From positions 1 to 59,232 of the forward strand of contig JAHJNL010000032.1 in the NCBI GenBank assembly GCA_018820855.1: DNA of 59,232 nt, read 5' to 3'. This document shows, one piece after another, positions 1 to 59,232 of this stretch. This stretch comes from Pseudomonadota bacterium (GTDB taxonomy: Bacteria > Desulfobacterota > Desulfobulbia > Desulfobulbales > Desulfocapsaceae). Both the position numbers and the translations under genes were made by a program. Each line of letters begins with the position of its first letter. The first letter of the stretch is position 1. The notes below the pieces were generated by a model. That model saw only the letters and a program-made list of their open reading frames with translations. It was not told the DNA's origin and made no database searches.

Positions 1-1676
1 CCTCCGCGGATGAGGCCCTGGCCGGAGCCAGGGATGTGATCGCCGAGTGGATCAATGAAGACGCGGAGATGCGGGCACGTCTGCGCAGGCTCTTTGGCGA
101 GAAAGCAATAATCCATTCTGCAGTTGTGAAAAAAAATGAAGAGGCCGGCAGCAAATTCCGGGATTATTTCGACTGGCAGGAAGAGGCCCGCAAGGCCCCG
201 GGACATCGCTTACTGGCCATGTTTCGCGGCGAGGACGAGAAGGCCCTGAGACTCACCGTCAGACCGGATGACGATCTGGCCATGACCATTCTCAACAAAC
301 AGTATCTGCCCCAGGGAAAATTCCGTGAACAGATGGCACTGGCGGTGGCCGACAGTTATAAAAGATTACTCGGCCCCTCCCTGGAAAAGGAACTTCGAAC
401 CAGTCTCAAGGAAAGGGCTGACCGGGAAGCCATACAGGTCTTTGCCGACAACCTCCGCGAGTTACTCCTGGCTCCGGCCCTGGGGCAAAAGCGGGTCATG
501 GCCCTTGACCCGGGATTCCGTACCGGCGCCAAACTGGTCTGCCTGGACGAACAGGGCAGGTTACTCGATTTCACCACCGTCTACCCCACCCACGGCGGGG
601 CCAGACAACAGGAGGCGGCAAAAAAAGTCGAGGGACTCTGCCGTCAACACCAGATAGAGGCCATTGCTATCGGCAACGGTACGGCCGGTCGTGAGACAGA
701 GCAGTTTGTCCGTGACCTTGATCTGGACAGCAAGATCCTTGTCACCCTGGTCAACGAAAGCGGGGCCTCAATCTATTCTGCCTCAGAAGTTGCCCGCCGG
801 GAATTTCCCGACCATGACATCACTGTCCGCGGTGCCGTCTCCATAGGTCGGCGCCTCCAGGACCCCCTGGCGGAACTGGTCAAACTCGATGCCAAATCAA
901 TAGGGGTCGGTCAATACCAGCACGACGTGAACCAGGCGGAACTGAAAAAAGGTTTGGAAGATGTGGTGGTCAGCTGTGTCAACAGCGTCGGCGTGGAGGT
1001 CAACAGCGCCTCACAGGAACTGCTCACCTATGTCTCCGGCCTGGGTCCCGTTCTGGCTGCCAACATCATAAGCTACCGTGATGAGCATGGCCCGTTTGGC
1101 AGCAGAAAAGAACTGCTGAAGGTTCCCAGACTGGGAGCAAAGGCATTTGAGCAGTGTGCCGGGTTCCTGCGTATCCATGGTGCCAAAAATCCGCTGGACG
1201 ACTCTGCGGTCCATCCGGAACGGTATCAGACCGTGATGCAGATGGTCGCAGACCTCAACTGTAGTGTCCGGAACCTGATCGACAGACAGGAACTCAGGGA
1301 AAAAATCAATCTTGACAAGTATGTCTCTGCAACACTTGGCCTGCCGACCCTTCGTGATATCCTGGGAGAGCTCGCCAAGCCCGGTCGCGATCCGCGCCAA
1401 GAGTTCACCACCTTTGCCTTTGCCGCCGATGTGAACACCATTGACGACCTGATCGCTGAGATGAGACTGCCCGGTATCGTCACCAATGTCACCCGTTTCG
1501 GTGCCTTTGTCGATATCGGAGTCCACCAGGACGGTCTGGTCCATATCAGCCAGCTGGCCGACAGATTTGTGAAAGACCCGGCCGAGGTGGTTAAGGTGGG
1601 GCAGCAGGTGATGGTCCGGGTCCTTGAGGTGGACCAGCAGAGAAAACGGATCGCCCTCTCCCTCAGGGGCCGTTAA
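1..1676 (+). CDS. tex: Tex-family RNA-binding transcription accessory protein, 5' end cut by window
   Basis: The reading frame is open from the first bases (frame starting at base 3), so the N-terminus lies outside the window; a GTG at 36 is internal, not the start. The visible 546 residues show the second half of Tex. An RNase H-like YqgF domain begins near residue 152 (VMALDPGFRTGAKLV), a helix-hairpin-helix segment near 329 (LTYVSGLGPVLAANI), and a C-terminal S1 RNA-binding domain from about 478 (PGIVTNVTRFGAFVDIGV). Tex proteins bind nucleic acid and affect transcription and ribosome-associated processes in the cytoplasm. Full-length family members are about 750-780 residues, so roughly 200 are missing here. 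The gene ends 148 bases before a convergent gene. Identification is firm; the precise physiological role of Tex is not well defined in general. Confidence 0.95.
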   Translation, partial: SADEALAGARDVIAEWINEDAEMRARLRRLFGEKAIIHSAVVKKNEEAGSKFRDYFDWQEEARKAPGHRLLAMFRGEDEKALRLTVRPDDDLAMTILNKQYLPQGKFREQMALAVADSYKRLLGPSLEKELRTSLKERADREAIQVFADNLRELLLAPALGQKRVMALDPGFRTGAKLVCLDEQGRLLDFTTVYPTHGGARQQEAAKKVEGLCRQHQIEAIAIGNGTAGRETEQFVRDLDLDSKILVTLVNESGASIYSASEVARREFPDHDITVRGAVSIGRRLQDPLAELVKLDAKSIGVGQYQHDVNQAELKKGLEDVVVSCVNSVGVEVNSASQELLTYVSGLGPVLAANIISYRDEHGPFGSRKELLKVPRLGAKAFEQCAGFLRIHGAKNPLDDSAVHPERYQTVMQMVADLNCSVRNLIDRQELREKINLDKYVSATLGLPTLRDILGELAKPGRDPRQEFTTFAFAADVNTIDDLIAEMRLPGIVTNVTRFGAFVDIGVHQDGLVHISQLADRFVKDPAEVVKVGQQVMVRVLEVDQQRKRIALSLRGR

Positions 1677-1824
1677 CAGAGTTTTCAACAACCTGGAAAA
1701 GCAGAAAAAACATACTATCTGGACAAGGGCTGATGCTGCGTGGCGCGACGCTCCTAACCATAAATTCTGTAATCGAATTACAGGCTCAACATCTTCTTTA
1801 ACAACCTTGAAGCGAAGGCCTGGT

Positions 1825-2850
1825 TTACTTATCCGGAGAGAGAACAAGCCGAAACCCTACAATCTCGTATCCGATGTCCGGTGCACCAATGCTGCGGGAG
1901 GCCGCGCGCTCATGCTCAGCCGCTAAATACCAGGCACCGCCGCGAACCACACGGTGCGAAAGATCCTCTTCTGGACCTTGAGGATCTACACTGCTGTCAG
2001 GACTGGTATAATAGTACAAACTATACCAGTCCTGGCACCAATCATAGACATTCCCATGCATGTCGTAGATGCCCCAACGGTTAGCCTGCTTCTGGGCTAC
2101 CGGTTTGCTGCCGGATGGATACCCAGCCACACCTCGGCTGATATCACCACCTTCATTGTTGAATTCGTACCAGCCCATGGCATGCAGGTTAGAATTAAAT
2201 GCAAAACCAGTTGTTATACCATTTGCAGAAGTATCAAAGCGGTACGGGTTGGCATAAGCGCTGCTAGTCGTAGCCCGAGCCGCATACTCCCATTCAGCCT
2301 CAGTGGGCAAGCGATAACCGGTACAATCGAAATTCATCCCAACTTCAGTACATATCATCCCTGTACCAGCAGCGCCGACACAACCGGTCAAGTTGTAGCA
2401 CATGCTGCGCCCCTCCCAAAGAGAAAGGGTATTGGCAAAATAGACAGCCTCGAACCAATTCACATTATTGACGGGATAATCATCGCCCGTATGACCAAGG
2501 GAAGGATTTACACCTAAAGCAGTATTGTCAATCATGAGCATATTCCATTGCTTATTCGTCACCTCAGTCGTCTGCAGATAGAAAGATTTCGTTAAGGTGA
2601 CTTGATGCTGGATTTCATTCAAAGACCGACCCGGTTCAGTCTCTGGACTCCCCATAATAAAGACACCAGAAGGAATGAGGTTCAAGTTCATACCAATGGA
2701 ATTGGAAAAATTGTTTTCAATAGGGCTTGTACATTTCTTTCCACCAAGAGGCACGACCACTACCCTCTCAGCAACTGCAAGTGAATAGGTCATTAAGAAC
2801 GTGGTTACAACTCCTGTCAATAACCAGCAAACGCCACTGTTTCTTTTCAT
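1825..2850 (-). CDS. Secreted SUMF1/FGE-fold protein lacking the FGE cysteine pair
   Basis: This 341-residue protein has a signal peptide (about residues 1-27) and then a formylglycine-generating-enzyme-type fold. Diagnostic segments are IPSGVFIMGSPE, TEVTNKQWN, YPVNNVNWFEAVYFAN, GYRLPTEAEWEYAAR, DMHGNVYDWCQDWY and RVVRGGAW near the end. In true FGE the segment after the GGS motif carries two catalytic cysteines; here it reads YLAAEHERAASR with none. It is therefore unlikely to convert cysteine to formylglycine and more likely a binding or structural member of the fold. A GAGGAG ribosome site precedes the ATG. It is convergent with tex and divergent from pstS, with no obvious functional partner. 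The fold is confident; the role is unknown. Confidence 0.85.
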   Translation of the reverse strand: MKRNSGVCWLLTGVVTTFLMTYSLAVAERVVVVPLGGKKCTSPIENNFSNSIGMNLNLIPSGVFIMGSPETEPGRSLNEIQHQVTLTKSFYLQTTEVTNKQWNMLMIDNTALGVNPSLGHTGDDYPVNNVNWFEAVYFANTLSLWEGRSMCYNLTGCVGAAGTGMICTEVGMNFDCTGYRLPTEAEWEYAARATTSSAYANPYRFDTSANGITTGFAFNSNLHAMGWYEFNNEGGDISRGVAGYPSGSKPVAQKQANRWGIYDMHGNVYDWCQDWYSLYYYTSPDSSVDPQGPEEDLSHRVVRGGAWYLAAEHERAASRSIGAPDIGYEIVGFRLVLSPDK

Positions 2851-3281
2851 ACGCTCTCCTCTTTTCAGACTAGCTGGTAATGGTAAAAATCAACAGGTAC
2901 TTCTGTAGCAGTTACCCGAGACAAGACAGAGAACCATACTTTTCATCCAAGACATATTACCAGAGCTATTCATCCATGAATAGGAACACCTCTCTCTAAA
3001 ACTATCACAAAAACACGATATTTCAAAACACAAGGATTCCCAGAGCAAGACAAACAGGATATTAACGTAAAAAATGAAGAAGTTAAAAAATCAAGCCAGG
3101 CGCACTGGCATGAAAAGGTATAAACCGACATATCATTTCCTTACTTACCCCACAAATCCCTATAATAATGACAATCTCCATCATGATTTCCTATTAGACC
3201 GGCAGCACGCTTCAGCGTATAGTCATTTGCAGCATATCGTTATTTCCTATACTCTCAATATACTTTACCAAGGAGGATACA
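2851..3281. other. Intergenic region between SUMF1 gene and pstS
   Basis: This is a 431-base divergent intergenic stretch, AT-rich in its second half. It holds an open frame from 3074 with no family resemblance and no good ribosome site, which I do not accept as a gene. A TATAAT hexamer lies at 3161-3166 without a good -35 box. I do not see a convincing tandem pho box. Confidence 0.6.
3161..3166 (+). promoter_or_regulatory. Candidate -10 element for pstSCAB
   Basis: A perfect TATAAT sits 115 bases upstream of the pstS start. The hexamer 17 bases before it (TCCTTA) matches the -35 consensus poorly, as is common for activator-dependent promoters such as PhoB-controlled pst promoters. The assignment is inferred. 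Confidence 0.3.
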
Positions 3282-4121
3282 ATGAAAAAAGGCATTCACG
3301 TATTATCACTCATGGGGGCCGCAGCGTTTTTTTTGCTGCTTTCCATCACCGGAGCTGCGGCATCTGATCTTGCGCCCTTTGCCGGGCAGGAAGGAGCACT
3401 CAGAATAGCCGGAGGAACAGCTCACATCCCGGTAATGAAGGAGGCGGCCAAGCAGATTATCCAGTCTAACCCGAAAATTCAGATCAGTATTGCCGGGGGT
3501 GGCTCCGGTCTCGGCATCAAACAGGTTGGAGAGGGATTGATCGACATCGGCAATGCGGGGCGCAAACCGACCGATGAAGAGATCAGCAAATATGACCTGA
3601 AACTCTTTCAATGGGCCATTGACGGTGTGGGAACAGTTGTCCATCCTGAAAACAGCGTCAAAGCGCTCAGCAGCGCCCAGCTGCAGGACATCTATACGGG
3701 AAAGATCAGTAATTGGAAGGAACTTGGCGGAACTGATCGGCAGATCAACCTCTACACCCGTGATGAGGCCAGCGGCACGCGCAAGGTCTTCTGGGGAAAA
3801 GCCCTGAACAAGGGTGATATATCGGCCAAGGCCAACGTGGTGATTTCCAACGGTGCCATGAAGACTGCTGTTGCCGGAGACCCTTTCGCCATCGGCTATA
3901 TTTCCGTTGGCCATATAGACCAGAGCGTTGCAGCGATAGCCCTTGACGGGGTGACACCAAACCTGGAGACGGTACGCAGCGGTGACTATAAGGTGTCGCG
4001 CGGCCTCTACAGTCTGAGCAAAGGTGAGCCTTCAGAACTGGCCGGACTCTTTCTCGATTTCATTTTCAGCCCCACTGGACAGCAGATTGTCGCTGAGAAG
4101 GGATTTATCCCGGTTCGTTAA
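3282..4121 (+). CDS. pstS: Phosphate ABC transporter substrate-binding protein PstS
   Basis: This 279-residue periplasmic phosphate-binding protein has a signal peptide ending near ITGAAA. The compact PstS fold shows LRIAGGTAHIPVM at the start, the phosphate-loop segment ISIAGGGSGLGIKQV, a second anion-binding segment TRDEASGTRKVFWG, and AIGYISVG toward the C-terminus. An AAGGAGG ribosome site lies just upstream of the ATG. It is shorter than the E. coli protein (about 346 residues) but typical of the compact PstS subfamily. The stop codon overlaps the pstC start (TAATG), so it heads a translationally coupled pstSCAB operon. No phoU or phoBR follows, so regulators must lie elsewhere. Confidence 0.95.
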   Translation: MKKGIHVLSLMGAAAFFLLLSITGAAASDLAPFAGQEGALRIAGGTAHIPVMKEAAKQIIQSNPKIQISIAGGGSGLGIKQVGEGLIDIGNAGRKPTDEEISKYDLKLFQWAIDGVGTVVHPENSVKALSSAQLQDIYTGKISNWKELGGTDRQINLYTRDEASGTRKVFWGKALNKGDISAKANVVISNGAMKTAVAGDPFAIGYISVGHIDQSVAAIALDGVTPNLETVRSGDYKVSRGLYSLSKGEPSELAGLFLDFIFSPTGQQIVAEKGFIPVR

Positions 4122-4978
4122 TGAATCGTCCGCATTCATTAACCGAATACATCTTTCTGACAGCGGCGGTCTGCAGCGGCCTGCTCACCGCTGCTGTCTT
4201 CATCTTCCTCCTCATCTTCAGCCTGCCGCTCCTGGAAAACGGGCAGCTGACAGATCTGCTCCTCTCGTCCTGGGCACCGGACAAGGGAATGTACGGCATC
4301 TACCCGATGCTGATGGCCAGCCTCACCCTGGCCTGTCTCAGCCTGTCAATCAGCTTTCCGATCAGCCTTGGCTGCAGTTTTGTCATCACCGCTCTGGCCC
4401 CTGCCCGCTTGCGCCGTTTGCTGCTGTCCATGGTCAGACTGATGACCGGAATTCCCACCGTGGTCTACAGTTTTGCCGCCCTCTTCCTCCTGGTGCCGCT
4501 GATGCGCAACATACTCGGACAGGGATCGGGGATGTGTATTCTCACCGCAGCACCGGTACTGGCCCTGCTCATCGCTCCGACCATGATTATCTTTTTTGTC
4601 AACAGCTTTGCAAATGTTCCGCGCAGCGCAACCCTTGCCGTGGACGCACTGGGTGGCAGTGAAATACAAAAACTCCTCTATGTCATGATTCCCCAGGCCT
4701 GGCCGGGAATTATCAACGGTGTTCTTCTTGGTTTCGGCCGGGCCATGGGCGACACCATGGTCAGCCTGATGCTTGCCGGCAACAGCGTATCGCCCTTCAA
4801 CTCCCTGACCCAGTCGGCACGAAGTCTCACCGCCCATATTGCCCTTGTCATGGCCTTTGACTTCGATTCCATGGAATTTAAATCCATCTTTGTCTGTGGA
4901 CTTTTTCTCTACATCGTTACAGCGCTTCTGATGCTGCTTCTGCGCATGACTACTCTCTATTTTTCAGGTAAACGATGA
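4121..4978 (+). CDS. pstC: Phosphate ABC transporter permease PstC
   Basis: This 285-residue inner-membrane permease has about six hydrophobic helices. A binding-protein-dependent transport domain shows the conserved cytoplasmic EAA-type loop around ATLAVDALGGSEIQKLLYVM, where the permease contacts PstB. The segment MTGIPTVVYSFAALFLLVPL is typical of PstC. The start overlaps the pstS stop by one base and the end overlaps the pstA start (ATGA), so the four genes are tightly coupled. PstC pairs with PstA to form the transmembrane channel that receives phosphate from PstS. PstC and PstA are similar; this is called PstC from its position and motifs. Confidence 0.92.
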   Translation: MNRPHSLTEYIFLTAAVCSGLLTAAVFIFLLIFSLPLLENGQLTDLLLSSWAPDKGMYGIYPMLMASLTLACLSLSISFPISLGCSFVITALAPARLRRLLLSMVRLMTGIPTVVYSFAALFLLVPLMRNILGQGSGMCILTAAPVLALLIAPTMIIFFVNSFANVPRSATLAVDALGGSEIQKLLYVMIPQAWPGIINGVLLGFGRAMGDTMVSLMLAGNSVSPFNSLTQSARSLTAHIALVMAFDFDSMEFKSIFVCGLFLYIVTALLMLLLRMTTLYFSGKR

Positions 4979-5856
4979 TGCGCAGATTTATTGAAAGCTC
5001 TATCACCGTCTTTTCCTGGGCCGCCGGACTGCTGCTGACACTGGCTCTTCTGACTCTTGTGGGCTATCTGCTAAAAAAGGGCGGCAGCACCCTTGATGTC
5101 AGCCTCATCTTTGGCGACACCGCCCCCCTGGACGCCCTGATGCTGCGCCGGCAGGTCTTTGACGGCCTCTTTCCCGCCATTATCGGCACCCTTCTGCTCA
5201 TCACCGGCTCTATGCTCATTGCCATACCCGTGGGCATCGCGGCCGGCATATACATGGCCGAATACTGCAGTGGCCGGATCAAATCTTTTTTCAGCCTGCT
5301 CTTTGACATCCTGGCCGGAGTCCCGTCCATCGTCGTCGGCCTGGCCGGACTCTCACTCACAATCTTTCTGCACCGTTATTTCTCAACACAAATCACAACC
5401 AGTCTGTTGATCTCCTGCCTGTCTCTGGCCCTGCTGGTCCTGCCCTACCTGATCCGCACCACGCAGACAGCACTTGAATCCATTGATCCGCTTATCCGCA
5501 GGACCGCACCGGCACTCGGCGCATCACGTCTGCAGAATATTGTCCGGGTGCTCCTGCCCAACTCCATCTCTGAGATTGTCGGCGGCATTATCCTGGCCAC
5601 CGGGCGCTGCGCGGAAGATACCGCCGTGATCATGCTGACCGGAGCAGTTGCCTCAGCAGGCCTGCCCCGTTCCATCTTCAATCAGTACGAGGCCCTGCCC
5701 TTTTACATCTACTACATCTCATCGCAATACACCGGACCCGAGGAACTGGCCCGAGGCTATGGCGCGGCCATTCTCCTGATACTCATCTGCGCCGGTCTGC
5801 TGCTGACCGCCCTGTGGATGCAGCGACGACTGACAACATTGCTCCTCTACAGGTAA
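4975..5856 (+). CDS. pstA: Phosphate ABC transporter permease PstA
   Basis: This 293-residue inner-membrane permease is the second half of the Pst channel. PstA features include GTLLLITGSMLIAIPVGIAA, the strongly conserved GVPSIVVGLAGLSL stretch, and the EAA loop RRTAPALGASRLQNIVRVLLP that docks on PstB. Two adjacent ATG codons (4975 and 4978) could start it; the first overlaps the pstC stop. Six hydrophobic segments are visible. The gene ends six bases before pstB. Assignment is firm from sequence and operon order. Confidence 0.93.
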   Translation: MMRRFIESSITVFSWAAGLLLTLALLTLVGYLLKKGGSTLDVSLIFGDTAPLDALMLRRQVFDGLFPAIIGTLLLITGSMLIAIPVGIAAGIYMAEYCSGRIKSFFSLLFDILAGVPSIVVGLAGLSLTIFLHRYFSTQITTSLLISCLSLALLVLPYLIRTTQTALESIDPLIRRTAPALGASRLQNIVRVLLPNSISEIVGGIILATGRCAEDTAVIMLTGAVASAGLPRSIFNQYEALPFYIYYISSQYTGPEELARGYGAAILLILICAGLLLTALWMQRRLTTLLLYR

Positions 5857-5862
5857 CCCTCA

Positions 5863-6594
5863 ATGGAATCTCCAATTAAAATCAGCACCCAGGCCCTCTG
5901 TTTTTATTATCATCAGCAACAGGTGCTGCACGATATCAGCCTGCAGCTCCCAACCAATCGGATAACGGCCATTACCGGGCCGTCCGGCTCCGGCAAATCC
6001 ACCTTTCTCATGATTCTCAACAGGTTGTGGGAAGAAATCGAGGGCTGCTCCATATCGGGGAAGGTGACAGTGGAGCTGGACGGACGCCTGCAGGATATCA
6101 ACAACAAGGCGTTGCCCGCCCGCGTCCTGCGTCGCAAGGTGGGCATGGTCTTTCAGCAGCCGAACCCTCTGCCCATGTCCATTTTTAAAAATATATCTTT
6201 TCCTCTGCGTCTCGCCCATATCAGTGATAAAAACCAGACAGGGCATGCAGTGGAAAACGCACTCAGACAAGTGCATCTCTGGGATGAAGTCAAGGACAGG
6301 CTCAACGATGACGGCCGCCGACTCTCAGGAGGCCAACAGCAGCGCCTGTGCCTGGCAAGGGCCCTTGTTCTCAAGCCCGAAGTCCTGCTCCTGGACGAAC
6401 CCACCTCCTCCCTTGACCCCGAGGCCAGTGCAGCCATCGAAGAGTTGCTCCTCGCCCTGAAAGCACAATGCACCCTGATCATGGTTTCCCATTACCAGGA
6501 CCAGATCCAGCGCATCGCCGACCTGCGCTTCGAAGTGCGCGAGGGTCGATTCATATCTCCTCACACAGAATACAAATCGGCCTCTGATGTTTAG
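5863..6594 (+). CDS. pstB: Phosphate ABC transporter ATPase PstB
   Basis: This 243-residue ATPase energises phosphate import from the cytoplasmic face. Walker A is GPSGSGKST at residues 39-47. The Q-loop MVFQQPNPLPMSIF, which is characteristic of PstB, lies near 96-109, the signature LSGGQQQR near 157, and Walker B LLLDEPTSSLDP near 174, followed by the H-loop MVSHY. It is the last gene of pstSCAB. The next gene is convergent, starting 22 bases beyond, and phoU is absent from this position. Confidence 0.95.
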   Translation: MESPIKISTQALCFYYHQQQVLHDISLQLPTNRITAITGPSGSGKSTFLMILNRLWEEIEGCSISGKVTVELDGRLQDINNKALPARVLRRKVGMVFQQPNPLPMSIFKNISFPLRLAHISDKNQTGHAVENALRQVHLWDEVKDRLNDDGRRLSGGQQQRLCLARALVLKPEVLLLDEPTSSLDPEASAAIEELLLALKAQCTLIMVSHYQDQIQRIADLRFEVREGRFISPHTEYKSASDV

Positions 6595-6616
6595 GAAGCT
6601 GAATCTCAAAGAAAGT

Positions 6617-7624
6617 TCAACAGCAATGTTTCTTTAAAGCGATTGTAACCTGATGTAACAATTTATCTGCTGAAATATCTATGACAACATCAGATTGGGG
6701 AACATAGCCCTCAGATGAAATATCAAACAAATACCTGTTAGGAAGATAATTCTCAATTACAACCAAACCCTTTTCATTGGATGTTCTCGTTTCATTATAT
6801 CTTTGACGACAAATCACCTTCGCTCCCGATACAGGGCTTTCAGTATCCCCGTCAATTACAGTCAACTGAAGTGCAACCTTTGCTCTTTGTCTTATTTTTG
6901 CCGGGAAAAAAGGCATTTTCCCCAACAATTTGTTTTTTATTCTTTTCATCCTGCTAGCCTCCGGCAACAGAATGTTCAGATTTTTATCACTCTTTTTATG
7001 CAAAACGGCTATGCCGAATCCATCTCTGGTGGGCATTTCGATTAATTCGATGTCATTGGGAACAGTACGATAGGCCTTAAGATGATCAATTAATACACGA
7101 GGACCACGAACACCACACATCTCAGGATAAATATCGTGAATAATGACATACCCACCTACACGCACATCATTATAATAAGTGTTGAAATCCCCGAAAACTC
7201 CGTTCACAGAATGGTCACCATCAATATAGAGTAGATCAATTTTATTTTTTATCTGATTTTTGATTTCTGGATACACCACTGTCGAATAGCCTTTGATGTA
7301 AGTAAGGATGTCTTCCAATCCAGCTTTTTTCCTATAATATTCAGCGACATCTTGACGATTCTGCATTCCCCTGCCGGTATCAACTTTATGATCAAAAGCA
7401 TCAATTGAGATAATTCTACCAAAAGACAATTCCTGTAAGGCTTTTGCAAAATGCAATGTAGAAAAACCTATAAAACAACCTATCTCTACCACCAGCAACG
7501 GACGCAACATTTTAGCAATACAATAATAATACTGCGCCACATCAATATTGACAGAAGCTGGGTGAGAGCAAGGTAGTTGATGAACTTCCTCGATAATCTC
7601 TGCTAACGATATTTGATTACTCAC
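6617..7624 (-). CDS. Class I SAM-dependent methyltransferase with C-terminal carboxypeptidase-regulatory-like domain
   Basis: The N-terminal two thirds form a Methyltransf_24-type Rossmann domain. The SAM-binding motif VVEIGCFIGFSTLHFA is near residue 45, FGRIISIDAFDHK carries the acidic ribose-contacting residue, and LLYIDGDHSVNGVFGDF is the motif typical of rhamnosyl O-methyltransferase/CmcI-like enzymes. The last 75 or so residues (LTVIDGDTESPVSGAKVICR onward) resemble a CarboxypepD_reg/Cna-B beta-sandwich. I place the start at a GTG (7624) because GAGGA lies seven bases upstream; a GTG at 7636 in the same frame is the alternative. It sits near a membrane GT-C-like gene on the same strand, so a role in surface glycan methylation is plausible. 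The substrate is unknown. Confidence 0.8.
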   Translation of the reverse strand: MSNQISLAEIIEEVHQLPCSHPASVNIDVAQYYYCIAKMLRPLLVVEIGCFIGFSTLHFAKALQELSFGRIISIDAFDHKVDTGRGMQNRQDVAEYYRKKAGLEDILTYIKGYSTVVYPEIKNQIKNKIDLLYIDGDHSVNGVFGDFNTYYNDVRVGGYVIIHDIYPEMCGVRGPRVLIDHLKAYRTVPNDIELIEMPTRDGFGIAVLHKKSDKNLNILLPEASRMKRIKNKLLGKMPFFPAKIRQRAKVALQLTVIDGDTESPVSGAKVICRQRYNETRTSNEKGLVVIENYLPNRYLFDISSEGYVPQSDVVIDISADKLLHQVTIALKKHCC

Positions 7625-7759
7625 TATTATCCTCACATTCCGGTTTAAATGGTGCTAAGTAGTCGATCCATAATCTTCAACAGACGACATAATAATCCTG
7701 CGTCTCACTGTCTCGACAGAGACAGTCTCAATTTTTCTTTTTTGCACAATGAATTCCTC

Positions 7760-9280
7760 TCAGTCTTCTGCTAGACCATGAGCTGAATCAGCTCTCTGTT
7801 GTCGGTGTTCCATAAAAATACAGCTAAGTGAGGGCAATGCGAGTAATGGTGTCATTTTGAGAAATTTAATCCACTCCGTTGGCTCAGCATTGTCAGGCAA
7901 AAACGGAAGATAGAAAATCAGTGAATGAATCTCTTGCCAGGAAAACAGCGGCTGGAATCCGGCAAACCACCACTTCGGATGAGGTGCCAGCCAAAAAAGC
8001 TGCGCCAGACTGAGCGAACCGAGACCCACCAGCCAGAACATTTTGCCTTTTCTCCCCTTGTCCTCCTGTAGCCAGATACCTGCAAGTACAAAGAACAAAA
8101 GCTGGGGAATGACAAAATAACGACCTCGCGGACAGGTTCCCGCACCCCAATCGTCAAAAGCGGCAACAAGGACCAACAGGACACTCAGTGCGCTTACCAG
8201 ACAGATGTGATTAAGGGTTACAGCCCTGCTTCTTAAAATTTTCCACAGCATTGCCGGAAGAAGCAAAATTGCCGGGAAATGCCAGACCCACCCCTGCCTC
8301 GCATCAAATAAGATCTGCAACAGCCTTTCCGGAATTTTCCCCCAGCTGAATCCCATGGTGGTATTGTGCTGTATGGGGTAAGGCACACCAAAACGATGCC
8401 AGCAGTACCAGGCAAACAACAAGCCGCTGCTCCCCAGTATAAAGACAGCGGCCACTTTCTGTTTTTTTGTTGGTAAGTTGAAAAAGCCTCCTGCACAGAT
8501 AATCAAAGTAGCCAGTATGATCCGGTCTGAAAACCAAATGACAATGGCTGCCAAAGCAAATGGAATCAGGTTAGTCCGTCCAGGCTTAAGAAAGAGCATA
8601 GAGATTAACGCAAGTAATATGCCGGAAGGAATTTCAGGATATGCTTGGTTCACATAAAAATAGACAGGAGGCGACAACCCACAAAGGAGACAGAGGACAA
8701 GAACAGAGGCAAGAGGTATGGTCACGGCCTGAGAGAGGTAATAAACACTGAACCCGCAGAACAGAGCAAAGCAGAAGGAGATGATAGTGTAGCTCCAGAA
8801 TCGCTGATTATGATCTGCCAGAAAAAATACCGGAGCCAGGAGAACTGAAGTACCCGGACGATGCCGCATAAAACGGGCATCTCCCCACTGTTCTTTTTGG
8901 TTAATGAGCCGGTTATGTGACAATGAATTATAAAACTGAAAACCACTCCCTACATAAGAACGGTGCTGGAAGAGCTGATAGTCCTTACTGGCTACATTAT
9001 TCGCCAGATTGAGATCACCATCCCTGGCAATACTCACTGCAGTCATGAGGTAGGCGGGTTCATCACCGGTAAGGAGAAACTCTCGCCTGGACTCATCAGC
9101 ATTGAACGGAACAAGAAGAACTCTTGTGTAACCCGTCAAAAAGAAAACAACTGCCATAACAACAAATGCCCACAGGATCGCATGGCGGCGCCCCTGGTAT
9201 TTTGCCGAGAGTATTGCAATTATGAGTAAAAGGATTACGGAGCTTGTATATGCGGAAAATAACTGGAGATAGGCGGACAT
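7760..9280 (-). CDS. Polytopic membrane protein, probable GT-C/PMT-like glycosyltransferase
   Basis: This 506-residue protein is dominated by about ten to twelve hydrophobic segments, the first at residues 10-25. Between the second and third lies a hydrophilic loop containing LLTGDEPAYLMTAVSIAR. Such an acidic loop after the first helices is typical of GT-C membrane glycosyltransferases (ArnT/PMT/GT39-like), where it holds the catalytic aspartate. No soluble domain is visible. AGAGG precedes the ATG by six bases. Upstream on the same strand is a non-coding stretch; downstream is the methyltransferase gene, 135 bases away. The GT-C assignment rests on topology and the acidic loop only; it could be another polytopic family. 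Confidence 0.5.
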   Translation of the reverse strand: MSAYLQLFSAYTSSVILLLIIAILSAKYQGRRHAILWAFVVMAVVFFLTGYTRVLLVPFNADESRREFLLTGDEPAYLMTAVSIARDGDLNLANNVASKDYQLFQHRSYVGSGFQFYNSLSHNRLINQKEQWGDARFMRHRPGTSVLLAPVFFLADHNQRFWSYTIISFCFALFCGFSVYYLSQAVTIPLASVLVLCLLCGLSPPVYFYVNQAYPEIPSGILLALISMLFLKPGRTNLIPFALAAIVIWFSDRIILATLIICAGGFFNLPTKKQKVAAVFILGSSGLLFAWYCWHRFGVPYPIQHNTTMGFSWGKIPERLLQILFDARQGWVWHFPAILLLPAMLWKILRSRAVTLNHICLVSALSVLLVLVAAFDDWGAGTCPRGRYFVIPQLLFFVLAGIWLQEDKGRKGKMFWLVGLGSLSLAQLFWLAPHPKWWFAGFQPLFSWQEIHSLIFYLPFLPDNAEPTEWIKFLKMTPLLALPSLSCIFMEHRQQRADSAHGLAED

Positions 9281-9860
9281 TTAAAACCTCTGACAATATA
9301 ATGCTCAGCGGAGGCAGTCTTTGCTAGAATCATGCCGGAACATTTTTTTATGGAGAGTGCACCAACAGGAATAATCAAAGAAGTGGCACTGCTTTTTCAA
9401 TTCGTTATAATAACAACCGCAGATAACTCAAGCACATGTTGGATTCACAGAAGAACACCTCCTGAATCCCTCCGTACCTTCTCATTTGAAAATGAGGATA
9501 CTCCCCTCCGAAAGCAAAGTCAAATCACCAATAAATACGATGGATAAAAAAGGAATACGGCTTGGAGGAACCTATGCATATCAGTTGGCAACATGTCAAC
9601 GCGGGGACAGATCAAGACAACAGCGTTCACGCAAGCACTCCCTCAAGGTATGTTCTGTTAAGTCTTGCAACAAATGGGCTGCAGGTCGGTTTTCCGGGTT
9701 CAGAAAATTCAGGCTGCACGCCATGTGCCGCTACACCATTCGGCCAAGCTCACAGATGTCTACTCCGGACCATTGACCAATAGAGGCTGTTTGCAACAAG
9801 TGAAGTGGCACACGGAGATTCCCCCAAGAGGGTTTATCAGTTCTACAGCAAAAATGAGCA
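9281..9860. other. Non-coding stretch with one weak small ORF
   Basis: No recognisable gene lies in these 580 bases. The only candidate is a plus-strand frame from an ATG at 9574 with GGAGG five bases upstream. It would encode about 69 residues ending at 9783, without recognisable domain, signal peptide or membrane helix. I regard it as unproven. Confidence 0.4.
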
Positions 9861-10646
9861 TCAAGACAGCCTGTCAACTTGCTTTGCTATTTTTTTCACA
9901 ATCTTTTCATATGGCAATGGAGGACCAAAGGATATCTGCTTTCCATCAATAAAAATTCCATCCGAAATCCCCCATTCCAGGAACGCATTATGATCAGACA
10001 TATCCATAGTCTCAAAGACAACCTTGTCACCAAACTCCCCGCATGCCCTTTTGGCCCTTTCAAACACAATATTCTGAGCGGGACACCAACCGTTGATAAA
10101 TGCAGTCACCGTTACTTTTCCCGGCTTCTTTGGCACTGCTTTTCTGGGATGAATCCAATGGGGTGGGTTCGCATCATCTGAAAATGGTTTCCAAACTAAA
10201 AGTCTCATGCCATCCCTGTCAGCCTTTTTATACCCATGTTTCTTAAACCAGGACGCCTTCATCCAGAAAGGCAGCCATAATCCCCATGCAGCCATGCCTT
10301 TGGCACCCATAGTCCTGGCATCATTTTCAGCGGCATGAAGCAATGCCGTTCCCATCCCTTTTCCCCGAAAATCACCTATACCTTTTTTGTATCCGTGCAC
10401 CCAAATGCACAGGATAAAATAGAGCCCTTTTCCATCTATCACTGATTCCTCTACAGGCAAGTATTGGATCATCCCTGCAGCGCTACCTTTTGCATCAAGT
10501 GACAGCTTGATTCTCAACCCTTTTTCTCTGTATTTACGATACCAGCAGTCCTTATGATTTCCCGCTTCTTTCATTTCATCCGACCAGTCTTCCAGACAGT
10601 TAAAGTAGGTGTCGTAATATTCCGGCTGCAGATCAATCACTTTCAT
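9861..10646 (-). CDS. GNAT N-acetyltransferase with C-terminal YoaP-like domain
   Basis: This is a cytoplasmic protein of 261 residues. The N-terminal GNAT fold contains the acetyl-CoA pyrophosphate-binding segment DFRGKGMGTALLHAAEND (an R/Q-x-x-G-x-G/A type motif), then GAKGMAAWGLWLPFWMKASWFKKHGY. The C-terminal part (VTVTAFINGWCPAQNIVFERAK through DGIFIDGKQISFGPPLPYEK) matches the YoaP-like extension found on some GNAT proteins and resembles a thioredoxin-like fold with a single cysteine. The frame extends 13 codons upstream, but an AAGGAGGGG ribosome site fixes the start at 10646. Substrate unknown. It stands alone, with 498 bases of non-coding DNA on its 5' side. Confidence 0.82.
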   Translation of the reverse strand: MKVIDLQPEYYDTYFNCLEDWSDEMKEAGNHKDCWYRKYREKGLRIKLSLDAKGSAAGMIQYLPVEESVIDGKGLYFILCIWVHGYKKGIGDFRGKGMGTALLHAAENDARTMGAKGMAAWGLWLPFWMKASWFKKHGYKKADRDGMRLLVWKPFSDDANPPHWIHPRKAVPKKPGKVTVTAFINGWCPAQNIVFERAKRACGEFGDKVVFETMDMSDHNAFLEWGISDGIFIDGKQISFGPPLPYEKIVKKIAKQVDRLS

Positions 10647-11144
10647 AATCTCCCCTCCTTTGCCATACCACCTATTCCGTGTCATGTTCTCTGCAGGACA
10701 GAGTTTACAGTTCCAGCACTACATCGTTTACACTTTCTTTTTCTTTAATTGATCTAACTCATCCATAATTCTTAACTCTTTCTCATCGCATCAGTGAAAA
10801 ATTATTGACTTTCAAATTACTATAATGAGATAATAACTGTAATACATTTACGAAACTTGAGCTACGAGGAACAATCTGAAATGCCTACGTCCCCTCTAGC
10901 ATAGCAAATTCGTTCCTGCCAAACGACTGCCAAAGACAACGCCGAGTGTAACCTGAGTACAATTTTGTTTGATCGGACAGCTCATTTTTCCACTCCGGAG
11001 GCTGATCTAACAAATGATTAGTTATCCCCTTACCACGACCTTGTATTCATCCGACCTACCTGATGCGGTTTCTCTTTTTTTTTTGCAGAGACAATCTTGA
11101 ATCGTTACAATCAGCTGAAAAACATTTAACAGGAGGCAAGACTA
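10647..11144. other. Intergenic region upstream of the CBS gene
   Basis: These 498 bases lie between two divergent genes. They are AT-rich up to about 10,860, with a T10 tract at 11075-11084 shortly before the CBS-gene ribosome site. No gene, hairpin or promoter stands out. Confidence 0.5.
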
Positions 11145-11561
11145 ATGGGATTTAGTGATGAAATCATTAAGGCTGTGAATTGGAATGCACCAAGTGTTGA
11201 TATGGAAACTAACTTCAGAACTGTGACTAAGATGATGGTGGACAACCAAAGCTCGGCTCTTATCGTTATGAAGGGCGAAGAAGTGATGGGGGTGGTTACC
11301 GACATGGATATCCTGGAGAGTTTTGGCAGAAATGATGACCTGAACAAGACCAAAGTCGCCGAATTCATGACCACCTGTGAGCTCCTCAGCAATAAAGAAA
11401 TCAAGTCGCCATGTGCGCAATTGGACTCTGCTGCGAGTGCGAGGAATGCACTCAAGGTGATGAACAGCGCCGGTGTTCATCACCTGCTTGTCTCCGATGT
11501 CGACAAGAAAAAGGTCGGAATCGTCTCCATCCTGGACCTCCTGAAACTGGCGATTTCATAG
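11145..11561 (+). CDS. Stand-alone CBS-domain-pair protein
   Basis: This 138-residue cytoplasmic protein is made almost entirely of two CBS repeats (about residues 15-68 and 72-136). Repeat hallmarks are SSALIVMKGEEVMGVVTDMDIL in the first and HHLLVSDVDKKKVGIVSILDLL in the second. CBS pairs bind adenine nucleotides or related ligands and usually control a partner enzyme or transporter; no effector domain is fused here and no clear partner is adjacent. An AGGAGG site precedes the ATG. The gene is flanked by non-coding DNA on both sides, so it is probably monocistronic. The fold is certain; the partner is unknown. Confidence 0.9.
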   Translation: MGFSDEIIKAVNWNAPSVDMETNFRTVTKMMVDNQSSALIVMKGEEVMGVVTDMDILESFGRNDDLNKTKVAEFMTTCELLSNKEIKSPCAQLDSAASARNALKVMNSAGVHHLLVSDVDKKKVGIVSILDLLKLAIS

Positions 11562-11925
11562 GACAGCGTCCTTTCTGTTGGGTTTTTCCTACGACAGAGG
11601 AGAAAAGAGGTCGGGTCCCAGGATGACCTTTTTAAAACAAGCAGGGATCATTTTATTTCCCCGTTCCTGTTCTACAGCTATCTGTCCCCCGGCAGTACCT
11701 CTTTTACTCACGTAATGTTTCTGTCGAAGGGGCTGTAGCAACCGGACATGCCGATACCCTCGCCATTCACTATTATGGACTCACTTAGCCACACAACTCC
11801 TCTTATCAGGTCGTTTTTTTGAGGTGAAAACGGCCTGATAAACTTCCTGCCCGCGAGCATGTGCAATGAACAGCTGACCACCATTGAATACGCAAGAACA
11901 ATCAAATCAACCAGCAGGGGGATAA
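11562..11925. other. Intergenic region between CBS gene and nadX
   Basis: This 364-base stretch has no credible gene; a minus-strand frame at 11708-11905 has no family resemblance. Its one notable element is a 15-bp stem-loop at 11803-11841, described separately. Confidence 0.55.
11803..11841. promoter_or_regulatory. 15-bp stem-loop upstream of nadX
   Basis: The arms TTATCAGGTCGTTTT (11803-11817) and AAAACGGCCTGATAA (11827-11841) pair over 15 positions with one G-U wobble around a nine-base loop. It lies 84 bases before the nadX start. No T-run follows on the plus strand, so it is not a classical terminator. It could be an mRNA leader structure or an operator. Confidence 0.45.
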
Positions 11926-12684
11926 ATGAAGCGCATTGGAGTGATAGGGTGCGGCAACATTGCGGGACTGATCACCGATTTTTCCCTTGAAGGTGATATT
12001 ATAGCGGTATTTGACCGCCACAGCGATCGCTCAGATCAGATAGCAAAAAAATGTTCGGCCAAAGCATTCACAGACTTTACTCAATTTATCAAGGAACCCT
12101 TTGAACTGGTCATCGAGATCGCTTCGATCGAAGCGGTTAGAGCATATGCGGAAGCGGTATTGCAGATGCAGTGCGATTTGTTGATCTTGAGTGCCGGTGC
12201 TTTTGCCGATAAGAACCTGAAGCAACGACTGCTTAGCATAGCGAAGAAGAGAAGCAGGCGCATCCTGATACCGAGCGGTGCACTTTTTGGCCTGGACAAC
12301 GCAAAGATTGCCAGATACGGCGAAGTGGATACCCTTACCATGCAAACCACCAAACCGCCAAAATCTTACAGTATACAAACAGATAAACGCAAGTGTCTCT
12401 TTCGGGGCGGCGCCAACGAGTGCATCAAACACTATCCCCGCAATGCCAATGCGGCTGTGGCTCTGGGTATGGCGGCTCAAAAGGAGGTGCAGATCGAACT
12501 CTGGGCAGACCCTTCAATTGTAACAAATACGCATGAGGTGCACATCAGCGGCTCATTTGGAGAGGCGGTTTTAAAGATAAACAACAAACCCAGCCCTCAT
12601 AACCCCTCCACCAGTTACCTGGCTGCACTCTCGGTTGTAGCGATGATCAATACACGGGACAGTACCATTGTTGTCGGAACATAA
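11926..12684 (+). CDS. nadX: L-aspartate dehydrogenase (NadX type)
   Basis: This 252-residue NAD(P)-dependent enzyme interconverts L-aspartate and iminoaspartate/oxaloacetate; in organisms lacking NadB it supplies iminoaspartate for NAD synthesis. The N-terminal Rossmann motif GVIGCGNIAG is at residues 5-14. ILIPSGALFGLDNAKIARYG and the C-terminal run DPSIVTNTHEVHISGSFG, followed by NPSTSYLAALSVVAMI, are family signatures. A purine-rich AGCAGGGGG ribosome site precedes the ATG. Length matches the family (about 250-265). It converges on a decayed aspartate racemase fragment whose frame overlaps the nadX 3' end. No nadA or nadC is adjacent, so the pathway assignment is inferred. Confidence 0.85.
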   Translation: MKRIGVIGCGNIAGLITDFSLEGDIIAVFDRHSDRSDQIAKKCSAKAFTDFTQFIKEPFELVIEIASIEAVRAYAEAVLQMQCDLLILSAGAFADKNLKQRLLSIAKKRSRRILIPSGALFGLDNAKIARYGEVDTLTMQTTKPPKSYSIQTDKRKCLFRGGANECIKHYPRNANAAVALGMAAQKEVQIELWADPSIVTNTHEVHISGSFGEAVLKINNKPSPHNPSTSYLAALSVVAMINTRDSTIVVGT

Positions 12685-12699
12685 AGGTAAAGCGGGCCG

Positions 12700-12890
12700 A
12701 CAGAGGAAACATACATCCCGCCTCTCTTCATGAGCTGGGAGAGGAGTACCGACAACTTCGACACTGGCCAGGAGAATCCGGGCAGAACGAAGCCCCCCCC
12801 CATCCTTTCCCCGATCCTCTGGTTAAGGAGTTGACAGAAGAGGACAGTGGATTCCCAGCTCATTGCGCCGAGGACACCGACAGTCCTCAT
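12700..12890 (-). pseudogene. Aspartate/glutamate racemase remnant, frameshifted and truncated
   Basis: The first 30 codons read MRTVGVLGAMSWESTVLF then CQLLNQRIGERM, matching the N-terminus of aspartate/glutamate racemases (YgeA-like, usually MKxIGxxGGMSWEST). A run of nine G on the coding strand (12793-12801 as C) then breaks the frame. Shifted, the next codons read GGLRSARILLASVE, the expected family continuation. Homology fades within about 20 more codons, so roughly 70% of a 230-240 residue enzyme is gone. Its start overlaps the stop of the RND pump gene (ATGA). The G-run could be a sequencing error, but the truncation is real. Beyond 12,700 the frame runs into nadX antisense. Confidence 0.7.
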
Positions 12891-15800
12891 CCCTCCTGTC
12901 CCTTCTCTCTGCCCCCTGCCAGATTCTGCACATCGGCATATATGACATAAAGAGCAGGCATGAGAAAGAGAATAACAATGGTGGTAAAGAGAATCCCATA
13001 GCCTAGGGAAATGGCCATGGGGACCAGAAAACGGGCCTGCACCGACTGCTCAAAGATCATGGGGGCAAGGCCGAAAAAGGTGGTGAGCGAGGTAAGCATA
13101 ATGGGGCGAAAACGCCGGACAGAAGCCTGAAACGCTGCCTCGGCCACAGCCATGCCATCGTCCCGATAGCGGTTGGCCGTCACCATAAAGACCAGCCCTC
13201 CGTTGATGACCACCCCGCAAAGGGCAATCATGCCGAAGATGGAGATGATACTCAGATTATAGCCCATAAGAATATGGCCGAGCAGGGCGCTCACCAGGCC
13301 AAAGGGAATGGAGATCATCACCAGCAGGGCATGGCCATAACTGCGAAAGAGGATGGCCAGCAGACAGAAGATGGCAGGGAGACTGAAGCCGATACCAAAG
13401 AGGAGGTCGTGTACCGCCTCGCGCGTCTCCCGCTGCCTGCCCTGAAAGGAATAGCTGAGCCCACTGTAACTGGCAAGGAGCTGGGGCAGGAAATCAGCCT
13501 TCAGACTGGCCAGGATCTTGTTCTCATTGGCCTTGCCCGCCACCACATTGGCCGTGACATTAAGAACCCGCTTGCCATCCACCCGGTTTATCTCCGTATA
13601 GGCCCGGTTCTGGGTCATTTTGGCCGCCCTGCTCAGAGGAACCTCTCCGCCGTCCGGAGTCCGGATAAGCAACTGCTCCAGATGAAAGAGTGAACTCCTC
13701 TCTGCCTCGGGCAGGCGAACAACAACCTTCACCTCATGCCTTCCCTGCTGCTGTCTCAGGGCCTCTGCCCCATAAAATGCGTGCCTGATCTGACTGCCCA
13801 GTTCCTTGGCGGTCAGGCCCAGAGACCTCCCATCGGGAAGCATCTTAAAATCATACTGCGGCTTACCCCGGGCAAACCCGTCATTAATATCGGTCACCCC
13901 ATCATACTGGGAGATGGCAACAGCCAGATCTGTAGCGGCCAGTTCCAGGGTTTGAGGGTCTGGGTGAGTCAGTTCCACATTGATGGCCGCTGATCCGCCG
14001 GGACCGACCAGGTAATCAAAAAAGAGCTTCTCCAAGCCTGCGATCTCACCCACCTCTTTTCTCCACTGCACACTGAATTCCCGGGTGGTGATCCGGCGCT
14101 GATTCTGTGGTACCAGGGTGATGGAAATCTCTGCGGTATTGCTGCCGCTGCGACCGATATCGGTGCGCATGCCAACGAGGATGTCCCTGCCTCCGTTCGC
14201 CTCCACTGTCCTCATCCCACCCTCTTCTACCCGGCGTGCAATCTCTTTCACCTCTTCCATACTGACCCCGTAGGGCAGTTCTATCTCGGCGTCAACGGAG
14301 TCGGTCTGGATATTGGGACGAAAAGAAAAATTGATCCAGCCGCTATCCCAATACGAATAGGCCACAACCAGTACGGCCAGAGCTATGGCAGCCACCAGAT
14401 ACCGGAAAGAGAGCACCAGATGCAACCCCCTGGAAAAAGGTCCTTTCACAAAACGATCCAGCCAGCGGCCGCAGAAGAGAGGAACCCGCTCGAGAAACTG
14501 AAATACTCTCCCTGTCCGCCGCTTCTTGCGATAGCTGAGATGGGCAGGCAGCACATAAAGACATTCCACAAGAGAGATAAGAAAGACCGAGATAACCACA
14601 GCCGGCAGGATAGCAAAGAAGCGGCCGGTGGATCCTGAGACGAAAAGCAGAGGAAGAAAAGCAATGATATTGGTGGCAACGGCAATGAAGACCGGGGCCG
14701 ACATCTCCCGCGCTCCCTCCACCGCGGCCTGAAGCGGCGCTATCCCTAACTGCCTCTTATAAAATATATTTTCGCCAACCACCACTGCATCATCCACCAC
14801 AATGCCCAGGGTAATGATAAAGGCAAACATGGAAACCATGTTGATACTGCCGCCGGCAAAAAAGAGGATCAGAAAAGAACCGATGATGGATATGGGAATC
14901 CCCATGGAGACCCAGAAGGCAAGGCGGGGCTCAAGCAAGAGCCCAAGAGTGAGGAGAACCAGGCAGAGACCCAGGACACCGTTGGTGAGTAGGAGTTCCA
15001 GCCGGTCCTGATAGAGTTCTGATCGATCTCTATAAGCCACCAGATTCAACGTTGAAGGCAGAGTAGGCGCCAGTTCCTCTATATAGGCACGGACGGCTCT
15101 GGAGATTTCCAGGGGAGTCTGCTCTCCGGTACGGTAGACATAGAGAAAGACCGCCCGTTTTCCGTTATAATAGGCCTCCCGATCACTCTCCTCAAAGCCC
15201 TCGTGAATATCAGCGACTTCTCCCAGGGTGAGCTCGGTACCGTCCTCAAGACTGACCAGGGCCAGGTTGGAAAACTCACTGGCCAGTTCCCTTCGTTCAG
15301 TGGTCCTGAGCAGGACCTCACCTCCCGGAGTTTTTATTCCGCCTGCCGGGACATCCACGGCCCGGCTTTTCACAATAGCGGCTACGTCTTCCAGGGTAAG
15401 ATCATGAGCACGGAGGACATTCTGCGGCACCTCAATGGCCAGTTCCGGATCCCGGACCCCGTTCAGTTCTACCTGAGTGACCTCAGGGAGATTGATAAGT
15501 TCATCGCGAATGGTCTCGGCCCGGTCAAAAAGGGTCCGCTCATCCAGGTCGCCATACAGGGCCAGACGCAGGACCTCCCGGCGTCGGGTCTGCAGACTGA
15601 CCAAGGGGCGCTCCACGTCATCGGGAAGCGAGGTAATTCGGTCAACACTGTTTTTGATATCCTGCAGACTCTTATTGGGATCGGCCCCGGCAAGGAGTTC
15701 CACAGTGATCGAGGCACTGCCTTCCCAGGCAACTGCTGTTACCCGTTCCACATTTTCCAGAGCCCGGATCTCCTCTTCCATGGCCAGGATAATCCCCTCT

Positions 15801-16003
15801 TCCACCTCTTCCGGGCTGGCCCCGGGATAACGCACCGAGACATCGACGATATCGAGGTCATAACTGGGAAAGACCTCCTGAGTGATCATGGTAACAGAGA
15901 TCAGTCCGCCGACAATAAAGATCAGCATCAGCAGGTTGGCGGCCACACTATTGCCGGCCATCCAGGCGAGCAGGCCCTGGTTCCAGGATGAAGTTATACG
16001 CAT
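12887..16003 (-). CDS. RND efflux pump inner-membrane subunit (AcrB-type)
   Basis: This 1038-residue proton-driven exporter has the length and twelve-helix, two-lobe layout of AcrB-type pumps. The first helix begins at GNSVAANLLMLIFIVGGLIS, followed by porter-domain signatures (VSVRYPGASPEEVEEGI). TM4 carries the paired aspartates of proton relay in LGIVVDDAVVVGENI. The second half repeats the pattern after SYWDSGWINFSFRPNI. It is the third gene of a minus-strand operon with the adaptor (18 bases upstream) and outer-membrane factor, making a complete tripartite pump. The substrate cannot be read from sequence. No local regulator is visible. Confidence 0.93.
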   Translation of the reverse strand: MRITSSWNQGLLAWMAGNSVAANLLMLIFIVGGLISVTMITQEVFPSYDLDIVDVSVRYPGASPEEVEEGIILAMEEEIRALENVERVTAVAWEGSASITVELLAGADPNKSLQDIKNSVDRITSLPDDVERPLVSLQTRRREVLRLALYGDLDERTLFDRAETIRDELINLPEVTQVELNGVRDPELAIEVPQNVLRAHDLTLEDVAAIVKSRAVDVPAGGIKTPGGEVLLRTTERRELASEFSNLALVSLEDGTELTLGEVADIHEGFEESDREAYYNGKRAVFLYVYRTGEQTPLEISRAVRAYIEELAPTLPSTLNLVAYRDRSELYQDRLELLLTNGVLGLCLVLLTLGLLLEPRLAFWVSMGIPISIIGSFLILFFAGGSINMVSMFAFIITLGIVVDDAVVVGENIFYKRQLGIAPLQAAVEGAREMSAPVFIAVATNIIAFLPLLFVSGSTGRFFAILPAVVISVFLISLVECLYVLPAHLSYRKKRRTGRVFQFLERVPLFCGRWLDRFVKGPFSRGLHLVLSFRYLVAAIALAVLVVAYSYWDSGWINFSFRPNIQTDSVDAEIELPYGVSMEEVKEIARRVEEGGMRTVEANGGRDILVGMRTDIGRSGSNTAEISITLVPQNQRRITTREFSVQWRKEVGEIAGLEKLFFDYLVGPGGSAAINVELTHPDPQTLELAATDLAVAISQYDGVTDINDGFARGKPQYDFKMLPDGRSLGLTAKELGSQIRHAFYGAEALRQQQGRHEVKVVVRLPEAERSSLFHLEQLLIRTPDGGEVPLSRAAKMTQNRAYTEINRVDGKRVLNVTANVVAGKANENKILASLKADFLPQLLASYSGLSYSFQGRQRETREAVHDLLFGIGFSLPAIFCLLAILFRSYGHALLVMISIPFGLVSALLGHILMGYNLSIISIFGMIALCGVVINGGLVFMVTANRYRDDGMAVAEAAFQASVRRFRPIMLTSLTTFFGLAPMIFEQSVQARFLVPMAISLGYGILFTTIVILFLMPALYVIYADVQNLAGGREKGQEG

Positions 16004-16021
16004 GAGAAGACCATTCCTCGC

Positions 16022-17227
16022 CTATTCCCTGCGATCCTGCTGCAGATCCATGCGACTGTCATCGCGGAGCACCATTCCCGGCACCGGAGACTGCAGGCGG
16101 CTGACAACAATCCGTTCGTCAGGTGCCAGGTGCGTATCCACCAGTACCTCGTCTACACGCCGCCACAGGACGGTAACTTCACGGATATCCAGAAGCCCAT
16201 CCCCATTGACCAGCCACAAGCGATCCCCCTCGCGCAGGGCTTCGCGGGGAATGACATACACCCCATCCAGAACACCGGCATCGATCTGGACCTTGACATA
16301 ACTGTCAAGGAGGATTTTTCCCCCCCTTGTTTTGTCCTCACCAGTCATTTCCTGATTCTGTAAATTAAAGGGGTCCTGAACCATCACCAGAACTCTGGCC
16401 ATACGGCCCTTAGAATCAAGATCTGCCAAGAGCTTAAAGAGTGTTCCTTCACGGACAGTAGGTTTATCACCATACCCCTTTTCCAGAATAATCAGAGCTG
16501 AACTCCCCGCTCTTCCTGACTTATCTGGGAAATGAATGCGATCAAGGAGGGAGAGAGGAACTGAGACCTGAACCCAGAACTGATCAGTGGCGACCAGAGT
16601 CGCAATGGCCGTCTGCTTGCCGACAAACTGGCCATTTTCCACGAACTCTTCCAGAACCACACCGGCAAAAGGAGCACGGATAGTTGCCCGCTTTTCTGCA
16701 AGTTCTGCTGCCGCGAGACGACTTTCAGCGGCCTCCAGACGAGCCCGACTATTCTTCAAATGGGGTTCCCGCAGGGCCAGGGTCTTGCTGACCTGAGCAC
16801 CGAGGAGTTCTTTTTCCAGAAGCTTCCACTCCTGATGGGCAATGACCTGCCTCCCCTCCTCCACCTCCAGTTCATACTGGGCCGTGGCGACCTCGCCCTG
16901 ACGTTCACTGACCTGCAGGCGGTAGTCCAGAGGATCGATCTGAACAACCAGGTCATCCTCAGCAATGATCCCCCCCGGCACCAGTTCAGGATTCTGCTCT
17001 ATGATACGCCCCTCCACTTCACTCATCAGCGTCACTCTTCTCGCCGGAATCACAGTACCTGAAGCCTCAAACACCACGGGTTCCCTGCTTGCCTGCACAG
17101 TCACTGTTCTGACCACCGGCACAGGACGCTGCGGTTTGACTTTTTGCGTCTGCGGTTTGTGTCCATAGAGCCAGAATGACACTCCTGCGGCCAGTATCAG
17201 GACAAGAATAGAGAGAAATATTTTCAT
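16022..17227 (-). CDS. RND efflux periplasmic adaptor (HlyD/MFP family)
   Basis: This 401-residue adaptor is anchored by an N-terminal hydrophobic segment (about residues 4-22). It has the usual lipoyl/barrel-sandwich halves (EVEGRIIEQNPELVPGGIIA and RATIRAPFAGVVLEEFVENG) separated by an alpha-hairpin (about residues 115-190) rich in Arg, Glu and Leu, then a beta-barrel (QFWVQVSVPLSLLDRIHFPD) and a membrane-proximal domain. It links the inner-membrane pump to the outer-membrane factor. It lies 11 bases downstream of the outer-membrane factor gene and 18 upstream of the pump, all one operon. Confidence 0.9.
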   Translation of the reverse strand: MKIFLSILVLILAAGVSFWLYGHKPQTQKVKPQRPVPVVRTVTVQASREPVVFEASGTVIPARRVTLMSEVEGRIIEQNPELVPGGIIAEDDLVVQIDPLDYRLQVSERQGEVATAQYELEVEEGRQVIAHQEWKLLEKELLGAQVSKTLALREPHLKNSRARLEAAESRLAAAELAEKRATIRAPFAGVVLEEFVENGQFVGKQTAIATLVATDQFWVQVSVPLSLLDRIHFPDKSGRAGSSALIILEKGYGDKPTVREGTLFKLLADLDSKGRMARVLVMVQDPFNLQNQEMTGEDKTRGGKILLDSYVKVQIDAGVLDGVYVIPREALREGDRLWLVNGDGLLDIREVTVLWRRVDEVLVDTHLAPDERIVVSRLQSPVPGMVLRDDSRMDLQQDRRE

Positions 17228-17238
17228 AATACGGCTTT

Positions 17239-18669
17239 TCAGTTTTCAGTAATAATATTATTCTGTTCCCGGGTCAGAACATTCCCACCCAGAGCCCGGT
17301 AGAGAATGAGCCGGTAAGAGACCCGTTCCCGTTGCCGCTGCAGCATGGTCCGCTCCAGATTCTGTAGTGAAACCAAGGCCGCCAGCACTGGAAGATAATC
17401 TGTTATTCCCTGGATATAGCGATTGCGACTCTCATGAAGTGTTGCCCGGGAGATGATCAATTGCTCATTCAAGGCAGCAAGCAACAGTTCGTGCTGCCGC
17501 TCCTGCCAGAGACTGTTTTCCACCTCTTCAATGGCCACCAGATATCTCTGAGAGTAGCGAGCCGCTTTCTCCTCCACCACTGCCTTCTGTTTTTCGACCT
17601 CACTTTCTTTATATCCCCAGTCCACAATAGAGGCCAAGGCATCAGCAAAGAGCGAAAAGAGAACGTCACCACTGACAAGACCGACAGAACTGCCAATCTT
17701 AACACTTGGCAGCCGATCAGCCACGGCCGCGGCCACCCGGTAATCTGCAGCCACCAGTTCTCGCTGCAACTGTCGAAGATCCGGCCTGTTCCGAAGCAGG
17801 TCCGCGGGAACCCCCAGTTGCGGCAGGGAAGGAATCTGAGGCAGCGACTGACCCAGACTCAAAGAAGTGGATTCCGGCGCCTGTCCCAGAAGAACATGCA
17901 GCCTGTTGCGCAGGATAATGAGTCGTGCCTCGTTCAGAGGAAGCTGCGCCTTGACCGAGGCCACCAGTTCCTGCTGTTGATAGACATCCACCAGGGAAGC
18001 GGCTCCATGGGCAAATCGGAGTTTGATCAAATCCAGGGAGGTTTCATTGGCCGTTATCTGTTGTTCCAGCAAATTCCGGTAAAGGGACTGCTCAATGAGT
18101 TGATAATAGGTATCTGCCACCTCGGTGCTGAGAAGCAGGGCCAGCCCCTGCACATCATCCTCGGCGGCCTTCGCCTCAAATGCTGCAGCCTTGGCAGCAG
18201 AGGAAAGCCGTCCCCAAAGATCAACTTCCCAGATAAGCTCCACACCAAAACCACTGGTATCGTCACGTTCACCATCCGAGTCCCAGGTCGAACCTGCACT
18301 CACCTGCCCATCGAGAGAAGGATACATGGAGGAATCCGTCTGTTTCTGCAACGACCGGGCCTGTTTGAGCCTGGCATACCCCTCCTGCAGGGTAAAGCTT
18401 CCGGCCAAGGCCCTCTGCATGTACTCATTAAGAAGTTGGTCATTAAAGACCAGCCACCACTGAGATGAGCCCACTTTTTCTGGCGCAGACGAACTGATCG
18501 TATACGCTGAATTTGAAATAACCAAGGGGTGGATGTTTTCCTCAACCACATGACTGCAGCCGGAAAAAGATAAAAAGGAAATCAGACAGAACAGCAAAGA
18601 GAAAGGAGCAGGACAAGACGCATAAGCCAGCGGACAGTTTGCTCTCAACAAAAGATGTCCGATGCTCAT
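17239..18669 (-). CDS. RND efflux outer-membrane lipoprotein (NodT/TolC family)
   Basis: This 476-residue outer-membrane factor has a long N-terminal region leading to a lipobox (LSFSGC, cysteine near residue 38), so it is likely lipid-anchored like OprM. The mature part carries the repeated OEP helices, for example SFTLQEGYARLKQARSLQKQ and VADTYYQLIEQSLYRNLLEQ, and the family motif RNRPDLRQLQRELVAADYRV. It provides the outer-membrane duct of the pump encoded by the next two genes. It is first in the operon. The ATG at 18669 has only a weak ribosome site, so a slightly different start is possible. Confidence 0.9.
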   Translation of the reverse strand: MSIGHLLLRANCPLAYASCPAPFSLLFCLISFLSFSGCSHVVEENIHPLVISNSAYTISSSAPEKVGSSQWWLVFNDQLLNEYMQRALAGSFTLQEGYARLKQARSLQKQTDSSMYPSLDGQVSAGSTWDSDGERDDTSGFGVELIWEVDLWGRLSSAAKAAAFEAKAAEDDVQGLALLLSTEVADTYYQLIEQSLYRNLLEQQITANETSLDLIKLRFAHGAASLVDVYQQQELVASVKAQLPLNEARLIILRNRLHVLLGQAPESTSLSLGQSLPQIPSLPQLGVPADLLRNRPDLRQLQRELVAADYRVAAAVADRLPSVKIGSSVGLVSGDVLFSLFADALASIVDWGYKESEVEKQKAVVEEKAARYSQRYLVAIEEVENSLWQERQHELLLAALNEQLIISRATLHESRNRYIQGITDYLPVLAALVSLQNLERTMLQRQRERVSYRLILYRALGGNVLTREQNNIITEN

Positions 18670-18838
18670 CAGCAGATTATTCCTGTTTCATGGAGGTGAA
18701 AAATCGTGTTTTTTAGATCCAAAAAGAGCAATAGCCTCAGCTGAGAGCAGCGCTACCGCTTCCGTTTATCATCATAGGAAAAAACCAGGCAAATGGCAAG
18801 AAAGGAAGAAGGTGAAAGGCTGAAGGACTGCAGTAACT

Positions 18839-18877
18839 CTAAAAAAGAATGCCCGGGAGAATGTTCCCTCCCGGGCA
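18839..18877 (-). terminator. Rho-independent terminator for the DUF1566 gene
   Basis: A perfect 10-bp stem, TGCCCGGGAG (18850-18859) with CTCCCGGGCA (18868-18877), has an eight-base loop. Read on the minus strand it is followed by TTCTTTTTT. It lies 23 bases after the stop of the DUF1566 gene. Confidence 0.85.
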
Positions 18878-18899
18878 GAGGGGAAGGGGAAAAATGCTG

Positions 18900-19838
18900 T
18901 TATGCTTTTCTGCAGAGTCTGGCAAAAGCACCTGGAATGGTACCGGAGGACCAGAAAGCACGACCCTGCTTATAATCCACAAACCAGTAGCCGCCGGGCT
19001 TGCGCTGGGCAGCCACAAAAATAAAGGGCTGTTCCTTGGAAAAACAGAGCTGGAGATGAGTTCCCTTGCTGTTAACTTCCGGCTCCATAAGAGACATGGC
19101 CTCTTCCATTGTCGGCATCCGCCAGTCATGGTGAGCAGCAAAACCTTCTTTGTTCAACTTTTCAATGTTACGCTGCATGCTGCGTACAGAGGTAATATCC
19201 AGACCAGCACGTTGCCACATAAGTCCGGTTTTCTGGTCTACGACAGTCAGTCCGTCCCCTGTGTCCACCAATATATTTGCAAAGCGTCCTTCAGGATTAT
19301 ACTCACTATCAAAAAAATTCCATTTTCTGATAACATCGGCAATCTGATCATCATTGATAACCGCGTGTTCTGCAGGCAATTCTATGACTTCTCCCCGGAA
19401 GGGTGATTCGGCAAGCACATGCAGAGGTGATCCCATATCCTCCACCTGTTTTTCTACAAGTAAGGGAACAACAGCAGAGCTATCCTCCGCTTCCAGGATA
19501 TTACCGATCAGCCATTTCTTGATGGTATTATCGATGGCGTAGCTTTTTTCAAAGAGGGATGAACTTCCCTGGTTTTTAACACAGGCCTTGACCATCTTTT
19601 CCGGGGCCTTTATTTCAGCAAGAATTCTGGCGTGCTTAACCCCGCGCTCCATGAGGCAGAGTTTGGGCTCCTTTCCCCAGTTATCGATAAAAAAATAGTA
19701 GATTCGTTCGCTATTGTTCCGCACCCGCTCACGCCCGCCCCAGGATTCAAATGTCCCGAAGGTCATATCCGGTGTCATTTCCCAATCGATTGCAGGAGTG
19801 ACGTCACCACCTATTTTCAACTTCTGAAACATACCCAT
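18900..19838 (-). CDS. DUF1566 (Lcl C-terminal-like) domain protein
   Basis: This 312-residue protein has no signal peptide. Its C-terminal third is a DUF1566 domain. The module TVVDQKTGLMWQRAG opens it, AHHDWRMPTMEEAMSLMEPE follows, and GGYWFVDYKQGRAFWSS with a terminal basic segment closes it. The N-terminal 180 residues (GGDVTPAIDWEMTPDMTFG at the start) resemble nothing I can name. DUF1566 is a C-type-lectin-like fold found in many Desulfobacterota and often multi-copy; function is unknown. AAAGGAG precedes the ATG. It is divergent from glgX across 203 bases and ends at a clear terminator, so it is a single-gene transcript. Confidence 0.8.
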   Translation of the reverse strand: MGMFQKLKIGGDVTPAIDWEMTPDMTFGTFESWGGRERVRNNSERIYYFFIDNWGKEPKLCLMERGVKHARILAEIKAPEKMVKACVKNQGSSSLFEKSYAIDNTIKKWLIGNILEAEDSSAVVPLLVEKQVEDMGSPLHVLAESPFRGEVIELPAEHAVINDDQIADVIRKWNFFDSEYNPEGRFANILVDTGDGLTVVDQKTGLMWQRAGLDITSVRSMQRNIEKLNKEGFAAHHDWRMPTMEEAMSLMEPEVNSKGTHLQLCFSKEQPFIFVAAQRKPGGYWFVDYKQGRAFWSSGTIPGAFARLCRKA

Positions 19839-20041
19839 GACAATCTCCTTTTCTCTGGCTGCATTGATCCAAAGCCTGTTTTTTTTGGTTTACCTGCCGG
19901 TACCATATCAGTTCTTATGAAGGAAGGTACCCACAAAGTATTTCAGCTTTTTTTTCTGCTGGTGTATCCTATTAACAGAACCAGGAAGAATTTTTCTTCT
20001 GTCCGACTCTGGATTTATTAATTATAGTTCCCATTATCAAA

Positions 20042-22153
20042 ATGATCAAGAAAAAATATCCTTTTTCAGTTGAACGAGGCGACCCGCTGCCCGGCGGAGC
20101 AACTGCCCTCGATCGCGGCATCAACTTTGCTGTCTTTTCCAGGCATGCCGAAAGCGTGACTCTGGTTATCCAGATCAAAGATCCCGGTCAAGCCAGTCCC
20201 AGCCACTACGAGCTGGAACTGGACCCAGCAGTAAACCACACCGGAGATATCTGGCATATCTTCCTGGTCACCGAGGAGCGGGAGATCTGCTATGGTTTCC
20301 GCGTCGACGGCCCAACAGACATTGAGAAACGGGGGGTTATATATGATCGAAAACAGATCCTCCTCGATCCACTCTCTCACGCCTTGAGCGGACGCAACTG
20401 GGGGGAAAGATTCGAGGGGGGTAATATCCCCCTCTGTCATCTTATCAAACATGACTTTGACTGGCAGAACGACAGACCGTTAAAGACCCCCATGGTGGAC
20501 TCTATAATCTACGAACTCCACGTGAGAGGCTTTACCCGGGATGCGAGCTCAAAAGTAAAACATCCGGGAACCTACCTGGGCATCGTCGAGAAAATCCCTT
20601 ACCTGAAGGAACTCGGAGTCACGGCTGTAGAGTTGATGCCGGTCACCGAATGGGATGAGAATGACAATGTTTTTCACGATCCACTGACTGGAAAGCCGCT
20701 AAAAAACTACTGGGGCTACAATCCAGTCTCCTTTTTTGCCCTCAAATCCGGCTATGCGTCTCAACCGGATCACCATGTCAACGAATTCAAAACTATGGTC
20801 CTCAGCCTGCACCAGGCGGGCATCGAGGTCATCCTTGACATGGTCTACAACCACACCGGAGAAGGAAACTACCAGGGGCACACCTCCAGTTTCCGTGGTC
20901 TCGACAACCCCATTTTCTACCTTCTGGACCAGCACACCCGTGAATATCTGAACTATTCGGGTTGTGGCAACACCTTCAACTGCAACCACCCGGTGGTCAG
21001 AGAAATTATTCTGAACTCGTTGCGCTACTGGGTCATGGAAATGCATGTGGATGGTTTTCGCTTTGACCTTGCCTCTATCCTTGGCCGTGACCGCCAGGGC
21101 CACGTTCTTGCCAACCCGCCGATGATCGAGATGATTGCCCAGGACCCTATTCTCCGTGACACCAAAATCATTGCCGAGGCCTGGGATGCAGCAGGCTTGT
21201 ATCAGGTGGGCAGCTTTTCCACTGATGTTCGCTGGGCGGAGTGGAACGGCAGATTCCGTGATGACATCCGTGCCTTTATGGCAGGACACAGCAACTCCAT
21301 TGCCAACCTGGCCACCCGTATTGCCGGCAGCTCCGACCTCTATCTGTCCAGCTCACGCACCCCATGCAATTCGGTCAATTTCATCACCAGTCACGACGGC
21401 TTCACCCTCCATGACCTCGTCAGTTTTGACCAAAAGCATAATTTCAGAAATGGCGAAGAAGACCGCGATGGCGACAATCACAACATCAGCTGGAACAGCG
21501 GAGTTGAAGGAAAGACAGAAGATGCGGTAATCCAGGACTTTCGTCTGCGGCGCATGCGCAGTATGGCCCTGATTCTTATCCTCTCGCAAGGAGTTCCCAT
21601 GCTGACGGCCGGCGACGAGTTTGGCCGCAGCCAGAACGGCAACAACAACTGCTGGTGCCAGGACAACCAAACCAGTTGGCTCGACTGGGATCTGGCCCAA
21701 ACCAACAAGGGCTTGCTCCGCTTCTTTAAGAAATGTCTCAATCTGCGAAAAACACACCAGATCTTTCGCCGTCACGACTTTTTCAGTTCGCAAGACAATA
21801 CCAATGGATCTTTCCAGGAGAAGGATATCACCTGGCAATCCCTGCAACCTGAACAAGAAGACTGGTCAGAGGACTGTCACACCCTGGCCTTTCTCCTCCG
21901 AGGCAAAGGAAAGGAAAGACAGAGAGATGATGATTTCTTCATCATGCTCAACGGTCACCGCAGAGAAGACGCTCCTTTTACCATCCCCCCACCGCCAGGC
22001 GGAAGAAGACTGTGGAAGCAGATCATAGATACCGCAAGAGTGACACCTTGCGACTTCCCCCCTCCAAGCCGGGTAACAAAAAAGAAAGGAGGCGACACGA
22101 TTCTGGTCAAGAGCATGGCTGCCGTCGTTCTTCAGTCGGCACCGATCTCTTGA
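20042..22153 (+). CDS. glgX: Glycogen debranching enzyme GlgX (isoamylase type)
   Basis: This 703-residue GH13 enzyme hydrolyses alpha-1,6 branches of glycogen in the cytoplasm. An N-terminal CBM48-like domain (GATALDRGINFAVFSRHAES) is followed by the catalytic barrel. DMVYNHTGEG is the first conserved region, DGFRFDLASIL carries the nucleophile (Asp342), AEAWD the acid/base Glu near 378, and TSHDGFTLHDLV the transition-state Asp near 451. The substrate-binding segment GDEFGRSQNGNNNCWCQD is diagnostic for GlgX/TreX. Length is normal. No other glycogen genes are adjacent. A downstream 633-base region separates it from the cytochrome locus. Confidence 0.93.
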   Translation: MIKKKYPFSVERGDPLPGGATALDRGINFAVFSRHAESVTLVIQIKDPGQASPSHYELELDPAVNHTGDIWHIFLVTEEREICYGFRVDGPTDIEKRGVIYDRKQILLDPLSHALSGRNWGERFEGGNIPLCHLIKHDFDWQNDRPLKTPMVDSIIYELHVRGFTRDASSKVKHPGTYLGIVEKIPYLKELGVTAVELMPVTEWDENDNVFHDPLTGKPLKNYWGYNPVSFFALKSGYASQPDHHVNEFKTMVLSLHQAGIEVILDMVYNHTGEGNYQGHTSSFRGLDNPIFYLLDQHTREYLNYSGCGNTFNCNHPVVREIILNSLRYWVMEMHVDGFRFDLASILGRDRQGHVLANPPMIEMIAQDPILRDTKIIAEAWDAAGLYQVGSFSTDVRWAEWNGRFRDDIRAFMAGHSNSIANLATRIAGSSDLYLSSSRTPCNSVNFITSHDGFTLHDLVSFDQKHNFRNGEEDRDGDNHNISWNSGVEGKTEDAVIQDFRLRRMRSMALILILSQGVPMLTAGDEFGRSQNGNNNCWCQDNQTSWLDWDLAQTNKGLLRFFKKCLNLRKTHQIFRRHDFFSSQDNTNGSFQEKDITWQSLQPEQEDWSEDCHTLAFLLRGKGKERQRDDDFFIMLNGHRREDAPFTIPPPPGGRRLWKQIIDTARVTPCDFPPPSRVTKKKGGDTILVKSMAAVVLQSAPIS

Positions 22154-22786
22154 TATACTGAGAACAAAATGGTGTTTTATACTGGCTGACACCGCAATGC
22201 ACCATGGTATCTGCAGAAAAGAAGGAGGGCCTTCGGCCCCCGCAAGGTACCTTCCTCCATGCACCACCTGTGTCGCAACAAAAGTGCCCCGCTGACGCAC
22301 AGAGTGCCACACCAGCCGTAATCCGATTACGATAACGCAACATTGGTTTACCGGCTTATCTTGCACAAACCGTCACATAATAAATATTATACCAAACGAT
22401 ATCTGCCAGTTATGCTCAACAAATTACTTCCAATAATTATTATCAACGAAATACGCAAGGAAACAGGTCGTTAATCATTAATGTGGCATAAATTCAATTT
22501 TTTTTTCCCCTGAATGCTCCGAATAACTATTTAAGATTCCAGTTAAAAAGCTACCACGAAAAAAAACTCCTGACGGAAAACGGAAAAAAACACCAAATGA
22601 TATTACAATTTCTCTTGTGAAATTGGCCTAAAACCTTTTATAGTGAAAACAGAAGACAGGATAAAGCAAGATGTCATCCGGCGATAACTGTATCTGCGGA
22701 AGTGCCTTTGGGAAGAAGACACAATGCATCGACTCTCGGGAATCTGCCTGACGACCGATGGACCGTAAACAAACTGGGAGGGAAAA
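22154..22786. other. Long leader and promoter region of the cytochrome locus
   Basis: These 633 bases have no credible gene. A small GGGCC-TTC-GGCCC hairpin near 22,230 might end glgX transcription. The centre (22,370-22,620) is very AT-rich, including a T-tract around 22,500. The last 170 bases hold a plausible promoter (22615-22644) and a leader of about 135 bases. I looked for the GEMM riboswitch core known ahead of Geobacter nanowire cytochromes and did not find it. Confidence 0.5.
22615..22644 (+). promoter_or_regulatory. Candidate sigma-70 promoter for the first OmcS-like gene
   Basis: TTGTGA (22615-22620) and TATAGT (22639-22644) are separated by 18 bases. The predicted start near 22,651 would give a leader of about 135 bases before the ATG at 22787, whose ribosome site is GGGAGGG. 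Confidence 0.4.
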
Positions 22787-23890
22787 ATGAAAGCAAACAG
22801 GAAGTGGTATTATTATGGAGCCTTGGCAAGCATGGGAATGCTTCTGATGGCCGCCCCCGCATCGGCAAAAGTAAATGGCCAGTGCGCCATCTGCCATACC
22901 ATGCATAACAGTCAGGACAATAAGCCCATGGCCTTTGATGCCGACGGCGACCCCCAGGCAACACCTAATGACGTCCTGCTCCTCAGAGGTTGCGTTGCCT
23001 GTCACACCGGCACCAACGATGGCACCAACGTTATCCCTTATGTGTCTGATACAAGCGCCCCCACCTACGGCACCGACGGTACCACCGGTGACACCCTCGC
23101 CGGCGGCAGTTTCTACTGGGTAGCCAGCGGCACCGCAGGCAACAGTGGAGCAAGCGCTCAATCGACAGGTCACAATGTGGCGACCGATGGCATGGCACCT
23201 CAGGATACAGAACTTCTCAATAATCCGCCAGGGGCCACAACTTCTCTCCTTGCCCAGCTCAGATGCGCCGGAGTCAACGGCTGTCATGGTGACACCACTG
23301 CCACCAGTGATTTTGCTGCCATCTCCGGTACTCACCATGCAGATGATACGGTTATTGACGGCAGCACCACTGCTAAAAGTTTCCGTTTCCTTAAAGGCAT
23401 CGTAGGCCTGGAAGATCCCGACTGGGAATATCAGCCCACAACTACCTCCCATAATCAGTACAAGGGTGTAGACAGAACCAGCGACACTGAAGATGACACC
23501 TCTACCATTTCCTCCCTCTGTGCCCGCTGCCACAATGACTTCCACAACGGCGACGAAAATGTGCAAGGTCCTAATGGCGGCTTCGCCAGCCCATGGGTCC
23601 GTCATCCGACAGATTTTGACATGGGCAATACCGCCGCTGATGCCGAGTACCGTAACTACGGTGGAGCCGGTAACCCTTACGTGGTCTCCGCCCCCGTGGC
23701 CAGCGACGATATCAGTGCTGTAAAAACTGCTATCACCTTCTCAGGTGATGATGCGATTGTTACCTGTATCTCCTGCCATCGAGCACATGGGTCGCAGAAT
23801 GCCGACCTGCTTCGCTGGGATTACGCAGCAGTCTCTGCAGGCACTGGTGGTTCTGGAGCGTGTTTTGAGTGTCATACCAGCAAGATGTAA
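22787..23890 (+). CDS. OmcS-like six-haem-site extracellular cytochrome, probable filament subunit (copy 1)
   Basis: This 367-residue secreted c-type cytochrome has a signal peptide ending at APASA and a mature N-terminus KVNGQCAICHTMHNS. Haem motifs in order are CAICH, CVACH, an atypical CAGVNGCH (CX5CH), CARCH, CISCH and CFECH. Their order and surroundings follow Geobacter OmcS: CHTMHNS at the N-terminus, GGxFxWV then GHN, QLRC, SFRFLKG for OmcS AYRILGG, CARCHNDFHN for CANCHTDIHN, RHP, CISCHRAHGS for CLSCHRAHAS, and a last CXXCH at the very C-terminus. In the OmcS filament the histidine of CHTMH ligates a haem of the neighbouring subunit, and that residue is kept. Enough extra histidines exist for bis-His ligation. 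Likely role: polymerised extracellular nanowire. It is terminated separately from the downstream genes, suggesting high expression. Confidence 0.8.
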   Translation: MKANRKWYYYGALASMGMLLMAAPASAKVNGQCAICHTMHNSQDNKPMAFDADGDPQATPNDVLLLRGCVACHTGTNDGTNVIPYVSDTSAPTYGTDGTTGDTLAGGSFYWVASGTAGNSGASAQSTGHNVATDGMAPQDTELLNNPPGATTSLLAQLRCAGVNGCHGDTTATSDFAAISGTHHADDTVIDGSTTAKSFRFLKGIVGLEDPDWEYQPTTTSHNQYKGVDRTSDTEDDTSTISSLCARCHNDFHNGDENVQGPNGGFASPWVRHPTDFDMGNTAADAEYRNYGGAGNPYVVSAPVASDDISAVKTAITFSGDDAIVTCISCHRAHGSQNADLLRWDYAAVSAGTGGSGACFECHTSKM

Positions 23891-23924
23891 GATCACCCTG
23901 TAAGGTAGACACACTGACCACCGG

Positions 23925-23962
23925 ATCCCCCTGTTCCTTTCCCGTGAACAGGGGGATTTTTT
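23925..23962 (+). terminator. Strong rho-independent terminator after the first OmcS-like gene
   Basis: A perfect 12-bp stem pairs ATCCCCCTGTTC (23925-23936) with GAACAGGGGGAT (23946-23957) around a nine-base loop, followed by a T-run (23957-23962). It lies 35 bases after the stop codon and should separate most of this transcript from the conduit genes. Confidence 0.9.
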
Positions 23963-24066
23963 GTGTCAGGCCCCTGTAATCTGCGTGTGGCATGCAATTT
24001 TTTCCATCAACAGGGGGCTCACCTGTGTGGCCAGTCAATAACGACAATTTTCCTTATTTCTTGAGT

Positions 24067-24080
24067 TGTTGTATACAACA
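24067..24080. promoter_or_regulatory. Perfect palindrome TGTTGTATACAACA, candidate operator
   Basis: This 14-base perfect palindrome lies between the terminator and the porin gene. TTGTATACAA is the kind of core recognised by GntR-family regulators. I saw no second copy in the window and no regulator gene nearby. Its binding function is inferred. Confidence 0.4.
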
Positions 24081-24189
24081 GAACCTCGTGAATAAGGGTG
24101 GCCGAATTACCAGAAAGACGGGTCATACTGTCAGTAACTATTAATGAATATTCAGCATTTTTTATTTTACAAAGGCTAACCGGGCAATT

Positions 24190-26289
24190 GTGAACAGTCT
24201 AGGGTTTCATAACAAGTTTTCTTTCCACTCTTGGCTCTCCTTTTGCTTTTGCTGCCTTTTCATGCTCAATTCCGCCCAGGTCCATGCAGAAGAGGTCGCC
24301 CTTGATGCCTCCTGGCAGGTCAGTGCAAACCATACAGGCGAAACAGAGGATACCAATGCCTTTAACCAGCGTTACGGCCTGCAATGGAATCCGCGAGTGA
24401 CACGCGCCATTTTTTTTGACGGCAACATGAATTACTCCCGGAACGTGACAACCGGTGATATTGTCCGCGAATCCCTCTCACCCACCGGCACTCTGCAGGT
24501 TGAAAACGACATCTTTCTCGCCGAAGTCAGTGGTTTCATGAACAAGACCTACAACTCCCAAAGCTATGATCAGCTCGACACCAACTGGGAGGCCCTTCTC
24601 GCCACCAACTGGGACTATCCTCTCTGGCCAAATCTGAGTATCAATATAGGCCAAAACTGGTTCACCGACAGTGAAGAGGTGCATGTGACCGACAGCAGCC
24701 GAAAATGGTCAGAATTTATCGCTAAGTGGGAGTTGGATGATTTTGAGGCCTACTATAGCTATTACACCCAGCTGCGGGATGACTTCGTTGAACAAAGCAG
24801 CTATGATGAAAAAAAGCATTTCGGCCGCATTGATTATGGCCGCTCCTTTTTCACCAACCGGATGAACATGACTTTTTCCGGACAAGTCACCAACACTGCC
24901 ACCGACATCACCGCCGAAGGTAATAACATCTCAATCAGAGTAGGGCTCAGCCAGGGTCTGGCCGGTATAGACCCCACTCCGAATTCCGGAAGTCTTCCCA
25001 CATCACCCGGCCTCATCGACGGCAATACCAACAACACGGCCTTCTCCATCAACTTCAACGAGTTCGCCAACCTCGGAGTCAAAGCAGACTTCCAGGTGAT
25101 TGACACCCTCTACGTGTACACCACTCAGATTGACCCGCTGCTCATCTCCGAAACCAATTCACTGCGCTGGGATCTCTACTCAAGTGATGACGGAGTAAAC
25201 TGGCAGCGAGAAGCAACCAATCCAGCCACCATCTATAATCAGGACAGATCCCGTTTTGAGGTAAATGTAGGCGGCCTGCAACGAATCTATCTGAAACTGG
25301 TGGTAACAGGCTGGCCGCTGTCACTTGTCATCCCGGTCACCGAAATAGAGGCCTATCGCAACCAGACCAGCTCCGGCGACAATTTCGCGGAAACCCAGGA
25401 ATACACTCGGTCCTTGACCGATATGAACCTCCGTTATACACCCAGCACAAACACCAGCATCAGCTACTCTCTGGTCTGGGACGACTCCGACTACACTACC
25501 GGCAACGACCGTACTCGCTTGTTTCAGACAGGGAATGCCAGATGGAGATACAATGATTACTTCATTCCCTCATTTACCATCAACAATACAACCACGGATA
25601 ACAGTGCCATTTCCGATACCAGCCAACGCTCATACGCCTTGGCCGTCCAGTCAACGTTTCTGCCCACCCTTGAAACAAACGTTGGCTTAACCAGAAACGA
25701 AAACTCCACAGATACTGTCCTGCAGTCAACGAACAACACCGTCTACCTCAATATGACTGCAGCCCTCTATCCAAACCTGGATACAACCCTGGATATCAAC
25801 ACCATCTTTAATAAGGATGAGCTAGATGGCAGTTCAAACGAAAATATCGGATTGCGCTGGACCCTCACTGCCCGCCTGCGCCCCACTCTTCTCGTTGATT
25901 TTATCGCGGAACACGGTAGCACAGGGGTCGGTTTCACTGAGATAATCGATACTGAGCAATCCGGAGGGCGGGCCACTTTGAACGTGAACTGGCGCCCCTC
26001 TGAACTTCTCTCGATACTGGCCAATGCCTCTCAAGGCTATGGCGATGAGTGGTCCAATTATGAAAGCTTCCGTTTAGATACGAATCTCTCTCTGATTCGC
26101 ACCGCCAAGACCCAGGTTACTGTCGGTTACAAAATCAACATCACCGAAGAGGACACCATTAACAGCTTCAACGCCAACTGGAGTTGGAACATAAGTGAAT
26201 TTTTCACCATGCAGTCCATAGCCAATTACCTCATAACCCAAGATGATAACGGCTGGTATGTCAACGCCCGCCTCACAGCAAGGTTTTAG
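24190..26289 (+). CDS. Outer-membrane beta-barrel porin with discoidin-like insertion, probable cytochrome conduit scaffold
   Basis: This 699-residue protein has an N-terminal signal peptide (cleavage after NSAQVHA), no haem motif, many short amphipathic aromatic strands (for example YSRNVTTGD, LRYTPSTNTSISYSL) and a terminal phenylalanine (NARLTARF), as expected for an outer-membrane barrel. Residues about 285-395 differ: DTLYVYTTQID, SLRWDLYSSDDGVNWQ, RIYLKLVVTG and VTEIEAYRN resemble an F5/8-type (discoidin) sandwich, presumably in an extracellular loop. In porin-cytochrome systems such a barrel sheathes a multihaem cytochrome across the outer membrane. The start is a GTG with a weak, distant ribosome site. 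It begins a run of nearly contiguous genes leading to the 26- and 16-haem cytochromes. Confidence 0.75.
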   Translation: MNSLGFHNKFSFHSWLSFCFCCLFMLNSAQVHAEEVALDASWQVSANHTGETEDTNAFNQRYGLQWNPRVTRAIFFDGNMNYSRNVTTGDIVRESLSPTGTLQVENDIFLAEVSGFMNKTYNSQSYDQLDTNWEALLATNWDYPLWPNLSINIGQNWFTDSEEVHVTDSSRKWSEFIAKWELDDFEAYYSYYTQLRDDFVEQSSYDEKKHFGRIDYGRSFFTNRMNMTFSGQVTNTATDITAEGNNISIRVGLSQGLAGIDPTPNSGSLPTSPGLIDGNTNNTAFSINFNEFANLGVKADFQVIDTLYVYTTQIDPLLISETNSLRWDLYSSDDGVNWQREATNPATIYNQDRSRFEVNVGGLQRIYLKLVVTGWPLSLVIPVTEIEAYRNQTSSGDNFAETQEYTRSLTDMNLRYTPSTNTSISYSLVWDDSDYTTGNDRTRLFQTGNARWRYNDYFIPSFTINNTTTDNSAISDTSQRSYALAVQSTFLPTLETNVGLTRNENSTDTVLQSTNNTVYLNMTAALYPNLDTTLDINTIFNKDELDGSSNENIGLRWTLTARLRPTLLVDFIAEHGSTGVGFTEIIDTEQSGGRATLNVNWRPSELLSILANASQGYGDEWSNYESFRLDTNLSLIRTAKTQVTVGYKINITEEDTINSFNANWSWNISEFFTMQSIANYLITQDDNGWYVNARLTARF

Positions 26290-26292
26290 CTC

Positions 26293-26871
26293 ATGAAAAC
26301 AATTACATACTTGATCATCCTGTCCCTTTCCATCCTCACCTCCTACGGCTGTTCCTCCAAGGAATCATCCATTCAGACCTATCTCCGGGAAGACATAGAT
26401 CTGAGCTACGTTACCAGGGTTGCTATTCTCCCTTTTGAAAACAACACCCAGGATGAATTTGCCTCCAAGCGCATCCGTGATATAACTGCCACTCAGGTCA
26501 TGGCCATGGGCATTTTTGATGTGGCAGACAAGGGCGTTGTCGACAGCGCCCTGAGCGAAATGGGAATTGACCCGACTACTCCTCTGGATGCCCCTCTTGT
26601 CAAACGATTGGCACAGAGACTTAATGTCCAGAGTTTAATCATCGGCACAGTCAACAATATCGGAGAAAGTCGACAAGGCTCATTCAGCTATCCGGAGATG
26701 TCGTTGACCCTCCAGCTCCTGGACGGTGAATCTTCCCTGATACTCTGGCGGACCAGTGACACTCTGAGCGGCTATTCCCTTTCCGACAGACTGTTTGGCC
26801 TCGACCCCATGGATTCTTTCCAAATCACTGTGGAATTGCTAAACAACATGCTTTCAACTATCCCAAAATGA
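26293..26871 (+). CDS. LpoB/CsgG-N-like lipoprotein (first of three)
   Basis: This 192-residue lipoprotein has a signal peptide with lipobox TSYGC (cysteine at residue 20). The mature domain has the alpha/beta fold seen in GNA1162/LpoB and the CsgG N-terminal domain. VTRVAILPFENNTQDEF is the first strand and loop, DITATQVMAMGIFDVADKG the helix, VQSLIIGTVNNIG the central strand, and LTLQLLDGESSLILWRTSDT the last hairpin. Such proteins act in envelope assembly. It starts four bases after the porin gene and overlaps the next start (ATGA-type), so it is translationally coupled to the conduit. Inferred role: assembly or export factor for the porin-cytochrome complex. Confidence 0.7.
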   Translation: MKTITYLIILSLSILTSYGCSSKESSIQTYLREDIDLSYVTRVAILPFENNTQDEFASKRIRDITATQVMAMGIFDVADKGVVDSALSEMGIDPTTPLDAPLVKRLAQRLNVQSLIIGTVNNIGESRQGSFSYPEMSLTLQLLDGESSLILWRTSDTLSGYSLSDRLFGLDPMDSFQITVELLNNMLSTIPK

Positions 26872-28409
26872 CCAGAATGGCAGTACAGCTCCCCATCCAT
26901 AAGGGCCAGGAAAAAAATCTACGGGCTTTGCCCTTTGCCGAATTGTGCCTTGCCCTGCTCATAGTCTTATTCTCCTGGACCGGGATGGCTTCTGCTCAAT
27001 CCATTGCCTTTTTTCCCTTACTCGACCTGAGCGAAGACCCTAATGGCACCAACGGCCCGCTCACCGAAAAGGTGCGCCAGGAACTCCTCAACCGAGAAAA
27101 AACACTTATCCCGGCTGAAGAGATCATGAATTTTCTGGTTCGCAACCGGATCAGAACTCTTGGCAGACTGACCAGCTATCAAACCTCTCTGATTCGTAAA
27201 GAGCTAGGGGCAGATCTGGTGCTTCAGGGTACCGTCTGCCAGGTGGATGAGGGAGATACGCCCCTGCTGAGCCTTAACCTCCAACTCAGCAGAACCTCAG
27301 ACGATCAGATCATCTGGGCCAAAACAGAACATCTCTACTACTCAGATCTGACCAGCCTCCTCGGCCTGGAAGATCCGCACAACCTGGAGGATCTCTATGA
27401 GCCTTTTTTCACCAGTCTTTTTGCCACCCTGCCGGAATCTTCCGATCTTGGCGGTAAAGCGATTGACACCTTAAATATCGATACAGTAATCATATCCCCT
27501 AACTATCTCAGGCCCGGCGAAAAGGTGTCCTGCAAGGTCAAAATGCACAACCTCTTGAATGAAGAGGCAATCCAGCCACAACTTGTACTCTCGGTCAGCG
27601 GCCAGGAATACCCCCTTATTCTCGACGAGGAAGGCTATTACCTGCAGACCTCCTGGCCGGCCGAGCAGGAAGCCGGCTTCTATCCCATAACTTTAAAAGC
27701 CAGTTGGCCATCAGGTATCGTCCAACAGGGGGTTGTCGGTTCCTACAGTGTCGATGTCCAGGAAGCCGGAGTTGAGCTGCACCTGATCGGCACCGAGCAT
27801 GATGGAGAAATCCTCTTCAGCGACAAACTCCTCATCATCCCAAAACTTCTTGAACCCGAGCCCATCACACGTTGGGAAATCACAGTCACTGACGAGGAAG
27901 AAGAGGCCATTGTCATCATGGCGGAGCCCGGTCATGTTCCAAGACGTATTACCTGGCAGGGCAAGACCTCGCTGGGTAGCATAGCACCTCCAGGCAACTA
28001 CTGGATCACCTTCAAGGTCTGGGACCGGGCTCAACGCGAATCCTCCGCCGAAGCAGCAGTACAGTTCAGACCTGACGGACCGGAGATTCTTGTGGAGGTG
28101 ACTCAGGACGAGGAACGTGTGACAGTTGATCTCGACAACATCGTCAATCTCCCCCTCATCTTTTGGTGGGCCAAATTTTATGGAGAAGACGGCAATCTAC
28201 TCAAGCTGGTCCAGGGTAGCGAACTACCGGTGTCCATCGAACTTGAAGGCAGTTCTGACCCGGAATACAAGATTCAGTGCCTGCTGACGGCAAGAGACAT
28301 CCTCGGCAACCAGACTCAAAAAAATATTCCCAACTTATTTAAACTGGCGGAGAGTGAGGCTGACTTTGAAGATATCAGCATCGAAACCGAATGGATAGAG
28401 GAGTTCTGA
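26868..28409 (+). CDS. Large periplasmic CsgG-N-like protein with beta-sandwich C-terminus
   Basis: This 513-residue protein has a long N-terminal region with a hydrophobic segment (about residues 22-45, ending TGMASAQ), so it is exported. Residues about 45-190 again show the CsgG-N/LpoB-like pattern: SIAFFPLLDLSEDPNGTNG, LGADLVLQGTVCQVD and LQLSRTSDDQIIWAKTEHL. The remainder (about 210-513) is beta-rich and looks like two or three Ig-like sandwiches (LRPGEKVSCKVKMHNLLNEE; PGNYWITFKVWDRAQRESSA). No haem or metal motif. It overlaps the preceding gene by four bases and lies three bases before the next. Function unknown; the context suggests a periplasmic scaffold for the conduit. Confidence 0.6.
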   Translation: MTRMAVQLPIHKGQEKNLRALPFAELCLALLIVLFSWTGMASAQSIAFFPLLDLSEDPNGTNGPLTEKVRQELLNREKTLIPAEEIMNFLVRNRIRTLGRLTSYQTSLIRKELGADLVLQGTVCQVDEGDTPLLSLNLQLSRTSDDQIIWAKTEHLYYSDLTSLLGLEDPHNLEDLYEPFFTSLFATLPESSDLGGKAIDTLNIDTVIISPNYLRPGEKVSCKVKMHNLLNEEAIQPQLVLSVSGQEYPLILDEEGYYLQTSWPAEQEAGFYPITLKASWPSGIVQQGVVGSYSVDVQEAGVELHLIGTEHDGEILFSDKLLIIPKLLEPEPITRWEITVTDEEEEAIVIMAEPGHVPRRITWQGKTSLGSIAPPGNYWITFKVWDRAQRESSAEAAVQFRPDGPEILVEVTQDEERVTVDLDNIVNLPLIFWWAKFYGEDGNLLKLVQGSELPVSIELEGSSDPEYKIQCLLTARDILGNQTQKNIPNLFKLAESEADFEDISIETEWIEEF

Positions 28410-28412
28410 ACA

Positions 28413-29006
28413 ATGAAATACTCATCCCTGTGTTCCCTCATTCTTTTTCTTTCCCTCCTGGCCGGCTGCGGAAAAGAGGTCCCTGTTCTCCAGAAGCTGG
28501 AGGCTTTGCCCGCCCAAGGCAGCTGCAAGATTGCCGTCCTCCCGTTCCTTGATAAAATTTCATATCCCCAGGGAGGGGCAATTGTTTACAAAGTATTCTT
28601 TTCCGAACTGGTGGCCACGGGCCGCTTTCAAGTCTTCCCGGAGGGAGACATTCAGGAACTCTATCAACAGCTTCTTATCTACCCTATCCAACAACCCAAC
28701 CGTGAACAACTGGAGATGATCGGAGGCCGACTTAATCCGGACCTTTTTATAGGCGGAACCATATTGAAAATGGAGGAGAGAAAACAGGGCGACTATGTCG
28801 ATACCGAATTAACTCTCATCCTCCATCTCTATGATGGCAAATCAGGACAACTTCTCTGGTCAACCTACCACCGCCGCCTCGGCAGCGAGTATCAGCAGAT
28901 CATGCATCTGGGCAGAATCAACTCCATCACTGGCCTTGCCCGCCGCATGTCCCAGGAAATTATAGCCGACTGGCTTGAACAAGGAATGACCACATGTACC
29001 GAATAA
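28413..29006 (+). CDS. LpoB/CsgG-N-like lipoprotein (third of the set)
   Basis: This 197-residue lipoprotein has lipobox LLAGC (cysteine at residue 19). The mature domain repeats the pattern of the two upstream proteins: CKIAVLPFLDKISYP, SELVATGRFQVFPEGD, LNPDLFIGGTILKMEE and LTLILHLYDGKSGQLLWSTY. It starts three bases after the previous stop and overlaps the isomerase gene by 13 bases. Three divergent members of one fold in a row suggests a hetero-oligomeric envelope assembly. Homology to CsgG is limited to the N-terminal domain; the CsgG transmembrane strands are not evident. Confidence 0.7.
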   Translation: MKYSSLCSLILFLSLLAGCGKEVPVLQKLEALPAQGSCKIAVLPFLDKISYPQGGAIVYKVFFSELVATGRFQVFPEGDIQELYQQLLIYPIQQPNREQLEMIGGRLNPDLFIGGTILKMEERKQGDYVDTELTLILHLYDGKSGQLLWSTYHRRLGSEYQQIMHLGRINSITGLARRMSQEIIADWLEQGMTTCTE

Positions 29007-30616
29007 GCAAAATTCTCTTTTTTTGTTTTATCCTCTCATTATGCGCCGCCCTCCCTCTGCACGGAAGCTGGCTGCCCTGGAGCAGCCAGACCCTTGTCTC
29101 CATAGGTGATGAAGACTACAGCAATGAAGACTTTAAAATCTGGTGGGAAAACTGGCAGGAAAAGGATATGCAACTGCCGGAAAGCCCCGCTCCTTTTGTC
29201 GACTGGATCCTTCTCTTTAAAGAGGCGGAACGGATGAAACTCTACGAGTCCCCGGTATACCGCAAGAAAGCACTCACCTTTCTTAAAGCCAGGACCCTGA
29301 TGTTCCTGAAGAACGAAGAAATCGACAGCAAGATCAAAATCAGTGAGGATGACCTCTGGAAACAGTATCTGAAGAGCCATGCCCCTCAGTATCAAATAAA
29401 TATCTTCTTTTTTAAGAAACAGGAGGCTGCCCAGGCATTCGTTGATAAACTTGGACAGGAAGTTATCAGCGATGAAGAATTTGCCACCAGGCATGGGAGA
29501 GACGACGGCTACTTTTCCCAGCGCAGTGAGTGGTACCGCCCTCTTGCCATTAACCCCGGGTGGCTCCCCATTCTTCATGAGTTGGAAAAGGGAAAAATGA
29601 GCCAGCCGGTTCCATGGAAAGGTGATTTTGTCGTTTTGAGACTGCAGAATGTACTGGAGGGAAATAAAAATGATTTTGAAAGCATCAGAAATCAGTTGCG
29701 GGAGAAAGTCTGGAAAGAGCAGGAGAACAGACTGACCGTCGATCTGCTCACCAGACTCCGCCAGCAGTACCATGTGAAGATAGACAGCGAACGCCTGGAA
29801 CAGCTGGATACCGAGGCGCCGAACGACGCCGGAAGCGATGAACCCCTTATTTTTACAGACAAGGGAAACATCTCAGAACAGATCGTCCTCGCCAAGATCC
29901 ACCAGCTGCAACGCTTCAGAAGACAGAATGGCTTTCAGGTAGAAAATAGTTTTCAATTCAAAAATCAGGTTGTCAATGGTATCATAGATCAGACCCTGAC
30001 TTCCTGGGAGGCCTTGGCCAGAGAGTATGAAAAGAAGCCACCCTTTGAGGCCATATACCAGTTCTACTGTCGGCACCGTATGACCAAAATGCTGGAAGAA
30101 CGGCTTTTTGCCCCCCAGGCAAAGGTGACTGAGGAAGAGATCAAGGCCTATTACCAGGAAAATCTTCACCTCTTCACTCAGCCTGAGATTATTCGGATGG
30201 CAATCATCGAAGGGACAGAAAAGAGTCTCAACGATCTGTGGCTGGAGGTTGCCCTTGGCGGAGACTTCATGACTCTTGCCCGCCAACGCACCGGAGGCGA
30301 TGTTCCAATCCGGGATATCCCGGTCAACCATCTCCACCCGCAGGTGAAAGAGGTGGTTGATAAATTAACCAAAAATGAAGTGAGCAAAGCCTTTACGGTT
30401 GACGAGCATGTGAGCCTTGTCCAGCTGGTAGAGCGCAAACCGAAACAGACCATGCCCCTGGCTGAAGTGAAGGAGGACATTAAGCAATCTCTGTACGTTG
30501 CAAAAATGGCCACACTCCGTCAGGACTATCTTGATAAGCTGCGAGTGGAATACGCTGTAGAGACCAATGACACTGCCTGGCAGAATCTCAAAAAAGAGAT
30601 GGAGCAAGATGATTAG
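28994..30616 (+). CDS. PpiC/SurA-type periplasmic peptidyl-prolyl isomerase with two PPIase-like regions
   Basis: This 540-residue exported protein has a signal peptide ending near LPLHGS. It has SurA-like chain organisation: an N-terminal helical part (SNEDFKIWWENWQEKDMQL), a first parvulin-like region around residues 130-220 (KKQEAAQAFVDKLGQEVISD; MSQPVPWKGDFVVLRLQ), a helical linker, and a second around 395-500 (LYPQ-type entry TEEEIKAYYQENLHLFTQ; NEVSKAFTVDEHVSLVQLVE). Both are divergent and may be chaperone rather than catalytic units. Isomerases of this type often accompany porin-cytochrome and multihaem clusters, where they assist folding of secreted cytochromes. It overlaps its neighbours on both sides. 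Confidence 0.75.
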   Translation: MYRISKILFFCFILSLCAALPLHGSWLPWSSQTLVSIGDEDYSNEDFKIWWENWQEKDMQLPESPAPFVDWILLFKEAERMKLYESPVYRKKALTFLKARTLMFLKNEEIDSKIKISEDDLWKQYLKSHAPQYQINIFFFKKQEAAQAFVDKLGQEVISDEEFATRHGRDDGYFSQRSEWYRPLAINPGWLPILHELEKGKMSQPVPWKGDFVVLRLQNVLEGNKNDFESIRNQLREKVWKEQENRLTVDLLTRLRQQYHVKIDSERLEQLDTEAPNDAGSDEPLIFTDKGNISEQIVLAKIHQLQRFRRQNGFQVENSFQFKNQVVNGIIDQTLTSWEALAREYEKKPPFEAIYQFYCRHRMTKMLEERLFAPQAKVTEEEIKAYYQENLHLFTQPEIIRMAIIEGTEKSLNDLWLEVALGGDFMTLARQRTGGDVPIRDIPVNHLHPQVKEVVDKLTKNEVSKAFTVDEHVSLVQLVERKPKQTMPLAEVKEDIKQSLYVAKMATLRQDYLDKLRVEYAVETNDTAWQNLKKEMEQDD

Positions 30617-32597
30617 AATTTTTTTAACTAACAGGAAGATATCAACTTTTTTCATCCTTGTTATTGTAGCTTTGCTGTTCTCATGCGTACAGACCAGTCA
30701 GCAATCCGGCAGAGCAGTGGCCAAAAAATGTCTTGACTGCCATCCGGAACTGAGTGAAAAACTGAAACAGGGCTATGTCCATGCCCCGGTAAAGAATGAA
30801 CGCTGCGACCAGTGCCACCTTCCTCACGGCTTGGTCGGCGGTATATTTCTCCGCCAGGAACAGCCAGGGCTCTGCTATAGCTGCCACCAGGCAATAACTC
30901 CGGCTGCGAATCAGAAATCAACTCACCCTCCTGTGGCTCAGGGAAAGTGCGGCAGCTGCCATAGTCCGCATAATTCCAAACACCCCCAACTCTTAAAGCA
31001 GTCTTCAGAAAAAATCTGTTTCACCTGTCATGAAGAGAGTGGATTCCAAAAACAATATCGTCACCTTCCTCTGGAGCAGGGTTGTAAAACCTGTCACAAC
31101 CCTCACAAATCTGACAACGTCTCACTCTTGACCAGTGAACCTGACGCAGGGTGCCGCTCCTGTCACCAGACAGACAGAGACATCTTCAAAAAGGCCCACC
31201 ACAACTATCCGGTGGAGAGCGGCTGCCTGCTCTGCCACACCCCGCATGCAAGTGACGCGCCCAACCTCCTGAAAAAGAATCTGCACAAACCTGTGGCACA
31301 AGGCAAATGTGAATCCTGTCACCAGGTGACACAGCAGAAAATGACCACCAAGGCCCCTGCCAATCAACTGTGTCTCGACTGTCATGAAAAACCGATGACA
31401 GGACCAGGCAGTGTCCATAAACCTTACCGGGACAAACAGTGCATCAGCTGCCATGCGATCCATGCCAGTGATGAGCGCCTGCTCTTGGTCAAACCTGCCG
31501 AAATGATCTGCCTCGACTGTCATGCAGCAGGACCTGTCAGCAAAGACAACGACAGTGAGAAACAAGAGCAACCTAAAATGGTCAGCCAGCACCAGCCTGT
31601 ACTCAAGGGCCAATGCCTCGCATGCCATAACGGCCATGGGTCTCCCCGCAAATCCCAGCTCAAACTCGATGAAAAAGATCTCTGCCTGACCTGCCATGAG
31701 CAGACAATCTACACTGACAAACGCGGCAGCCACCGAGCGGCACCAGGGCAAGCCTGCAACACCTGCCATCTGCCCCATCAGTCACCGAATCAGAATCTCC
31801 TGGTCACCCCTCAGGACACACTTTGCTTCTCCTGCCATAAAAAAGAAGCAGATGAAAGAGGACGATTCAGCCTGCATCAGCCCTTTGCCACGGCAAACTG
31901 CACCGGCTGCCATCAACTTCATGGCGCCACCGAGAACAAGTTCCTCAAAGCAAACAATAAAAGCGGAGCTCTTTGTGCAACCTGCCATGAATCAATTCAA
32001 GAGGCTGGCGACACCATACGGTCCCATGCCCCGGTGGCCAAAGGGCAATGTGATCGCTGCCATTCCCCACATTCCGCTGACTTTGCCTTTGTCGTGAAGA
32101 AAAAACCGGGCAAGCTCTGCCTTGAATGCCACGACAACGTAAACCGGATTATCCAAAACTCCAAAGTTCCCCATAAACCGGCTGTCGATGAAAACTGTAC
32201 CACTTGTCATGCAGCCCATGGTTCCCCCCACGATCATATCCTGAAAAAAGGCCAACCCGTGGTCTGCCTCAGTTGTCATAATGAAATTGCCGAGTATTGG
32301 CGCCAGGGGGTCGTTCATAAACCCGCAGTCAAAAACTGTCTCCAGTGCCATCAAGCCCACGGCTCTAATGAACAGGGGATGCTCACCAAAAAAGGCCGGT
32401 TACTTTGCGCAGACTGCCATGTGGTTACAGGTCCTGATTTCCTTAAAGCCCACAAAAACATAAAGCCAGGTCCGGATTCCTGCAACAGCTGTCATGACCC
32501 CCATGGCAGTCCTGAAAAAGGCCTCCTCTACCCTGTAGGTCATATACCTTTCCAGAAGGGCAACTGCAGCCCCTGTCATGATGGGAGGTCAAACTAA
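30609..32597 (+). CDS. 26-haem c-type cytochrome lipoprotein (doubled CXXCH family)
   Basis: This 662-residue exported cytochrome has 26 CXXCH motifs by my count, from CLDCH near the N-terminus to CSPCH near the end, spaced about every 20-28 residues. Alternating motifs are of the doubled-CXXCH type (CxxCHxPHxS, for example CGSCHSPHNS, CKTCHNPHKS, CDRCHSPHSA), with HxPV histidines between them giving probable bis-His ligation. The N-terminus has a hydrophobic stretch ending LLFSC, an acceptable lipobox, so it is probably anchored at the outer membrane. The true start is the ATG at 30609; the frame extends 14 codons upstream inside the isomerase gene. The stop overlaps the next start (TAATG). 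Likely role: long electron wire in or at the barrel encoded upstream. Confidence 0.88.
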   Translation: MIRIFLTNRKISTFFILVIVALLFSCVQTSQQSGRAVAKKCLDCHPELSEKLKQGYVHAPVKNERCDQCHLPHGLVGGIFLRQEQPGLCYSCHQAITPAANQKSTHPPVAQGKCGSCHSPHNSKHPQLLKQSSEKICFTCHEESGFQKQYRHLPLEQGCKTCHNPHKSDNVSLLTSEPDAGCRSCHQTDRDIFKKAHHNYPVESGCLLCHTPHASDAPNLLKKNLHKPVAQGKCESCHQVTQQKMTTKAPANQLCLDCHEKPMTGPGSVHKPYRDKQCISCHAIHASDERLLLVKPAEMICLDCHAAGPVSKDNDSEKQEQPKMVSQHQPVLKGQCLACHNGHGSPRKSQLKLDEKDLCLTCHEQTIYTDKRGSHRAAPGQACNTCHLPHQSPNQNLLVTPQDTLCFSCHKKEADERGRFSLHQPFATANCTGCHQLHGATENKFLKANNKSGALCATCHESIQEAGDTIRSHAPVAKGQCDRCHSPHSADFAFVVKKKPGKLCLECHDNVNRIIQNSKVPHKPAVDENCTTCHAAHGSPHDHILKKGQPVVCLSCHNEIAEYWRQGVVHKPAVKNCLQCHQAHGSNEQGMLTKKGRLLCADCHVVTGPDFLKAHKNIKPGPDSCNSCHDPHGSPEKGLLYPVGHIPFQKGNCSPCHDGRSN

Positions 32598-33778
32598 TGC
32601 GGCTCTTGCTTACTTTTTTTTCAACCCTGCTTTGTTTTAGCACTGTTTTGCTCTTTGCCGCTGCGCAGCCGGCGTTGGCTGCCAATGTCTGTTTCAGCTG
32701 CCACGACAAGGCTCTGTTCACGGACAAAATCATTCATAAACCGGTGGCCGAATCACAGTGCAGTGTCTGTCATAATCCGCATGTGGCCAAGTACAAGGGT
32801 TTGTTGCGTAACCGTGAAGGCGACCTCTGTTACTCCTGTCACAAAAAAAGCAAAAACGAATTTGCCCAGGGTGTTGTCCATGCCCCGGTGGCCGCTGGAA
32901 ACTGCAGCGCCTGCCATTCTCCTCATGCAAGCAGTGAAAAAGGCCTGATCAATAAGGATCTGGCCAAAAACTGCCTGGCCTGCCATACGGACCTGCCCAA
33001 AGAATACAAACAAACTCATAAACCTTTCGCAGATGGTAACTGCACAGTCTGTCACAAGTCCCATCAAGCCGATAATCTGCAGCTGTTATCCGACAAGCCG
33101 GATGCTCTCTGCCTCTCCTGCCACAGTGCAGATACGCTGCAGGCATCCCACAAGGATTATCCCCTTGCCCTCAAAGACTGCCTCTCCTGCCACAACCCGC
33201 ACGGCAGTGAGCGCAAGGGATTGATACGGAATTTTCTCCACCAGCCATATGTTGAAGGCTGTGCATCCTGCCATCAGGGAACAGCCAAGGTGAGTATGGC
33301 TACCTGTTTGAAGTGTCACGAAAAAACAGGTCAGGAGCTCCAGGCCAACCACAGCCATATCACTCTGCAGAATGGCAACAGCTGCCTCAACTGCCACTCA
33401 CCGCATGCCGGAGACGACAAGGCCCTGCTCAAACACAGGGAGCGCCAGATCTGTAATTCATGTCATGCCGAAACCCTAGCCCTTTATCGGCAAACAAAAT
33501 TCCCGCATCCGCCCGTCAAAAAATGCTCCGTTTGCCATGAATCCCATGGCAGCAAAAATCTGGCCATGCTCAGAGGTGGCGGCAATGCGATCTGTGTTCA
33601 ATGTCATGAAACCCAGGGGAAATTTACTCACCCCGTAGGTCCCGAGGTCCTGGAATCACACACCGGCCAGATGGTCACCTGTGTCTCCTGTCACAACCCA
33701 ATGGGAACAGACCATAAAGCCCACCTGGTCCAGGAAGGGAAACGGGCCCTTTGCGTTTTGTGTCACCGGACCTACTGA
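32597..33778 (+). CDS. 16-haem periplasmic c-type cytochrome (doubled CXXCH family)
   Basis: This 393-residue protein has a signal peptide cleaved after AQPALA. It carries sixteen CXXCH motifs, first CFSCH and last CVLCH five residues from the end, in the same alternating pattern as the preceding cytochrome (CSVCHNPH, CSACHSPHASSEKGL, CLSCHNPHGSERKGL). The two are probably products of duplication, and the shared start/stop bases make them translationally coupled. No anchor is present, so it is periplasmic or secreted. Together they would give 42 haems in one conduit. After the gene comes a 105-base gap with a T-run and no clear terminator. Confidence 0.88.
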   Translation: MRLLLTFFSTLLCFSTVLLFAAAQPALAANVCFSCHDKALFTDKIIHKPVAESQCSVCHNPHVAKYKGLLRNREGDLCYSCHKKSKNEFAQGVVHAPVAAGNCSACHSPHASSEKGLINKDLAKNCLACHTDLPKEYKQTHKPFADGNCTVCHKSHQADNLQLLSDKPDALCLSCHSADTLQASHKDYPLALKDCLSCHNPHGSERKGLIRNFLHQPYVEGCASCHQGTAKVSMATCLKCHEKTGQELQANHSHITLQNGNSCLNCHSPHAGDDKALLKHRERQICNSCHAETLALYRQTKFPHPPVKKCSVCHESHGSKNLAMLRGGGNAICVQCHETQGKFTHPVGPEVLESHTGQMVTCVSCHNPMGTDHKAHLVQEGKRALCVLCHRTY

Positions 33779-33883
33779 TGTTTTTTTCAGGTGGGATTGC
33801 CTGTCGGGCCCCCCACTTCTGTCTTTGACAGGTGTTAAGTTTGGCCACCGCAAAGGCAAATAATTAGAAAGGAAACAAGAGAC

Positions 33884-34777
33884 ATGAGCAATAAACCAGC
33901 ATGCTGGATCCTTAAAACAGTATTGATGTTCACACTTGTTCTGGGATACTATAATGAAAGAGCCGAAGCTGCCTCTCCCTGGCTTTGGGACCGTGTTCTC
34001 AAACAGGATCTGGTCCAGGATGCCATGAGAATGCCCACGTCACTCTATATCGATGCAGACAAAGAACTTTATTATATTGTAGACAGTGGGCGTAATCGCC
34101 TCCTCTCGTTTAACCGGAAAGGGGAACTGCTTAATATTTTCAATGCAGGCAAGGCCCTCAGTATCCCCTTTGACATGGTGAAAATCAACGAAAAGGGGTT
34201 GTGGATAGTGGAAAAGGGACGTAACAGCCTGAGCTATATTGCCCTCAAGGAGAAAAAAGTTACCCCCAACACCCTCATGTACAAAGGAGAGCTTGTATAT
34301 CCTGACAGGATAGAGGCCGATTCGGGCCTTTTGTACGTCCTGAACAAGGCAACCGGTAATATTATCAGTTATTCAAACAAGCTTGAGGCTGTTAATCGTT
34401 TTTCCTGTTCGGACTGCCCGTGGGGATTTGTTGATTTTAAAATTCACGAGCAAAAACTTTGGGCACTGGATCAGGCAAACAAAACCATCCGCTGTTTCAA
34501 TCTGGATGGGAAACTGATCAAGACGTTTGAGTTGGGGAGCAGTGTCAACTTTCCGGTATCGCTGGCCATAGAACCAACCGGGTTCATCTATGTACTGGAT
34601 CGTCAAAAACGTAATATTGCCGTTTACGATAGAAACGGAACATTTAAATACCGTTTTCTGGAAAAAGGTATCGCCCGCGGACAACTCTATTTCCCAAGCG
34701 AAATTCGTTTTGATCCCTGGGGAGGACTGTGCATGGTGGATGAAGGAAATGCCAGAGTGGAAATATTCAAGCGCTAA
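33884..34777 (+). CDS. Exported beta-propeller (NHL/6-bladed type) protein
   Basis: This 297-residue protein has a signal peptide ending near ERAEA. It consists of repeated propeller blades of the NHL type: MPTSLYIDADKELYYIVDSG, DRIEADSGLLYVLNKATGN, PVSLAIEPTGFIYVLDRQKR and PSEIRFDPWGGLCMVDEGNA. No haem motif; the only cysteines besides one in the signal peptide are in FSCSDCPWG, ITIRCFN-type positions and GLCMVDEG. NHL propellers are recurrent neighbours of large cytochromes in Desulfobacterota EET clusters and presumably organise them in the periplasm or at the cell surface; this is inference. GAAAGGAAAC precedes the ATG. Confidence 0.8.
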   Translation: MSNKPACWILKTVLMFTLVLGYYNERAEAASPWLWDRVLKQDLVQDAMRMPTSLYIDADKELYYIVDSGRNRLLSFNRKGELLNIFNAGKALSIPFDMVKINEKGLWIVEKGRNSLSYIALKEKKVTPNTLMYKGELVYPDRIEADSGLLYVLNKATGNIISYSNKLEAVNRFSCSDCPWGFVDFKIHEQKLWALDQANKTIRCFNLDGKLIKTFELGSSVNFPVSLAIEPTGFIYVLDRQKRNIAVYDRNGTFKYRFLEKGIARGQLYFPSEIRFDPWGGLCMVDEGNARVEIFKR

Positions 34778-35078
34778 AGAAACAGAAAGACAACAGGCTG
34801 AAGGCTTAGGGTAACACCTGCAGTTGGAATTATTTTGGCTTTCCCGGGTGGAAATCAACAATGGGTTCACCAAGACAGGTATAGATAAACAGGGAACGAA
34901 ACATTTCAAACAATGAGGGCCAAATGACAGTTCATTGCTTGAGACAGCAGATTCGATATAGAGGCTCATCCCAGCCAGGCAGATACTTCTGCCGCTGAGG
35001 ACTGTCACAGCGGGGCGCCTTTAACCCTGCAAAAGAGGGAAACCACCGCAATAGAACCCTCTACGGAACGGGACCATT
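34778..35078. other. Leader region of the second OmcS-like gene
   Basis: These 301 bases have no gene. A short hairpin (CCGCTG at 34992-34997 with CAGCGG at 35008-35013) lies 65 bases before the ATG. GGCTGAAGG occurs at 34796-34804, a tag also seen in two other intergenic spots. No terminator or convincing promoter is seen. Confidence 0.4.
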
Positions 35079-36137
35079 ATGATAAACATTGTCAGGTTAT
35101 TTGCAGTTACCTTTATAATACTGTTACCCCTTTACTCCTTGGCTAGAGTTACCGGGCCCTGTGTCAACTGCCACACCATGCACAATTCGCAGAATAACCT
35201 CTGGGTAGCTGACAGCGCGACCCCTAATCCCGCTCTCCTGGTAGCCGACTGTATAGGCTGCCACACCGGACAGAATACCGGGGTAAACACAATGCCCTAC
35301 GTTTTCTCCACAACACCTCCGCAATACGGGACCACAGGTACGGAAGCCGATACCAACACCCTGGCCGGTGGCAATTTCTACTGGGTCTCCAATGTAGACG
35401 ATCGGAGAGGCCATAACATCTACGGTCTTGCCGGCCCTGATCAGATCTTGACCCTCCCTCCCGGCGGAGACGGGACATTCAGCGGTCAACTCCGCTGTGC
35501 AGGAACCATGGGTTGTCATGGTGACAGAACTGTTTCCGAACAGATATCCGCCGTCAAGGGAAGCCATCATTATAAAGATCATACCACCTGGCAACCTGGA
35601 ACAACCATTGCCGCCAGCTATCGCTTTCTTGATGGTATTCAGGGGCTTGGCGACACAAGCTACGAATATCATCCCACCGATTTGAAACACAATAAATATT
35701 ACGGCTTTGATCGTACTGCTGAATCGGAAACGCCTGACGGCACCATCAGCTCCCAGTGTGCCCAGTGCCATAAGAATTATCATAACGGGGCTAGCAGCCT
35801 GACGTCCAGTGGCACCTTTGCAACAGGAGTATGGCTGCGTCATCCAACCGACTATGACATGTCCAACGCCATCTCCTCCGATGAATATCAACTGTACAAT
35901 AACAGCAGCACCTACGGAAATAACATTTACAGTGTCATTTCTCCGGTGGCCACTGCCGAGACCTCCACGACCGTGAACACACAGGTTTTCGCTCAGGCAA
36001 ATGATGCAGTGGTGATGTGCCTCTCATGCCATCGGGCCCATGGCAGCCCTTATGCAGGCTCGATGCGCTGGAACTACAAGGCCTGGCCCGCGGGCGGGTA
36101 CAATGGCTGTGCCATCTGCCATACCGCTAAAAACTAA
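35079..36137 (+). CDS. OmcS-like six-haem-site extracellular cytochrome, probable filament subunit (copy 2)
   Basis: This 352-residue paralogue of the first cytochrome of the locus has a signal peptide ending LYSLA and a mature start RVTGPCVNCHTMHNS. Haem sites are CVNCH, CIGCH, atypical CAGTMGCH (CX5CH), CAQCH, CLSCH and C-terminal CAICH. The same OmcS-like landmarks follow in order: GGNFYWV, RGHN, QLRC, SYRFLDG, CAQCHKNYHNG, WLRHPTDYDM, CLSCHRAHGS. The CHTMH histidine, the inter-subunit ligand in OmcS, is conserved. The ribosome site is weak. It is followed by a related-context octahaem cytochrome. It could form its own filament or mix with copy 1. Confidence 0.8.
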   Translation: MINIVRLFAVTFIILLPLYSLARVTGPCVNCHTMHNSQNNLWVADSATPNPALLVADCIGCHTGQNTGVNTMPYVFSTTPPQYGTTGTEADTNTLAGGNFYWVSNVDDRRGHNIYGLAGPDQILTLPPGGDGTFSGQLRCAGTMGCHGDRTVSEQISAVKGSHHYKDHTTWQPGTTIAASYRFLDGIQGLGDTSYEYHPTDLKHNKYYGFDRTAESETPDGTISSQCAQCHKNYHNGASSLTSSGTFATGVWLRHPTDYDMSNAISSDEYQLYNNSSTYGNNIYSVISPVATAETSTTVNTQVFAQANDAVVMCLSCHRAHGSPYAGSMRWNYKAWPAGGYNGCAICHTAKN

Positions 36138-36251
36138 TTTTTTTTATTCATTGCTCGCCTGGAATGGCATCTCACCCTTGCCACTCTGGAGCCAGCTGGA
36201 ATGAGACTTTTGAATAATTTATCAAATCTTACTACACAAAGGAAACATCCC

Positions 36252-37559
36252 ATGTCCCGAGATCTATTGGTCAAGAGATCTATCCTTTTTTTCCTGGCCT
36301 GTCTCTATTGCTTTCTGTCATCATCTTCTCTCCTGGCAGGCGAATATATCGATTCCGCCCATGGCTCCAGTACCGCAGGGGTTTTTCGCCCGGTAATCGG
36401 GGATGCCCCCCCGCAAGGATTCGGCTATTCCCGTGGAAACTGTGCCCATTGTCATGAACAGCATGCCAGTATAGGAGGCAGTGAACCGGTGCCAACCACC
36501 GGGGGAGCTTCGTCCTATGAACTCTTTGCCAATAATTTCGATACCACCCAAAAAACCATCCCCTACACTGAGTCTGACAACTTCTGCTTTTACTGTCACA
36601 ACAATCCCACCTCAGCACAATTGGTGGTAAATAACGATTACAGCCAGAACTTCGGTTGCGCCCCTCAGGGACCGACTACAATCATGTCCGCCATGAACCA
36701 GCGCTCCTACCACAACCTCTACGATGTGTGGAACTTTTCCAAAGATAAATTTTCCTGGTTCACTACCTACTCGAATCCCTGTGATGCCTGTCATAACCCG
36801 CACCTGGCCAAGAGAAACTGGGCCAATGCCAAGGATCCCGCCTATTCGGCCATATCAAAACCCACCGACCACTTTGCCTTGTGGGGAACTACCGAAACCA
36901 TGGACAGCAGTTACAATACCAAATATGAACCACCCTACTGTTCCAGCAGTCTGCTTAACCGAGAACCGAATGCCAGTATCGATGCAGCGACAGGCCGTGC
37001 CAATACCCCGGATTATGTGGACTTCTGTATCACCTGCCACACCACCACCAATACCATCTTCAGCACCAGTCTCAATCGTAACCTCACAGCAATCAACTGG
37101 GACAGCAACGGAGATAAACACGGTCTTCGCCTGATGGACGGTTCGGTCTCCACCAAGGCCCCCTATGCCCCCAACTCAAGCGGTACTGACTTTGTTCTCT
37201 CCTGCCTCGACTGCCACGAAGCCCATGGCTCACAAAATGTAATGCTCATGAGAAGACGGGCCAACGGTTCTGATCTCACCAGTACCATCGCCACTTTCGA
37301 TACCAAAAACTGGGGCCTGATCTGCCTGAAATGCCACAAAGATGATGCCGCAGCAGGTGTCGGTCCTTCCAATTACTGGGAATACGTGCACCACCTGGTA
37401 TCAGATGCCCCCTACTTTGAACAAGGCCCGTGCGTAACCTGCCATACAAGAGGAGATGGTTTCCCCATTGACTGCCAGGAATGCCATACCCATAGCGGTA
37501 CACCCACGAAAGCTGATACTCGAGGTGCCGGCATAGGGACATACCGAATACCCTTTTAA
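36252..37559 (+). CDS. Octahaem secreted c-type cytochrome
   Basis: This cytochrome has 435 residues from the ATG at 36252, chosen because AAAGGAAA lies just upstream; the frame extends 17 codons further. The signal peptide ends at SSLLAG. Eight CXXCH motifs: CAHCH, CFYCH, CDACH, CITCH, CLDCH, CLKCH, CVTCH and CQECH, with long, Ser/Thr/Asn-rich spacers of up to 80 residues. CLDCHEAHGSQN and RRRANGS echo the penultimate haem region of the OmcS-like proteins, but the N-terminus (SAHGSSTAGVF then CAHCHEQHAS) differs. The low haem density and polar spacers suit an extracellular cytochrome. Family not named; it could be another filament-type protein or a terminal reductase at the surface. Confidence 0.8.
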   Translation: MSRDLLVKRSILFFLACLYCFLSSSSLLAGEYIDSAHGSSTAGVFRPVIGDAPPQGFGYSRGNCAHCHEQHASIGGSEPVPTTGGASSYELFANNFDTTQKTIPYTESDNFCFYCHNNPTSAQLVVNNDYSQNFGCAPQGPTTIMSAMNQRSYHNLYDVWNFSKDKFSWFTTYSNPCDACHNPHLAKRNWANAKDPAYSAISKPTDHFALWGTTETMDSSYNTKYEPPYCSSSLLNREPNASIDAATGRANTPDYVDFCITCHTTTNTIFSTSLNRNLTAINWDSNGDKHGLRLMDGSVSTKAPYAPNSSGTDFVLSCLDCHEAHGSQNVMLMRRRANGSDLTSTIATFDTKNWGLICLKCHKDDAAAGVGPSNYWEYVHHLVSDAPYFEQGPCVTCHTRGDGFPIDCQECHTHSGTPTKADTRGAGIGTYRIPF

Positions 37560-37602
37560 ACCAAGAGCATAACCAACAGATCCTTCACAGAATAGGGCCC
37601 CG

Positions 37603-39048
37603 ATGCATATCACAAAAACAACCGGATACCAGCAAACTACTCATCTGCTCCTTGGCTGTCTTCTCCTGTTACTTTCTGGCTGTGCTTCCTCTGACGGCCC
37701 ATTCGCCACCTCAGATTCCTCGCAAAGCGGAAGCGGAGGACAGGCAGATAAGGGTGGTCAGATTTCTCTTTTCCTCAATCTCAAAGAGCCCGTAGGACCG
37801 GAGCGGAAGATGCTCATCCAGTCAATTGAGGTGCTTGCGGAAAATAACAATTGGATCTCTTTGCGTCCCGATCCAATCGAGGCTGATTCACAGTTGATCC
37901 TGGGACGACAGATATTCCTGGGAAGATCCTACCTGCCCTCTGGATATTACAGCCAGCTACGCATTACAGCCAGCCAGGACGTCCAATCCACTGGTGCAGT
38001 CTCTGATCCCACTGCAACCATACTTGAAATTCGCAATCCCCTCTATGTTGCAATTGGCGACTCCCATTCTCTCTTTCTGACCTGGGATGTTATGGCTTCC
38101 TTTGCCGCAGCCGATAAGGACAGACCAAGTCTCAGCCTGGCACCCAAGCTCAAGAACATGCTGGTAGATGTGGCCTATGTGGCCTGCCCGGAAATCAATA
38201 CGGTGTACATGATTTGCACCGACAAAAACTGGGTTTGCGATTCTCTCGGCGTCAGCGGCGGGCCCAGCTACCTGATCAGTGACCCGAATAACCCTACAGG
38301 GAACCTGTTGGCACTTACCGAAGATGACAAGAACATCAAACGAATCGGACCTGCTGCAAACCGGGTTGAGGAAACCTATAATCTGCCGATGGTCGGCAAA
38401 CCCCTTCATATTGCAGTCAGCCCAGATAGTCACTGGGCCTACGTTATCGACAGAAAACGGGGTAATATTCTACGCATCAATCTGCAATCAGGTTCAATAG
38501 AGGCACGAAACAGGCTGGGCTACGAACCGTCTTACATCCTCTATCTTGAGAAACAGGATGTACTCGCCGTCGCCCTGTCCCTTTCCCAGACGGTGGTTCT
38601 TCTTGACCCGGAGACCCTGAACCAGGTTCAAACAATCTCTACCGGCAGCAAACCCGAAGGGTTGATGCTCTACAATGACACCTATCTCTACATCGCTGAA
38701 TCAGGCAGTAATTCCGTTATGGTCTATGATCTCACCCTCAATAAACTGCAAAAACGAATTCCCGTGGATTTGTCCCCCATGCGCATCCTGGCTGCGAATG
38801 GCCTTATTTATGTAACGAATGAGGCCTCTCATTCCATCTCTATTCTCAAGCACGGCCAACTTGGGGTATCAAGAACCATCCCTCTGGACGGTTCTCCACT
38901 TGAAATGGCCTACAGTCCTACCAACAAATGGTGTTACGTTGGTAATGAATCAACAAAGACGTTGGATATTATAGACCCCGTGAACAGCAAGATAGTGGGC
39001 CAGATTCCCCTTGGCGCTCTGCCCAAAGGCATGGCAGTCCTGCATTAG
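37603..39048 (+). CDS. Beta-propeller lipoprotein (YVTN/YncE type)
   Basis: This 481-residue lipoprotein has lipobox LLLSGC (cysteine near residue 27) followed by a Ser/Gly linker. Residues about 50-190 form a DUF4382-like sandwich (GGQISLFLNLKEPVGPERK; LPSGYYSQLRITAS). From about 250 a seven-bladed YVTN-type propeller follows: PLHIAVSPDSHWAYVIDRKR, VVLLDPETLNQVQTIST, LYIAESGSNSVMVYDLTLNK, PLEMAYSPTNKWCYVGNEST. No haem motif. Likely sits on the outer membrane beside the secreted cytochromes encoded on both sides. Function inferred from context only. Confidence 0.78.
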   Translation: MHITKTTGYQQTTHLLLGCLLLLLSGCASSDGPFATSDSSQSGSGGQADKGGQISLFLNLKEPVGPERKMLIQSIEVLAENNNWISLRPDPIEADSQLILGRQIFLGRSYLPSGYYSQLRITASQDVQSTGAVSDPTATILEIRNPLYVAIGDSHSLFLTWDVMASFAAADKDRPSLSLAPKLKNMLVDVAYVACPEINTVYMICTDKNWVCDSLGVSGGPSYLISDPNNPTGNLLALTEDDKNIKRIGPAANRVEETYNLPMVGKPLHIAVSPDSHWAYVIDRKRGNILRINLQSGSIEARNRLGYEPSYILYLEKQDVLAVALSLSQTVVLLDPETLNQVQTISTGSKPEGLMLYNDTYLYIAESGSNSVMVYDLTLNKLQKRIPVDLSPMRILAANGLIYVTNEASHSISILKHGQLGVSRTIPLDGSPLEMAYSPTNKWCYVGNESTKTLDIIDPVNSKIVGQIPLGALPKGMAVLH

Positions 39049-39227
39049 CAGACCTGCAACTCTTCCAGCGTTTCCCGTCTACCGGGTCCGGGAGAGAAAA
39101 GAAAGAGGTACATAGAGGTATGCTGGAATCATATATTTAAAAAAACAGGTGAACGGTCGACGTATCCAAGGTAAAATACTATTTTCGGAATGGGAACCAG
39201 TAACTTTTTTTTTTCATCTTTCACAAC

Positions 39228-40436
39228 ATGGCCTCTCCAATGACATACTCTGTCAAATTTTTTCTTCTCATCGCTCTCGCACTGCTGCCCTCCCTGGCAG
39301 CTGCCGACAGCGGCACGACTGAAGATGAAAAATGCATTACCTGTCATGAAAGCAAATACAATGAGGCCCTGAACAACATCTATGTCCATAGCCCTTTCCT
39401 TGGAAAAAAATGTGTCACCTGCCACATTGAGGATCACTCTTCGCCACTGAGCAATAGCAGGCAATCTACCCGGCACGACAACAAACCCAAGATCACCTGG
39501 CTGCAGAAACATTATGAACCTGCCCGCACCCACTTTTTTCTGATTCCATCTGCCAAAGTGGACGACACCCTTTTTGTGCAAACAGCAGGCAATGACCTTC
39601 AGCCTAAAGTAACATCTATCAGCCTGCCACCTCTCCAACAACTCCCGCAACTCGCCAACGACGGACAACCTCCAAAAATATTCGACATTAAATTCCTCGG
39701 GGTGAAACGGGGTATACTCTATACAGCCACTATCAGCTGGAAAACGGATGAACCGTCAGACGCGCAAATCCACTATGGCGTCGGAACATTCACGCAAAAA
39801 ACCAGGCTCGACCCGCAGCTCAAATCCATTCATACAATTGATATTTCCCCGGTAATACCCGGTAAAACATATAACTACACCTTGATATCAAAGGACATGC
39901 ACGGCAACAGGATGATCTCTCAGCCCCTTACTTTTTCCACAGAAAAAGTAGATCCAATGGTACCTTCCAGAAATTCCACTCTGAGCAGACATCCCTCCTC
40001 CCCTGAAGATCTCAGTCACCAGCTGTTGGCCGTGGAAGACCAATACTTCATAACTATCACGGCCAATTGGCCAACGTATATAAATATCGGCAGACATCAC
40101 GAGTTGCGGCCGCAGATCACCCTACCTGCCAATGACTTGCCTGCCGTTAACGAAAAGCAGGCAGTACCTGTGAAGCATGTCATAATGAGAAGCTCCTATG
40201 ACACCAACATTACTTCATGTCTGCACTGTCACAAGGATTATCAGGCCAGTTCGAGTCATCCTATCAATGTTCTGCCCAAACCGGGAATGATTTTTCCCGA
40301 TGACTATCCAGTACTCGATGACGGCAAAATGCACTGCATGACCTGCCACGCTACTCACGCATCCAACAACGAAGCCAGGATCAGGCGGCCGACCAAACAG
40401 GAACTCTGTATCGGCTGCCATAAAAATTACGATTGA
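39228..40436 (+). CDS. Five-haem cytochrome with a central fibronectin III/purple-acid-phosphatase-N-like domain
   Basis: This 402-residue protein has a signal peptide cleaved near SLAAA. Two CXXCH motifs lie at the N-terminus (CITCH, CVTCH), three at the C-terminus (CLHCH, CMTCH, CIGCH). Between them, about residues 150-240, is a beta-sandwich of the FnIII or PAP N-terminal kind: TATISWKTDEPSDAQIHYGV, HTIDISPVIPGKTYNYTLIS, TFSTEK. This architecture separates two small haem clusters by a protein-binding domain. CMTCHATHASNN is doubled-CXXCH-like. An alternative start is the ATG four codons in (39240). It overlaps the upstream end of the long frame containing the next gene, whose true start is 75 bases further on. 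Confidence 0.78.
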   Translation: MASPMTYSVKFFLLIALALLPSLAAADSGTTEDEKCITCHESKYNEALNNIYVHSPFLGKKCVTCHIEDHSSPLSNSRQSTRHDNKPKITWLQKHYEPARTHFFLIPSAKVDDTLFVQTAGNDLQPKVTSISLPPLQQLPQLANDGQPPKIFDIKFLGVKRGILYTATISWKTDEPSDAQIHYGVGTFTQKTRLDPQLKSIHTIDISPVIPGKTYNYTLISKDMHGNRMISQPLTFSTEKVDPMVPSRNSTLSRHPSSPEDLSHQLLAVEDQYFITITANWPTYINIGRHHELRPQITLPANDLPAVNEKQAVPVKHVIMRSSYDTNITSCLHCHKDYQASSSHPINVLPKPGMIFPDDYPVLDDGKMHCMTCHATHASNNEARIRRPTKQELCIGCHKNYD

Positions 40437-40510
40437 GCCCTGGCACTCATGCGCGACTGCCAGTATGTGCCATCGAAGTAATAACTACCTATTATCGTTC
40501 AGGAGAACAG

Positions 40511-41056
40511 ATGTCCGACTATAAGAGAAAGCGAATAAATCTGGGTGTAAAAAAATATTTCCAGAAATGGCTCCTGATCCGTATTCTGGGAATGATCATC
40601 TTCAGTTCCATTATTGCCGCCCTTATTCTTTACTTCTATGCAAGACAGGAAATCACTTCCTCTTTTTTCGATGCCCACATCAAGATTCGACGGGTCAGTG
40701 ATCTTCTCTTGCCGGTTGTGGCTGCCGGTAGTATGGTCAGTCTCATCAGTGGGATAATCCTTTCTCTGTTCCTTCCTCAGAAGATTGCCGGACCGATCTT
40801 CCGGATAGAGCAAGGCCTCAAACCTATCCAGGATGGTGACTTTACCTCGCTCATCAGTTTGCGCAAAGACGATGTGCTGAAAGATCTGGCAGGAGAAGTA
40901 AACAAGGCAACCACTGAAACCCGTGTCAGAGTACAGAAAAGTAAGAATGCGCTGGCAGCTTTGATTGAAGCTATGGGTAGCACGGCTGCAGACAGTGCTG
41001 TGCAGGATAGGATCAAAGACCTTGAAAAGTCATTGGCCCAGTTTAAAACCAAATAA
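40511..41056 (+). CDS. HAMP-domain membrane protein without output domain
   Basis: This 181-residue inner-membrane protein starts at the ATG at 40511, set by CAGGAG upstream. Two hydrophobic helices (about 27-46 and 67-90) bracket a short loop of about 20 residues. A HAMP linker follows (PQKIAGPIFRIEQGLKPIQD, then GDFTSLISLRKDDVLKDLAG) and a C-terminal coiled coil rich in Lys, Glu and Ala. There is no kinase, methyl-accepting or cyclase domain. HAMP normally passes signals across the membrane, so it may bind a partner or be a structural element of the locus. The frame continues upstream but lacks a signal or ribosome site there. Confidence 0.72.
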   Translation: MSDYKRKRINLGVKKYFQKWLLIRILGMIIFSSIIAALILYFYARQEITSSFFDAHIKIRRVSDLLLPVVAAGSMVSLISGIILSLFLPQKIAGPIFRIEQGLKPIQDGDFTSLISLRKDDVLKDLAGEVNKATTETRVRVQKSKNALAALIEAMGSTAADSAVQDRIKDLEKSLAQFKTK

Positions 41057-41182
41057 TCTTGAGACCATAACGTTACAGCCCGTTATTCTCATTATACTGA
41101 ATGGTTTTAGGTTTTTTTTTTACAATCATATTATACAACCCCCTTCCGACAAAAAAGGGGTACTATCCGGGAACCAGTACAA

Positions 41183-42373
41183 ATGTCAGTTACAGTCAAT
41201 CGAAGATGTTGCAATTTTAACAAGCTGGTTTTCATCTGCTTTTTGATATCCCTGTTCCTTCCTGACTTGAGCTTTGCCTATACCATCCTTTCTCCCGTAT
41301 CACCTTATGCTGTCATTATCCAGGCAAGGCGTCCTCAGTCTACCCTGATCCTCAAACTCTCCAGCAAAGATGAATTGGCGCATTTGCGTGTAGCCACAGC
41401 CCAAAACAGAGCTGGAGAAGATCATGTAATTGACCCATTGGGTCTCTATGAAAAAGACGGGATTTCCTATATACACTACACCCTGCCTCTGCAAAAGGGA
41501 GACAACACCTTTGTCATCAATCCAGGAGAGCAGGAACTGGAAATCCGCTATCAACCTGTGCGAACGCTGCTCAACGTCAACTTTGAGGATTCAAAAGCCT
41601 TCCTCTTCCATCGAACTGCGGTTGTTCCCAAAGAGTGTGACCTCTGTCACAGCGAGCAGCTCCCTGAAGGCCATGGTCTCGACGTGAATCGCCTGAAAAA
41701 AAATGCGAACTTTTCACCGATATGTTTTTCCTGTCACCGAAAACTCCACAGCAAAAATGAATGGCTGCACGGGCCAGCCGCAAACATCTATTGCCTGAGC
41801 TGCCACAGAAAAGGGACAGGCGACACCAAAATCACCATGCTCACGGGTCGGGTTGATGAGGTATGCTTTCAATGTCACATCAACAAAATAAAATTCAAGA
41901 CCCAGGCTCATGTCCATGGTCCGGTTGGAACCGGCGACTGCACCATCTGCCATGACCCCCATGGAGATACATACCAATTCCAGCTCTGGGCCGAAGGAGG
42001 CACTGACCTCTGCATTGGCTGCCATGGTGATAAGAAAAATGCCAGTAAAAAGAGCATAGGCTTTTACTCCCATGGCATAATTCTGGGTGGTGGCTGCGTC
42101 GCCTGCCACAGCCCACATGCAAGTAACAACCGTTTTCAATTATACAAACCGATCAATGAACTTTGCGTCAGTTGTCATACCGGTTTGGCTGATATGGAAA
42201 AAGGTCATCCGGTTGGCAATCATCCTTTAAAAGGTAAGGATGACCCGCGCCGAAAAGAACGGGAACTATCCTGTACCAGTTGTCACAACCCCCATGGTTC
42301 CAGTTACCGATACCTGCTTATTGGAGATATTTTAGGTGGACATGTATGCAACAAGTGTCATAACAACGATTAG
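41183..42373 (+). CDS. Ten-haem c-type cytochrome with N-terminal beta domain
   Basis: This 396-residue protein has a signal peptide ending PDLSFA. Residues about 33-140 form a beta-rich, haem-free domain (YTILSPVSPYAVIIQARRPQ; LPLQKGDNTFVINPGEQELE). The rest carries ten CXXCH motifs: CDLCH, CFSCH, CLSCH, CFQCH, CTICH, CIGCH, CVACH, CVSCH, CTSCH, CNKCH. Doubled-CXXCH motifs such as CTICHDPHGD and CVACHSPHASNNRFQL are clear. Layout and details (HVHGPVGTGDC) resemble the 16-haem-site cytochrome on the opposite strand at 45.3-47.1 kb. It overlaps the downstream propeller gene by 32 bases. Probably periplasmic. Confidence 0.85.
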   Translation: MSVTVNRRCCNFNKLVFICFLISLFLPDLSFAYTILSPVSPYAVIIQARRPQSTLILKLSSKDELAHLRVATAQNRAGEDHVIDPLGLYEKDGISYIHYTLPLQKGDNTFVINPGEQELEIRYQPVRTLLNVNFEDSKAFLFHRTAVVPKECDLCHSEQLPEGHGLDVNRLKKNANFSPICFSCHRKLHSKNEWLHGPAANIYCLSCHRKGTGDTKITMLTGRVDEVCFQCHINKIKFKTQAHVHGPVGTGDCTICHDPHGDTYQFQLWAEGGTDLCIGCHGDKKNASKKSIGFYSHGIILGGGCVACHSPHASNNRFQLYKPINELCVSCHTGLADMEKGHPVGNHPLKGKDDPRRKERELSCTSCHNPHGSSYRYLLIGDILGGHVCNKCHNND

Positions 42374-43649
42374 TTTTCAGAAAAGACTCCTTCTGACCGT
42401 CCTCTCAGCGACTTGCCTCTGTGCGAGCCTGCCGAGCCGGAGCCTTGCTATAGTTGAGGAAGAGGGGAAAGTTGGTGTTGAGGTTATAGCTATCCTGAAC
42501 ACCGATGAACTGGGCGAAAGACTCCGTTATCCCTCCGCCGTCATGTATGACAAGGAAATGGATGAGACGTATGTAGTCGGCGGTGGTGAGGGCAAAGTCA
42601 TTGTCTATGGTTCCAACTTTTTCCCAACCGTCTCCCTTGGCAAGGGCCGAGGAGCCGACTCTGCAAGGGGAGTCTACATCAACGACTCCAGCAAGATCTA
42701 CCTGTGCCAATCCAACTCAGAAAACAAGCCGGCGCGGATAACATCTTTTAACGCCGCCTTTTTCCCTGAAAAGGAAATCGTTTTTTCCTCCATGCCGGAA
42801 GGAGAAAAATTTGTCCCCAAAAACATGGTCACTGGTTTATCCGGCAACATGTATATTGCCGGTCAAAACACCCGCGGCCTTCTGGTTCTTGACAGTGAAG
42901 GAAATTTTTCTCACTGGCTGAAGCCGATGGACAAACTCATCACTGAAAATTCCCTGGTCAGGTCTCTTGAAGAAGGGGTTGAGGAACTTTCACCGGAACT
43001 GGTGGCTATGACCGAAGCAGTACAGGATGCAGCCCAAAAAGAAAACAGTGTGATGAATATGAGAGACCTGCTGCCACCGGGTCTCCTGCCAAGCATTGAT
43101 GAGAATGCGGCAACGTTCACAGACCAGGAACTCAAACCGGTGCAGGTTGCACACGTCGCCACTGATTCAGAAGGACACCTCTACGTCCTCAGCGAAGAAA
43201 CCAGTAAAATCTATGTCTACAGCCATACTGAAGAGTTTCTCTTCTCCTTTGGTCAGAAGGGCGGGTCAACAGGCAAGATGAGCCGTCCCAAGTGTCTGGT
43301 CGTCGATGAAAAGAAAAAGGCCCTCTATGTAGTTGATTACATGCGGCACACCATCCTGATCTTTGATCTGGGAGGAAAGTTCATGTATGAATTCGGTGGG
43401 ATGGGAACAGGTCCAGGCTGGTTTCAATATCCTGTAGGCCTGGCTCTCAACAAGCAAGGCAACCTGATCGTTGCTGATCTGTTCAATCAACGAGTCCAGA
43501 TCCTGAATATTAAATTTGAATACAAATTTCCAATGTTCCAGAATCCCAATCAGGAGCAGGAAGCCATACCGAGCGAGAAGGAGCTGACAGTTCCGGATGT
43601 TAAAAGGGAAGAGGGCGATATTTTCTTTCCAGAGCCCATTTATCTGTAA
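42342..43649 (+). CDS. Exported NHL-repeat beta-propeller protein
   Basis: This protein has 435 residues from the ATG at 42342, which has AGGTGG just upstream and lies inside the preceding cytochrome gene; a GTG at 42336 is the alternative. The signal peptide ends near SRSLA. Propeller blades are SAVMYDKEMDETYVVGGGEG, VAHVATDSEGHLYVLSEETS, PKCLVVDEKKKALYVVDYMR and PVGLALNKQGNLIVADLFNQ. An insertion at about residues 205-265, acidic and helical (EEGVEELSPELVAMTEAVQD), interrupts the blades. It is the last plus-strand gene before the central bidirectional hairpin. Presumed partner of the ten-haem cytochrome with which its coding region overlaps. Confidence 0.8.
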   Translation: MYATSVITTISFQKRLLLTVLSATCLCASLPSRSLAIVEEEGKVGVEVIAILNTDELGERLRYPSAVMYDKEMDETYVVGGGEGKVIVYGSNFFPTVSLGKGRGADSARGVYINDSSKIYLCQSNSENKPARITSFNAAFFPEKEIVFSSMPEGEKFVPKNMVTGLSGNMYIAGQNTRGLLVLDSEGNFSHWLKPMDKLITENSLVRSLEEGVEELSPELVAMTEAVQDAAQKENSVMNMRDLLPPGLLPSIDENAATFTDQELKPVQVAHVATDSEGHLYVLSEETSKIYVYSHTEEFLFSFGQKGGSTGKMSRPKCLVVDEKKKALYVVDYMRHTILIFDLGGKFMYEFGGMGTGPGWFQYPVGLALNKQGNLIVADLFNQRVQILNIKFEYKFPMFQNPNQEQEAIPSEKELTVPDVKREEGDIFFPEPIYL

Positions 43650-43731
43650 GTTAGTTTCTATCCATTAATGAGCGAATTTTTTCTCAATTCAGGGCGGGGC
43701 ATCAGGAAGGAAGTTAGCTGAAAAAACACGA

Positions 43732-43781
43732 CCTTCCTGAAAGGAGTAGCGGTCAGATAACCTGTACTCCTTTCAGGAAGG
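43732..43781. terminator. 17-bp hairpin, bidirectional terminator between convergent halves of the locus
   Basis: The arms CCTTCCTGAAAGGAGTA (43732-43748) and TACTCCTTTCAGGAAGG (43765-43781) pair perfectly over 17 bp with a 16-base loop. Minus-strand readout continues into CGTGTTTTTT, a good U-tract; the plus-strand tail is ATTTGATTT. A third CAGGAAGG lies at 43703-43710. It sits between two converging genes. Confidence 0.85.
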
Positions 43782-43795
43782 ATTTGATTTACTCT

Positions 43796-44854
43796 TTATT
43801 CATGAATCATGGTGTTACGCTGCAAAAGCTCAAAAGCCTTGCGATACGATTGTGCCGATTCCTCATATTTCTTCTGCCGCTCCTGGAATGTCCCCAGGTA
43901 ATAATGCAGGTCAGAGTTCCGGCCATTACGAAACAACAAGGCCTTGAGATCCATTACAGCCTCATCCACCTCACCCATTTCAGCACTCACCCTGGCCAGA
44001 CAAATCTCAGCCTCAATCGACTCCGGATTACCCGCAAGACCCGCCTCAAGCTCCCGGATAGCATCATCAAGGGCACCCTTTTCAAGGTACAGACAGCCTA
44101 GCTCAACTCTTGCATCATGCAGTGCAGGGTCGAGTTCAAGAGCTTTCATAAGTTCGCGGATAGCAGCATCAGGCATCCCTTTATTTTTCATGACGGTGCC
44201 CATCTGCATATGACGCATGGCAAGCTTATGCTCTTTCGGCACCTCTTTCATCACAGGATTCAGGTCAGCCTCAAGTTCTTCAGGAGTCATCAGACCCAGC
44301 ATCACATCAACTTCCCCGCGAAGACGTTGCACGATATCCTTGCTGTAACCAAGGCCGCCACTCACATTTCCGTTTTTGTCGATCAAAAGGATTGACGGCA
44401 GGACATAGACACCAAATCGGGTGTAGGCATCCTGGGAGGCATCCTTGTAGACAGGCATTGTCAAACCGGACAGGGCAGTAACTTCATCGACCACGTTCTG
44501 CTGATCATTCTGCATATTAACAACCAGAACAGCAATTCCTTTTTCCTTTAAATAGGGCTCCAGTTCCTGAACCGTCTTGAGGGTCGTGACAGCCCTCTTT
44601 TTCTTGGCTTCCAGATCTCCACCCCAAAAGGCAAGGAGCAACGGTTTACCTGCAAAGGAGTGAATACTCTTTGTTTCTTCTCCTTTATACCCGACGAACT
44701 GGGCATCGGGTATCGGTTTACCAATACTCAGGGCCCGGAAGGGAAAAGATTTGGCCAGACCAATATCGGTCAGGATGAACAACCCGGTAAAAAACAGGAT
44801 CAAGACAATCAGGTCTTTATTCCGATGACAATCGGTTTGCTTTCTCCACAACAT
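43796..44854 (-). CDS. TlpA-like thioredoxin-fold protein lacking CXXC, fused to TPR repeats
   Basis: This 352-residue protein has an N-terminal hydrophobic segment (about 17-34). An AhpC/TSA-Redoxin-type thioredoxin fold follows, about residues 43-190 (KPLLLAFWGGDLEAKKKRAV; VYVLPSILLIDKNGNV with the cis-proline). Where TlpA/ResA have WCxxC, this reads WGGDLEAKK, so it has no redox dithiol. From about 210 come at least three TPR repeats (AAIRELMKALELDPALHDAR; DAIRELEAGLAGNPESIEAE; YYLGTFQERQKKYEESAQSY). It is the last gene of the minus-strand half. Likely a periplasmic docking protein rather than a reductase; a cytochrome-handling role is inferred. Confidence 0.8.
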   Translation of the reverse strand: MLWRKQTDCHRNKDLIVLILFFTGLFILTDIGLAKSFPFRALSIGKPIPDAQFVGYKGEETKSIHSFAGKPLLLAFWGGDLEAKKKRAVTTLKTVQELEPYLKEKGIAVLVVNMQNDQQNVVDEVTALSGLTMPVYKDASQDAYTRFGVYVLPSILLIDKNGNVSGGLGYSKDIVQRLRGEVDVMLGLMTPEELEADLNPVMKEVPKEHKLAMRHMQMGTVMKNKGMPDAAIRELMKALELDPALHDARVELGCLYLEKGALDDAIRELEAGLAGNPESIEAEICLARVSAEMGEVDEAVMDLKALLFRNGRNSDLHYYLGTFQERQKKYEESAQSYRKAFELLQRNTMIHE

Positions 44855-45303
44855 AGGGACTCCTTACTAAATATTCGTAATAGTGCACCAGGGGCTATAC
44901 TTCAGGGTACTTTGAAAAATTACTGTTTTTGTTCAAAATCGAGGTATGAAAAAAATTTACCGCGGCATATAAGTGGGATCCTGAGTATATATTTTTTTCA
45001 TAACGAAGAGTTTGGGCGAAAAGGTAATTTGGCAAGGTGGCCTTCAGTGAAACTTTAAACGGTAAGAGTTACAGGCTGTTTAGATACGTTCATTGCCGAT
45101 ATTGAGCCAGAGACCGTCCCAATGCAGAAATCCAAACCAGACGACCAGAGTCTCGTTGCATCCGTTTACGGGGAACGGCGGACTCTTCACAAATACTCAG
45201 TCACTGTTGGCTGATACCTGCTCATGGCTCATTTTTCCGAAGAAACCAAACCATACAACTTTCTCTCCCTACCCTTACAGATAGGGAGAGAAATCATCCG
45301 GTA
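44855..45303. other. Intergenic region between TlpA-like and 16-haem-site cytochrome genes
   Basis: These 449 bases have no credible gene on either strand. The right end holds the hairpin at 45260-45293. The rest is AT-rich and should contain the promoter for the TlpA-like gene if that gene is transcribed separately. No specific element is convincing. Confidence 0.5.
45260..45293 (-). terminator. 12-bp hairpin after the 16-haem-site cytochrome gene
   Basis: TTTCTCTCCCTA (45260-45271) pairs with TAGGGAGAGAAA (45282-45293) perfectly. It lies 10 bases after the minus-strand stop codon. The minus-strand tail (GTTGTATGG) is not a real T-run, so termination may be partial. Confidence 0.5.
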
Positions 45304-47091
45304 TTATCTGCTCGGTTTTCCTACTGCTTTATTGCGATCATACTTTTTGGGAGCATGACAACCGACCAGACAACCACCACCATTCTTGTCCGGTGTAAAT
45401 TCAACAGGATAAGACCATCGACCAAAAGGAACTTCATAGCGGATATGCTTGGCCTGATTACTGGCATGAGGACTATGACAGGCTATACAACTTCGTCCTT
45501 TTTTCATGTTGACATGGAAAAAATGAAGATTGTAATCTTTATCCCGAAAGTTGGTCAATTTGTCAGTGTTCCTGGTCTTGGCCACGTCCTTGTTATGACA
45601 GCCAAAACACAGATCATACTCTTCCGGCTTGTATTCGTTATAAAAATCTTCTGGGAAATATCGTACCAGAAGACGGCTGAACGCAGACCCATGAACATTG
45701 TGACACTCAGCACAAGCCCCTGTTTTTACCGGACCATGCAGATTCTTACTGTGGGCGATTTCATCGGCCAGCTCTTCATGGCAGGTACCGCAAAGCTGGA
45801 TTCCTTTACCCTTGAGCAAAGAAGCAACTTCGGAACCATGAGGCACATGACAATCGACACACCGACCTTTGGCCACCGGTTCATGTTTGAAGACTGCCTT
45901 ATCTATGGCCTCATAAACATCCGGAGAGACCTCCCGGTGACAGCTCTCACAGAGTTTTTCAGAGGGTGCCACCAGCTGAAATTGAGTCTCGGAACTATGT
46001 GGGTCATGACAGTTGCCACAATTCTCGGCCACCGGCTCGTGGATCACTTTTCTACCCATCTGTTCCTTAACATTTTCATGACACTCGTAGCAAAGCTGTC
46101 CCTTTTCCAATGGAGCAATCAGCAGTTTACTGTTTGCTGAGGCATGCGGAAAATGACAGGCGATACAGTCGCCGGTTGCTACCGGGCCATGCTGATGTTT
46201 CTTGGTGAAAATCTCCTGCTCATGACAATTAAAACAGAGACTGCTTACCTGCTTACCATCGCCACGCAACTGAAAGCGCATGGGGGATTGATGCGGGTCA
46301 TGGCAGTCAACACACCCGTCTTCTACCGGGGGATGGACTACAGCCTGATCGAATTCCTTACGTTTTGCCTCATGACACACGAGACAAAGCTCCTGGCCAG
46401 TACGCTCCATCTGCATCGGCTCAAAAGAACCATGCGGATTGTGGCAGGAGATACAGATTCCGGCACCCACCGGTCCATGGACATGGGCCGCATCTTTACC
46501 CATTTTGGAATGACATTCCCCGGTAGTACAGGTGCTGCGGGCAGGGGAAATACGTCCGAAATCGAACTTACCACGCCGGAAGCTGTGACATTCTTTACAG
46601 TCAAGTGCACTTGGTTTACTATGAACATAAAAATATTTATATCCGTCCGGGGCCTTCTGACCTTTTTTCAGAGCCTTTTTGGGCGTAAAATAGACCTTAA
46701 TCTGCTTGGTCAACCCGGCAGCCGAGACGGTAAATTGGTTTTTTCCCTCCTGAAAGGTGATAAATGAGCCAAAGGTCCCATCCTTGATCGGCACCACGGC
46801 ATTGGCGACCTTAATTCCGCTTCCGGAGATCTTGATACTATCAGCTTTGACCCCACTGATAAAACCGGAAAGAAAAACCGTCTGTTCCGTGACAAAAGCG
46901 CCATCCGGCGGGGCTACCACCGTCAACTTAGCTGCTCCAGCATCCTTGCTTTCTTTTACCGCAGCGCTACAGAGCATGGGGGCTGCCAAAAAGATCAACA
47001 GAACCAAGGCTGCCGACGACAGGCTCAAGGAACAATGATCACTTAACCAATTTCCGCCTTCCTTCATTTTCGATCCCCTCCCAATTAACAT
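45304..47091 (-). CDS. 16-haem-site c-type cytochrome with N-terminal Ig-like domain
   Basis: This protein has 595 residues from the ATG at 47091, chosen for its AAGGAGGA site (alternative ATG at 47067). The signal peptide ends near APMLCSA. An Ig/IPT-like domain follows (VVAPPDGAFVTEQTVFLSGF; GSFITFQEGKNQFTVSAAGL). Then 14 CXXCH motifs plus two atypical sites: CTTGECH (CX4CH) as second and CLVGCH (CX3CH) as last. Doubled-CXXCH modules are regular (CISCHNPHGSFEPM, CVDCHDPHQSPMRFQL, CAECHNVHGSAFSRLL). It is homologous in layout to the ten-haem protein on the other strand. No membrane anchor after the signal peptide, so probably periplasmic. Confidence 0.87.
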   Translation of the reverse strand: MLIGRGSKMKEGGNWLSDHCSLSLSSAALVLLIFLAAPMLCSAAVKESKDAGAAKLTVVAPPDGAFVTEQTVFLSGFISGVKADSIKISGSGIKVANAVVPIKDGTFGSFITFQEGKNQFTVSAAGLTKQIKVYFTPKKALKKGQKAPDGYKYFYVHSKPSALDCKECHSFRRGKFDFGRISPARSTCTTGECHSKMGKDAAHVHGPVGAGICISCHNPHGSFEPMQMERTGQELCLVCHEAKRKEFDQAVVHPPVEDGCVDCHDPHQSPMRFQLRGDGKQVSSLCFNCHEQEIFTKKHQHGPVATGDCIACHFPHASANSKLLIAPLEKGQLCYECHENVKEQMGRKVIHEPVAENCGNCHDPHSSETQFQLVAPSEKLCESCHREVSPDVYEAIDKAVFKHEPVAKGRCVDCHVPHGSEVASLLKGKGIQLCGTCHEELADEIAHSKNLHGPVKTGACAECHNVHGSAFSRLLVRYFPEDFYNEYKPEEYDLCFGCHNKDVAKTRNTDKLTNFRDKDYNLHFFHVNMKKGRSCIACHSPHASNQAKHIRYEVPFGRWSYPVEFTPDKNGGGCLVGCHAPKKYDRNKAVGKPSR

Positions 47092-47342
47092 GATTCCTCC
47101 TTCAATGTTCTTTTTGCTGTAAAGCACATTTCAGGGACTACACACAATCTGAGTCTCCCAATTCTTCCTCTTCCCATTTTCAACTATTCAGTTAAATGAA
47201 TACCTCATTTAACTAAAATTGAAAATACCACAGCGTAGAGTTAGAACAAGAAAAGAATGTTTTTTCAAGACGTTCCTGTGTAAATTCCAGCCAAAGATCT
47301 GGGAATATCTCCCAGAACAACAGCAAACCTGCACAGAAAGGC

Positions 47343-49562
47343 TCACTTTCCTACGGGACCTCTTTGTTTACTGTTGTGATAGTACTTGAATCTGAACAGG
47401 GCATCGAGTCCATGACAATCTATACACATCAGACTGTAGGTTTGCATGCGTAAGAAACTGTTAGTAGTTCGCCCTTCCAGATTTTCTCCTGTTCCCGGTC
47501 CGGCAACTTTTGGATCCCAACGATGTACGTCATGGCAGGAAGCACAGGAAATATCCCCCACAGTCACCTTCTTTCCACTTCTCCGCTGAAAAAGAGGAAA
47601 ATAGTTCGACTCGCCCTTAACGTTCCGCCCCACATTGGTAATCAACATTCCTTCGGGATGAGAATCCACACTGGGCACCTTCTTTGCGCCGATATTCTTC
47701 TTGTTATGGCAGGACTTGCACATCTTATCCATTACCCCATTCCCTTTTCCCAGCTCACGGGCCCAGAGACGCACCTTGTTTTTTCCGTTATGGACAAGAT
47801 GACAGGCCCCGCAGGCCCCTGACTGCGCGGGGGTCTGTCCCAGAAAATTTTTGGAATCCGGAGCGAGGATGGTCATATCATGATCTGTCATTGCCACATA
47901 GGACTGATCAACATGACAATTAGCACAGAGGAGAGGAGCCGAGGCACTTTTTAAACGAAGGAAACTATTATGCCCATCTCCCTCCTTGCCAGCAGAGTTG
48001 ACAACCGCCTCTTTTGCCGGATCCCACTGATGGGGATTATGACAGGTGAGACAGGTCACCACACCTGCCTCATTCTTTTGGCCTTTTTTGTCATAAAGAG
48101 GCAGGGTTGTTGTTATTCCCCTCCTGTTGGGATCGATATTCACAGGATGAGACCGCTTGCCGAGAACCTTGGTTCCGGCTGTTCCGTCTGTATTATGACA
48201 GGCAAGACAAACTGCCTCTGCCGGCTGTCGAGACCTGTTTTTACTGTCAATGGCCCACAGCTTTTTGTTGTCCGCCATGTGGATCAAATGGCAGACTCCG
48301 CAGGTTCCGGACTCAAGCGGGCTCTGCCCCTGGCTGTTCATCGACTTGGAACCGGCCGCCAAAAGATCATGGTCGGTCAACTCCACCCGGCTCTCGGCGG
48401 AATGACACTGTCTGCACAGTTCCGGCGAAGGTTTGTTGGTAAGGCGGAGAAACTTGTCTCCGGCTGCAAGCTCTCCTCCGGGCTGCACCTTTCTGCCCTT
48501 GTGGGGATCATGACAGGTGGGACAGGAGAGGATTCCCTGGTCCAGAGCAACTCGCCTGCCCTCAACACTGAACACCGGCAGTTGCGGATCCATCCCCTTA
48601 TCCATCATCGAGACATTATAGGGATGGGAATAATCCGAGAGTATTTTCTTCTTGGCAAGGCCTCCTTTTTGATGGCAACTTACACAGAGGTCCATAGCCT
48701 TGTAACCAGTCGATTTTTCTGGCATCTTTCTGGCCCACAACATCACCTCACTGGCCCCGTGTACAAGATGACAGACACCGCAGATTCCCGATTGGGCCGC
48801 AGTCTTTCCTTTTAGATTAGTGGCTTCAGGAGAACTAATACGCAGATCATGAACCGTATCCACCAATGCCGCCTTGTCGCTGTGACAGTCAAGACAGAGT
48901 TGCCCCCCGCCCTGAGCACTATCAATCAAAAACTTATCATTGGGAGCGCCATGCACCCTGTGACAACTCTCACAGATAACCTGATTTTCCCTGTTCCCGT
49001 CAACGGCTCCCAATTTTCGCAACTCGGGAGAAAATTTAATCTTCGTTGAATCGATGGGGTGATTCCCCTTGTCCGGTCCGCCGTCTTTATCTTTATGACA
49101 CTGCCGGCACATACCGGAATCATCATTAGAGGTACGGACAAAGATGGTCTTATCCATCCCCATTTCGCTTGGCACCCCATGGGCGGTATGACAGGTCGAG
49201 CACTGCATGAAACCGTTTTCGTCCAGAGGAAAAATCTCTGGGATTTCCATGCCGGCAGGAGGCGGTTTGTTAATGGGATGATGCTGATCGTTGTAGACCC
49301 GGGCCCGAGAATCAGCCACACTGCCATCATGACAGGAATGACAAATCTCAGCCTTGGCGACCACTTTATCGGCCTGATAGGGAACCAGCTCCGACCCTCT
49401 GCCATAGAGAAAGAAGGTGTCTATCCACCGATAATGACAGAGGGCACATTCCTTGGCAGAACTCGGATTACTGGGGGCCGCGACTTCGGCCAAGCCAACA
49501 TGAGGAGACAACAGAACAAGGACAAGGAAAACAGAAGAGACAAGGTAATAAAGCTGCTTCAT
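47343..49562 (-). CDS. 18-haem c-type cytochrome with three tandem four-haem modules
   Basis: This 739-residue exported protein has a signal peptide ending HVGLA and eighteen CXXCH motifs, CALCH first and CIDCH last. From the seventh haem on, a four-haem unit of about 150 residues repeats three times: CGxCHLxH followed by LWA, then a CxxCH before SHP, then a CxxCH before PH or VH and a free spacer, then a CxxCH before TDHD or the end. For example CGVCHLVH, CGVCHLIH and CGACHLVH open the three units. The first six haems are a variant four plus two. It lies 27 bases after the NHL gene on the same strand. Probably a large periplasmic or surface electron carrier. Confidence 0.87.
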   Translation of the reverse strand: MKQLYYLVSSVFLVLVLLSPHVGLAEVAAPSNPSSAKECALCHYRWIDTFFLYGRGSELVPYQADKVVAKAEICHSCHDGSVADSRARVYNDQHHPINKPPPAGMEIPEIFPLDENGFMQCSTCHTAHGVPSEMGMDKTIFVRTSNDDSGMCRQCHKDKDGGPDKGNHPIDSTKIKFSPELRKLGAVDGNRENQVICESCHRVHGAPNDKFLIDSAQGGGQLCLDCHSDKAALVDTVHDLRISSPEATNLKGKTAAQSGICGVCHLVHGASEVMLWARKMPEKSTGYKAMDLCVSCHQKGGLAKKKILSDYSHPYNVSMMDKGMDPQLPVFSVEGRRVALDQGILSCPTCHDPHKGRKVQPGGELAAGDKFLRLTNKPSPELCRQCHSAESRVELTDHDLLAAGSKSMNSQGQSPLESGTCGVCHLIHMADNKKLWAIDSKNRSRQPAEAVCLACHNTDGTAGTKVLGKRSHPVNIDPNRRGITTTLPLYDKKGQKNEAGVVTCLTCHNPHQWDPAKEAVVNSAGKEGDGHNSFLRLKSASAPLLCANCHVDQSYVAMTDHDMTILAPDSKNFLGQTPAQSGACGACHLVHNGKNKVRLWARELGKGNGVMDKMCKSCHNKKNIGAKKVPSVDSHPEGMLITNVGRNVKGESNYFPLFQRRSGKKVTVGDISCASCHDVHRWDPKVAGPGTGENLEGRTTNSFLRMQTYSLMCIDCHGLDALFRFKYYHNSKQRGPVGK

Positions 49563-49589
49563 ACAATCAAACCTGAAAGACTGATGGAA

Positions 49590-50561
49590 TTATCTGTTGA
49601 TCTGGAAGACACTGACACGTTCTGCAAACATCTGGACAACATAGAGACGATCCTTTTTGTCTATAAAAAGGCCTACCGGGGAATTATACCTCCACAGCTC
49701 ATCTTTTTTACTGTCTCCGATCACGGAATGAAAAACCCCTTCATCAAAGACCTGGACAACCCCCATATAGGAATCACTCACATAGACCCTTCCTTTCGAA
49801 TCGACAGCTACTCCTTTGGGCCTGAAAAACTGCCCCTTTTCCACACCCCAGTCCCCAATAAACCGGACAAACTTCCCATCGCGGGTCATTTCCTGGACCC
49901 GGGTATTGATCACATCAACAATATAGAGATACTTATCTCTATCCATCGAGATCAGAAAAGGATAGCGAAACTCCATCCGCGCAATACCTGCATTACCGAT
50001 GACCTCAAGCAGCTTGAGTGTTTTCAGATCATATTTATAGATACAGTGATTGTCGTTATCGACAACAAAGACCTCAGTCCCTTCACTATCTACGGCAACA
50101 TCAGTTGGATCAGGCACCTTCCCACTCGTGGATTCAACCTTGATTTCATTAAGAAAACGCCCTTTGATCGAAAATATCTGCACCCTCTGATTGCCGCTGT
50201 CGGCGACATAAAGCCTGCCTGCACCATCAATGTCCATACCCAGGGGATAGTTAAACTGACCAGGTCCGCTGCCGGCCTCACCGAAGGAAAAAAGAAATTT
50301 ACCTTTCGAATCAAAGACCTTTATACACTGGTTGACTCCGTCCACCACATAAATGAAGCCATCAGCCCCCACGGCAACATCACTGGGCTGAGAAAAGTTA
50401 TGCTGAATATCAAAAAGATGCGTGACCGGGGTCAAATTAATGGAATAGACCGGATCGGCCATCATCAGAAATACAAAAAGGAGGATGAGTCCGTTACGGA
50501 CAAGTCCTCCTTTTTTCTTGCCTTTGGCAAACAAATAATTCCTGCCAACCATTCTTTTCAT
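49590..50561 (-). CDS. Exported NHL-repeat beta-propeller protein
   Basis: This 323-residue protein has an N-terminal basic region and a hydrophobic segment (about 21-40, ending MADPVYS), then six clear NHL blades: PSDVAVGADGFIYVVDGVNQ, PLGMDIDGAGRLYVADSGNQ, PTDVAVDSEGTEVFVVDNDN, PFLISMDRDKYLYIVDVINT, PKGVAVDSKGRVYVSDSYMG, PVGLFIDKKDRLYVVQMFAE. This is the most regular propeller of the locus. GAGG precedes the ATG. It lies between the inner-membrane cytochrome module and the 18-haem cytochrome, separated from the former by a hairpin. Likely a scaffold for the neighbouring cytochromes. Confidence 0.87.
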   Translation of the reverse strand: MKRMVGRNYLFAKGKKKGGLVRNGLILLFVFLMMADPVYSINLTPVTHLFDIQHNFSQPSDVAVGADGFIYVVDGVNQCIKVFDSKGKFLFSFGEAGSGPGQFNYPLGMDIDGAGRLYVADSGNQRVQIFSIKGRFLNEIKVESTSGKVPDPTDVAVDSEGTEVFVVDNDNHCIYKYDLKTLKLLEVIGNAGIARMEFRYPFLISMDRDKYLYIVDVINTRVQEMTRDGKFVRFIGDWGVEKGQFFRPKGVAVDSKGRVYVSDSYMGVVQVFDEGVFHSVIGDSKKDELWRYNSPVGLFIDKKDRLYVVQMFAERVSVFQINR

Positions 50562-50584
50562 ACAACCTCAACTCAATCAATAGA

Positions 50585-50618
50585 CTGGAAGCGGCCTCAT
50601 GAGAAGAGCCGCTTCCAG
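50585..50618. promoter_or_regulatory. Intercistronic 11-bp hairpin
   Basis: CTGGAAGCGGC (50585-50595) pairs perfectly with GCCGCTTCCAG (50608-50618) around a 12-base loop. It lies between the membrane-anchored three-haem gene and the NHL gene, both on the minus strand. No T-run follows on that strand, so I read it as an mRNA processing or stability element rather than a full terminator. Confidence 0.55.
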
Positions 50619-50633
50619 AGAATAGCCCGCGAT

Positions 50634-51584
50634 TTATCCTTCGGCCCTGTCAACAGGTGGAAGGTTTTCATCCTCGGGAACAGACGGGGCCGGTTCGACC
50701 GGAAGTAACGGTTCTACCGGGTCAACAGGATGGCTTACACCGGGATTGAGCATCTTTGGCATATAGAATTTTGTGTAATTCTTGATCATGCCAACGACCT
50801 CGGTGCTGGTAATGGAATCTACTCGCCTTTTGGGATATCCAAGATCAGCGAGCGGCAGGAGAGGATTCTCGCTGGAATGGCACTCCTCGCATATCACTGG
50901 TTTTTTGCTGACGACATTATGGATTATACTCTTGGACTTTGATTTCTGGCCTTCAGTTAACTCCTTTTCATTCAGGCGGTATTGCTCGACAAAATCGATC
51001 TTTGCCTGAGTGTCGATCCTTACCAGGGAGCCATTCTCCATGATAAAGGGGATAATCTTAGCCTTGTAGGTACCAGGGGGCGCATCGTTCACTGGGCTTG
51101 GGATAATCTCGCCGGTCTCCCGACTATACCACTGGTAAACCCCGGTAGCCATCTCTCCTTCCGGACGGGCGTGACATGTCTGACAGCCGATGAAAAAGGC
51201 GTGCATGTTCAAAAATGCCCGCAAGTCCTTAGTTACAGAATCGTGGGGCATATCCCCATGACAGGAACTGCAGTAGGAGTGTCTGTCCGGTCCGACATCA
51301 TAACCAATATGATGGAAATGCCCCTTGATATACTGCTGTTCAAGGACCCGGTAACCGAGATAGTGCTTGGTCCGCTTCTCACTTTTCAGAATCACCTGCT
51401 CAAAAGATTTATCATCCTTTTTCTTCTGGGCCAGAGATTCTTCAGTATGCTCCGTATTGGCGGCATTCCGTTCATGATACTCATGAATGATATGAGCAAA
51501 GGTAAGATTCCAGATTATTACCCCGAAATAGACAACCAAGGCCATAAAGGCCAGGATGTAGAGTTTTGTTAACAACTTTTTCAT
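50634..51584 (-). CDS. Membrane-anchored three-haem c-type cytochrome
   Basis: This 316-residue protein has an uncleaved-looking N-terminal helix (about residues 7-28, AFMALVVYFGVIIWN) that anchors it in the inner membrane with the rest in the periplasm. Three CXXCH motifs: CSSCH, CQTCH and CEECH, with additional histidines (HFHHIGYD, MPHDS, NMHAFF) for ligation. The C-terminal 40 residues are Pro/Glu-rich and disordered. Its start overlaps the cytochrome b stop by four bases (ATGA), so the two are translationally coupled. It is loosely NapC/NirT-like in layout but not clearly in sequence. Likely takes electrons from the cytochrome b. Confidence 0.82.
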   Translation of the reverse strand: MKKLLTKLYILAFMALVVYFGVIIWNLTFAHIIHEYHERNAANTEHTEESLAQKKKDDKSFEQVILKSEKRTKHYLGYRVLEQQYIKGHFHHIGYDVGPDRHSYCSSCHGDMPHDSVTKDLRAFLNMHAFFIGCQTCHARPEGEMATGVYQWYSRETGEIIPSPVNDAPPGTYKAKIIPFIMENGSLVRIDTQAKIDFVEQYRLNEKELTEGQKSKSKSIIHNVVSKKPVICEECHSSENPLLPLADLGYPKRRVDSITSTEVVGMIKNYTKFYMPKMLNPGVSHPVDPVEPLLPVEPAPSVPEDENLPPVDRAEG

Positions 51585-52498
51585 ACTGCTGCCCCTCCTT
51601 CCTTTACTAAATGCTCTGACGACTGGGTTCCACTTGGACTTTCCGGAGGAGATTGCCCGGGACCACCCTTCGGAGCATGTTTAGAACAACTCGGGGCATG
51701 GCCTCCGCCATGGGGCGGCAGGATCTCTTTTTCATACCCTTCTGCCTTCATGACCTTTACATAATGCTCATAATGTTCCTCACACATCAGTTCCTCACTC
51801 AGGTAACCTGTCAGGAAGACGGTACCCATAGGAAAGACCGAGGTGGAAAAATGGACATTATACCAATGCCAGATAAAGAGAAACAGACCCGCCAAAAGGG
51901 CTTCGTCGCTGTGGGCAATCAGACAGAAATTGATAAATTCTCCCGGGATGACCTGGGTAAAGAACTCCTTGTTCCAGATAATTAACCCAGAAGCACCGAT
52001 AATAAACATACCCCAGAAGGGTGCCCAGTAGTCGAACTTCTCCTTCCAGGTGTACTCATCACCATCGGGACGGACGTTGGTATAGTAAAAGAGGTATTTC
52101 ATCAAGTCAATGACATCTCTCAGGTCCTTGAGATTGGGCACCATAGGCAGCTTAAGTACCCTCATGGCAAACTTCCCCTTGGTAAAAGTCCCCTCCCTTT
52201 TCATGGGCAGATAGTGATCATTATAAATCACCTTGAAGATCCAAAAAATGTGATAGGAAAAAAGAAGGAGCATAATGGCCCCGGTTATCTTATGGACTGT
52301 GGGAGCCATGGTGATGCCACCAAACAATGCATAAAGATAGGGCGACCAGAAGGCGTCACTGAATTTAAGCGGCATACCGCTTAAGACCAGGATCACGACC
52401 GTGGCGGCCAGGATAATATGCTGGATTCTCAGATCCAGATCAAATCTGAAAAAGTATTTTTCGCCGTTTATAATTTTAATCCGAGGATACTTGGCCAT
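51581..52498 (-). CDS. Di-haem cytochrome b subunit (b561/FdnI-like), probable quinol oxidase of a Cbc-type complex
   Basis: This 305-residue inner-membrane protein has four main helices. Histidines placed for two b haems are His27 (LRIQHIILAATVV), His69 (APTVHKITG), His83 (LLFSYHIFW) and those in FIWHWYNVHFS near residues 210-216. The C-terminal 45 residues (PPHGGGHAPSCSKHAPKGG) are Gly/Pro/His-rich with one cysteine and no haem motif. Genes on both sides encode membrane-anchored c-type cytochromes, spaced 5 bases upstream and overlapping 4 bases downstream. Geobacter Cbc complexes have the same cytochrome b plus multihaem c composition. Inferred role: menaquinol oxidation and electron delivery to periplasmic cytochromes. 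Confidence 0.82.
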   Translation of the reverse strand: MAKYPRIKIINGEKYFFRFDLDLRIQHIILAATVVILVLSGMPLKFSDAFWSPYLYALFGGITMAPTVHKITGAIMLLLFSYHIFWIFKVIYNDHYLPMKREGTFTKGKFAMRVLKLPMVPNLKDLRDVIDLMKYLFYYTNVRPDGDEYTWKEKFDYWAPFWGMFIIGASGLIIWNKEFFTQVIPGEFINFCLIAHSDEALLAGLFLFIWHWYNVHFSTSVFPMGTVFLTGYLSEELMCEEHYEHYVKVMKAEGYEKEILPPHGGGHAPSCSKHAPKGGPGQSPPESPSGTQSSEHLVKEGGAAV

Positions 52499-52503
52499 GA
52501 TTT

Positions 52504-53556
52504 CTATTTCCTCCTTTTGAAGCTGGCATTCGGAAACAAGCGCCGTAGTAGATCAAGGAACAAAATAGCCATCAGCGGTAGCAAAGTTCCTCCGGTAAGG
52601 ACGTAAAAGAACGAGGTAAACCAGTAAACAAACGGGCTTTTTTCCTTATCGAACACAGGATGCACCTGATAATTAGCAAACTGAACAGAGGCATTGGGAT
52701 GGCAATCAACCGAGTTGCAGATTGCTCCTCTGTTATTCGGATGAGTGGAGGATCTGGGATCATCATTCCCATACATCTGATGCACAGATTTCCCCTTCAC
52801 TACATGACAGTCAAGACAGTCAGGAATCGATTCATCAAGCAGATTGGCGGCCTTGCCGTGAAAAGTCTCCTGATAAGATGAACCGGCCATGATAGTCAAT
52901 CCGTGGCGCTTCACCATCTCTTTATCATCATGACATTTTCCACAGGCCTCAGCGACATTAAGAGGACTACGGCTCTTGTGCAGACGAGTGGTAATATGAT
53001 TATAAAACCTGAAGATAAAATCTTCCTTCTCGTGACAGACCCGGCATCTTCCCATGGCATCATCGGCAATACCGGGACGCACTTTTTTGACAAAGGCAAG
53101 GGGTCTGAAGAGAGGATTGTCATGGCAATCCTTACAGGTCGGCATATCTTCGTTGTATTTCTTGAGTTTTCCTTCTTTATCAACCTTGCTGTGGACAGAT
53201 TCATCCATGAAGGTTTTTACGGATTTGTGTGAGAATTTCTGCTCACTGGTAGGCTCGATAATATGGCAGACCGCCAGACAATCGACCGGCTTGGCTGGTT
53301 CATGTGGAATTTTGGTGATGTCGGCATGACACCCCTCACACTTAACCTTAGAATGAACACTTTTATTAAAAATTTCCTCATTGACGAACATCAATTTCAT
53401 ATTGCCGCTTTGATCAATCCGACTCAGGCCTGGATACTTGTGACACAACAAACAGTTACCCATGTCTGCTGCCGACAACCATCCAGGCAGCAGACAAAGC
53501 GCAACAAGCAGAGCCCTGAAAGACCAGCGCGGTCCTGGAAACAAGTTCAACAACAT
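52504..53556 (-). CDS. Eight-haem-site c-type cytochrome with C-terminal membrane anchor
   Basis: This protein has 350 residues from the ATG at 53556, set by AAGGGGGGGG directly upstream; the frame extends 12 codons further. The signal peptide ends LPGWLSA. Six CXXCH motifs (CLLCH, CEGCH, CKDCH, CRVCH, CGKCH, CLDCH) plus atypical CLAVCH (CX3CH) as third and CNSVDCH (CX4CH) as last. A C-terminal helix (FVYWFTSFFYVLTGGTLLPL onward) followed by a basic tail anchors it to the inner membrane with the haems outside. It lies five bases before the cytochrome b gene. Likely electron exit subunit of the same complex. Confidence 0.85.
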   Translation of the reverse strand: MLLNLFPGPRWSFRALLVALCLLPGWLSAADMGNCLLCHKYPGLSRIDQSGNMKLMFVNEEIFNKSVHSKVKCEGCHADITKIPHEPAKPVDCLAVCHIIEPTSEQKFSHKSVKTFMDESVHSKVDKEGKLKKYNEDMPTCKDCHDNPLFRPLAFVKKVRPGIADDAMGRCRVCHEKEDFIFRFYNHITTRLHKSRSPLNVAEACGKCHDDKEMVKRHGLTIMAGSSYQETFHGKAANLLDESIPDCLDCHVVKGKSVHQMYGNDDPRSSTHPNNRGAICNSVDCHPNASVQFANYQVHPVFDKEKSPFVYWFTSFFYVLTGGTLLPLMAILFLDLLRRLFPNASFKRRK

Positions 53557-53751
53557 TCCCCCCCCCTTATACTTATTTAGATGTATGAACAACTCTAACT
53601 CTTTTGCCGGACAATCTTGGCATGGTCAGGGATAATTCTTCCCCTTATCCCTGTTCCTTGCCTCACTTTGCATCATCGCGCATCCTGTCTGGTAATGCAG
53701 CGAACGGCGCATCAAGATGGCCGGCATCTTTCTCTCTCCTCTCCTCTTCTG

Positions 53752-54768
53752 TTAATTATTTTGATGGCACGCCAGACAGATTTTATCTCCGCCCCTTGAC
53801 ACCCGTAAACGCCCGGCTTCCCCGGCGCCTCCGGCTCCTGTCTTGTCCGCCGGGATAACTCCCCGTTCATGCGGATTATGACAGGTGACACAGGTTACTT
53901 TTCCCTGGGCATCAAGAGGTAGAATTATCCCCAACTTACGTTCCGATCTCCGCATATTTTTCAAAATTGCGGCCGGAGGCTTTTTGAGGTGATTGGCGTT
54001 GATGGGGTGCAGCTGTATCTGCTTATAATGACAGCGATAACAGAGCACATCAAGCTTACCGATAGGAGCCACAAGATCACCCATCCCATGGGGATCGGCA
54101 AGAGTGGCACGGTTGACATCCGGAACACCTTTGTGACAGTAAAGACATTTCTCCTTAACGACATTCCCCTCCTTATCTATCTGATTATGCGGATCCATCA
54201 TCTTGTATTTGGCCTCACTATGGCACTGATAACAGATAGCTGTCCGTGACATCAGAGGGTTGATCCGCAGAAAAGAACTGTTGAATTTTTTCATACTGCT
54301 ATCGGTCTGACACTGCAGGCTCATGCGGTGACAGGTGACACAGGTGATAGTACTGTCCTTAAGGGGAAAGTCTGATGGGATCTTGGCTCGTTTTTCAGGA
54401 GATAATTTTATTCCTACGGGATGAGTGTAGTTCTCGGGAGTATAGTTATGACAGCGACAGGTTTCGATAAAATCATCAAAACGCATATCCACATCCCCCT
54501 GGCCTTCGGCATTCAGGTGGCACTCGTTGCAGTAATACTTGCTGAAATGAATATTGGTGTTAGCGTTGACTCCGGGATTTACAAATGTCAACTGATTGCC
54601 ATCAATTTCCCTGGCAAAAGAGATGTTGCTGATAAAAATGAAATAGATCAAACAGGCTACGCTATAACGGATAAAAGAAATTTTACTTACTTTGGAAACT
54701 CTACACAAGTTGAGACAACACCAGAGGGCTTTCCGCAATATAGTTCCCCTAAATTTTGAACATATCAC
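53752..54768 (-). CDS. Seven-haem exported c-type cytochrome
   Basis: This 338-residue frame starts at a GTG (54768) with no clear ribosome site, so the start is uncertain. A hydrophobic signal segment is at about 34-52 (VACLIYFIFISNISFA). Seven CXXCH motifs: CNECH, CVTCH, CYQCH, CLYCH, CYRCH, CVTCH, CLACH, plus an unusual CRCH (CXCH) in ETCRCHNYTPENYTH where a haem site would be expected. CVTCHNPHERG is doubled-CXXCH-like; the last haem lies at the C-terminus. It is the first gene of the minus-strand half, 195 bases before the anchored eight-haem gene. Likely periplasmic. Confidence 0.82.
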   Translation of the reverse strand: MICSKFRGTILRKALWCCLNLCRVSKVSKISFIRYSVACLIYFIFISNISFAREIDGNQLTFVNPGVNANTNIHFSKYYCNECHLNAEGQGDVDMRFDDFIETCRCHNYTPENYTHPVGIKLSPEKRAKIPSDFPLKDSTITCVTCHRMSLQCQTDSSMKKFNSSFLRINPLMSRTAICYQCHSEAKYKMMDPHNQIDKEGNVVKEKCLYCHKGVPDVNRATLADPHGMGDLVAPIGKLDVLCYRCHYKQIQLHPINANHLKKPPAAILKNMRRSERKLGIILPLDAQGKVTCVTCHNPHERGVIPADKTGAGGAGEAGRLRVSRGGDKICLACHQNN

Positions 54769-55343
54769 CTGCGTGGAACAACTGAAGAAACTCTTTCAAA
54801 ATAAAAATTGAGCTCTAAGCAGGTTTCACGTTTTAACATTGTTATCGCACAGCCACCGGTGATTACCTTTTTGGCTCTGCTCCAAACATCCGCTCCATTG
54901 CTTTGAATCAAACTCCGCTCTGATTACACTAATCGTTTCGATTCAATTACACTTACTATTGCCAGCTTAAAGCGACAATGTCAAACCCTTAGAAGAGGAA
55001 ATAGCATCAATAATTATGTACATAGCGCATAAAAAATGAGTAACACATTGTAATACAAAGAAAAATAAAAATGAAGTTTTAGCGAAAATTTTTTCAGCAT
55101 TCCTCTTTTCCCGTCTATAAAAAAATGAGTCAACTCAATTACACTTTAGGAATATCTCTTAGTAATTCCACTCGACAGCCAAATAGAACGCTTGGCAGAA
55201 AGTGGTTCAATCTTGTTGGCAGCACACTTTCCATGTAGTATGCTTGTCATGTCGATAAAGGATACTTACTGTGCCAGACATTCCTGAGAAAACTTGTGAG
55301 CTCGAAACATCGATCAATCTAAAAAAAACCAGATGACCAGCCA
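54769..55343. other. Divergent intergenic region heading the minus-strand cytochrome operon
   Basis: These 575 bases are AT-rich with no gene. They must hold the promoter of the minus-strand cytochrome genes and probably that of the SGNH hydrolase. The octamer ATTACACT occurs at 54923-54930, 54947-54954 (as part of TCAATTACACTT) and again in TCAATTACACTT at 55135-55146. A poly-A/T tract runs from about 55,040 to 55,130. No standard promoter is convincing. Confidence 0.5.
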
Positions 55344-55871
55344 ATGACACAGGGAACCTTTCTTTTTCTCGGCGATTCGCTCATAGCCGATTTCAACTGG
55401 CAGGAGAGAATGCCTCACTTTCAGATCCTCAATTACGGGATACAGGGCGAGACAGTCCAGGGACTTCTGAACAAAATCACCTCCATTACCGGGACAGTCA
55501 AAAACCCCGAGCTCATTCTGGTAATGATTGGAACCAACAACCTGATCATTGAAGACTACAACTACCTGGAATCCCTGCGTCAGATCATCATCCGCCTGAC
55601 CTCTCATTACCCGACAACAGAAGTCATCACCAACAGTCTGCTCCCTTTCCAGTTACCCTGGCTCAGCCTGGAAGCTCTGGAACAGATCAACAAACAGATC
55701 GAAACCCTGACTCTGCAGACCGGATCCTGTTATCTTGACATGTACTCCAAGTTCAAACCGAATTCAGACTTCTTCCAGCGCGACGGTGTCCATCTGACCG
55801 CTAAGGCCTATGACTTGTGGTCAAAATCCATCCTTGAATTTGTCTCATTTCTAGTGGAAGATGACAATTAA
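55344..55871 (+). CDS. SGNH/GDSL-family hydrolase
   Basis: This 175-residue protein has no signal peptide. The four SGNH blocks are visible: FLFLGDSLIADFNW (block I, catalytic Ser12), NYGIQGETVQGLL (block II Gly), VMIGTNNLI (block III Asn) and DGVHLTAKAY (block V, Asp and His). These enzymes are esterases, lipases or acylhydrolases acting by a Ser-His-Asp triad. The protein lacks an extra domain that would indicate substrate. Poor ribosome site at the ATG. It lies 60 bases before an unrelated lipoprotein gene; no link to the cytochrome locus is apparent. Confidence 0.88.
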   Translation: MTQGTFLFLGDSLIADFNWQERMPHFQILNYGIQGETVQGLLNKITSITGTVKNPELILVMIGTNNLIIEDYNYLESLRQIIIRLTSHYPTTEVITNSLLPFQLPWLSLEALEQINKQIETLTLQTGSCYLDMYSKFKPNSDFFQRDGVHLTAKAYDLWSKSILEFVSFLVEDDN

Positions 55872-55931
55872 ATATTTTAACCGGTGCGCAAGCACCACAA
55901 ACTTTTTCTATTCTTATAAGGACAGATAATT

Positions 55932-56789
55932 ATGAAGAAAAACATCACCAACGGAATCACGATCTGCCTCTTTCTCAGTTTTGCCGCGTGCAGTAATGCC
56001 GATCAGGATACGAAAGCAGAAGAAGCTGTAACTACTACCGACAAAGCTGCAACTGTTTCTGCAGCAGCCGAGTCTGCGGCGCCCGTTGCCGATCTGGATA
56101 TGCCTATCACCGGCAAGATCCTGGAAACCATGAATGCTGGCGGCTACACCTACCTGCAGATTGACACCGGCAGCAGTCAGCCATGGGTTGCCATTCCTCA
56201 ATCCCAGGTCAAAGTCGGTGACGAGGTCACCTGCAATCCTGGTATGGCTATGGGAAACTTCACCAGTAAAACCTTGAACCGGACATTTGACAGCATCATT
56301 TTTTCTTCAGGTATTGCTGGAGCTGCAGGAGGAGGACATGGCGGCATGATGGGCGGTGATGACTCTTTCAGCAGTGCCGTCCAGGCCGAAGGAGGATCTC
56401 CTATGGTGCAGGAATCTCCAGCCAGTTCCGGTGGTAGCCTTGGTGCCATGACCCCCTACAATGAAGTCAAAGTAGAAAAAGCTGTTGGTGAGAATAGCTA
56501 TACCATTGAAGAAATTTTTGCGAAAACGAAAGAACTTGACGGAAAGACTGTCCGCATCCAAGGTAAAGTGGTGAAATATAGCCCCATGATCATGGGACGC
56601 AACTGGATCCACATCCAGGACGGCACAGGCGACCCTATGAGCAACACGCACGATCTCGTCATCACCACCACGGAAGAGGTACAACCCAATGACGTCATCA
56701 CCATCGAAGGAGTCCTCGCTTTCAACAAAGACTTCGGCGCAGGTTATAAGTATGTGGCCATTGTTGAAGAGGCCAAAACTCTGAAGTAG
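55932..56789 (+). CDS. Lipoprotein with two OB-fold-like domains
   Basis: This 285-residue lipoprotein has lipobox SFAAC (cysteine at residue 20), followed by an Ala/Thr-rich linker. The first domain (about 55-125) reads MPITGKILETMNAGGYTYLQ and ending WVAIPQSQVKVGDEV; it matches GW/NrfJ-like OB segments. A Gly/Met/Ser-rich linker follows (GGGHGGMMGGDDS). The second domain (about 185-285) reads TIEEIFAKTKELDGKTVRIQ, WIHIQDGTGD, DLVITTTEEV, NDVITIEGVL, which is the OB-fold seen in many periplasmic proteins annotated as nucleic-acid-binding-like. The Met/His linker could bind copper. Function unknown; envelope location is likely. Confidence 0.72.
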   Translation: MKKNITNGITICLFLSFAACSNADQDTKAEEAVTTTDKAATVSAAAESAAPVADLDMPITGKILETMNAGGYTYLQIDTGSSQPWVAIPQSQVKVGDEVTCNPGMAMGNFTSKTLNRTFDSIIFSSGIAGAAGGGHGGMMGGDDSFSSAVQAEGGSPMVQESPASSGGSLGAMTPYNEVKVEKAVGENSYTIEEIFAKTKELDGKTVRIQGKVVKYSPMIMGRNWIHIQDGTGDPMSNTHDLVITTTEEVQPNDVITIEGVLAFNKDFGAGYKYVAIVEEAKTLK

Positions 56790-56817
56790 TGTAAAGAGCC
56801 TGCGGAAGGAGGACAGT

Positions 56818-57777
56818 GTGCGTATCGGTATCATTGGCCCAGGAGCCCTGGGTTGCTTCTTTGCCGCCAGGCTTTATCTATCCGTCAATGAGCAGGACGA
56901 GATCCTGCTCATTGACCACAGAATAGAGCGGGCAGCCGAGCTTAACAGACAGGGAATCCTCTACGAGTCAGACACAGAAACTGAACGATGTCCGATCCCG
57001 GTTGGAAGTTCTCCCGAATCAATTGGGACCTTGGATGTGGTGCTATCCTGTGTCAAATCTTATGACCTGGAAAACAGTCTGCAATTTGCAGCCCCTTTGC
57101 TCGATTCCGACACCCTTCTCCTCTTCCTCCAGAACGGTATCAGCCACCTGAAATATGGCGAGCAAAAACTGCTGCCGGCAGTTCCGGCTTATGCCACAAG
57201 TTCAGAAGGTGTCACATACCTGGCCCCCGGCCATATCCGCCATACAGGCAAAGGCCACACCTGTCTCGGATTTCTCTCCCCCGGAGGCAGCTCGGGCAAC
57301 GAACGGCTGGAGCAACTCAGCACAGCGCTGCGCAATGCGAGTATAGAAACGTCAATCTCCAGCGACATTCGAACACAGCTCTGGGCGAAACTCTTTATCA
57401 ACGTAGGAATCAATGGACTGACTGCCGTTTACAACCGAACAAACGGCCAACTCCTCACCTCCTGTGCTACCCGCAGTAAAATCAAAGGTCTGGTGCGGGA
57501 GGCCGAAAATGTGGCAAAAGCCATGGGAATCACCATAGAGAAAGATCCGGTGGCCGAAACCTTGACAGTCTGCAAACGCACAGCCCGCAACATCTCCTCC
57601 ATGCTTCAGGACATCCGCCAAGAGCGACCCACTGAAATCGATGCCATAAATGGGGCAGTGAGCCGCCTGGGAAGAGAAAACAACGTTGCCACCCCACTCA
57701 ATGACGACATCATTGTTCAGATCAAGACAATCGAAAAGCGTTACCTTAGCTCCCAGACAGATACCAATGAAAATTAA
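56818..57777 (+). CDS. panE: 2-dehydropantoate 2-reductase (ketopantoate reductase)
   Basis: This 319-residue NADPH-dependent enzyme converts ketopantoate to pantoate in pantothenate/CoA synthesis. The N-terminal dinucleotide motif is RIGIIGPGALGCFFAARL. VVLSCVKSYDLENSLQ and FLQNGISHL are family segments. The catalytic lysine lies in LWAKLFINVGINGLTAVYNR, and the C-terminal SSMLQDIRQERPTEIDAING carries the conserved SSM-Q-D and E-I-D-x-I-N-G signature. It starts at GTG (56818) with AAGGAGGA upstream. It overlaps the next gene start by 11 bases. No other pan genes are present, and ApbA/PanE paralogues with other substrates exist. Confidence 0.9.
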   Translation: MRIGIIGPGALGCFFAARLYLSVNEQDEILLIDHRIERAAELNRQGILYESDTETERCPIPVGSSPESIGTLDVVLSCVKSYDLENSLQFAAPLLDSDTLLLFLQNGISHLKYGEQKLLPAVPAYATSSEGVTYLAPGHIRHTGKGHTCLGFLSPGGSSGNERLEQLSTALRNASIETSISSDIRTQLWAKLFINVGINGLTAVYNRTNGQLLTSCATRSKIKGLVREAENVAKAMGITIEKDPVAETLTVCKRTARNISSMLQDIRQERPTEIDAINGAVSRLGRENNVATPLNDDIIVQIKTIEKRYLSSQTDTNEN

Positions 57778-58339
57778 GAGTGATGAAATAGGCTTTGACC
57801 TGGACGGGGTTATTGCCGATACAGCAGAGGCCTTTATCCGCCTGGCCTGCCAGAAATTTGACTTCTGTTCTTTCCGCCTGGAGGACATCACCAGCTTCCA
57901 GGTCGAAAATTGTCTGAATATCCCTACGCCCCTGGTAGAACAGATCTTTTATGCCATTCTCAAAGATTCACTTGGTACTGGACTGCAACCCATGCCCGGA
58001 GCAGTGAAGACAATCACAAACATGACAGAAAAAGCAAAGGTAACCATCATCACCGCCCGTCCGCTGCATCAACCTGTTGCCGACTGGCTGGACCACTTTT
58101 TTCCGGCCAAGACCTGTGACCAGATAAACCTGGTAGCCACAGGAGATCACGATGACAAGGCCCGTTACATCCGGGAACACCGGCTCCGCTACTTTGTCGA
58201 TGACCGGGTGGAGACCTGCCTGCAGCTTGCCGAGAGTGATATCACCCCCATTGTTTACAGGCAGCCCTGGAATCAGGGAAAACATAAGCTGCAACAAGTC
58301 AGCAACTGGCAGGAAATAGAAGATAGCATATTATTTTGA
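57767..58339 (+). CDS. HAD-like 5'-nucleotidase/phosphatase
   Basis: This protein has 190 residues from the ATG at 57767, which lies inside the 3' end of panE; the frame runs 27 codons further upstream without homology. HAD motif I is FDLDGVIADTAEAF (nucleophile and acid Asp), motif II is VTIITARPLHQPV (Thr), and motif IV is LRYFVDDRVETCLQLAE (two Asp). This layout fits the NT5C-like/deoxyribonucleotidase group of small HADs. Cytoplasmic; substrate unproven. Overlap with panE suggests co-translation. Confidence 0.85.
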   Translation: MKIKSDEIGFDLDGVIADTAEAFIRLACQKFDFCSFRLEDITSFQVENCLNIPTPLVEQIFYAILKDSLGTGLQPMPGAVKTITNMTEKAKVTIITARPLHQPVADWLDHFFPAKTCDQINLVATGDHDDKARYIREHRLRYFVDDRVETCLQLAESDITPIVYRQPWNQGKHKLQQVSNWQEIEDSILF

Positions 58340-58340
58340 C

Positions 58341-58437
58341 AGGTAGAATAAAGAAGACTGATGGCTGAAGGAAAACAGTTCAATTCCAGAAAATAATTAC
58401 ACATTTCAAGACTAAGCGTTCAGCCTTTATCTTCTAC
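58341..58437. repeat. Imperfect inverted repeat between HAD and NUDIX genes
   Basis: AGGTAGAATAAAG and GGCTGAAGG (58341-58371) are mirrored by TTCAGCC-TTTATC-TTCTACC (58419-58437), so the two arms could pair with an internal bulge. It may act as a weak terminator or be an old repeat element. The GGCTGAAGG part recurs at 18818-18826 and 34796-34804. Confidence 0.4.
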
Positions 58438-58482
58438 CCCTTCAGCTTCTTCACCTACTCCCCTCAACCACCCAGGTTCCCC

Positions 58483-58914
58483 ATGCTCTGCCCCCACTGT
58501 CACAACGAAATCCAGGTCTACCGCAACCCGGTGCCCACCGTTGATATCATCATCGAAATAAACGATGCAATTGTTCTCATCAAACGAAAGAACCCGCCAC
58601 ATGGCTGGGCACTGCCGGGTGGCTTTGTTGATTACGGAGAACCTTACGAGGCAGCTGCTTTGAGAGAGGCAAAAGAAGAGACAGGACTTGTGGTGGAGAA
58701 TCTGCAGCAATTCCGGACATATTCAGACCCGAAGCGGGATCCGCGGCAGCACACTGCCTCCACGGTTTTCATCGCCCAGGCAGACAGACTCCCCACAGCC
58801 GGAGACGATGCGGCTGAAGCAGCCATCTTTACCGAAGAAAACCTGCCTCAACTGGTCTTTGACCACGCCCGGATTGTAACTGATTATTTCGCTTTTAAAA
58901 AAGGGAAAAGCTGA
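58483..58914 (+). CDS. NUDIX hydrolase
   Basis: This 143-residue hydrolase is cytoplasmic. The NUDIX box runs from [17 protein letters not shown] to AKEETGLV (about residues 46-70), with the metal-binding REAKEE present. An N-terminal CPHCHNE segment looks like half of a zinc ribbon of the type seen in ADP-ribose pyrophosphatase-like proteins. WALPGG precedes the box. Substrate class (ADP-ribose, nucleotide or other diphosphate) cannot be fixed. The ATG has only a weak ribosome site. It is followed by REP-like repeats. Confidence 0.9.
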
Positions 58915-58990
58915 AGCCTGACCGGACGAAACAAAAAACGCATACTAAAAAAAACTCAACAACAAGCCGCTCACCACTACATAACCACTA

Positions 58991-59034
58991 CATGTGTGGG
59001 AGCGGCTTCAGCCGCGAACTTACCCATCACTACG
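58991..59034 (+). repeat. REP-like palindromic repeat, direct copy 1
   Basis: A 44-base unit beginning CATGTGTGGGAGCGGC and ending CCCATCACTACG, with the internal palindrome GCGGCTTCAGCCGC. It is identical to 59189-59232. The core GTGGGAGCGGCTTCAGCCGC is the form of REP elements mobilised by RAYT-type transposases in other bacteria. Confidence 0.8.
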
Positions 59035-59064
59035 CAAGCAGACTCGCAGGTCCGCGCATCCCCT

Positions 59065-59089
59065 GTTCGCGGATTAATCCGCTCCCACT
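59065..59089 (-). repeat. REP-like palindromic repeat, inverted copy
   Basis: Read on the minus strand it is AGTGGGAGCGGATTAATCCG followed by CGAAC, the same head and tail as the direct copies with a different loop (ATTAAT for CTTCAG). The inverted orientation between two direct copies makes a BIME-like cluster. Confidence 0.7.
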
Positions 59090-59188
59090 TAAAAAGCACA
59101 ACTCCCTGCACTCTCTTCCCACAAACCAGCAACCTGCTCACTAATAAAGCTCAACAAACCAGGCAATCACAACTACATATCCTCTACA

Positions 59189-59232
59189 CATGTGTGGGAG
59201 CGGCTTCAGCCGCGAACTTACCCATCACTACG
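59189..59232 (+). repeat. REP-like palindromic repeat, direct copy 2
   Basis: Identical over 44 bases to the copy at 58991-59034, 198 bases away. It may continue past the window end. Confidence 0.8.

Follow-up and report, generated by a model that had tools for sequence, protein, structure and literature searches.

A putative osc-type wire-assembly cluster convergent with a candidate quinol:cytochrome c oxidoreductase module on a Desulfobulbales contig

The secretion, anchoring and electron feeding of cytochrome wires are described in the available part of PMC12307469 as an open question even for Geobacter. As far as the accessible text of the papers cited goes, the closest described systems are the osc (omcS-companion) operon of Geobacter sulfurreducens (GSU2501-GSU2493)—an eight-gene block 3' of the OmcS-like GSU2501 that has been linked to the maturation and secretion of OmcS (PMC12977616, PMC13194489) and contiguous in Geobacter (PMC12977616)—the OetABI cluster of ANME-partner sulfate reducers (PMC10553843), the 26-/16-haem core operon, of which Desulfurivibrio alkaliphilus has two copies (PMC5539420), and the Cbc-type menaquinol:cytochrome c oxidoreductases (Cbc5, cbcEDCBA, and CbcBA; PMC11434368, PMC12307469).

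The window analysed here is a whole contig of 59,232 nucleotides from a sulfur-metabolising bacterium, the view of the neighbourhood in the source genome being confined to it. With the ORFs called in six frames from stop to stop (at least 80 amino acids), twelve cytochrome ORFs were found between 22769 and 54795 (Table 1), containing, in order, 5, 26, 16, 5, 8, 5, 10, 14, 18, 3, 6 and 7 CXXCH motifs, i.e. 123 in sum, and three further ORFs of the window have one apiece. The island cytochromes also exhibit seven atypical haem-type sites, the single CXCH having been recognised by eye in the translation. The totals agree with those of an earlier sequence-only reading, which had also seen all the layers of an extracellular electron transfer path in this block; the cytochrome b, anchored c-type partners, large cytochromes, barrel and OmcS-family cytochromes were indeed all found. 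It appears, with a probability of roughly 60%, that the island joins an osc-type wire-assembly operon on the plus strand to an inner-membrane quinol:cytochrome c oxidoreductase with large cytochromes on the minus strand.

Table 1 Features of the island, with coordinates in the window and evidence
Feature	Coordinates	Strand	Evidence and remarks
OmcS-family cytochrome 1	22787..23890	+	OscC position; 5 CXXCH + CX5CH
Terminator-like hairpin, then T6	23915..23975	+	3' of OmcS-family cytochrome 1; z -4.7
Large outer-membrane beta-barrel	24190..26289	+	OscD/OetI position; inserted domain near residues 245-375
PelC/LpoB-like lipoprotein	26293..26871	+	OscE position; lipobox-like SYGC; Pfam LpoB 20.6 bits, under cut-off
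Secreted protein	26868..28409	+	OscF position; weak FlgD-Ig-like matches
Second PelC/LpoB-like lipoprotein	28413..29006	+	OscG position; lipobox LAGC
Periplasmic peptidyl-prolyl isomerase (PPIase)	28994..30616	+	OscH position; PF13145 E 9.3e-28
26-haem cytochrome	30567..32597	+	OscI/OetB position; lipobox-like LFSC
16-haem secreted cytochrome	32597..33778	+	OscJ/OetA position; 16 CXXCH
NHL beta-propeller	33884..34777	+	PF01436 5.2e-7
OmcS-family cytochrome 2	35079..36137	+	5 CXXCH + CX5CH
8-haem cytochrome	36201..37559	+	CXXCH count
YncE-like propeller, probable lipoprotein	37603..39048	+	PF21783 4.3e-8
5-haem cytochrome	39228..40436	+	CXXCH count
Inner-membrane protein, HAMP-like by weak matches	40433..41056	+	Sequence
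10-haem cytochrome	41183..42373	+	CXXCH count
NHL beta-propeller	42336..43649	+	PF01436 3.1e-11
Junction hairpin	43732..43781		17 unbroken pairs at stem base
Redoxin-fold + TPR protein, without CXXC	43796..44854	-	Domain matches
Cytochrome, 14 CXXCH + CX3CH + CX4CH	45304..47127	-	Haem-site count
18-haem cytochrome	47343..49562	-	CXXCH count
NHL beta-propeller	49590..50561	-	PF01436 2.3e-29
3-haem cytochrome, N-terminal membrane anchor	50634..51584	-	CXXCH count, anchor
Cytochrome b, formate-dehydrogenase gamma/b561 kind	51581..52498	-	PF01292 8.7e-8, over cut-off
Cytochrome, 6 CXXCH + CX3CH + CX4CH, C-terminal membrane anchor	52504..53592	-	Haem-site count, anchor
Cytochrome, 7 CXXCH + one CXCH	53752..54768	-	Haem-site count

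It should be noted that the NCBIfam matches which the cytochromes gave to models of the DmsE, NrfH and HmcA types are due to a common CXXCH spacing; besides a generic doubled-CXXCH model, only TIGR03508 exceeded its cut-off, for the 26-haem protein and over several short stretches (284.7 vs 192.2 bits), and DmsE membership was not accepted. Neither the Rfam scan nor the tRNA scan of the window gave a hit, and the GC content exhibits no step at the left edge of the island and a drop to 0.446 at the right edge.

Judged by the kinds and order of its genes, the plus half appears to match the published osc/OetABI cluster, so that newness cannot be claimed for it; neither does the earlier statement that such modules are scattered in Geobacter hold for this half, given the contiguity of the osc block mentioned above. 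An OmcS-family cytochrome (22787-23890) immediately precedes an eight-gene block (24190-34777) of barrel, secretion proteins, PPIase, 26-haem protein, further cytochrome and propeller; the OetABI combination of barrel, lipoprotein cytochrome and second secreted cytochrome is likewise clustered, as a correspondence of genes. The comparison with GSU2493-GSU2501, drawn from the available published gene descriptions, is not kind-complete for every gene, and gene order suggests the equation of OscD with the barrel and of the last block gene with the propeller. The same kinds and order agree with the core operon of PMC5539420, as far as its accessible text goes, and the cluster is present in two copies in genome G004. 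Concerning the small lipoproteins, the profile pooling the 26293- and 28413-type proteins (A4) found its best structure match in PelC (9h80, 5.1e-10; 5t11, 5e-9), the lipoprotein of Pel polysaccharide export; the match is a distant one, and the cargo in the window would be cytochrome. Two of the eight homologues of the secreted protein 26868..28409 have an LpoB match, too. The barrel has no Pfam or NCBIfam family match. For its AF2 model (mean pLDDT 83.9), the first VIA row was MtrB (6r2q_B; Z 18.9, rmsd 7.7, 422 aligned), with unrelated porins from Z 18.0 down, and Foldseek placed siderophore receptors on top (TM 0.3-0.4) and 6r2q_B at rank 4 (TM 0.41/0.44); the modelled likeness to MtrB is only consistent with such a kinship.

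The OmcS-likeness of two cytochromes, noticed earlier, was borne out as family membership: the profile of 19 homologues including 22787..23890 (A2) matched OmcS (6ef8_A) with an E of 2.9e-29, the next family being cytochrome c-552 (1.9e-4). OmcS was missed by a single-sequence phmmer search of the PDB that admitted E values up to 1, the profile of 19 rows being needed. Six proximal histidines and seven further ones are invariant in the 19 homologues, 13 in all and therefore enough for six bis-His haems. The CX5CH haem-type site is present in 33 of the 36 OmcS-family relatives, and counting CXXCH therefore rates most such proteins as five-haem, which may hide OmcS-family genes in surveys. The AF2 model of the OmcS-like protein (pLDDT 41.5) was too poor for a polymer interface or a fold search; judging from their family, these cytochromes probably polymerise into extracellular wires.

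The minus half is a module separate from the plus half, consisting of the 6+2-haem anchored cytochrome, the cytochrome b, the 3-haem anchored cytochrome, a propeller and the 18-haem cytochrome, the full-length relatives of the last having mostly 18-24 CXXCH. For the cytochrome b, TIGR01583 (1.4e-11) stayed under its cut-off and FdnI (1kqf_C) was matched with an E of 0.0096; His is invariant in its alignment A1. Since this cytochrome b lies beside a membrane-anchored multihaem c-type partner (51581-53592), as in Cbc5 and CbcBA, the minus half may be said to resemble the Cbc quinol oxidoreductases in make-up.

The sequence-only reading of two convergent operon-like halves meeting at a strong hairpin stands as to the convergence and the hairpin with its 17-bp stem, whereas a simple two-operon structure does not, the halves being broken by intergenic gaps of 299, 301, 179, 449 and 215 nt. 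The junction hairpin (-34.9 kcal/mol over 56 nt, z -8.5 against 200 shuffles) is probably a bidirectional terminator; a repeated element can be dismissed, since exact copies of the 15-base arm sequence occur nowhere in the 4.82-Mb genome but in the hairpin's own two arms. The hairpin within the 299-nt gap, following the first OmcS-family gene, may allow surplus production of the wire subunit. In the 300 nt upstream of each half (five genomes on the plus side, two on the minus side, with start codons partly assigned by rule), neither a conserved motif shared by both halves nor a fuller sigma-54 pattern was found; a bare GG-N10-GC occurs upstream of the plus half in G146, G079 and G140, and the two upstream regions of the window have six 8-mers in common (shuffle mean 4.1), none of them conserved in both sets.

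Across the order to which the window belongs, a single half is the commoner state: 54 of 60 barrel carriers lack a close homologue of the cytochrome b, and of the 10 genomes that have one, 5 lack a barrel match, therefore neither module depends on the other. Barrels occur in 5/10 of the close-cytochrome-b genomes vs 60/146 overall, without clear association. The convergent island recurs among congeners and in one further family, the linkage being seen in G012, G088, G079 (contig stopping in the 3-haem gene), G140 (island split over two contigs) and G146. In a Nitrospirota order, 7 of 47 genomes have an osc-type cluster linked, in divergent or collinear arrangement, to this quinol module, and 19 of 22 genomes with this cytochrome b have a barrel match (uncorrected for kinship); homologues of the 8-haem cytochrome come after the OmcS-like gene in both phyla. 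Two Nitrospirota cases (G156/L094 and G187) also have the accessory 10-haem, redoxin-TPR and 14-haem genes linked, nothing above 55 bits being found in the Nitrospirota clusters to the second small lipoprotein, the 5-haem cytochrome or the membrane protein at 40433; on the one-contig Nitrospirota MAG chromosome G148, both modules are present, far apart. The gene-order comparison thus upholds the earlier idea of one island as regards recurrent linkage, and weakens it as regards the frequency of lone halves.

That the halves adjoin by accident—cytochrome clusters gathering in such genomes and each half serving unlinked partners—would suit the prevalence of the lone half, the lack of a clear barrel enrichment and of a common conserved upstream motif, and the likely separate transcription units. 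It is nevertheless quite improbable, as the linked Nitrospirota clusters reunite most of these parts in different gene orders, in two cases together with the accessory genes, and the 19 barrel matches point the same way. Since the pairing recurs in a distant phylum, both halves may form one working unit, and the recurrent linkage supports, without proving, a unit of quinol, cytochrome b complex, periplasmic cytochromes, osc machine and OmcS-family wire. The plus half might alternatively be chiefly a porin-cytochrome conduit of the OetABI kind, its barrel holding the 26- and 16-haem cytochromes so that electrons cross the outer membrane; the OmcS-like proteins would then be no wires but accessory cytochromes of the cell surface. 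Such a role, which the available text of PMC10553843 describes for these kinds of genes in syntrophic sulfate reducers, would fit the leading MtrB row and the lipobox-like site of the 26-haem protein; however, a bare conduit has no obvious need of three secretion-type proteins and a PPIase, and the block's published tie to OmcS maturation and secretion also makes this reading rather unlikely.

From the genes, the family and fold assignments, the conservation and the linkage observed, we infer wire formation, joint expression of the halves and an order of electron flow. In the favoured reading of a wire-assembly operon joined to a quinol module, the barrel, PelC/LpoB-like lipoproteins, PPIase, 26- and 16-haem cytochromes and propellers would fold, export and electrically contact the OmcS-family cytochromes, the cytochrome b with its two anchored multihaem partners would constitute the oxidoreductase, and the large cytochromes of the minus half would ferry electrons across the periplasm between this oxidoreductase and the osc complex, in one direction or the other. 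The most likely path would lead from menaquinol through the cytochrome b, the anchored 6+2- and 3-haem cytochromes and the large periplasmic cytochromes to the 16-/26-haem cytochromes at the barrel, the OmcS-family wire and an outside acceptor or partner. The path may also be reversed: the wires would then gather electrons from a mineral or a partner, and menaquinone would be reduced for sulfur respiration by the cytochrome b module. This direction, a lesser yet sizeable possibility, accords with the dsrA of the source genome, and therefore with a cytoplasmic sulfur pathway, as well as with the reverse-running CbcBA proposed for Seep-SRB2 (PMC10553843, available text); against it, three NiFe-hydrogenase loci offer alternative electron sources, and nothing in the sequence fixes the direction. 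A more far-reaching and tentative proposal is a transferable complete 'quinol-to-wire' unit, with the minus module as dedicated source for osc/OmcS-family wires, the 18-haem cytochrome as trans-periplasmic bridge, one haem bound via the unusual CX5CH, and a similar part list assembled independently by Desulfobulbales- and Thermodesulfovibrionia-type bacteria.

A locus in which two phyla keep a quinol module beside wire-assembly genes points to candidate partners and, as one segment, is amenable to deletion or transplant tests. Compared with osc as described in the available text, the window shares the OmcS-like, putatively hexahaem cytochrome followed by eight genes, including the 26-haem one and those for proposed folding, secretion and morphology proteins; it differs in having another OmcS-family gene further downstream, six additional genes before the junction, the CX5CH of its OmcS-family proteins and the adjoining quinol module. 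With OetABI and the 26-/16-haem core operon it has in common the barrel, the 26- and 16-haem cytochromes, PPIase, propeller and OmcS-like cytochromes, whereas a linked quinol module, present in the window, is not mentioned in the accessible parts of PMC10553843 and PMC5539420. Finally, the likeness to Cbc5 and CbcBA, seen in the make-up, lies in a cytochrome b with several c-type partners; the module of the window adds a propeller and the 18-haem cytochrome, and has two anchored cytochromes.

The twelve cytochrome ORFs of the window, with 123 CXXCH motifs and seven atypical sites, were recovered by a six-frame ORF scan and its translations exactly as the sequence-only reading had counted them, and the hairpin described at the meeting point of the two convergent halves is real, with a 17-bp stem occurring once in the genome. 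The features are collected in the table, where haem numbers are CXXCH counts and "+2" marks a CX3CH and a CX4CH site. The genome (4.82 Mb, 106 contigs, the window being one entire contig) carries dsrA, scoring over the family cut-off, and three NiFe-hydrogenase loci, and so is a sulfur metaboliser that has further sources of electrons. Both flanks are kept in close relatives: the Lcl-domain protein and isoamylase genes in the genomes G079 and G146, and the GDSL, unknown and PanE genes in L065, the G146 locus.

Coordinates of the features discussed (window positions unless another source is named)
Feature	Position	Strand	Content
Cytochrome ORFs	22769-54795
Forward half	22787-43649	+	16 genes: OmcS-family cytochrome, barrel, lipoprotein, Ig-like protein, lipoprotein, PPIase, 26-haem, 16-haem, propeller, second OmcS-family cytochrome, 8-haem, propeller, 5-haem, membrane protein, 10-haem, propeller
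Reverse half	54768-43796	-	8 genes: 7-haem, 6+2-haem (C-terminal anchor), cytochrome b, 3-haem (N-terminal anchor), NHL propeller, 18-haem, 14+2-haem, redoxin-TPR protein without CXXC
OmcS-family gene, first	22787-23890	+	CX5CH site
OmcS-family gene, second	35079-36137	+	CX5CH site
Barrel gene	24190-26289	+	domain inserted at residues about 245-375
Eight-gene block resembling osc	24190-34777	+
Redoxin-TPR gene	43796-44854	-
Flank	18900-22153
Flank	55344-57777
14-haem homologue, relative's locus L064	1910-3736 (G026 contig C39 63909-65735)
Split island genes, genome G088	C1 2954559-2976529

In make-up, the reverse half resembles the Cbc quinol oxidoreductases of Geobacter. It includes a cytochrome b of FdnI/b561 type, with His residues invariant in 8/8 aligned sequences, which forms a conserved unit with the 6+2-haem, 3-haem, propeller and 18-haem genes. 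All five kinds occur somewhere in the available stretch, though some matches are distant or partial and the order may differ, in 40 of the best 43 of 383 relatives (L065-L107, the most similar among the 80 loci kept), the exceptions being L082 and L091, lacking some kinds at a contig end, and L105, a cytochrome b alone. These loci come from Desulfobacterota and Nitrospirota MAGs, plus, as labelled, one Deferribacteres and two Verrucomicrobia. The CX3CH and CX4CH sites are retained in all full-length anchored cytochromes at 58% identity or more. Many Nitrospirota loci carry two tandem module copies, one strongly diverged in sequence (L083-L088, L094, L095, L102, L104, L106), and more than one copy is likewise present in L089 and L103, labelled Desulfobacterales. 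Elsewhere a cytochrome b lies inside ORFs of 556-923 aa (G004, G028, G118, G064, G271, G485, G404, G522; 45-49% identical in the first four) as a fusion, perhaps CbcL-like. The redoxin-TPR protein lacks CXXC also in 9/9 further ORFs (two pairs being from the same genomes), and yet, in two phyla, its gene adjoins the one for the 14-haem cytochrome. In L045/L066 (both from G012) and L068 the module is directly preceded, on its own strand, by a third OmcS-family gene.

Among 146 genomes of the window's order, a barrel match was found in 60 and a cytochrome b above 400 bits in 10, five having both; 54 of the 60 barrel carriers lack such a cytochrome b (G079, whose contig ends inside the module, being left out), and five of the 10 cytochrome b carriers lack a barrel match. 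Where both are present, they form a convergent island on one contig in G000, G012 and G088, extend over two contigs in G140, with the break close to the genes for the 10-haem cytochrome and the last propeller, and lie on different contigs in G082; in G079 the island can be followed as far as the contig reaches, and G146 has both halves convergent on one contig. G012, G079 and G140 belong to the window's genus, G088 to another family; in the one-contig genome G088 five island genes each appear as two ORFs, from sequencing error or decay. Across 345 genomes of the phylum, the barrel is matched in 44 (E 1e-15) and the cytochrome b in nine (E 1e-60), three of these being unfused and above 340 bits. 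From these counts, genomes of the phylum as a rule have a single half. The complete island proposed from the window was hence borne out in part by gene order: its convergent form recurs in G012, G079, G140, G088 and G146, but a single half is commoner.

The order to which Nitrospirota genome G157 belongs (47 genomes) contains 22 with a close cytochrome b (at least 434 bits), 27 with a barrel match and 19 with both. In seven of the 47 (G150, G153, G156, G157, G161, G181, G186), reading of the DNA showed the module sharing a contig with an osc-type cluster; five of these pairs are divergent and two collinear, only the barrel-side part of the cluster being visible in G150 (contig end). In G187 the cluster is linked to no module copy but the diverged one; G178, with the barrel and two lipoproteins about 38 kb from the module and the rest absent, was not counted. 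In G148, a single contig, the two are unlinked, and the remaining genomes have the modules on separate contigs, uninformative for linkage. In G156 (L094) and G187 the module again has the 10-haem, redoxin-TPR and 14-haem genes as neighbours. Three genes of the window, those for the second small lipoprotein, 5-haem cytochrome and membrane protein, have no match above 55 bits in any Nitrospirota cluster. This counts slightly against the reading of both halves as one unit, with the quinol module probably feeding a putative OmcS-family wire (probability about 0.60), and slightly against a transferable quinol-to-wire unit, which appears rather doubtful. OmcS genes in Thermodesulfovibrionia are reported, by FeGenie, in the accessible passages of PMC8478452; no description of the linkage was found among the titles and abstracts listed from open-licence PMC, and it may already have been published elsewhere.

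Concerning the history of the joining, the cytochrome b tree (67 rows) unites the Desulfobulbales rows (93/98) and groups the joined-island genomes (window, L065, L068, G012, G140, G088) at only 88/69, beside seven rows whose genomes lack a barrel match. The 26-haem tree (19 rows) separates Desulfobulbales from Nitrospirota at full support, the joined genomes grouping again (98/96). Each tree comes from one search, with long branches and odd composition flagged; L077, labelled Deferribacteres, was placed with Nitrospirota, and the L068 island is visible only as far as its contig reaches. One joining in Desulfobulbales (the name used here for the window's order) and a separate one in Nitrospirota would be the simplest reading, the alternative being an old linkage lost many times. 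No upstream 8-mer that the halves have in common is kept in the relatives compared.

A profile of 19 OmcS-like proteins matches OmcS in the PDB (E 2.9e-29; next family, E 1.9e-4). Their third haem-type site is CX5CHG in 18/19 aligned rows, L062 having CXXCH there. By pattern alone, CX5CHG occurs in 33/36 relatives of both phyla (BLAST bits >70, ORF >300 aa, after removal of identical tails and leaving out the window proteins), the exceptions being L062 and one protein each of G161 and G159. Because of this conservation, and because in OmcS the aligned first cysteine stands in a CXXC, CX5CH is probably a real haem site missed by CXXCH counting; the term was in none of the 12 papers listed out of 170 open-licence PMC matches. 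A terminator-like hairpin follows the first of the OmcS-family genes and may let the predicted wire subunit be made in excess.

The forward half is an already known kind of locus, and the claim that such modules are scattered in Geobacter is wrong for it. According to the passages available from PMC12977616, every genome of its Geobacter set with a homologue of the OmcS-like GSU2501 has the eight-gene downstream block GSU2500-GSU2493, which the paper ties to the maturation and secretion of OmcS, GSU2495 being a 26-haem protein. PMC13194489, likewise seen in part, names the osc operon (oscC = GSU2501, oscI = GSU2495, oscJ = GSU2494) and proposes OscH for folding, OscE/F/G for secretion and OscD for morphology. 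The window's eight-gene block fits osc in order of gene kinds, as far as the source passages give them.

The proposed conduit agrees with the OetABI reading of the same gene kinds in the excerpt of PMC10553843, while that of PMC5539420 gives a core operon of 26-haem, 16-haem, PPIase and propeller genes; yet a wire export and assembly machine is a strong rival. The 26-haem cytochrome has a lipobox-like site. The barrel is well modelled (pLDDT 83.9), and VIA ranks MtrB, from the Mtr complex, first (Z 18.9, rmsd 7.7, 422 aligned), barely above unrelated porins; in the model a folded domain, discoidin-like by eye only, sits between its strands. A joint profile of both small-lipoprotein kinds finds PelC structures best (5.1e-10, 5e-9), then GNA1162 and LpoB, and at E 0.01 its 20 members match LpoB (15), GNA1162-like (10) and CsgG (3) in Pfam; these PelC-like lipoproteins fit the export machine. 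Since its L064 homologue lies between an OmcS-family gene and the barrel, the 14-haem cytochrome of the reverse half may also belong to such wire machinery rather than to the quinol module.
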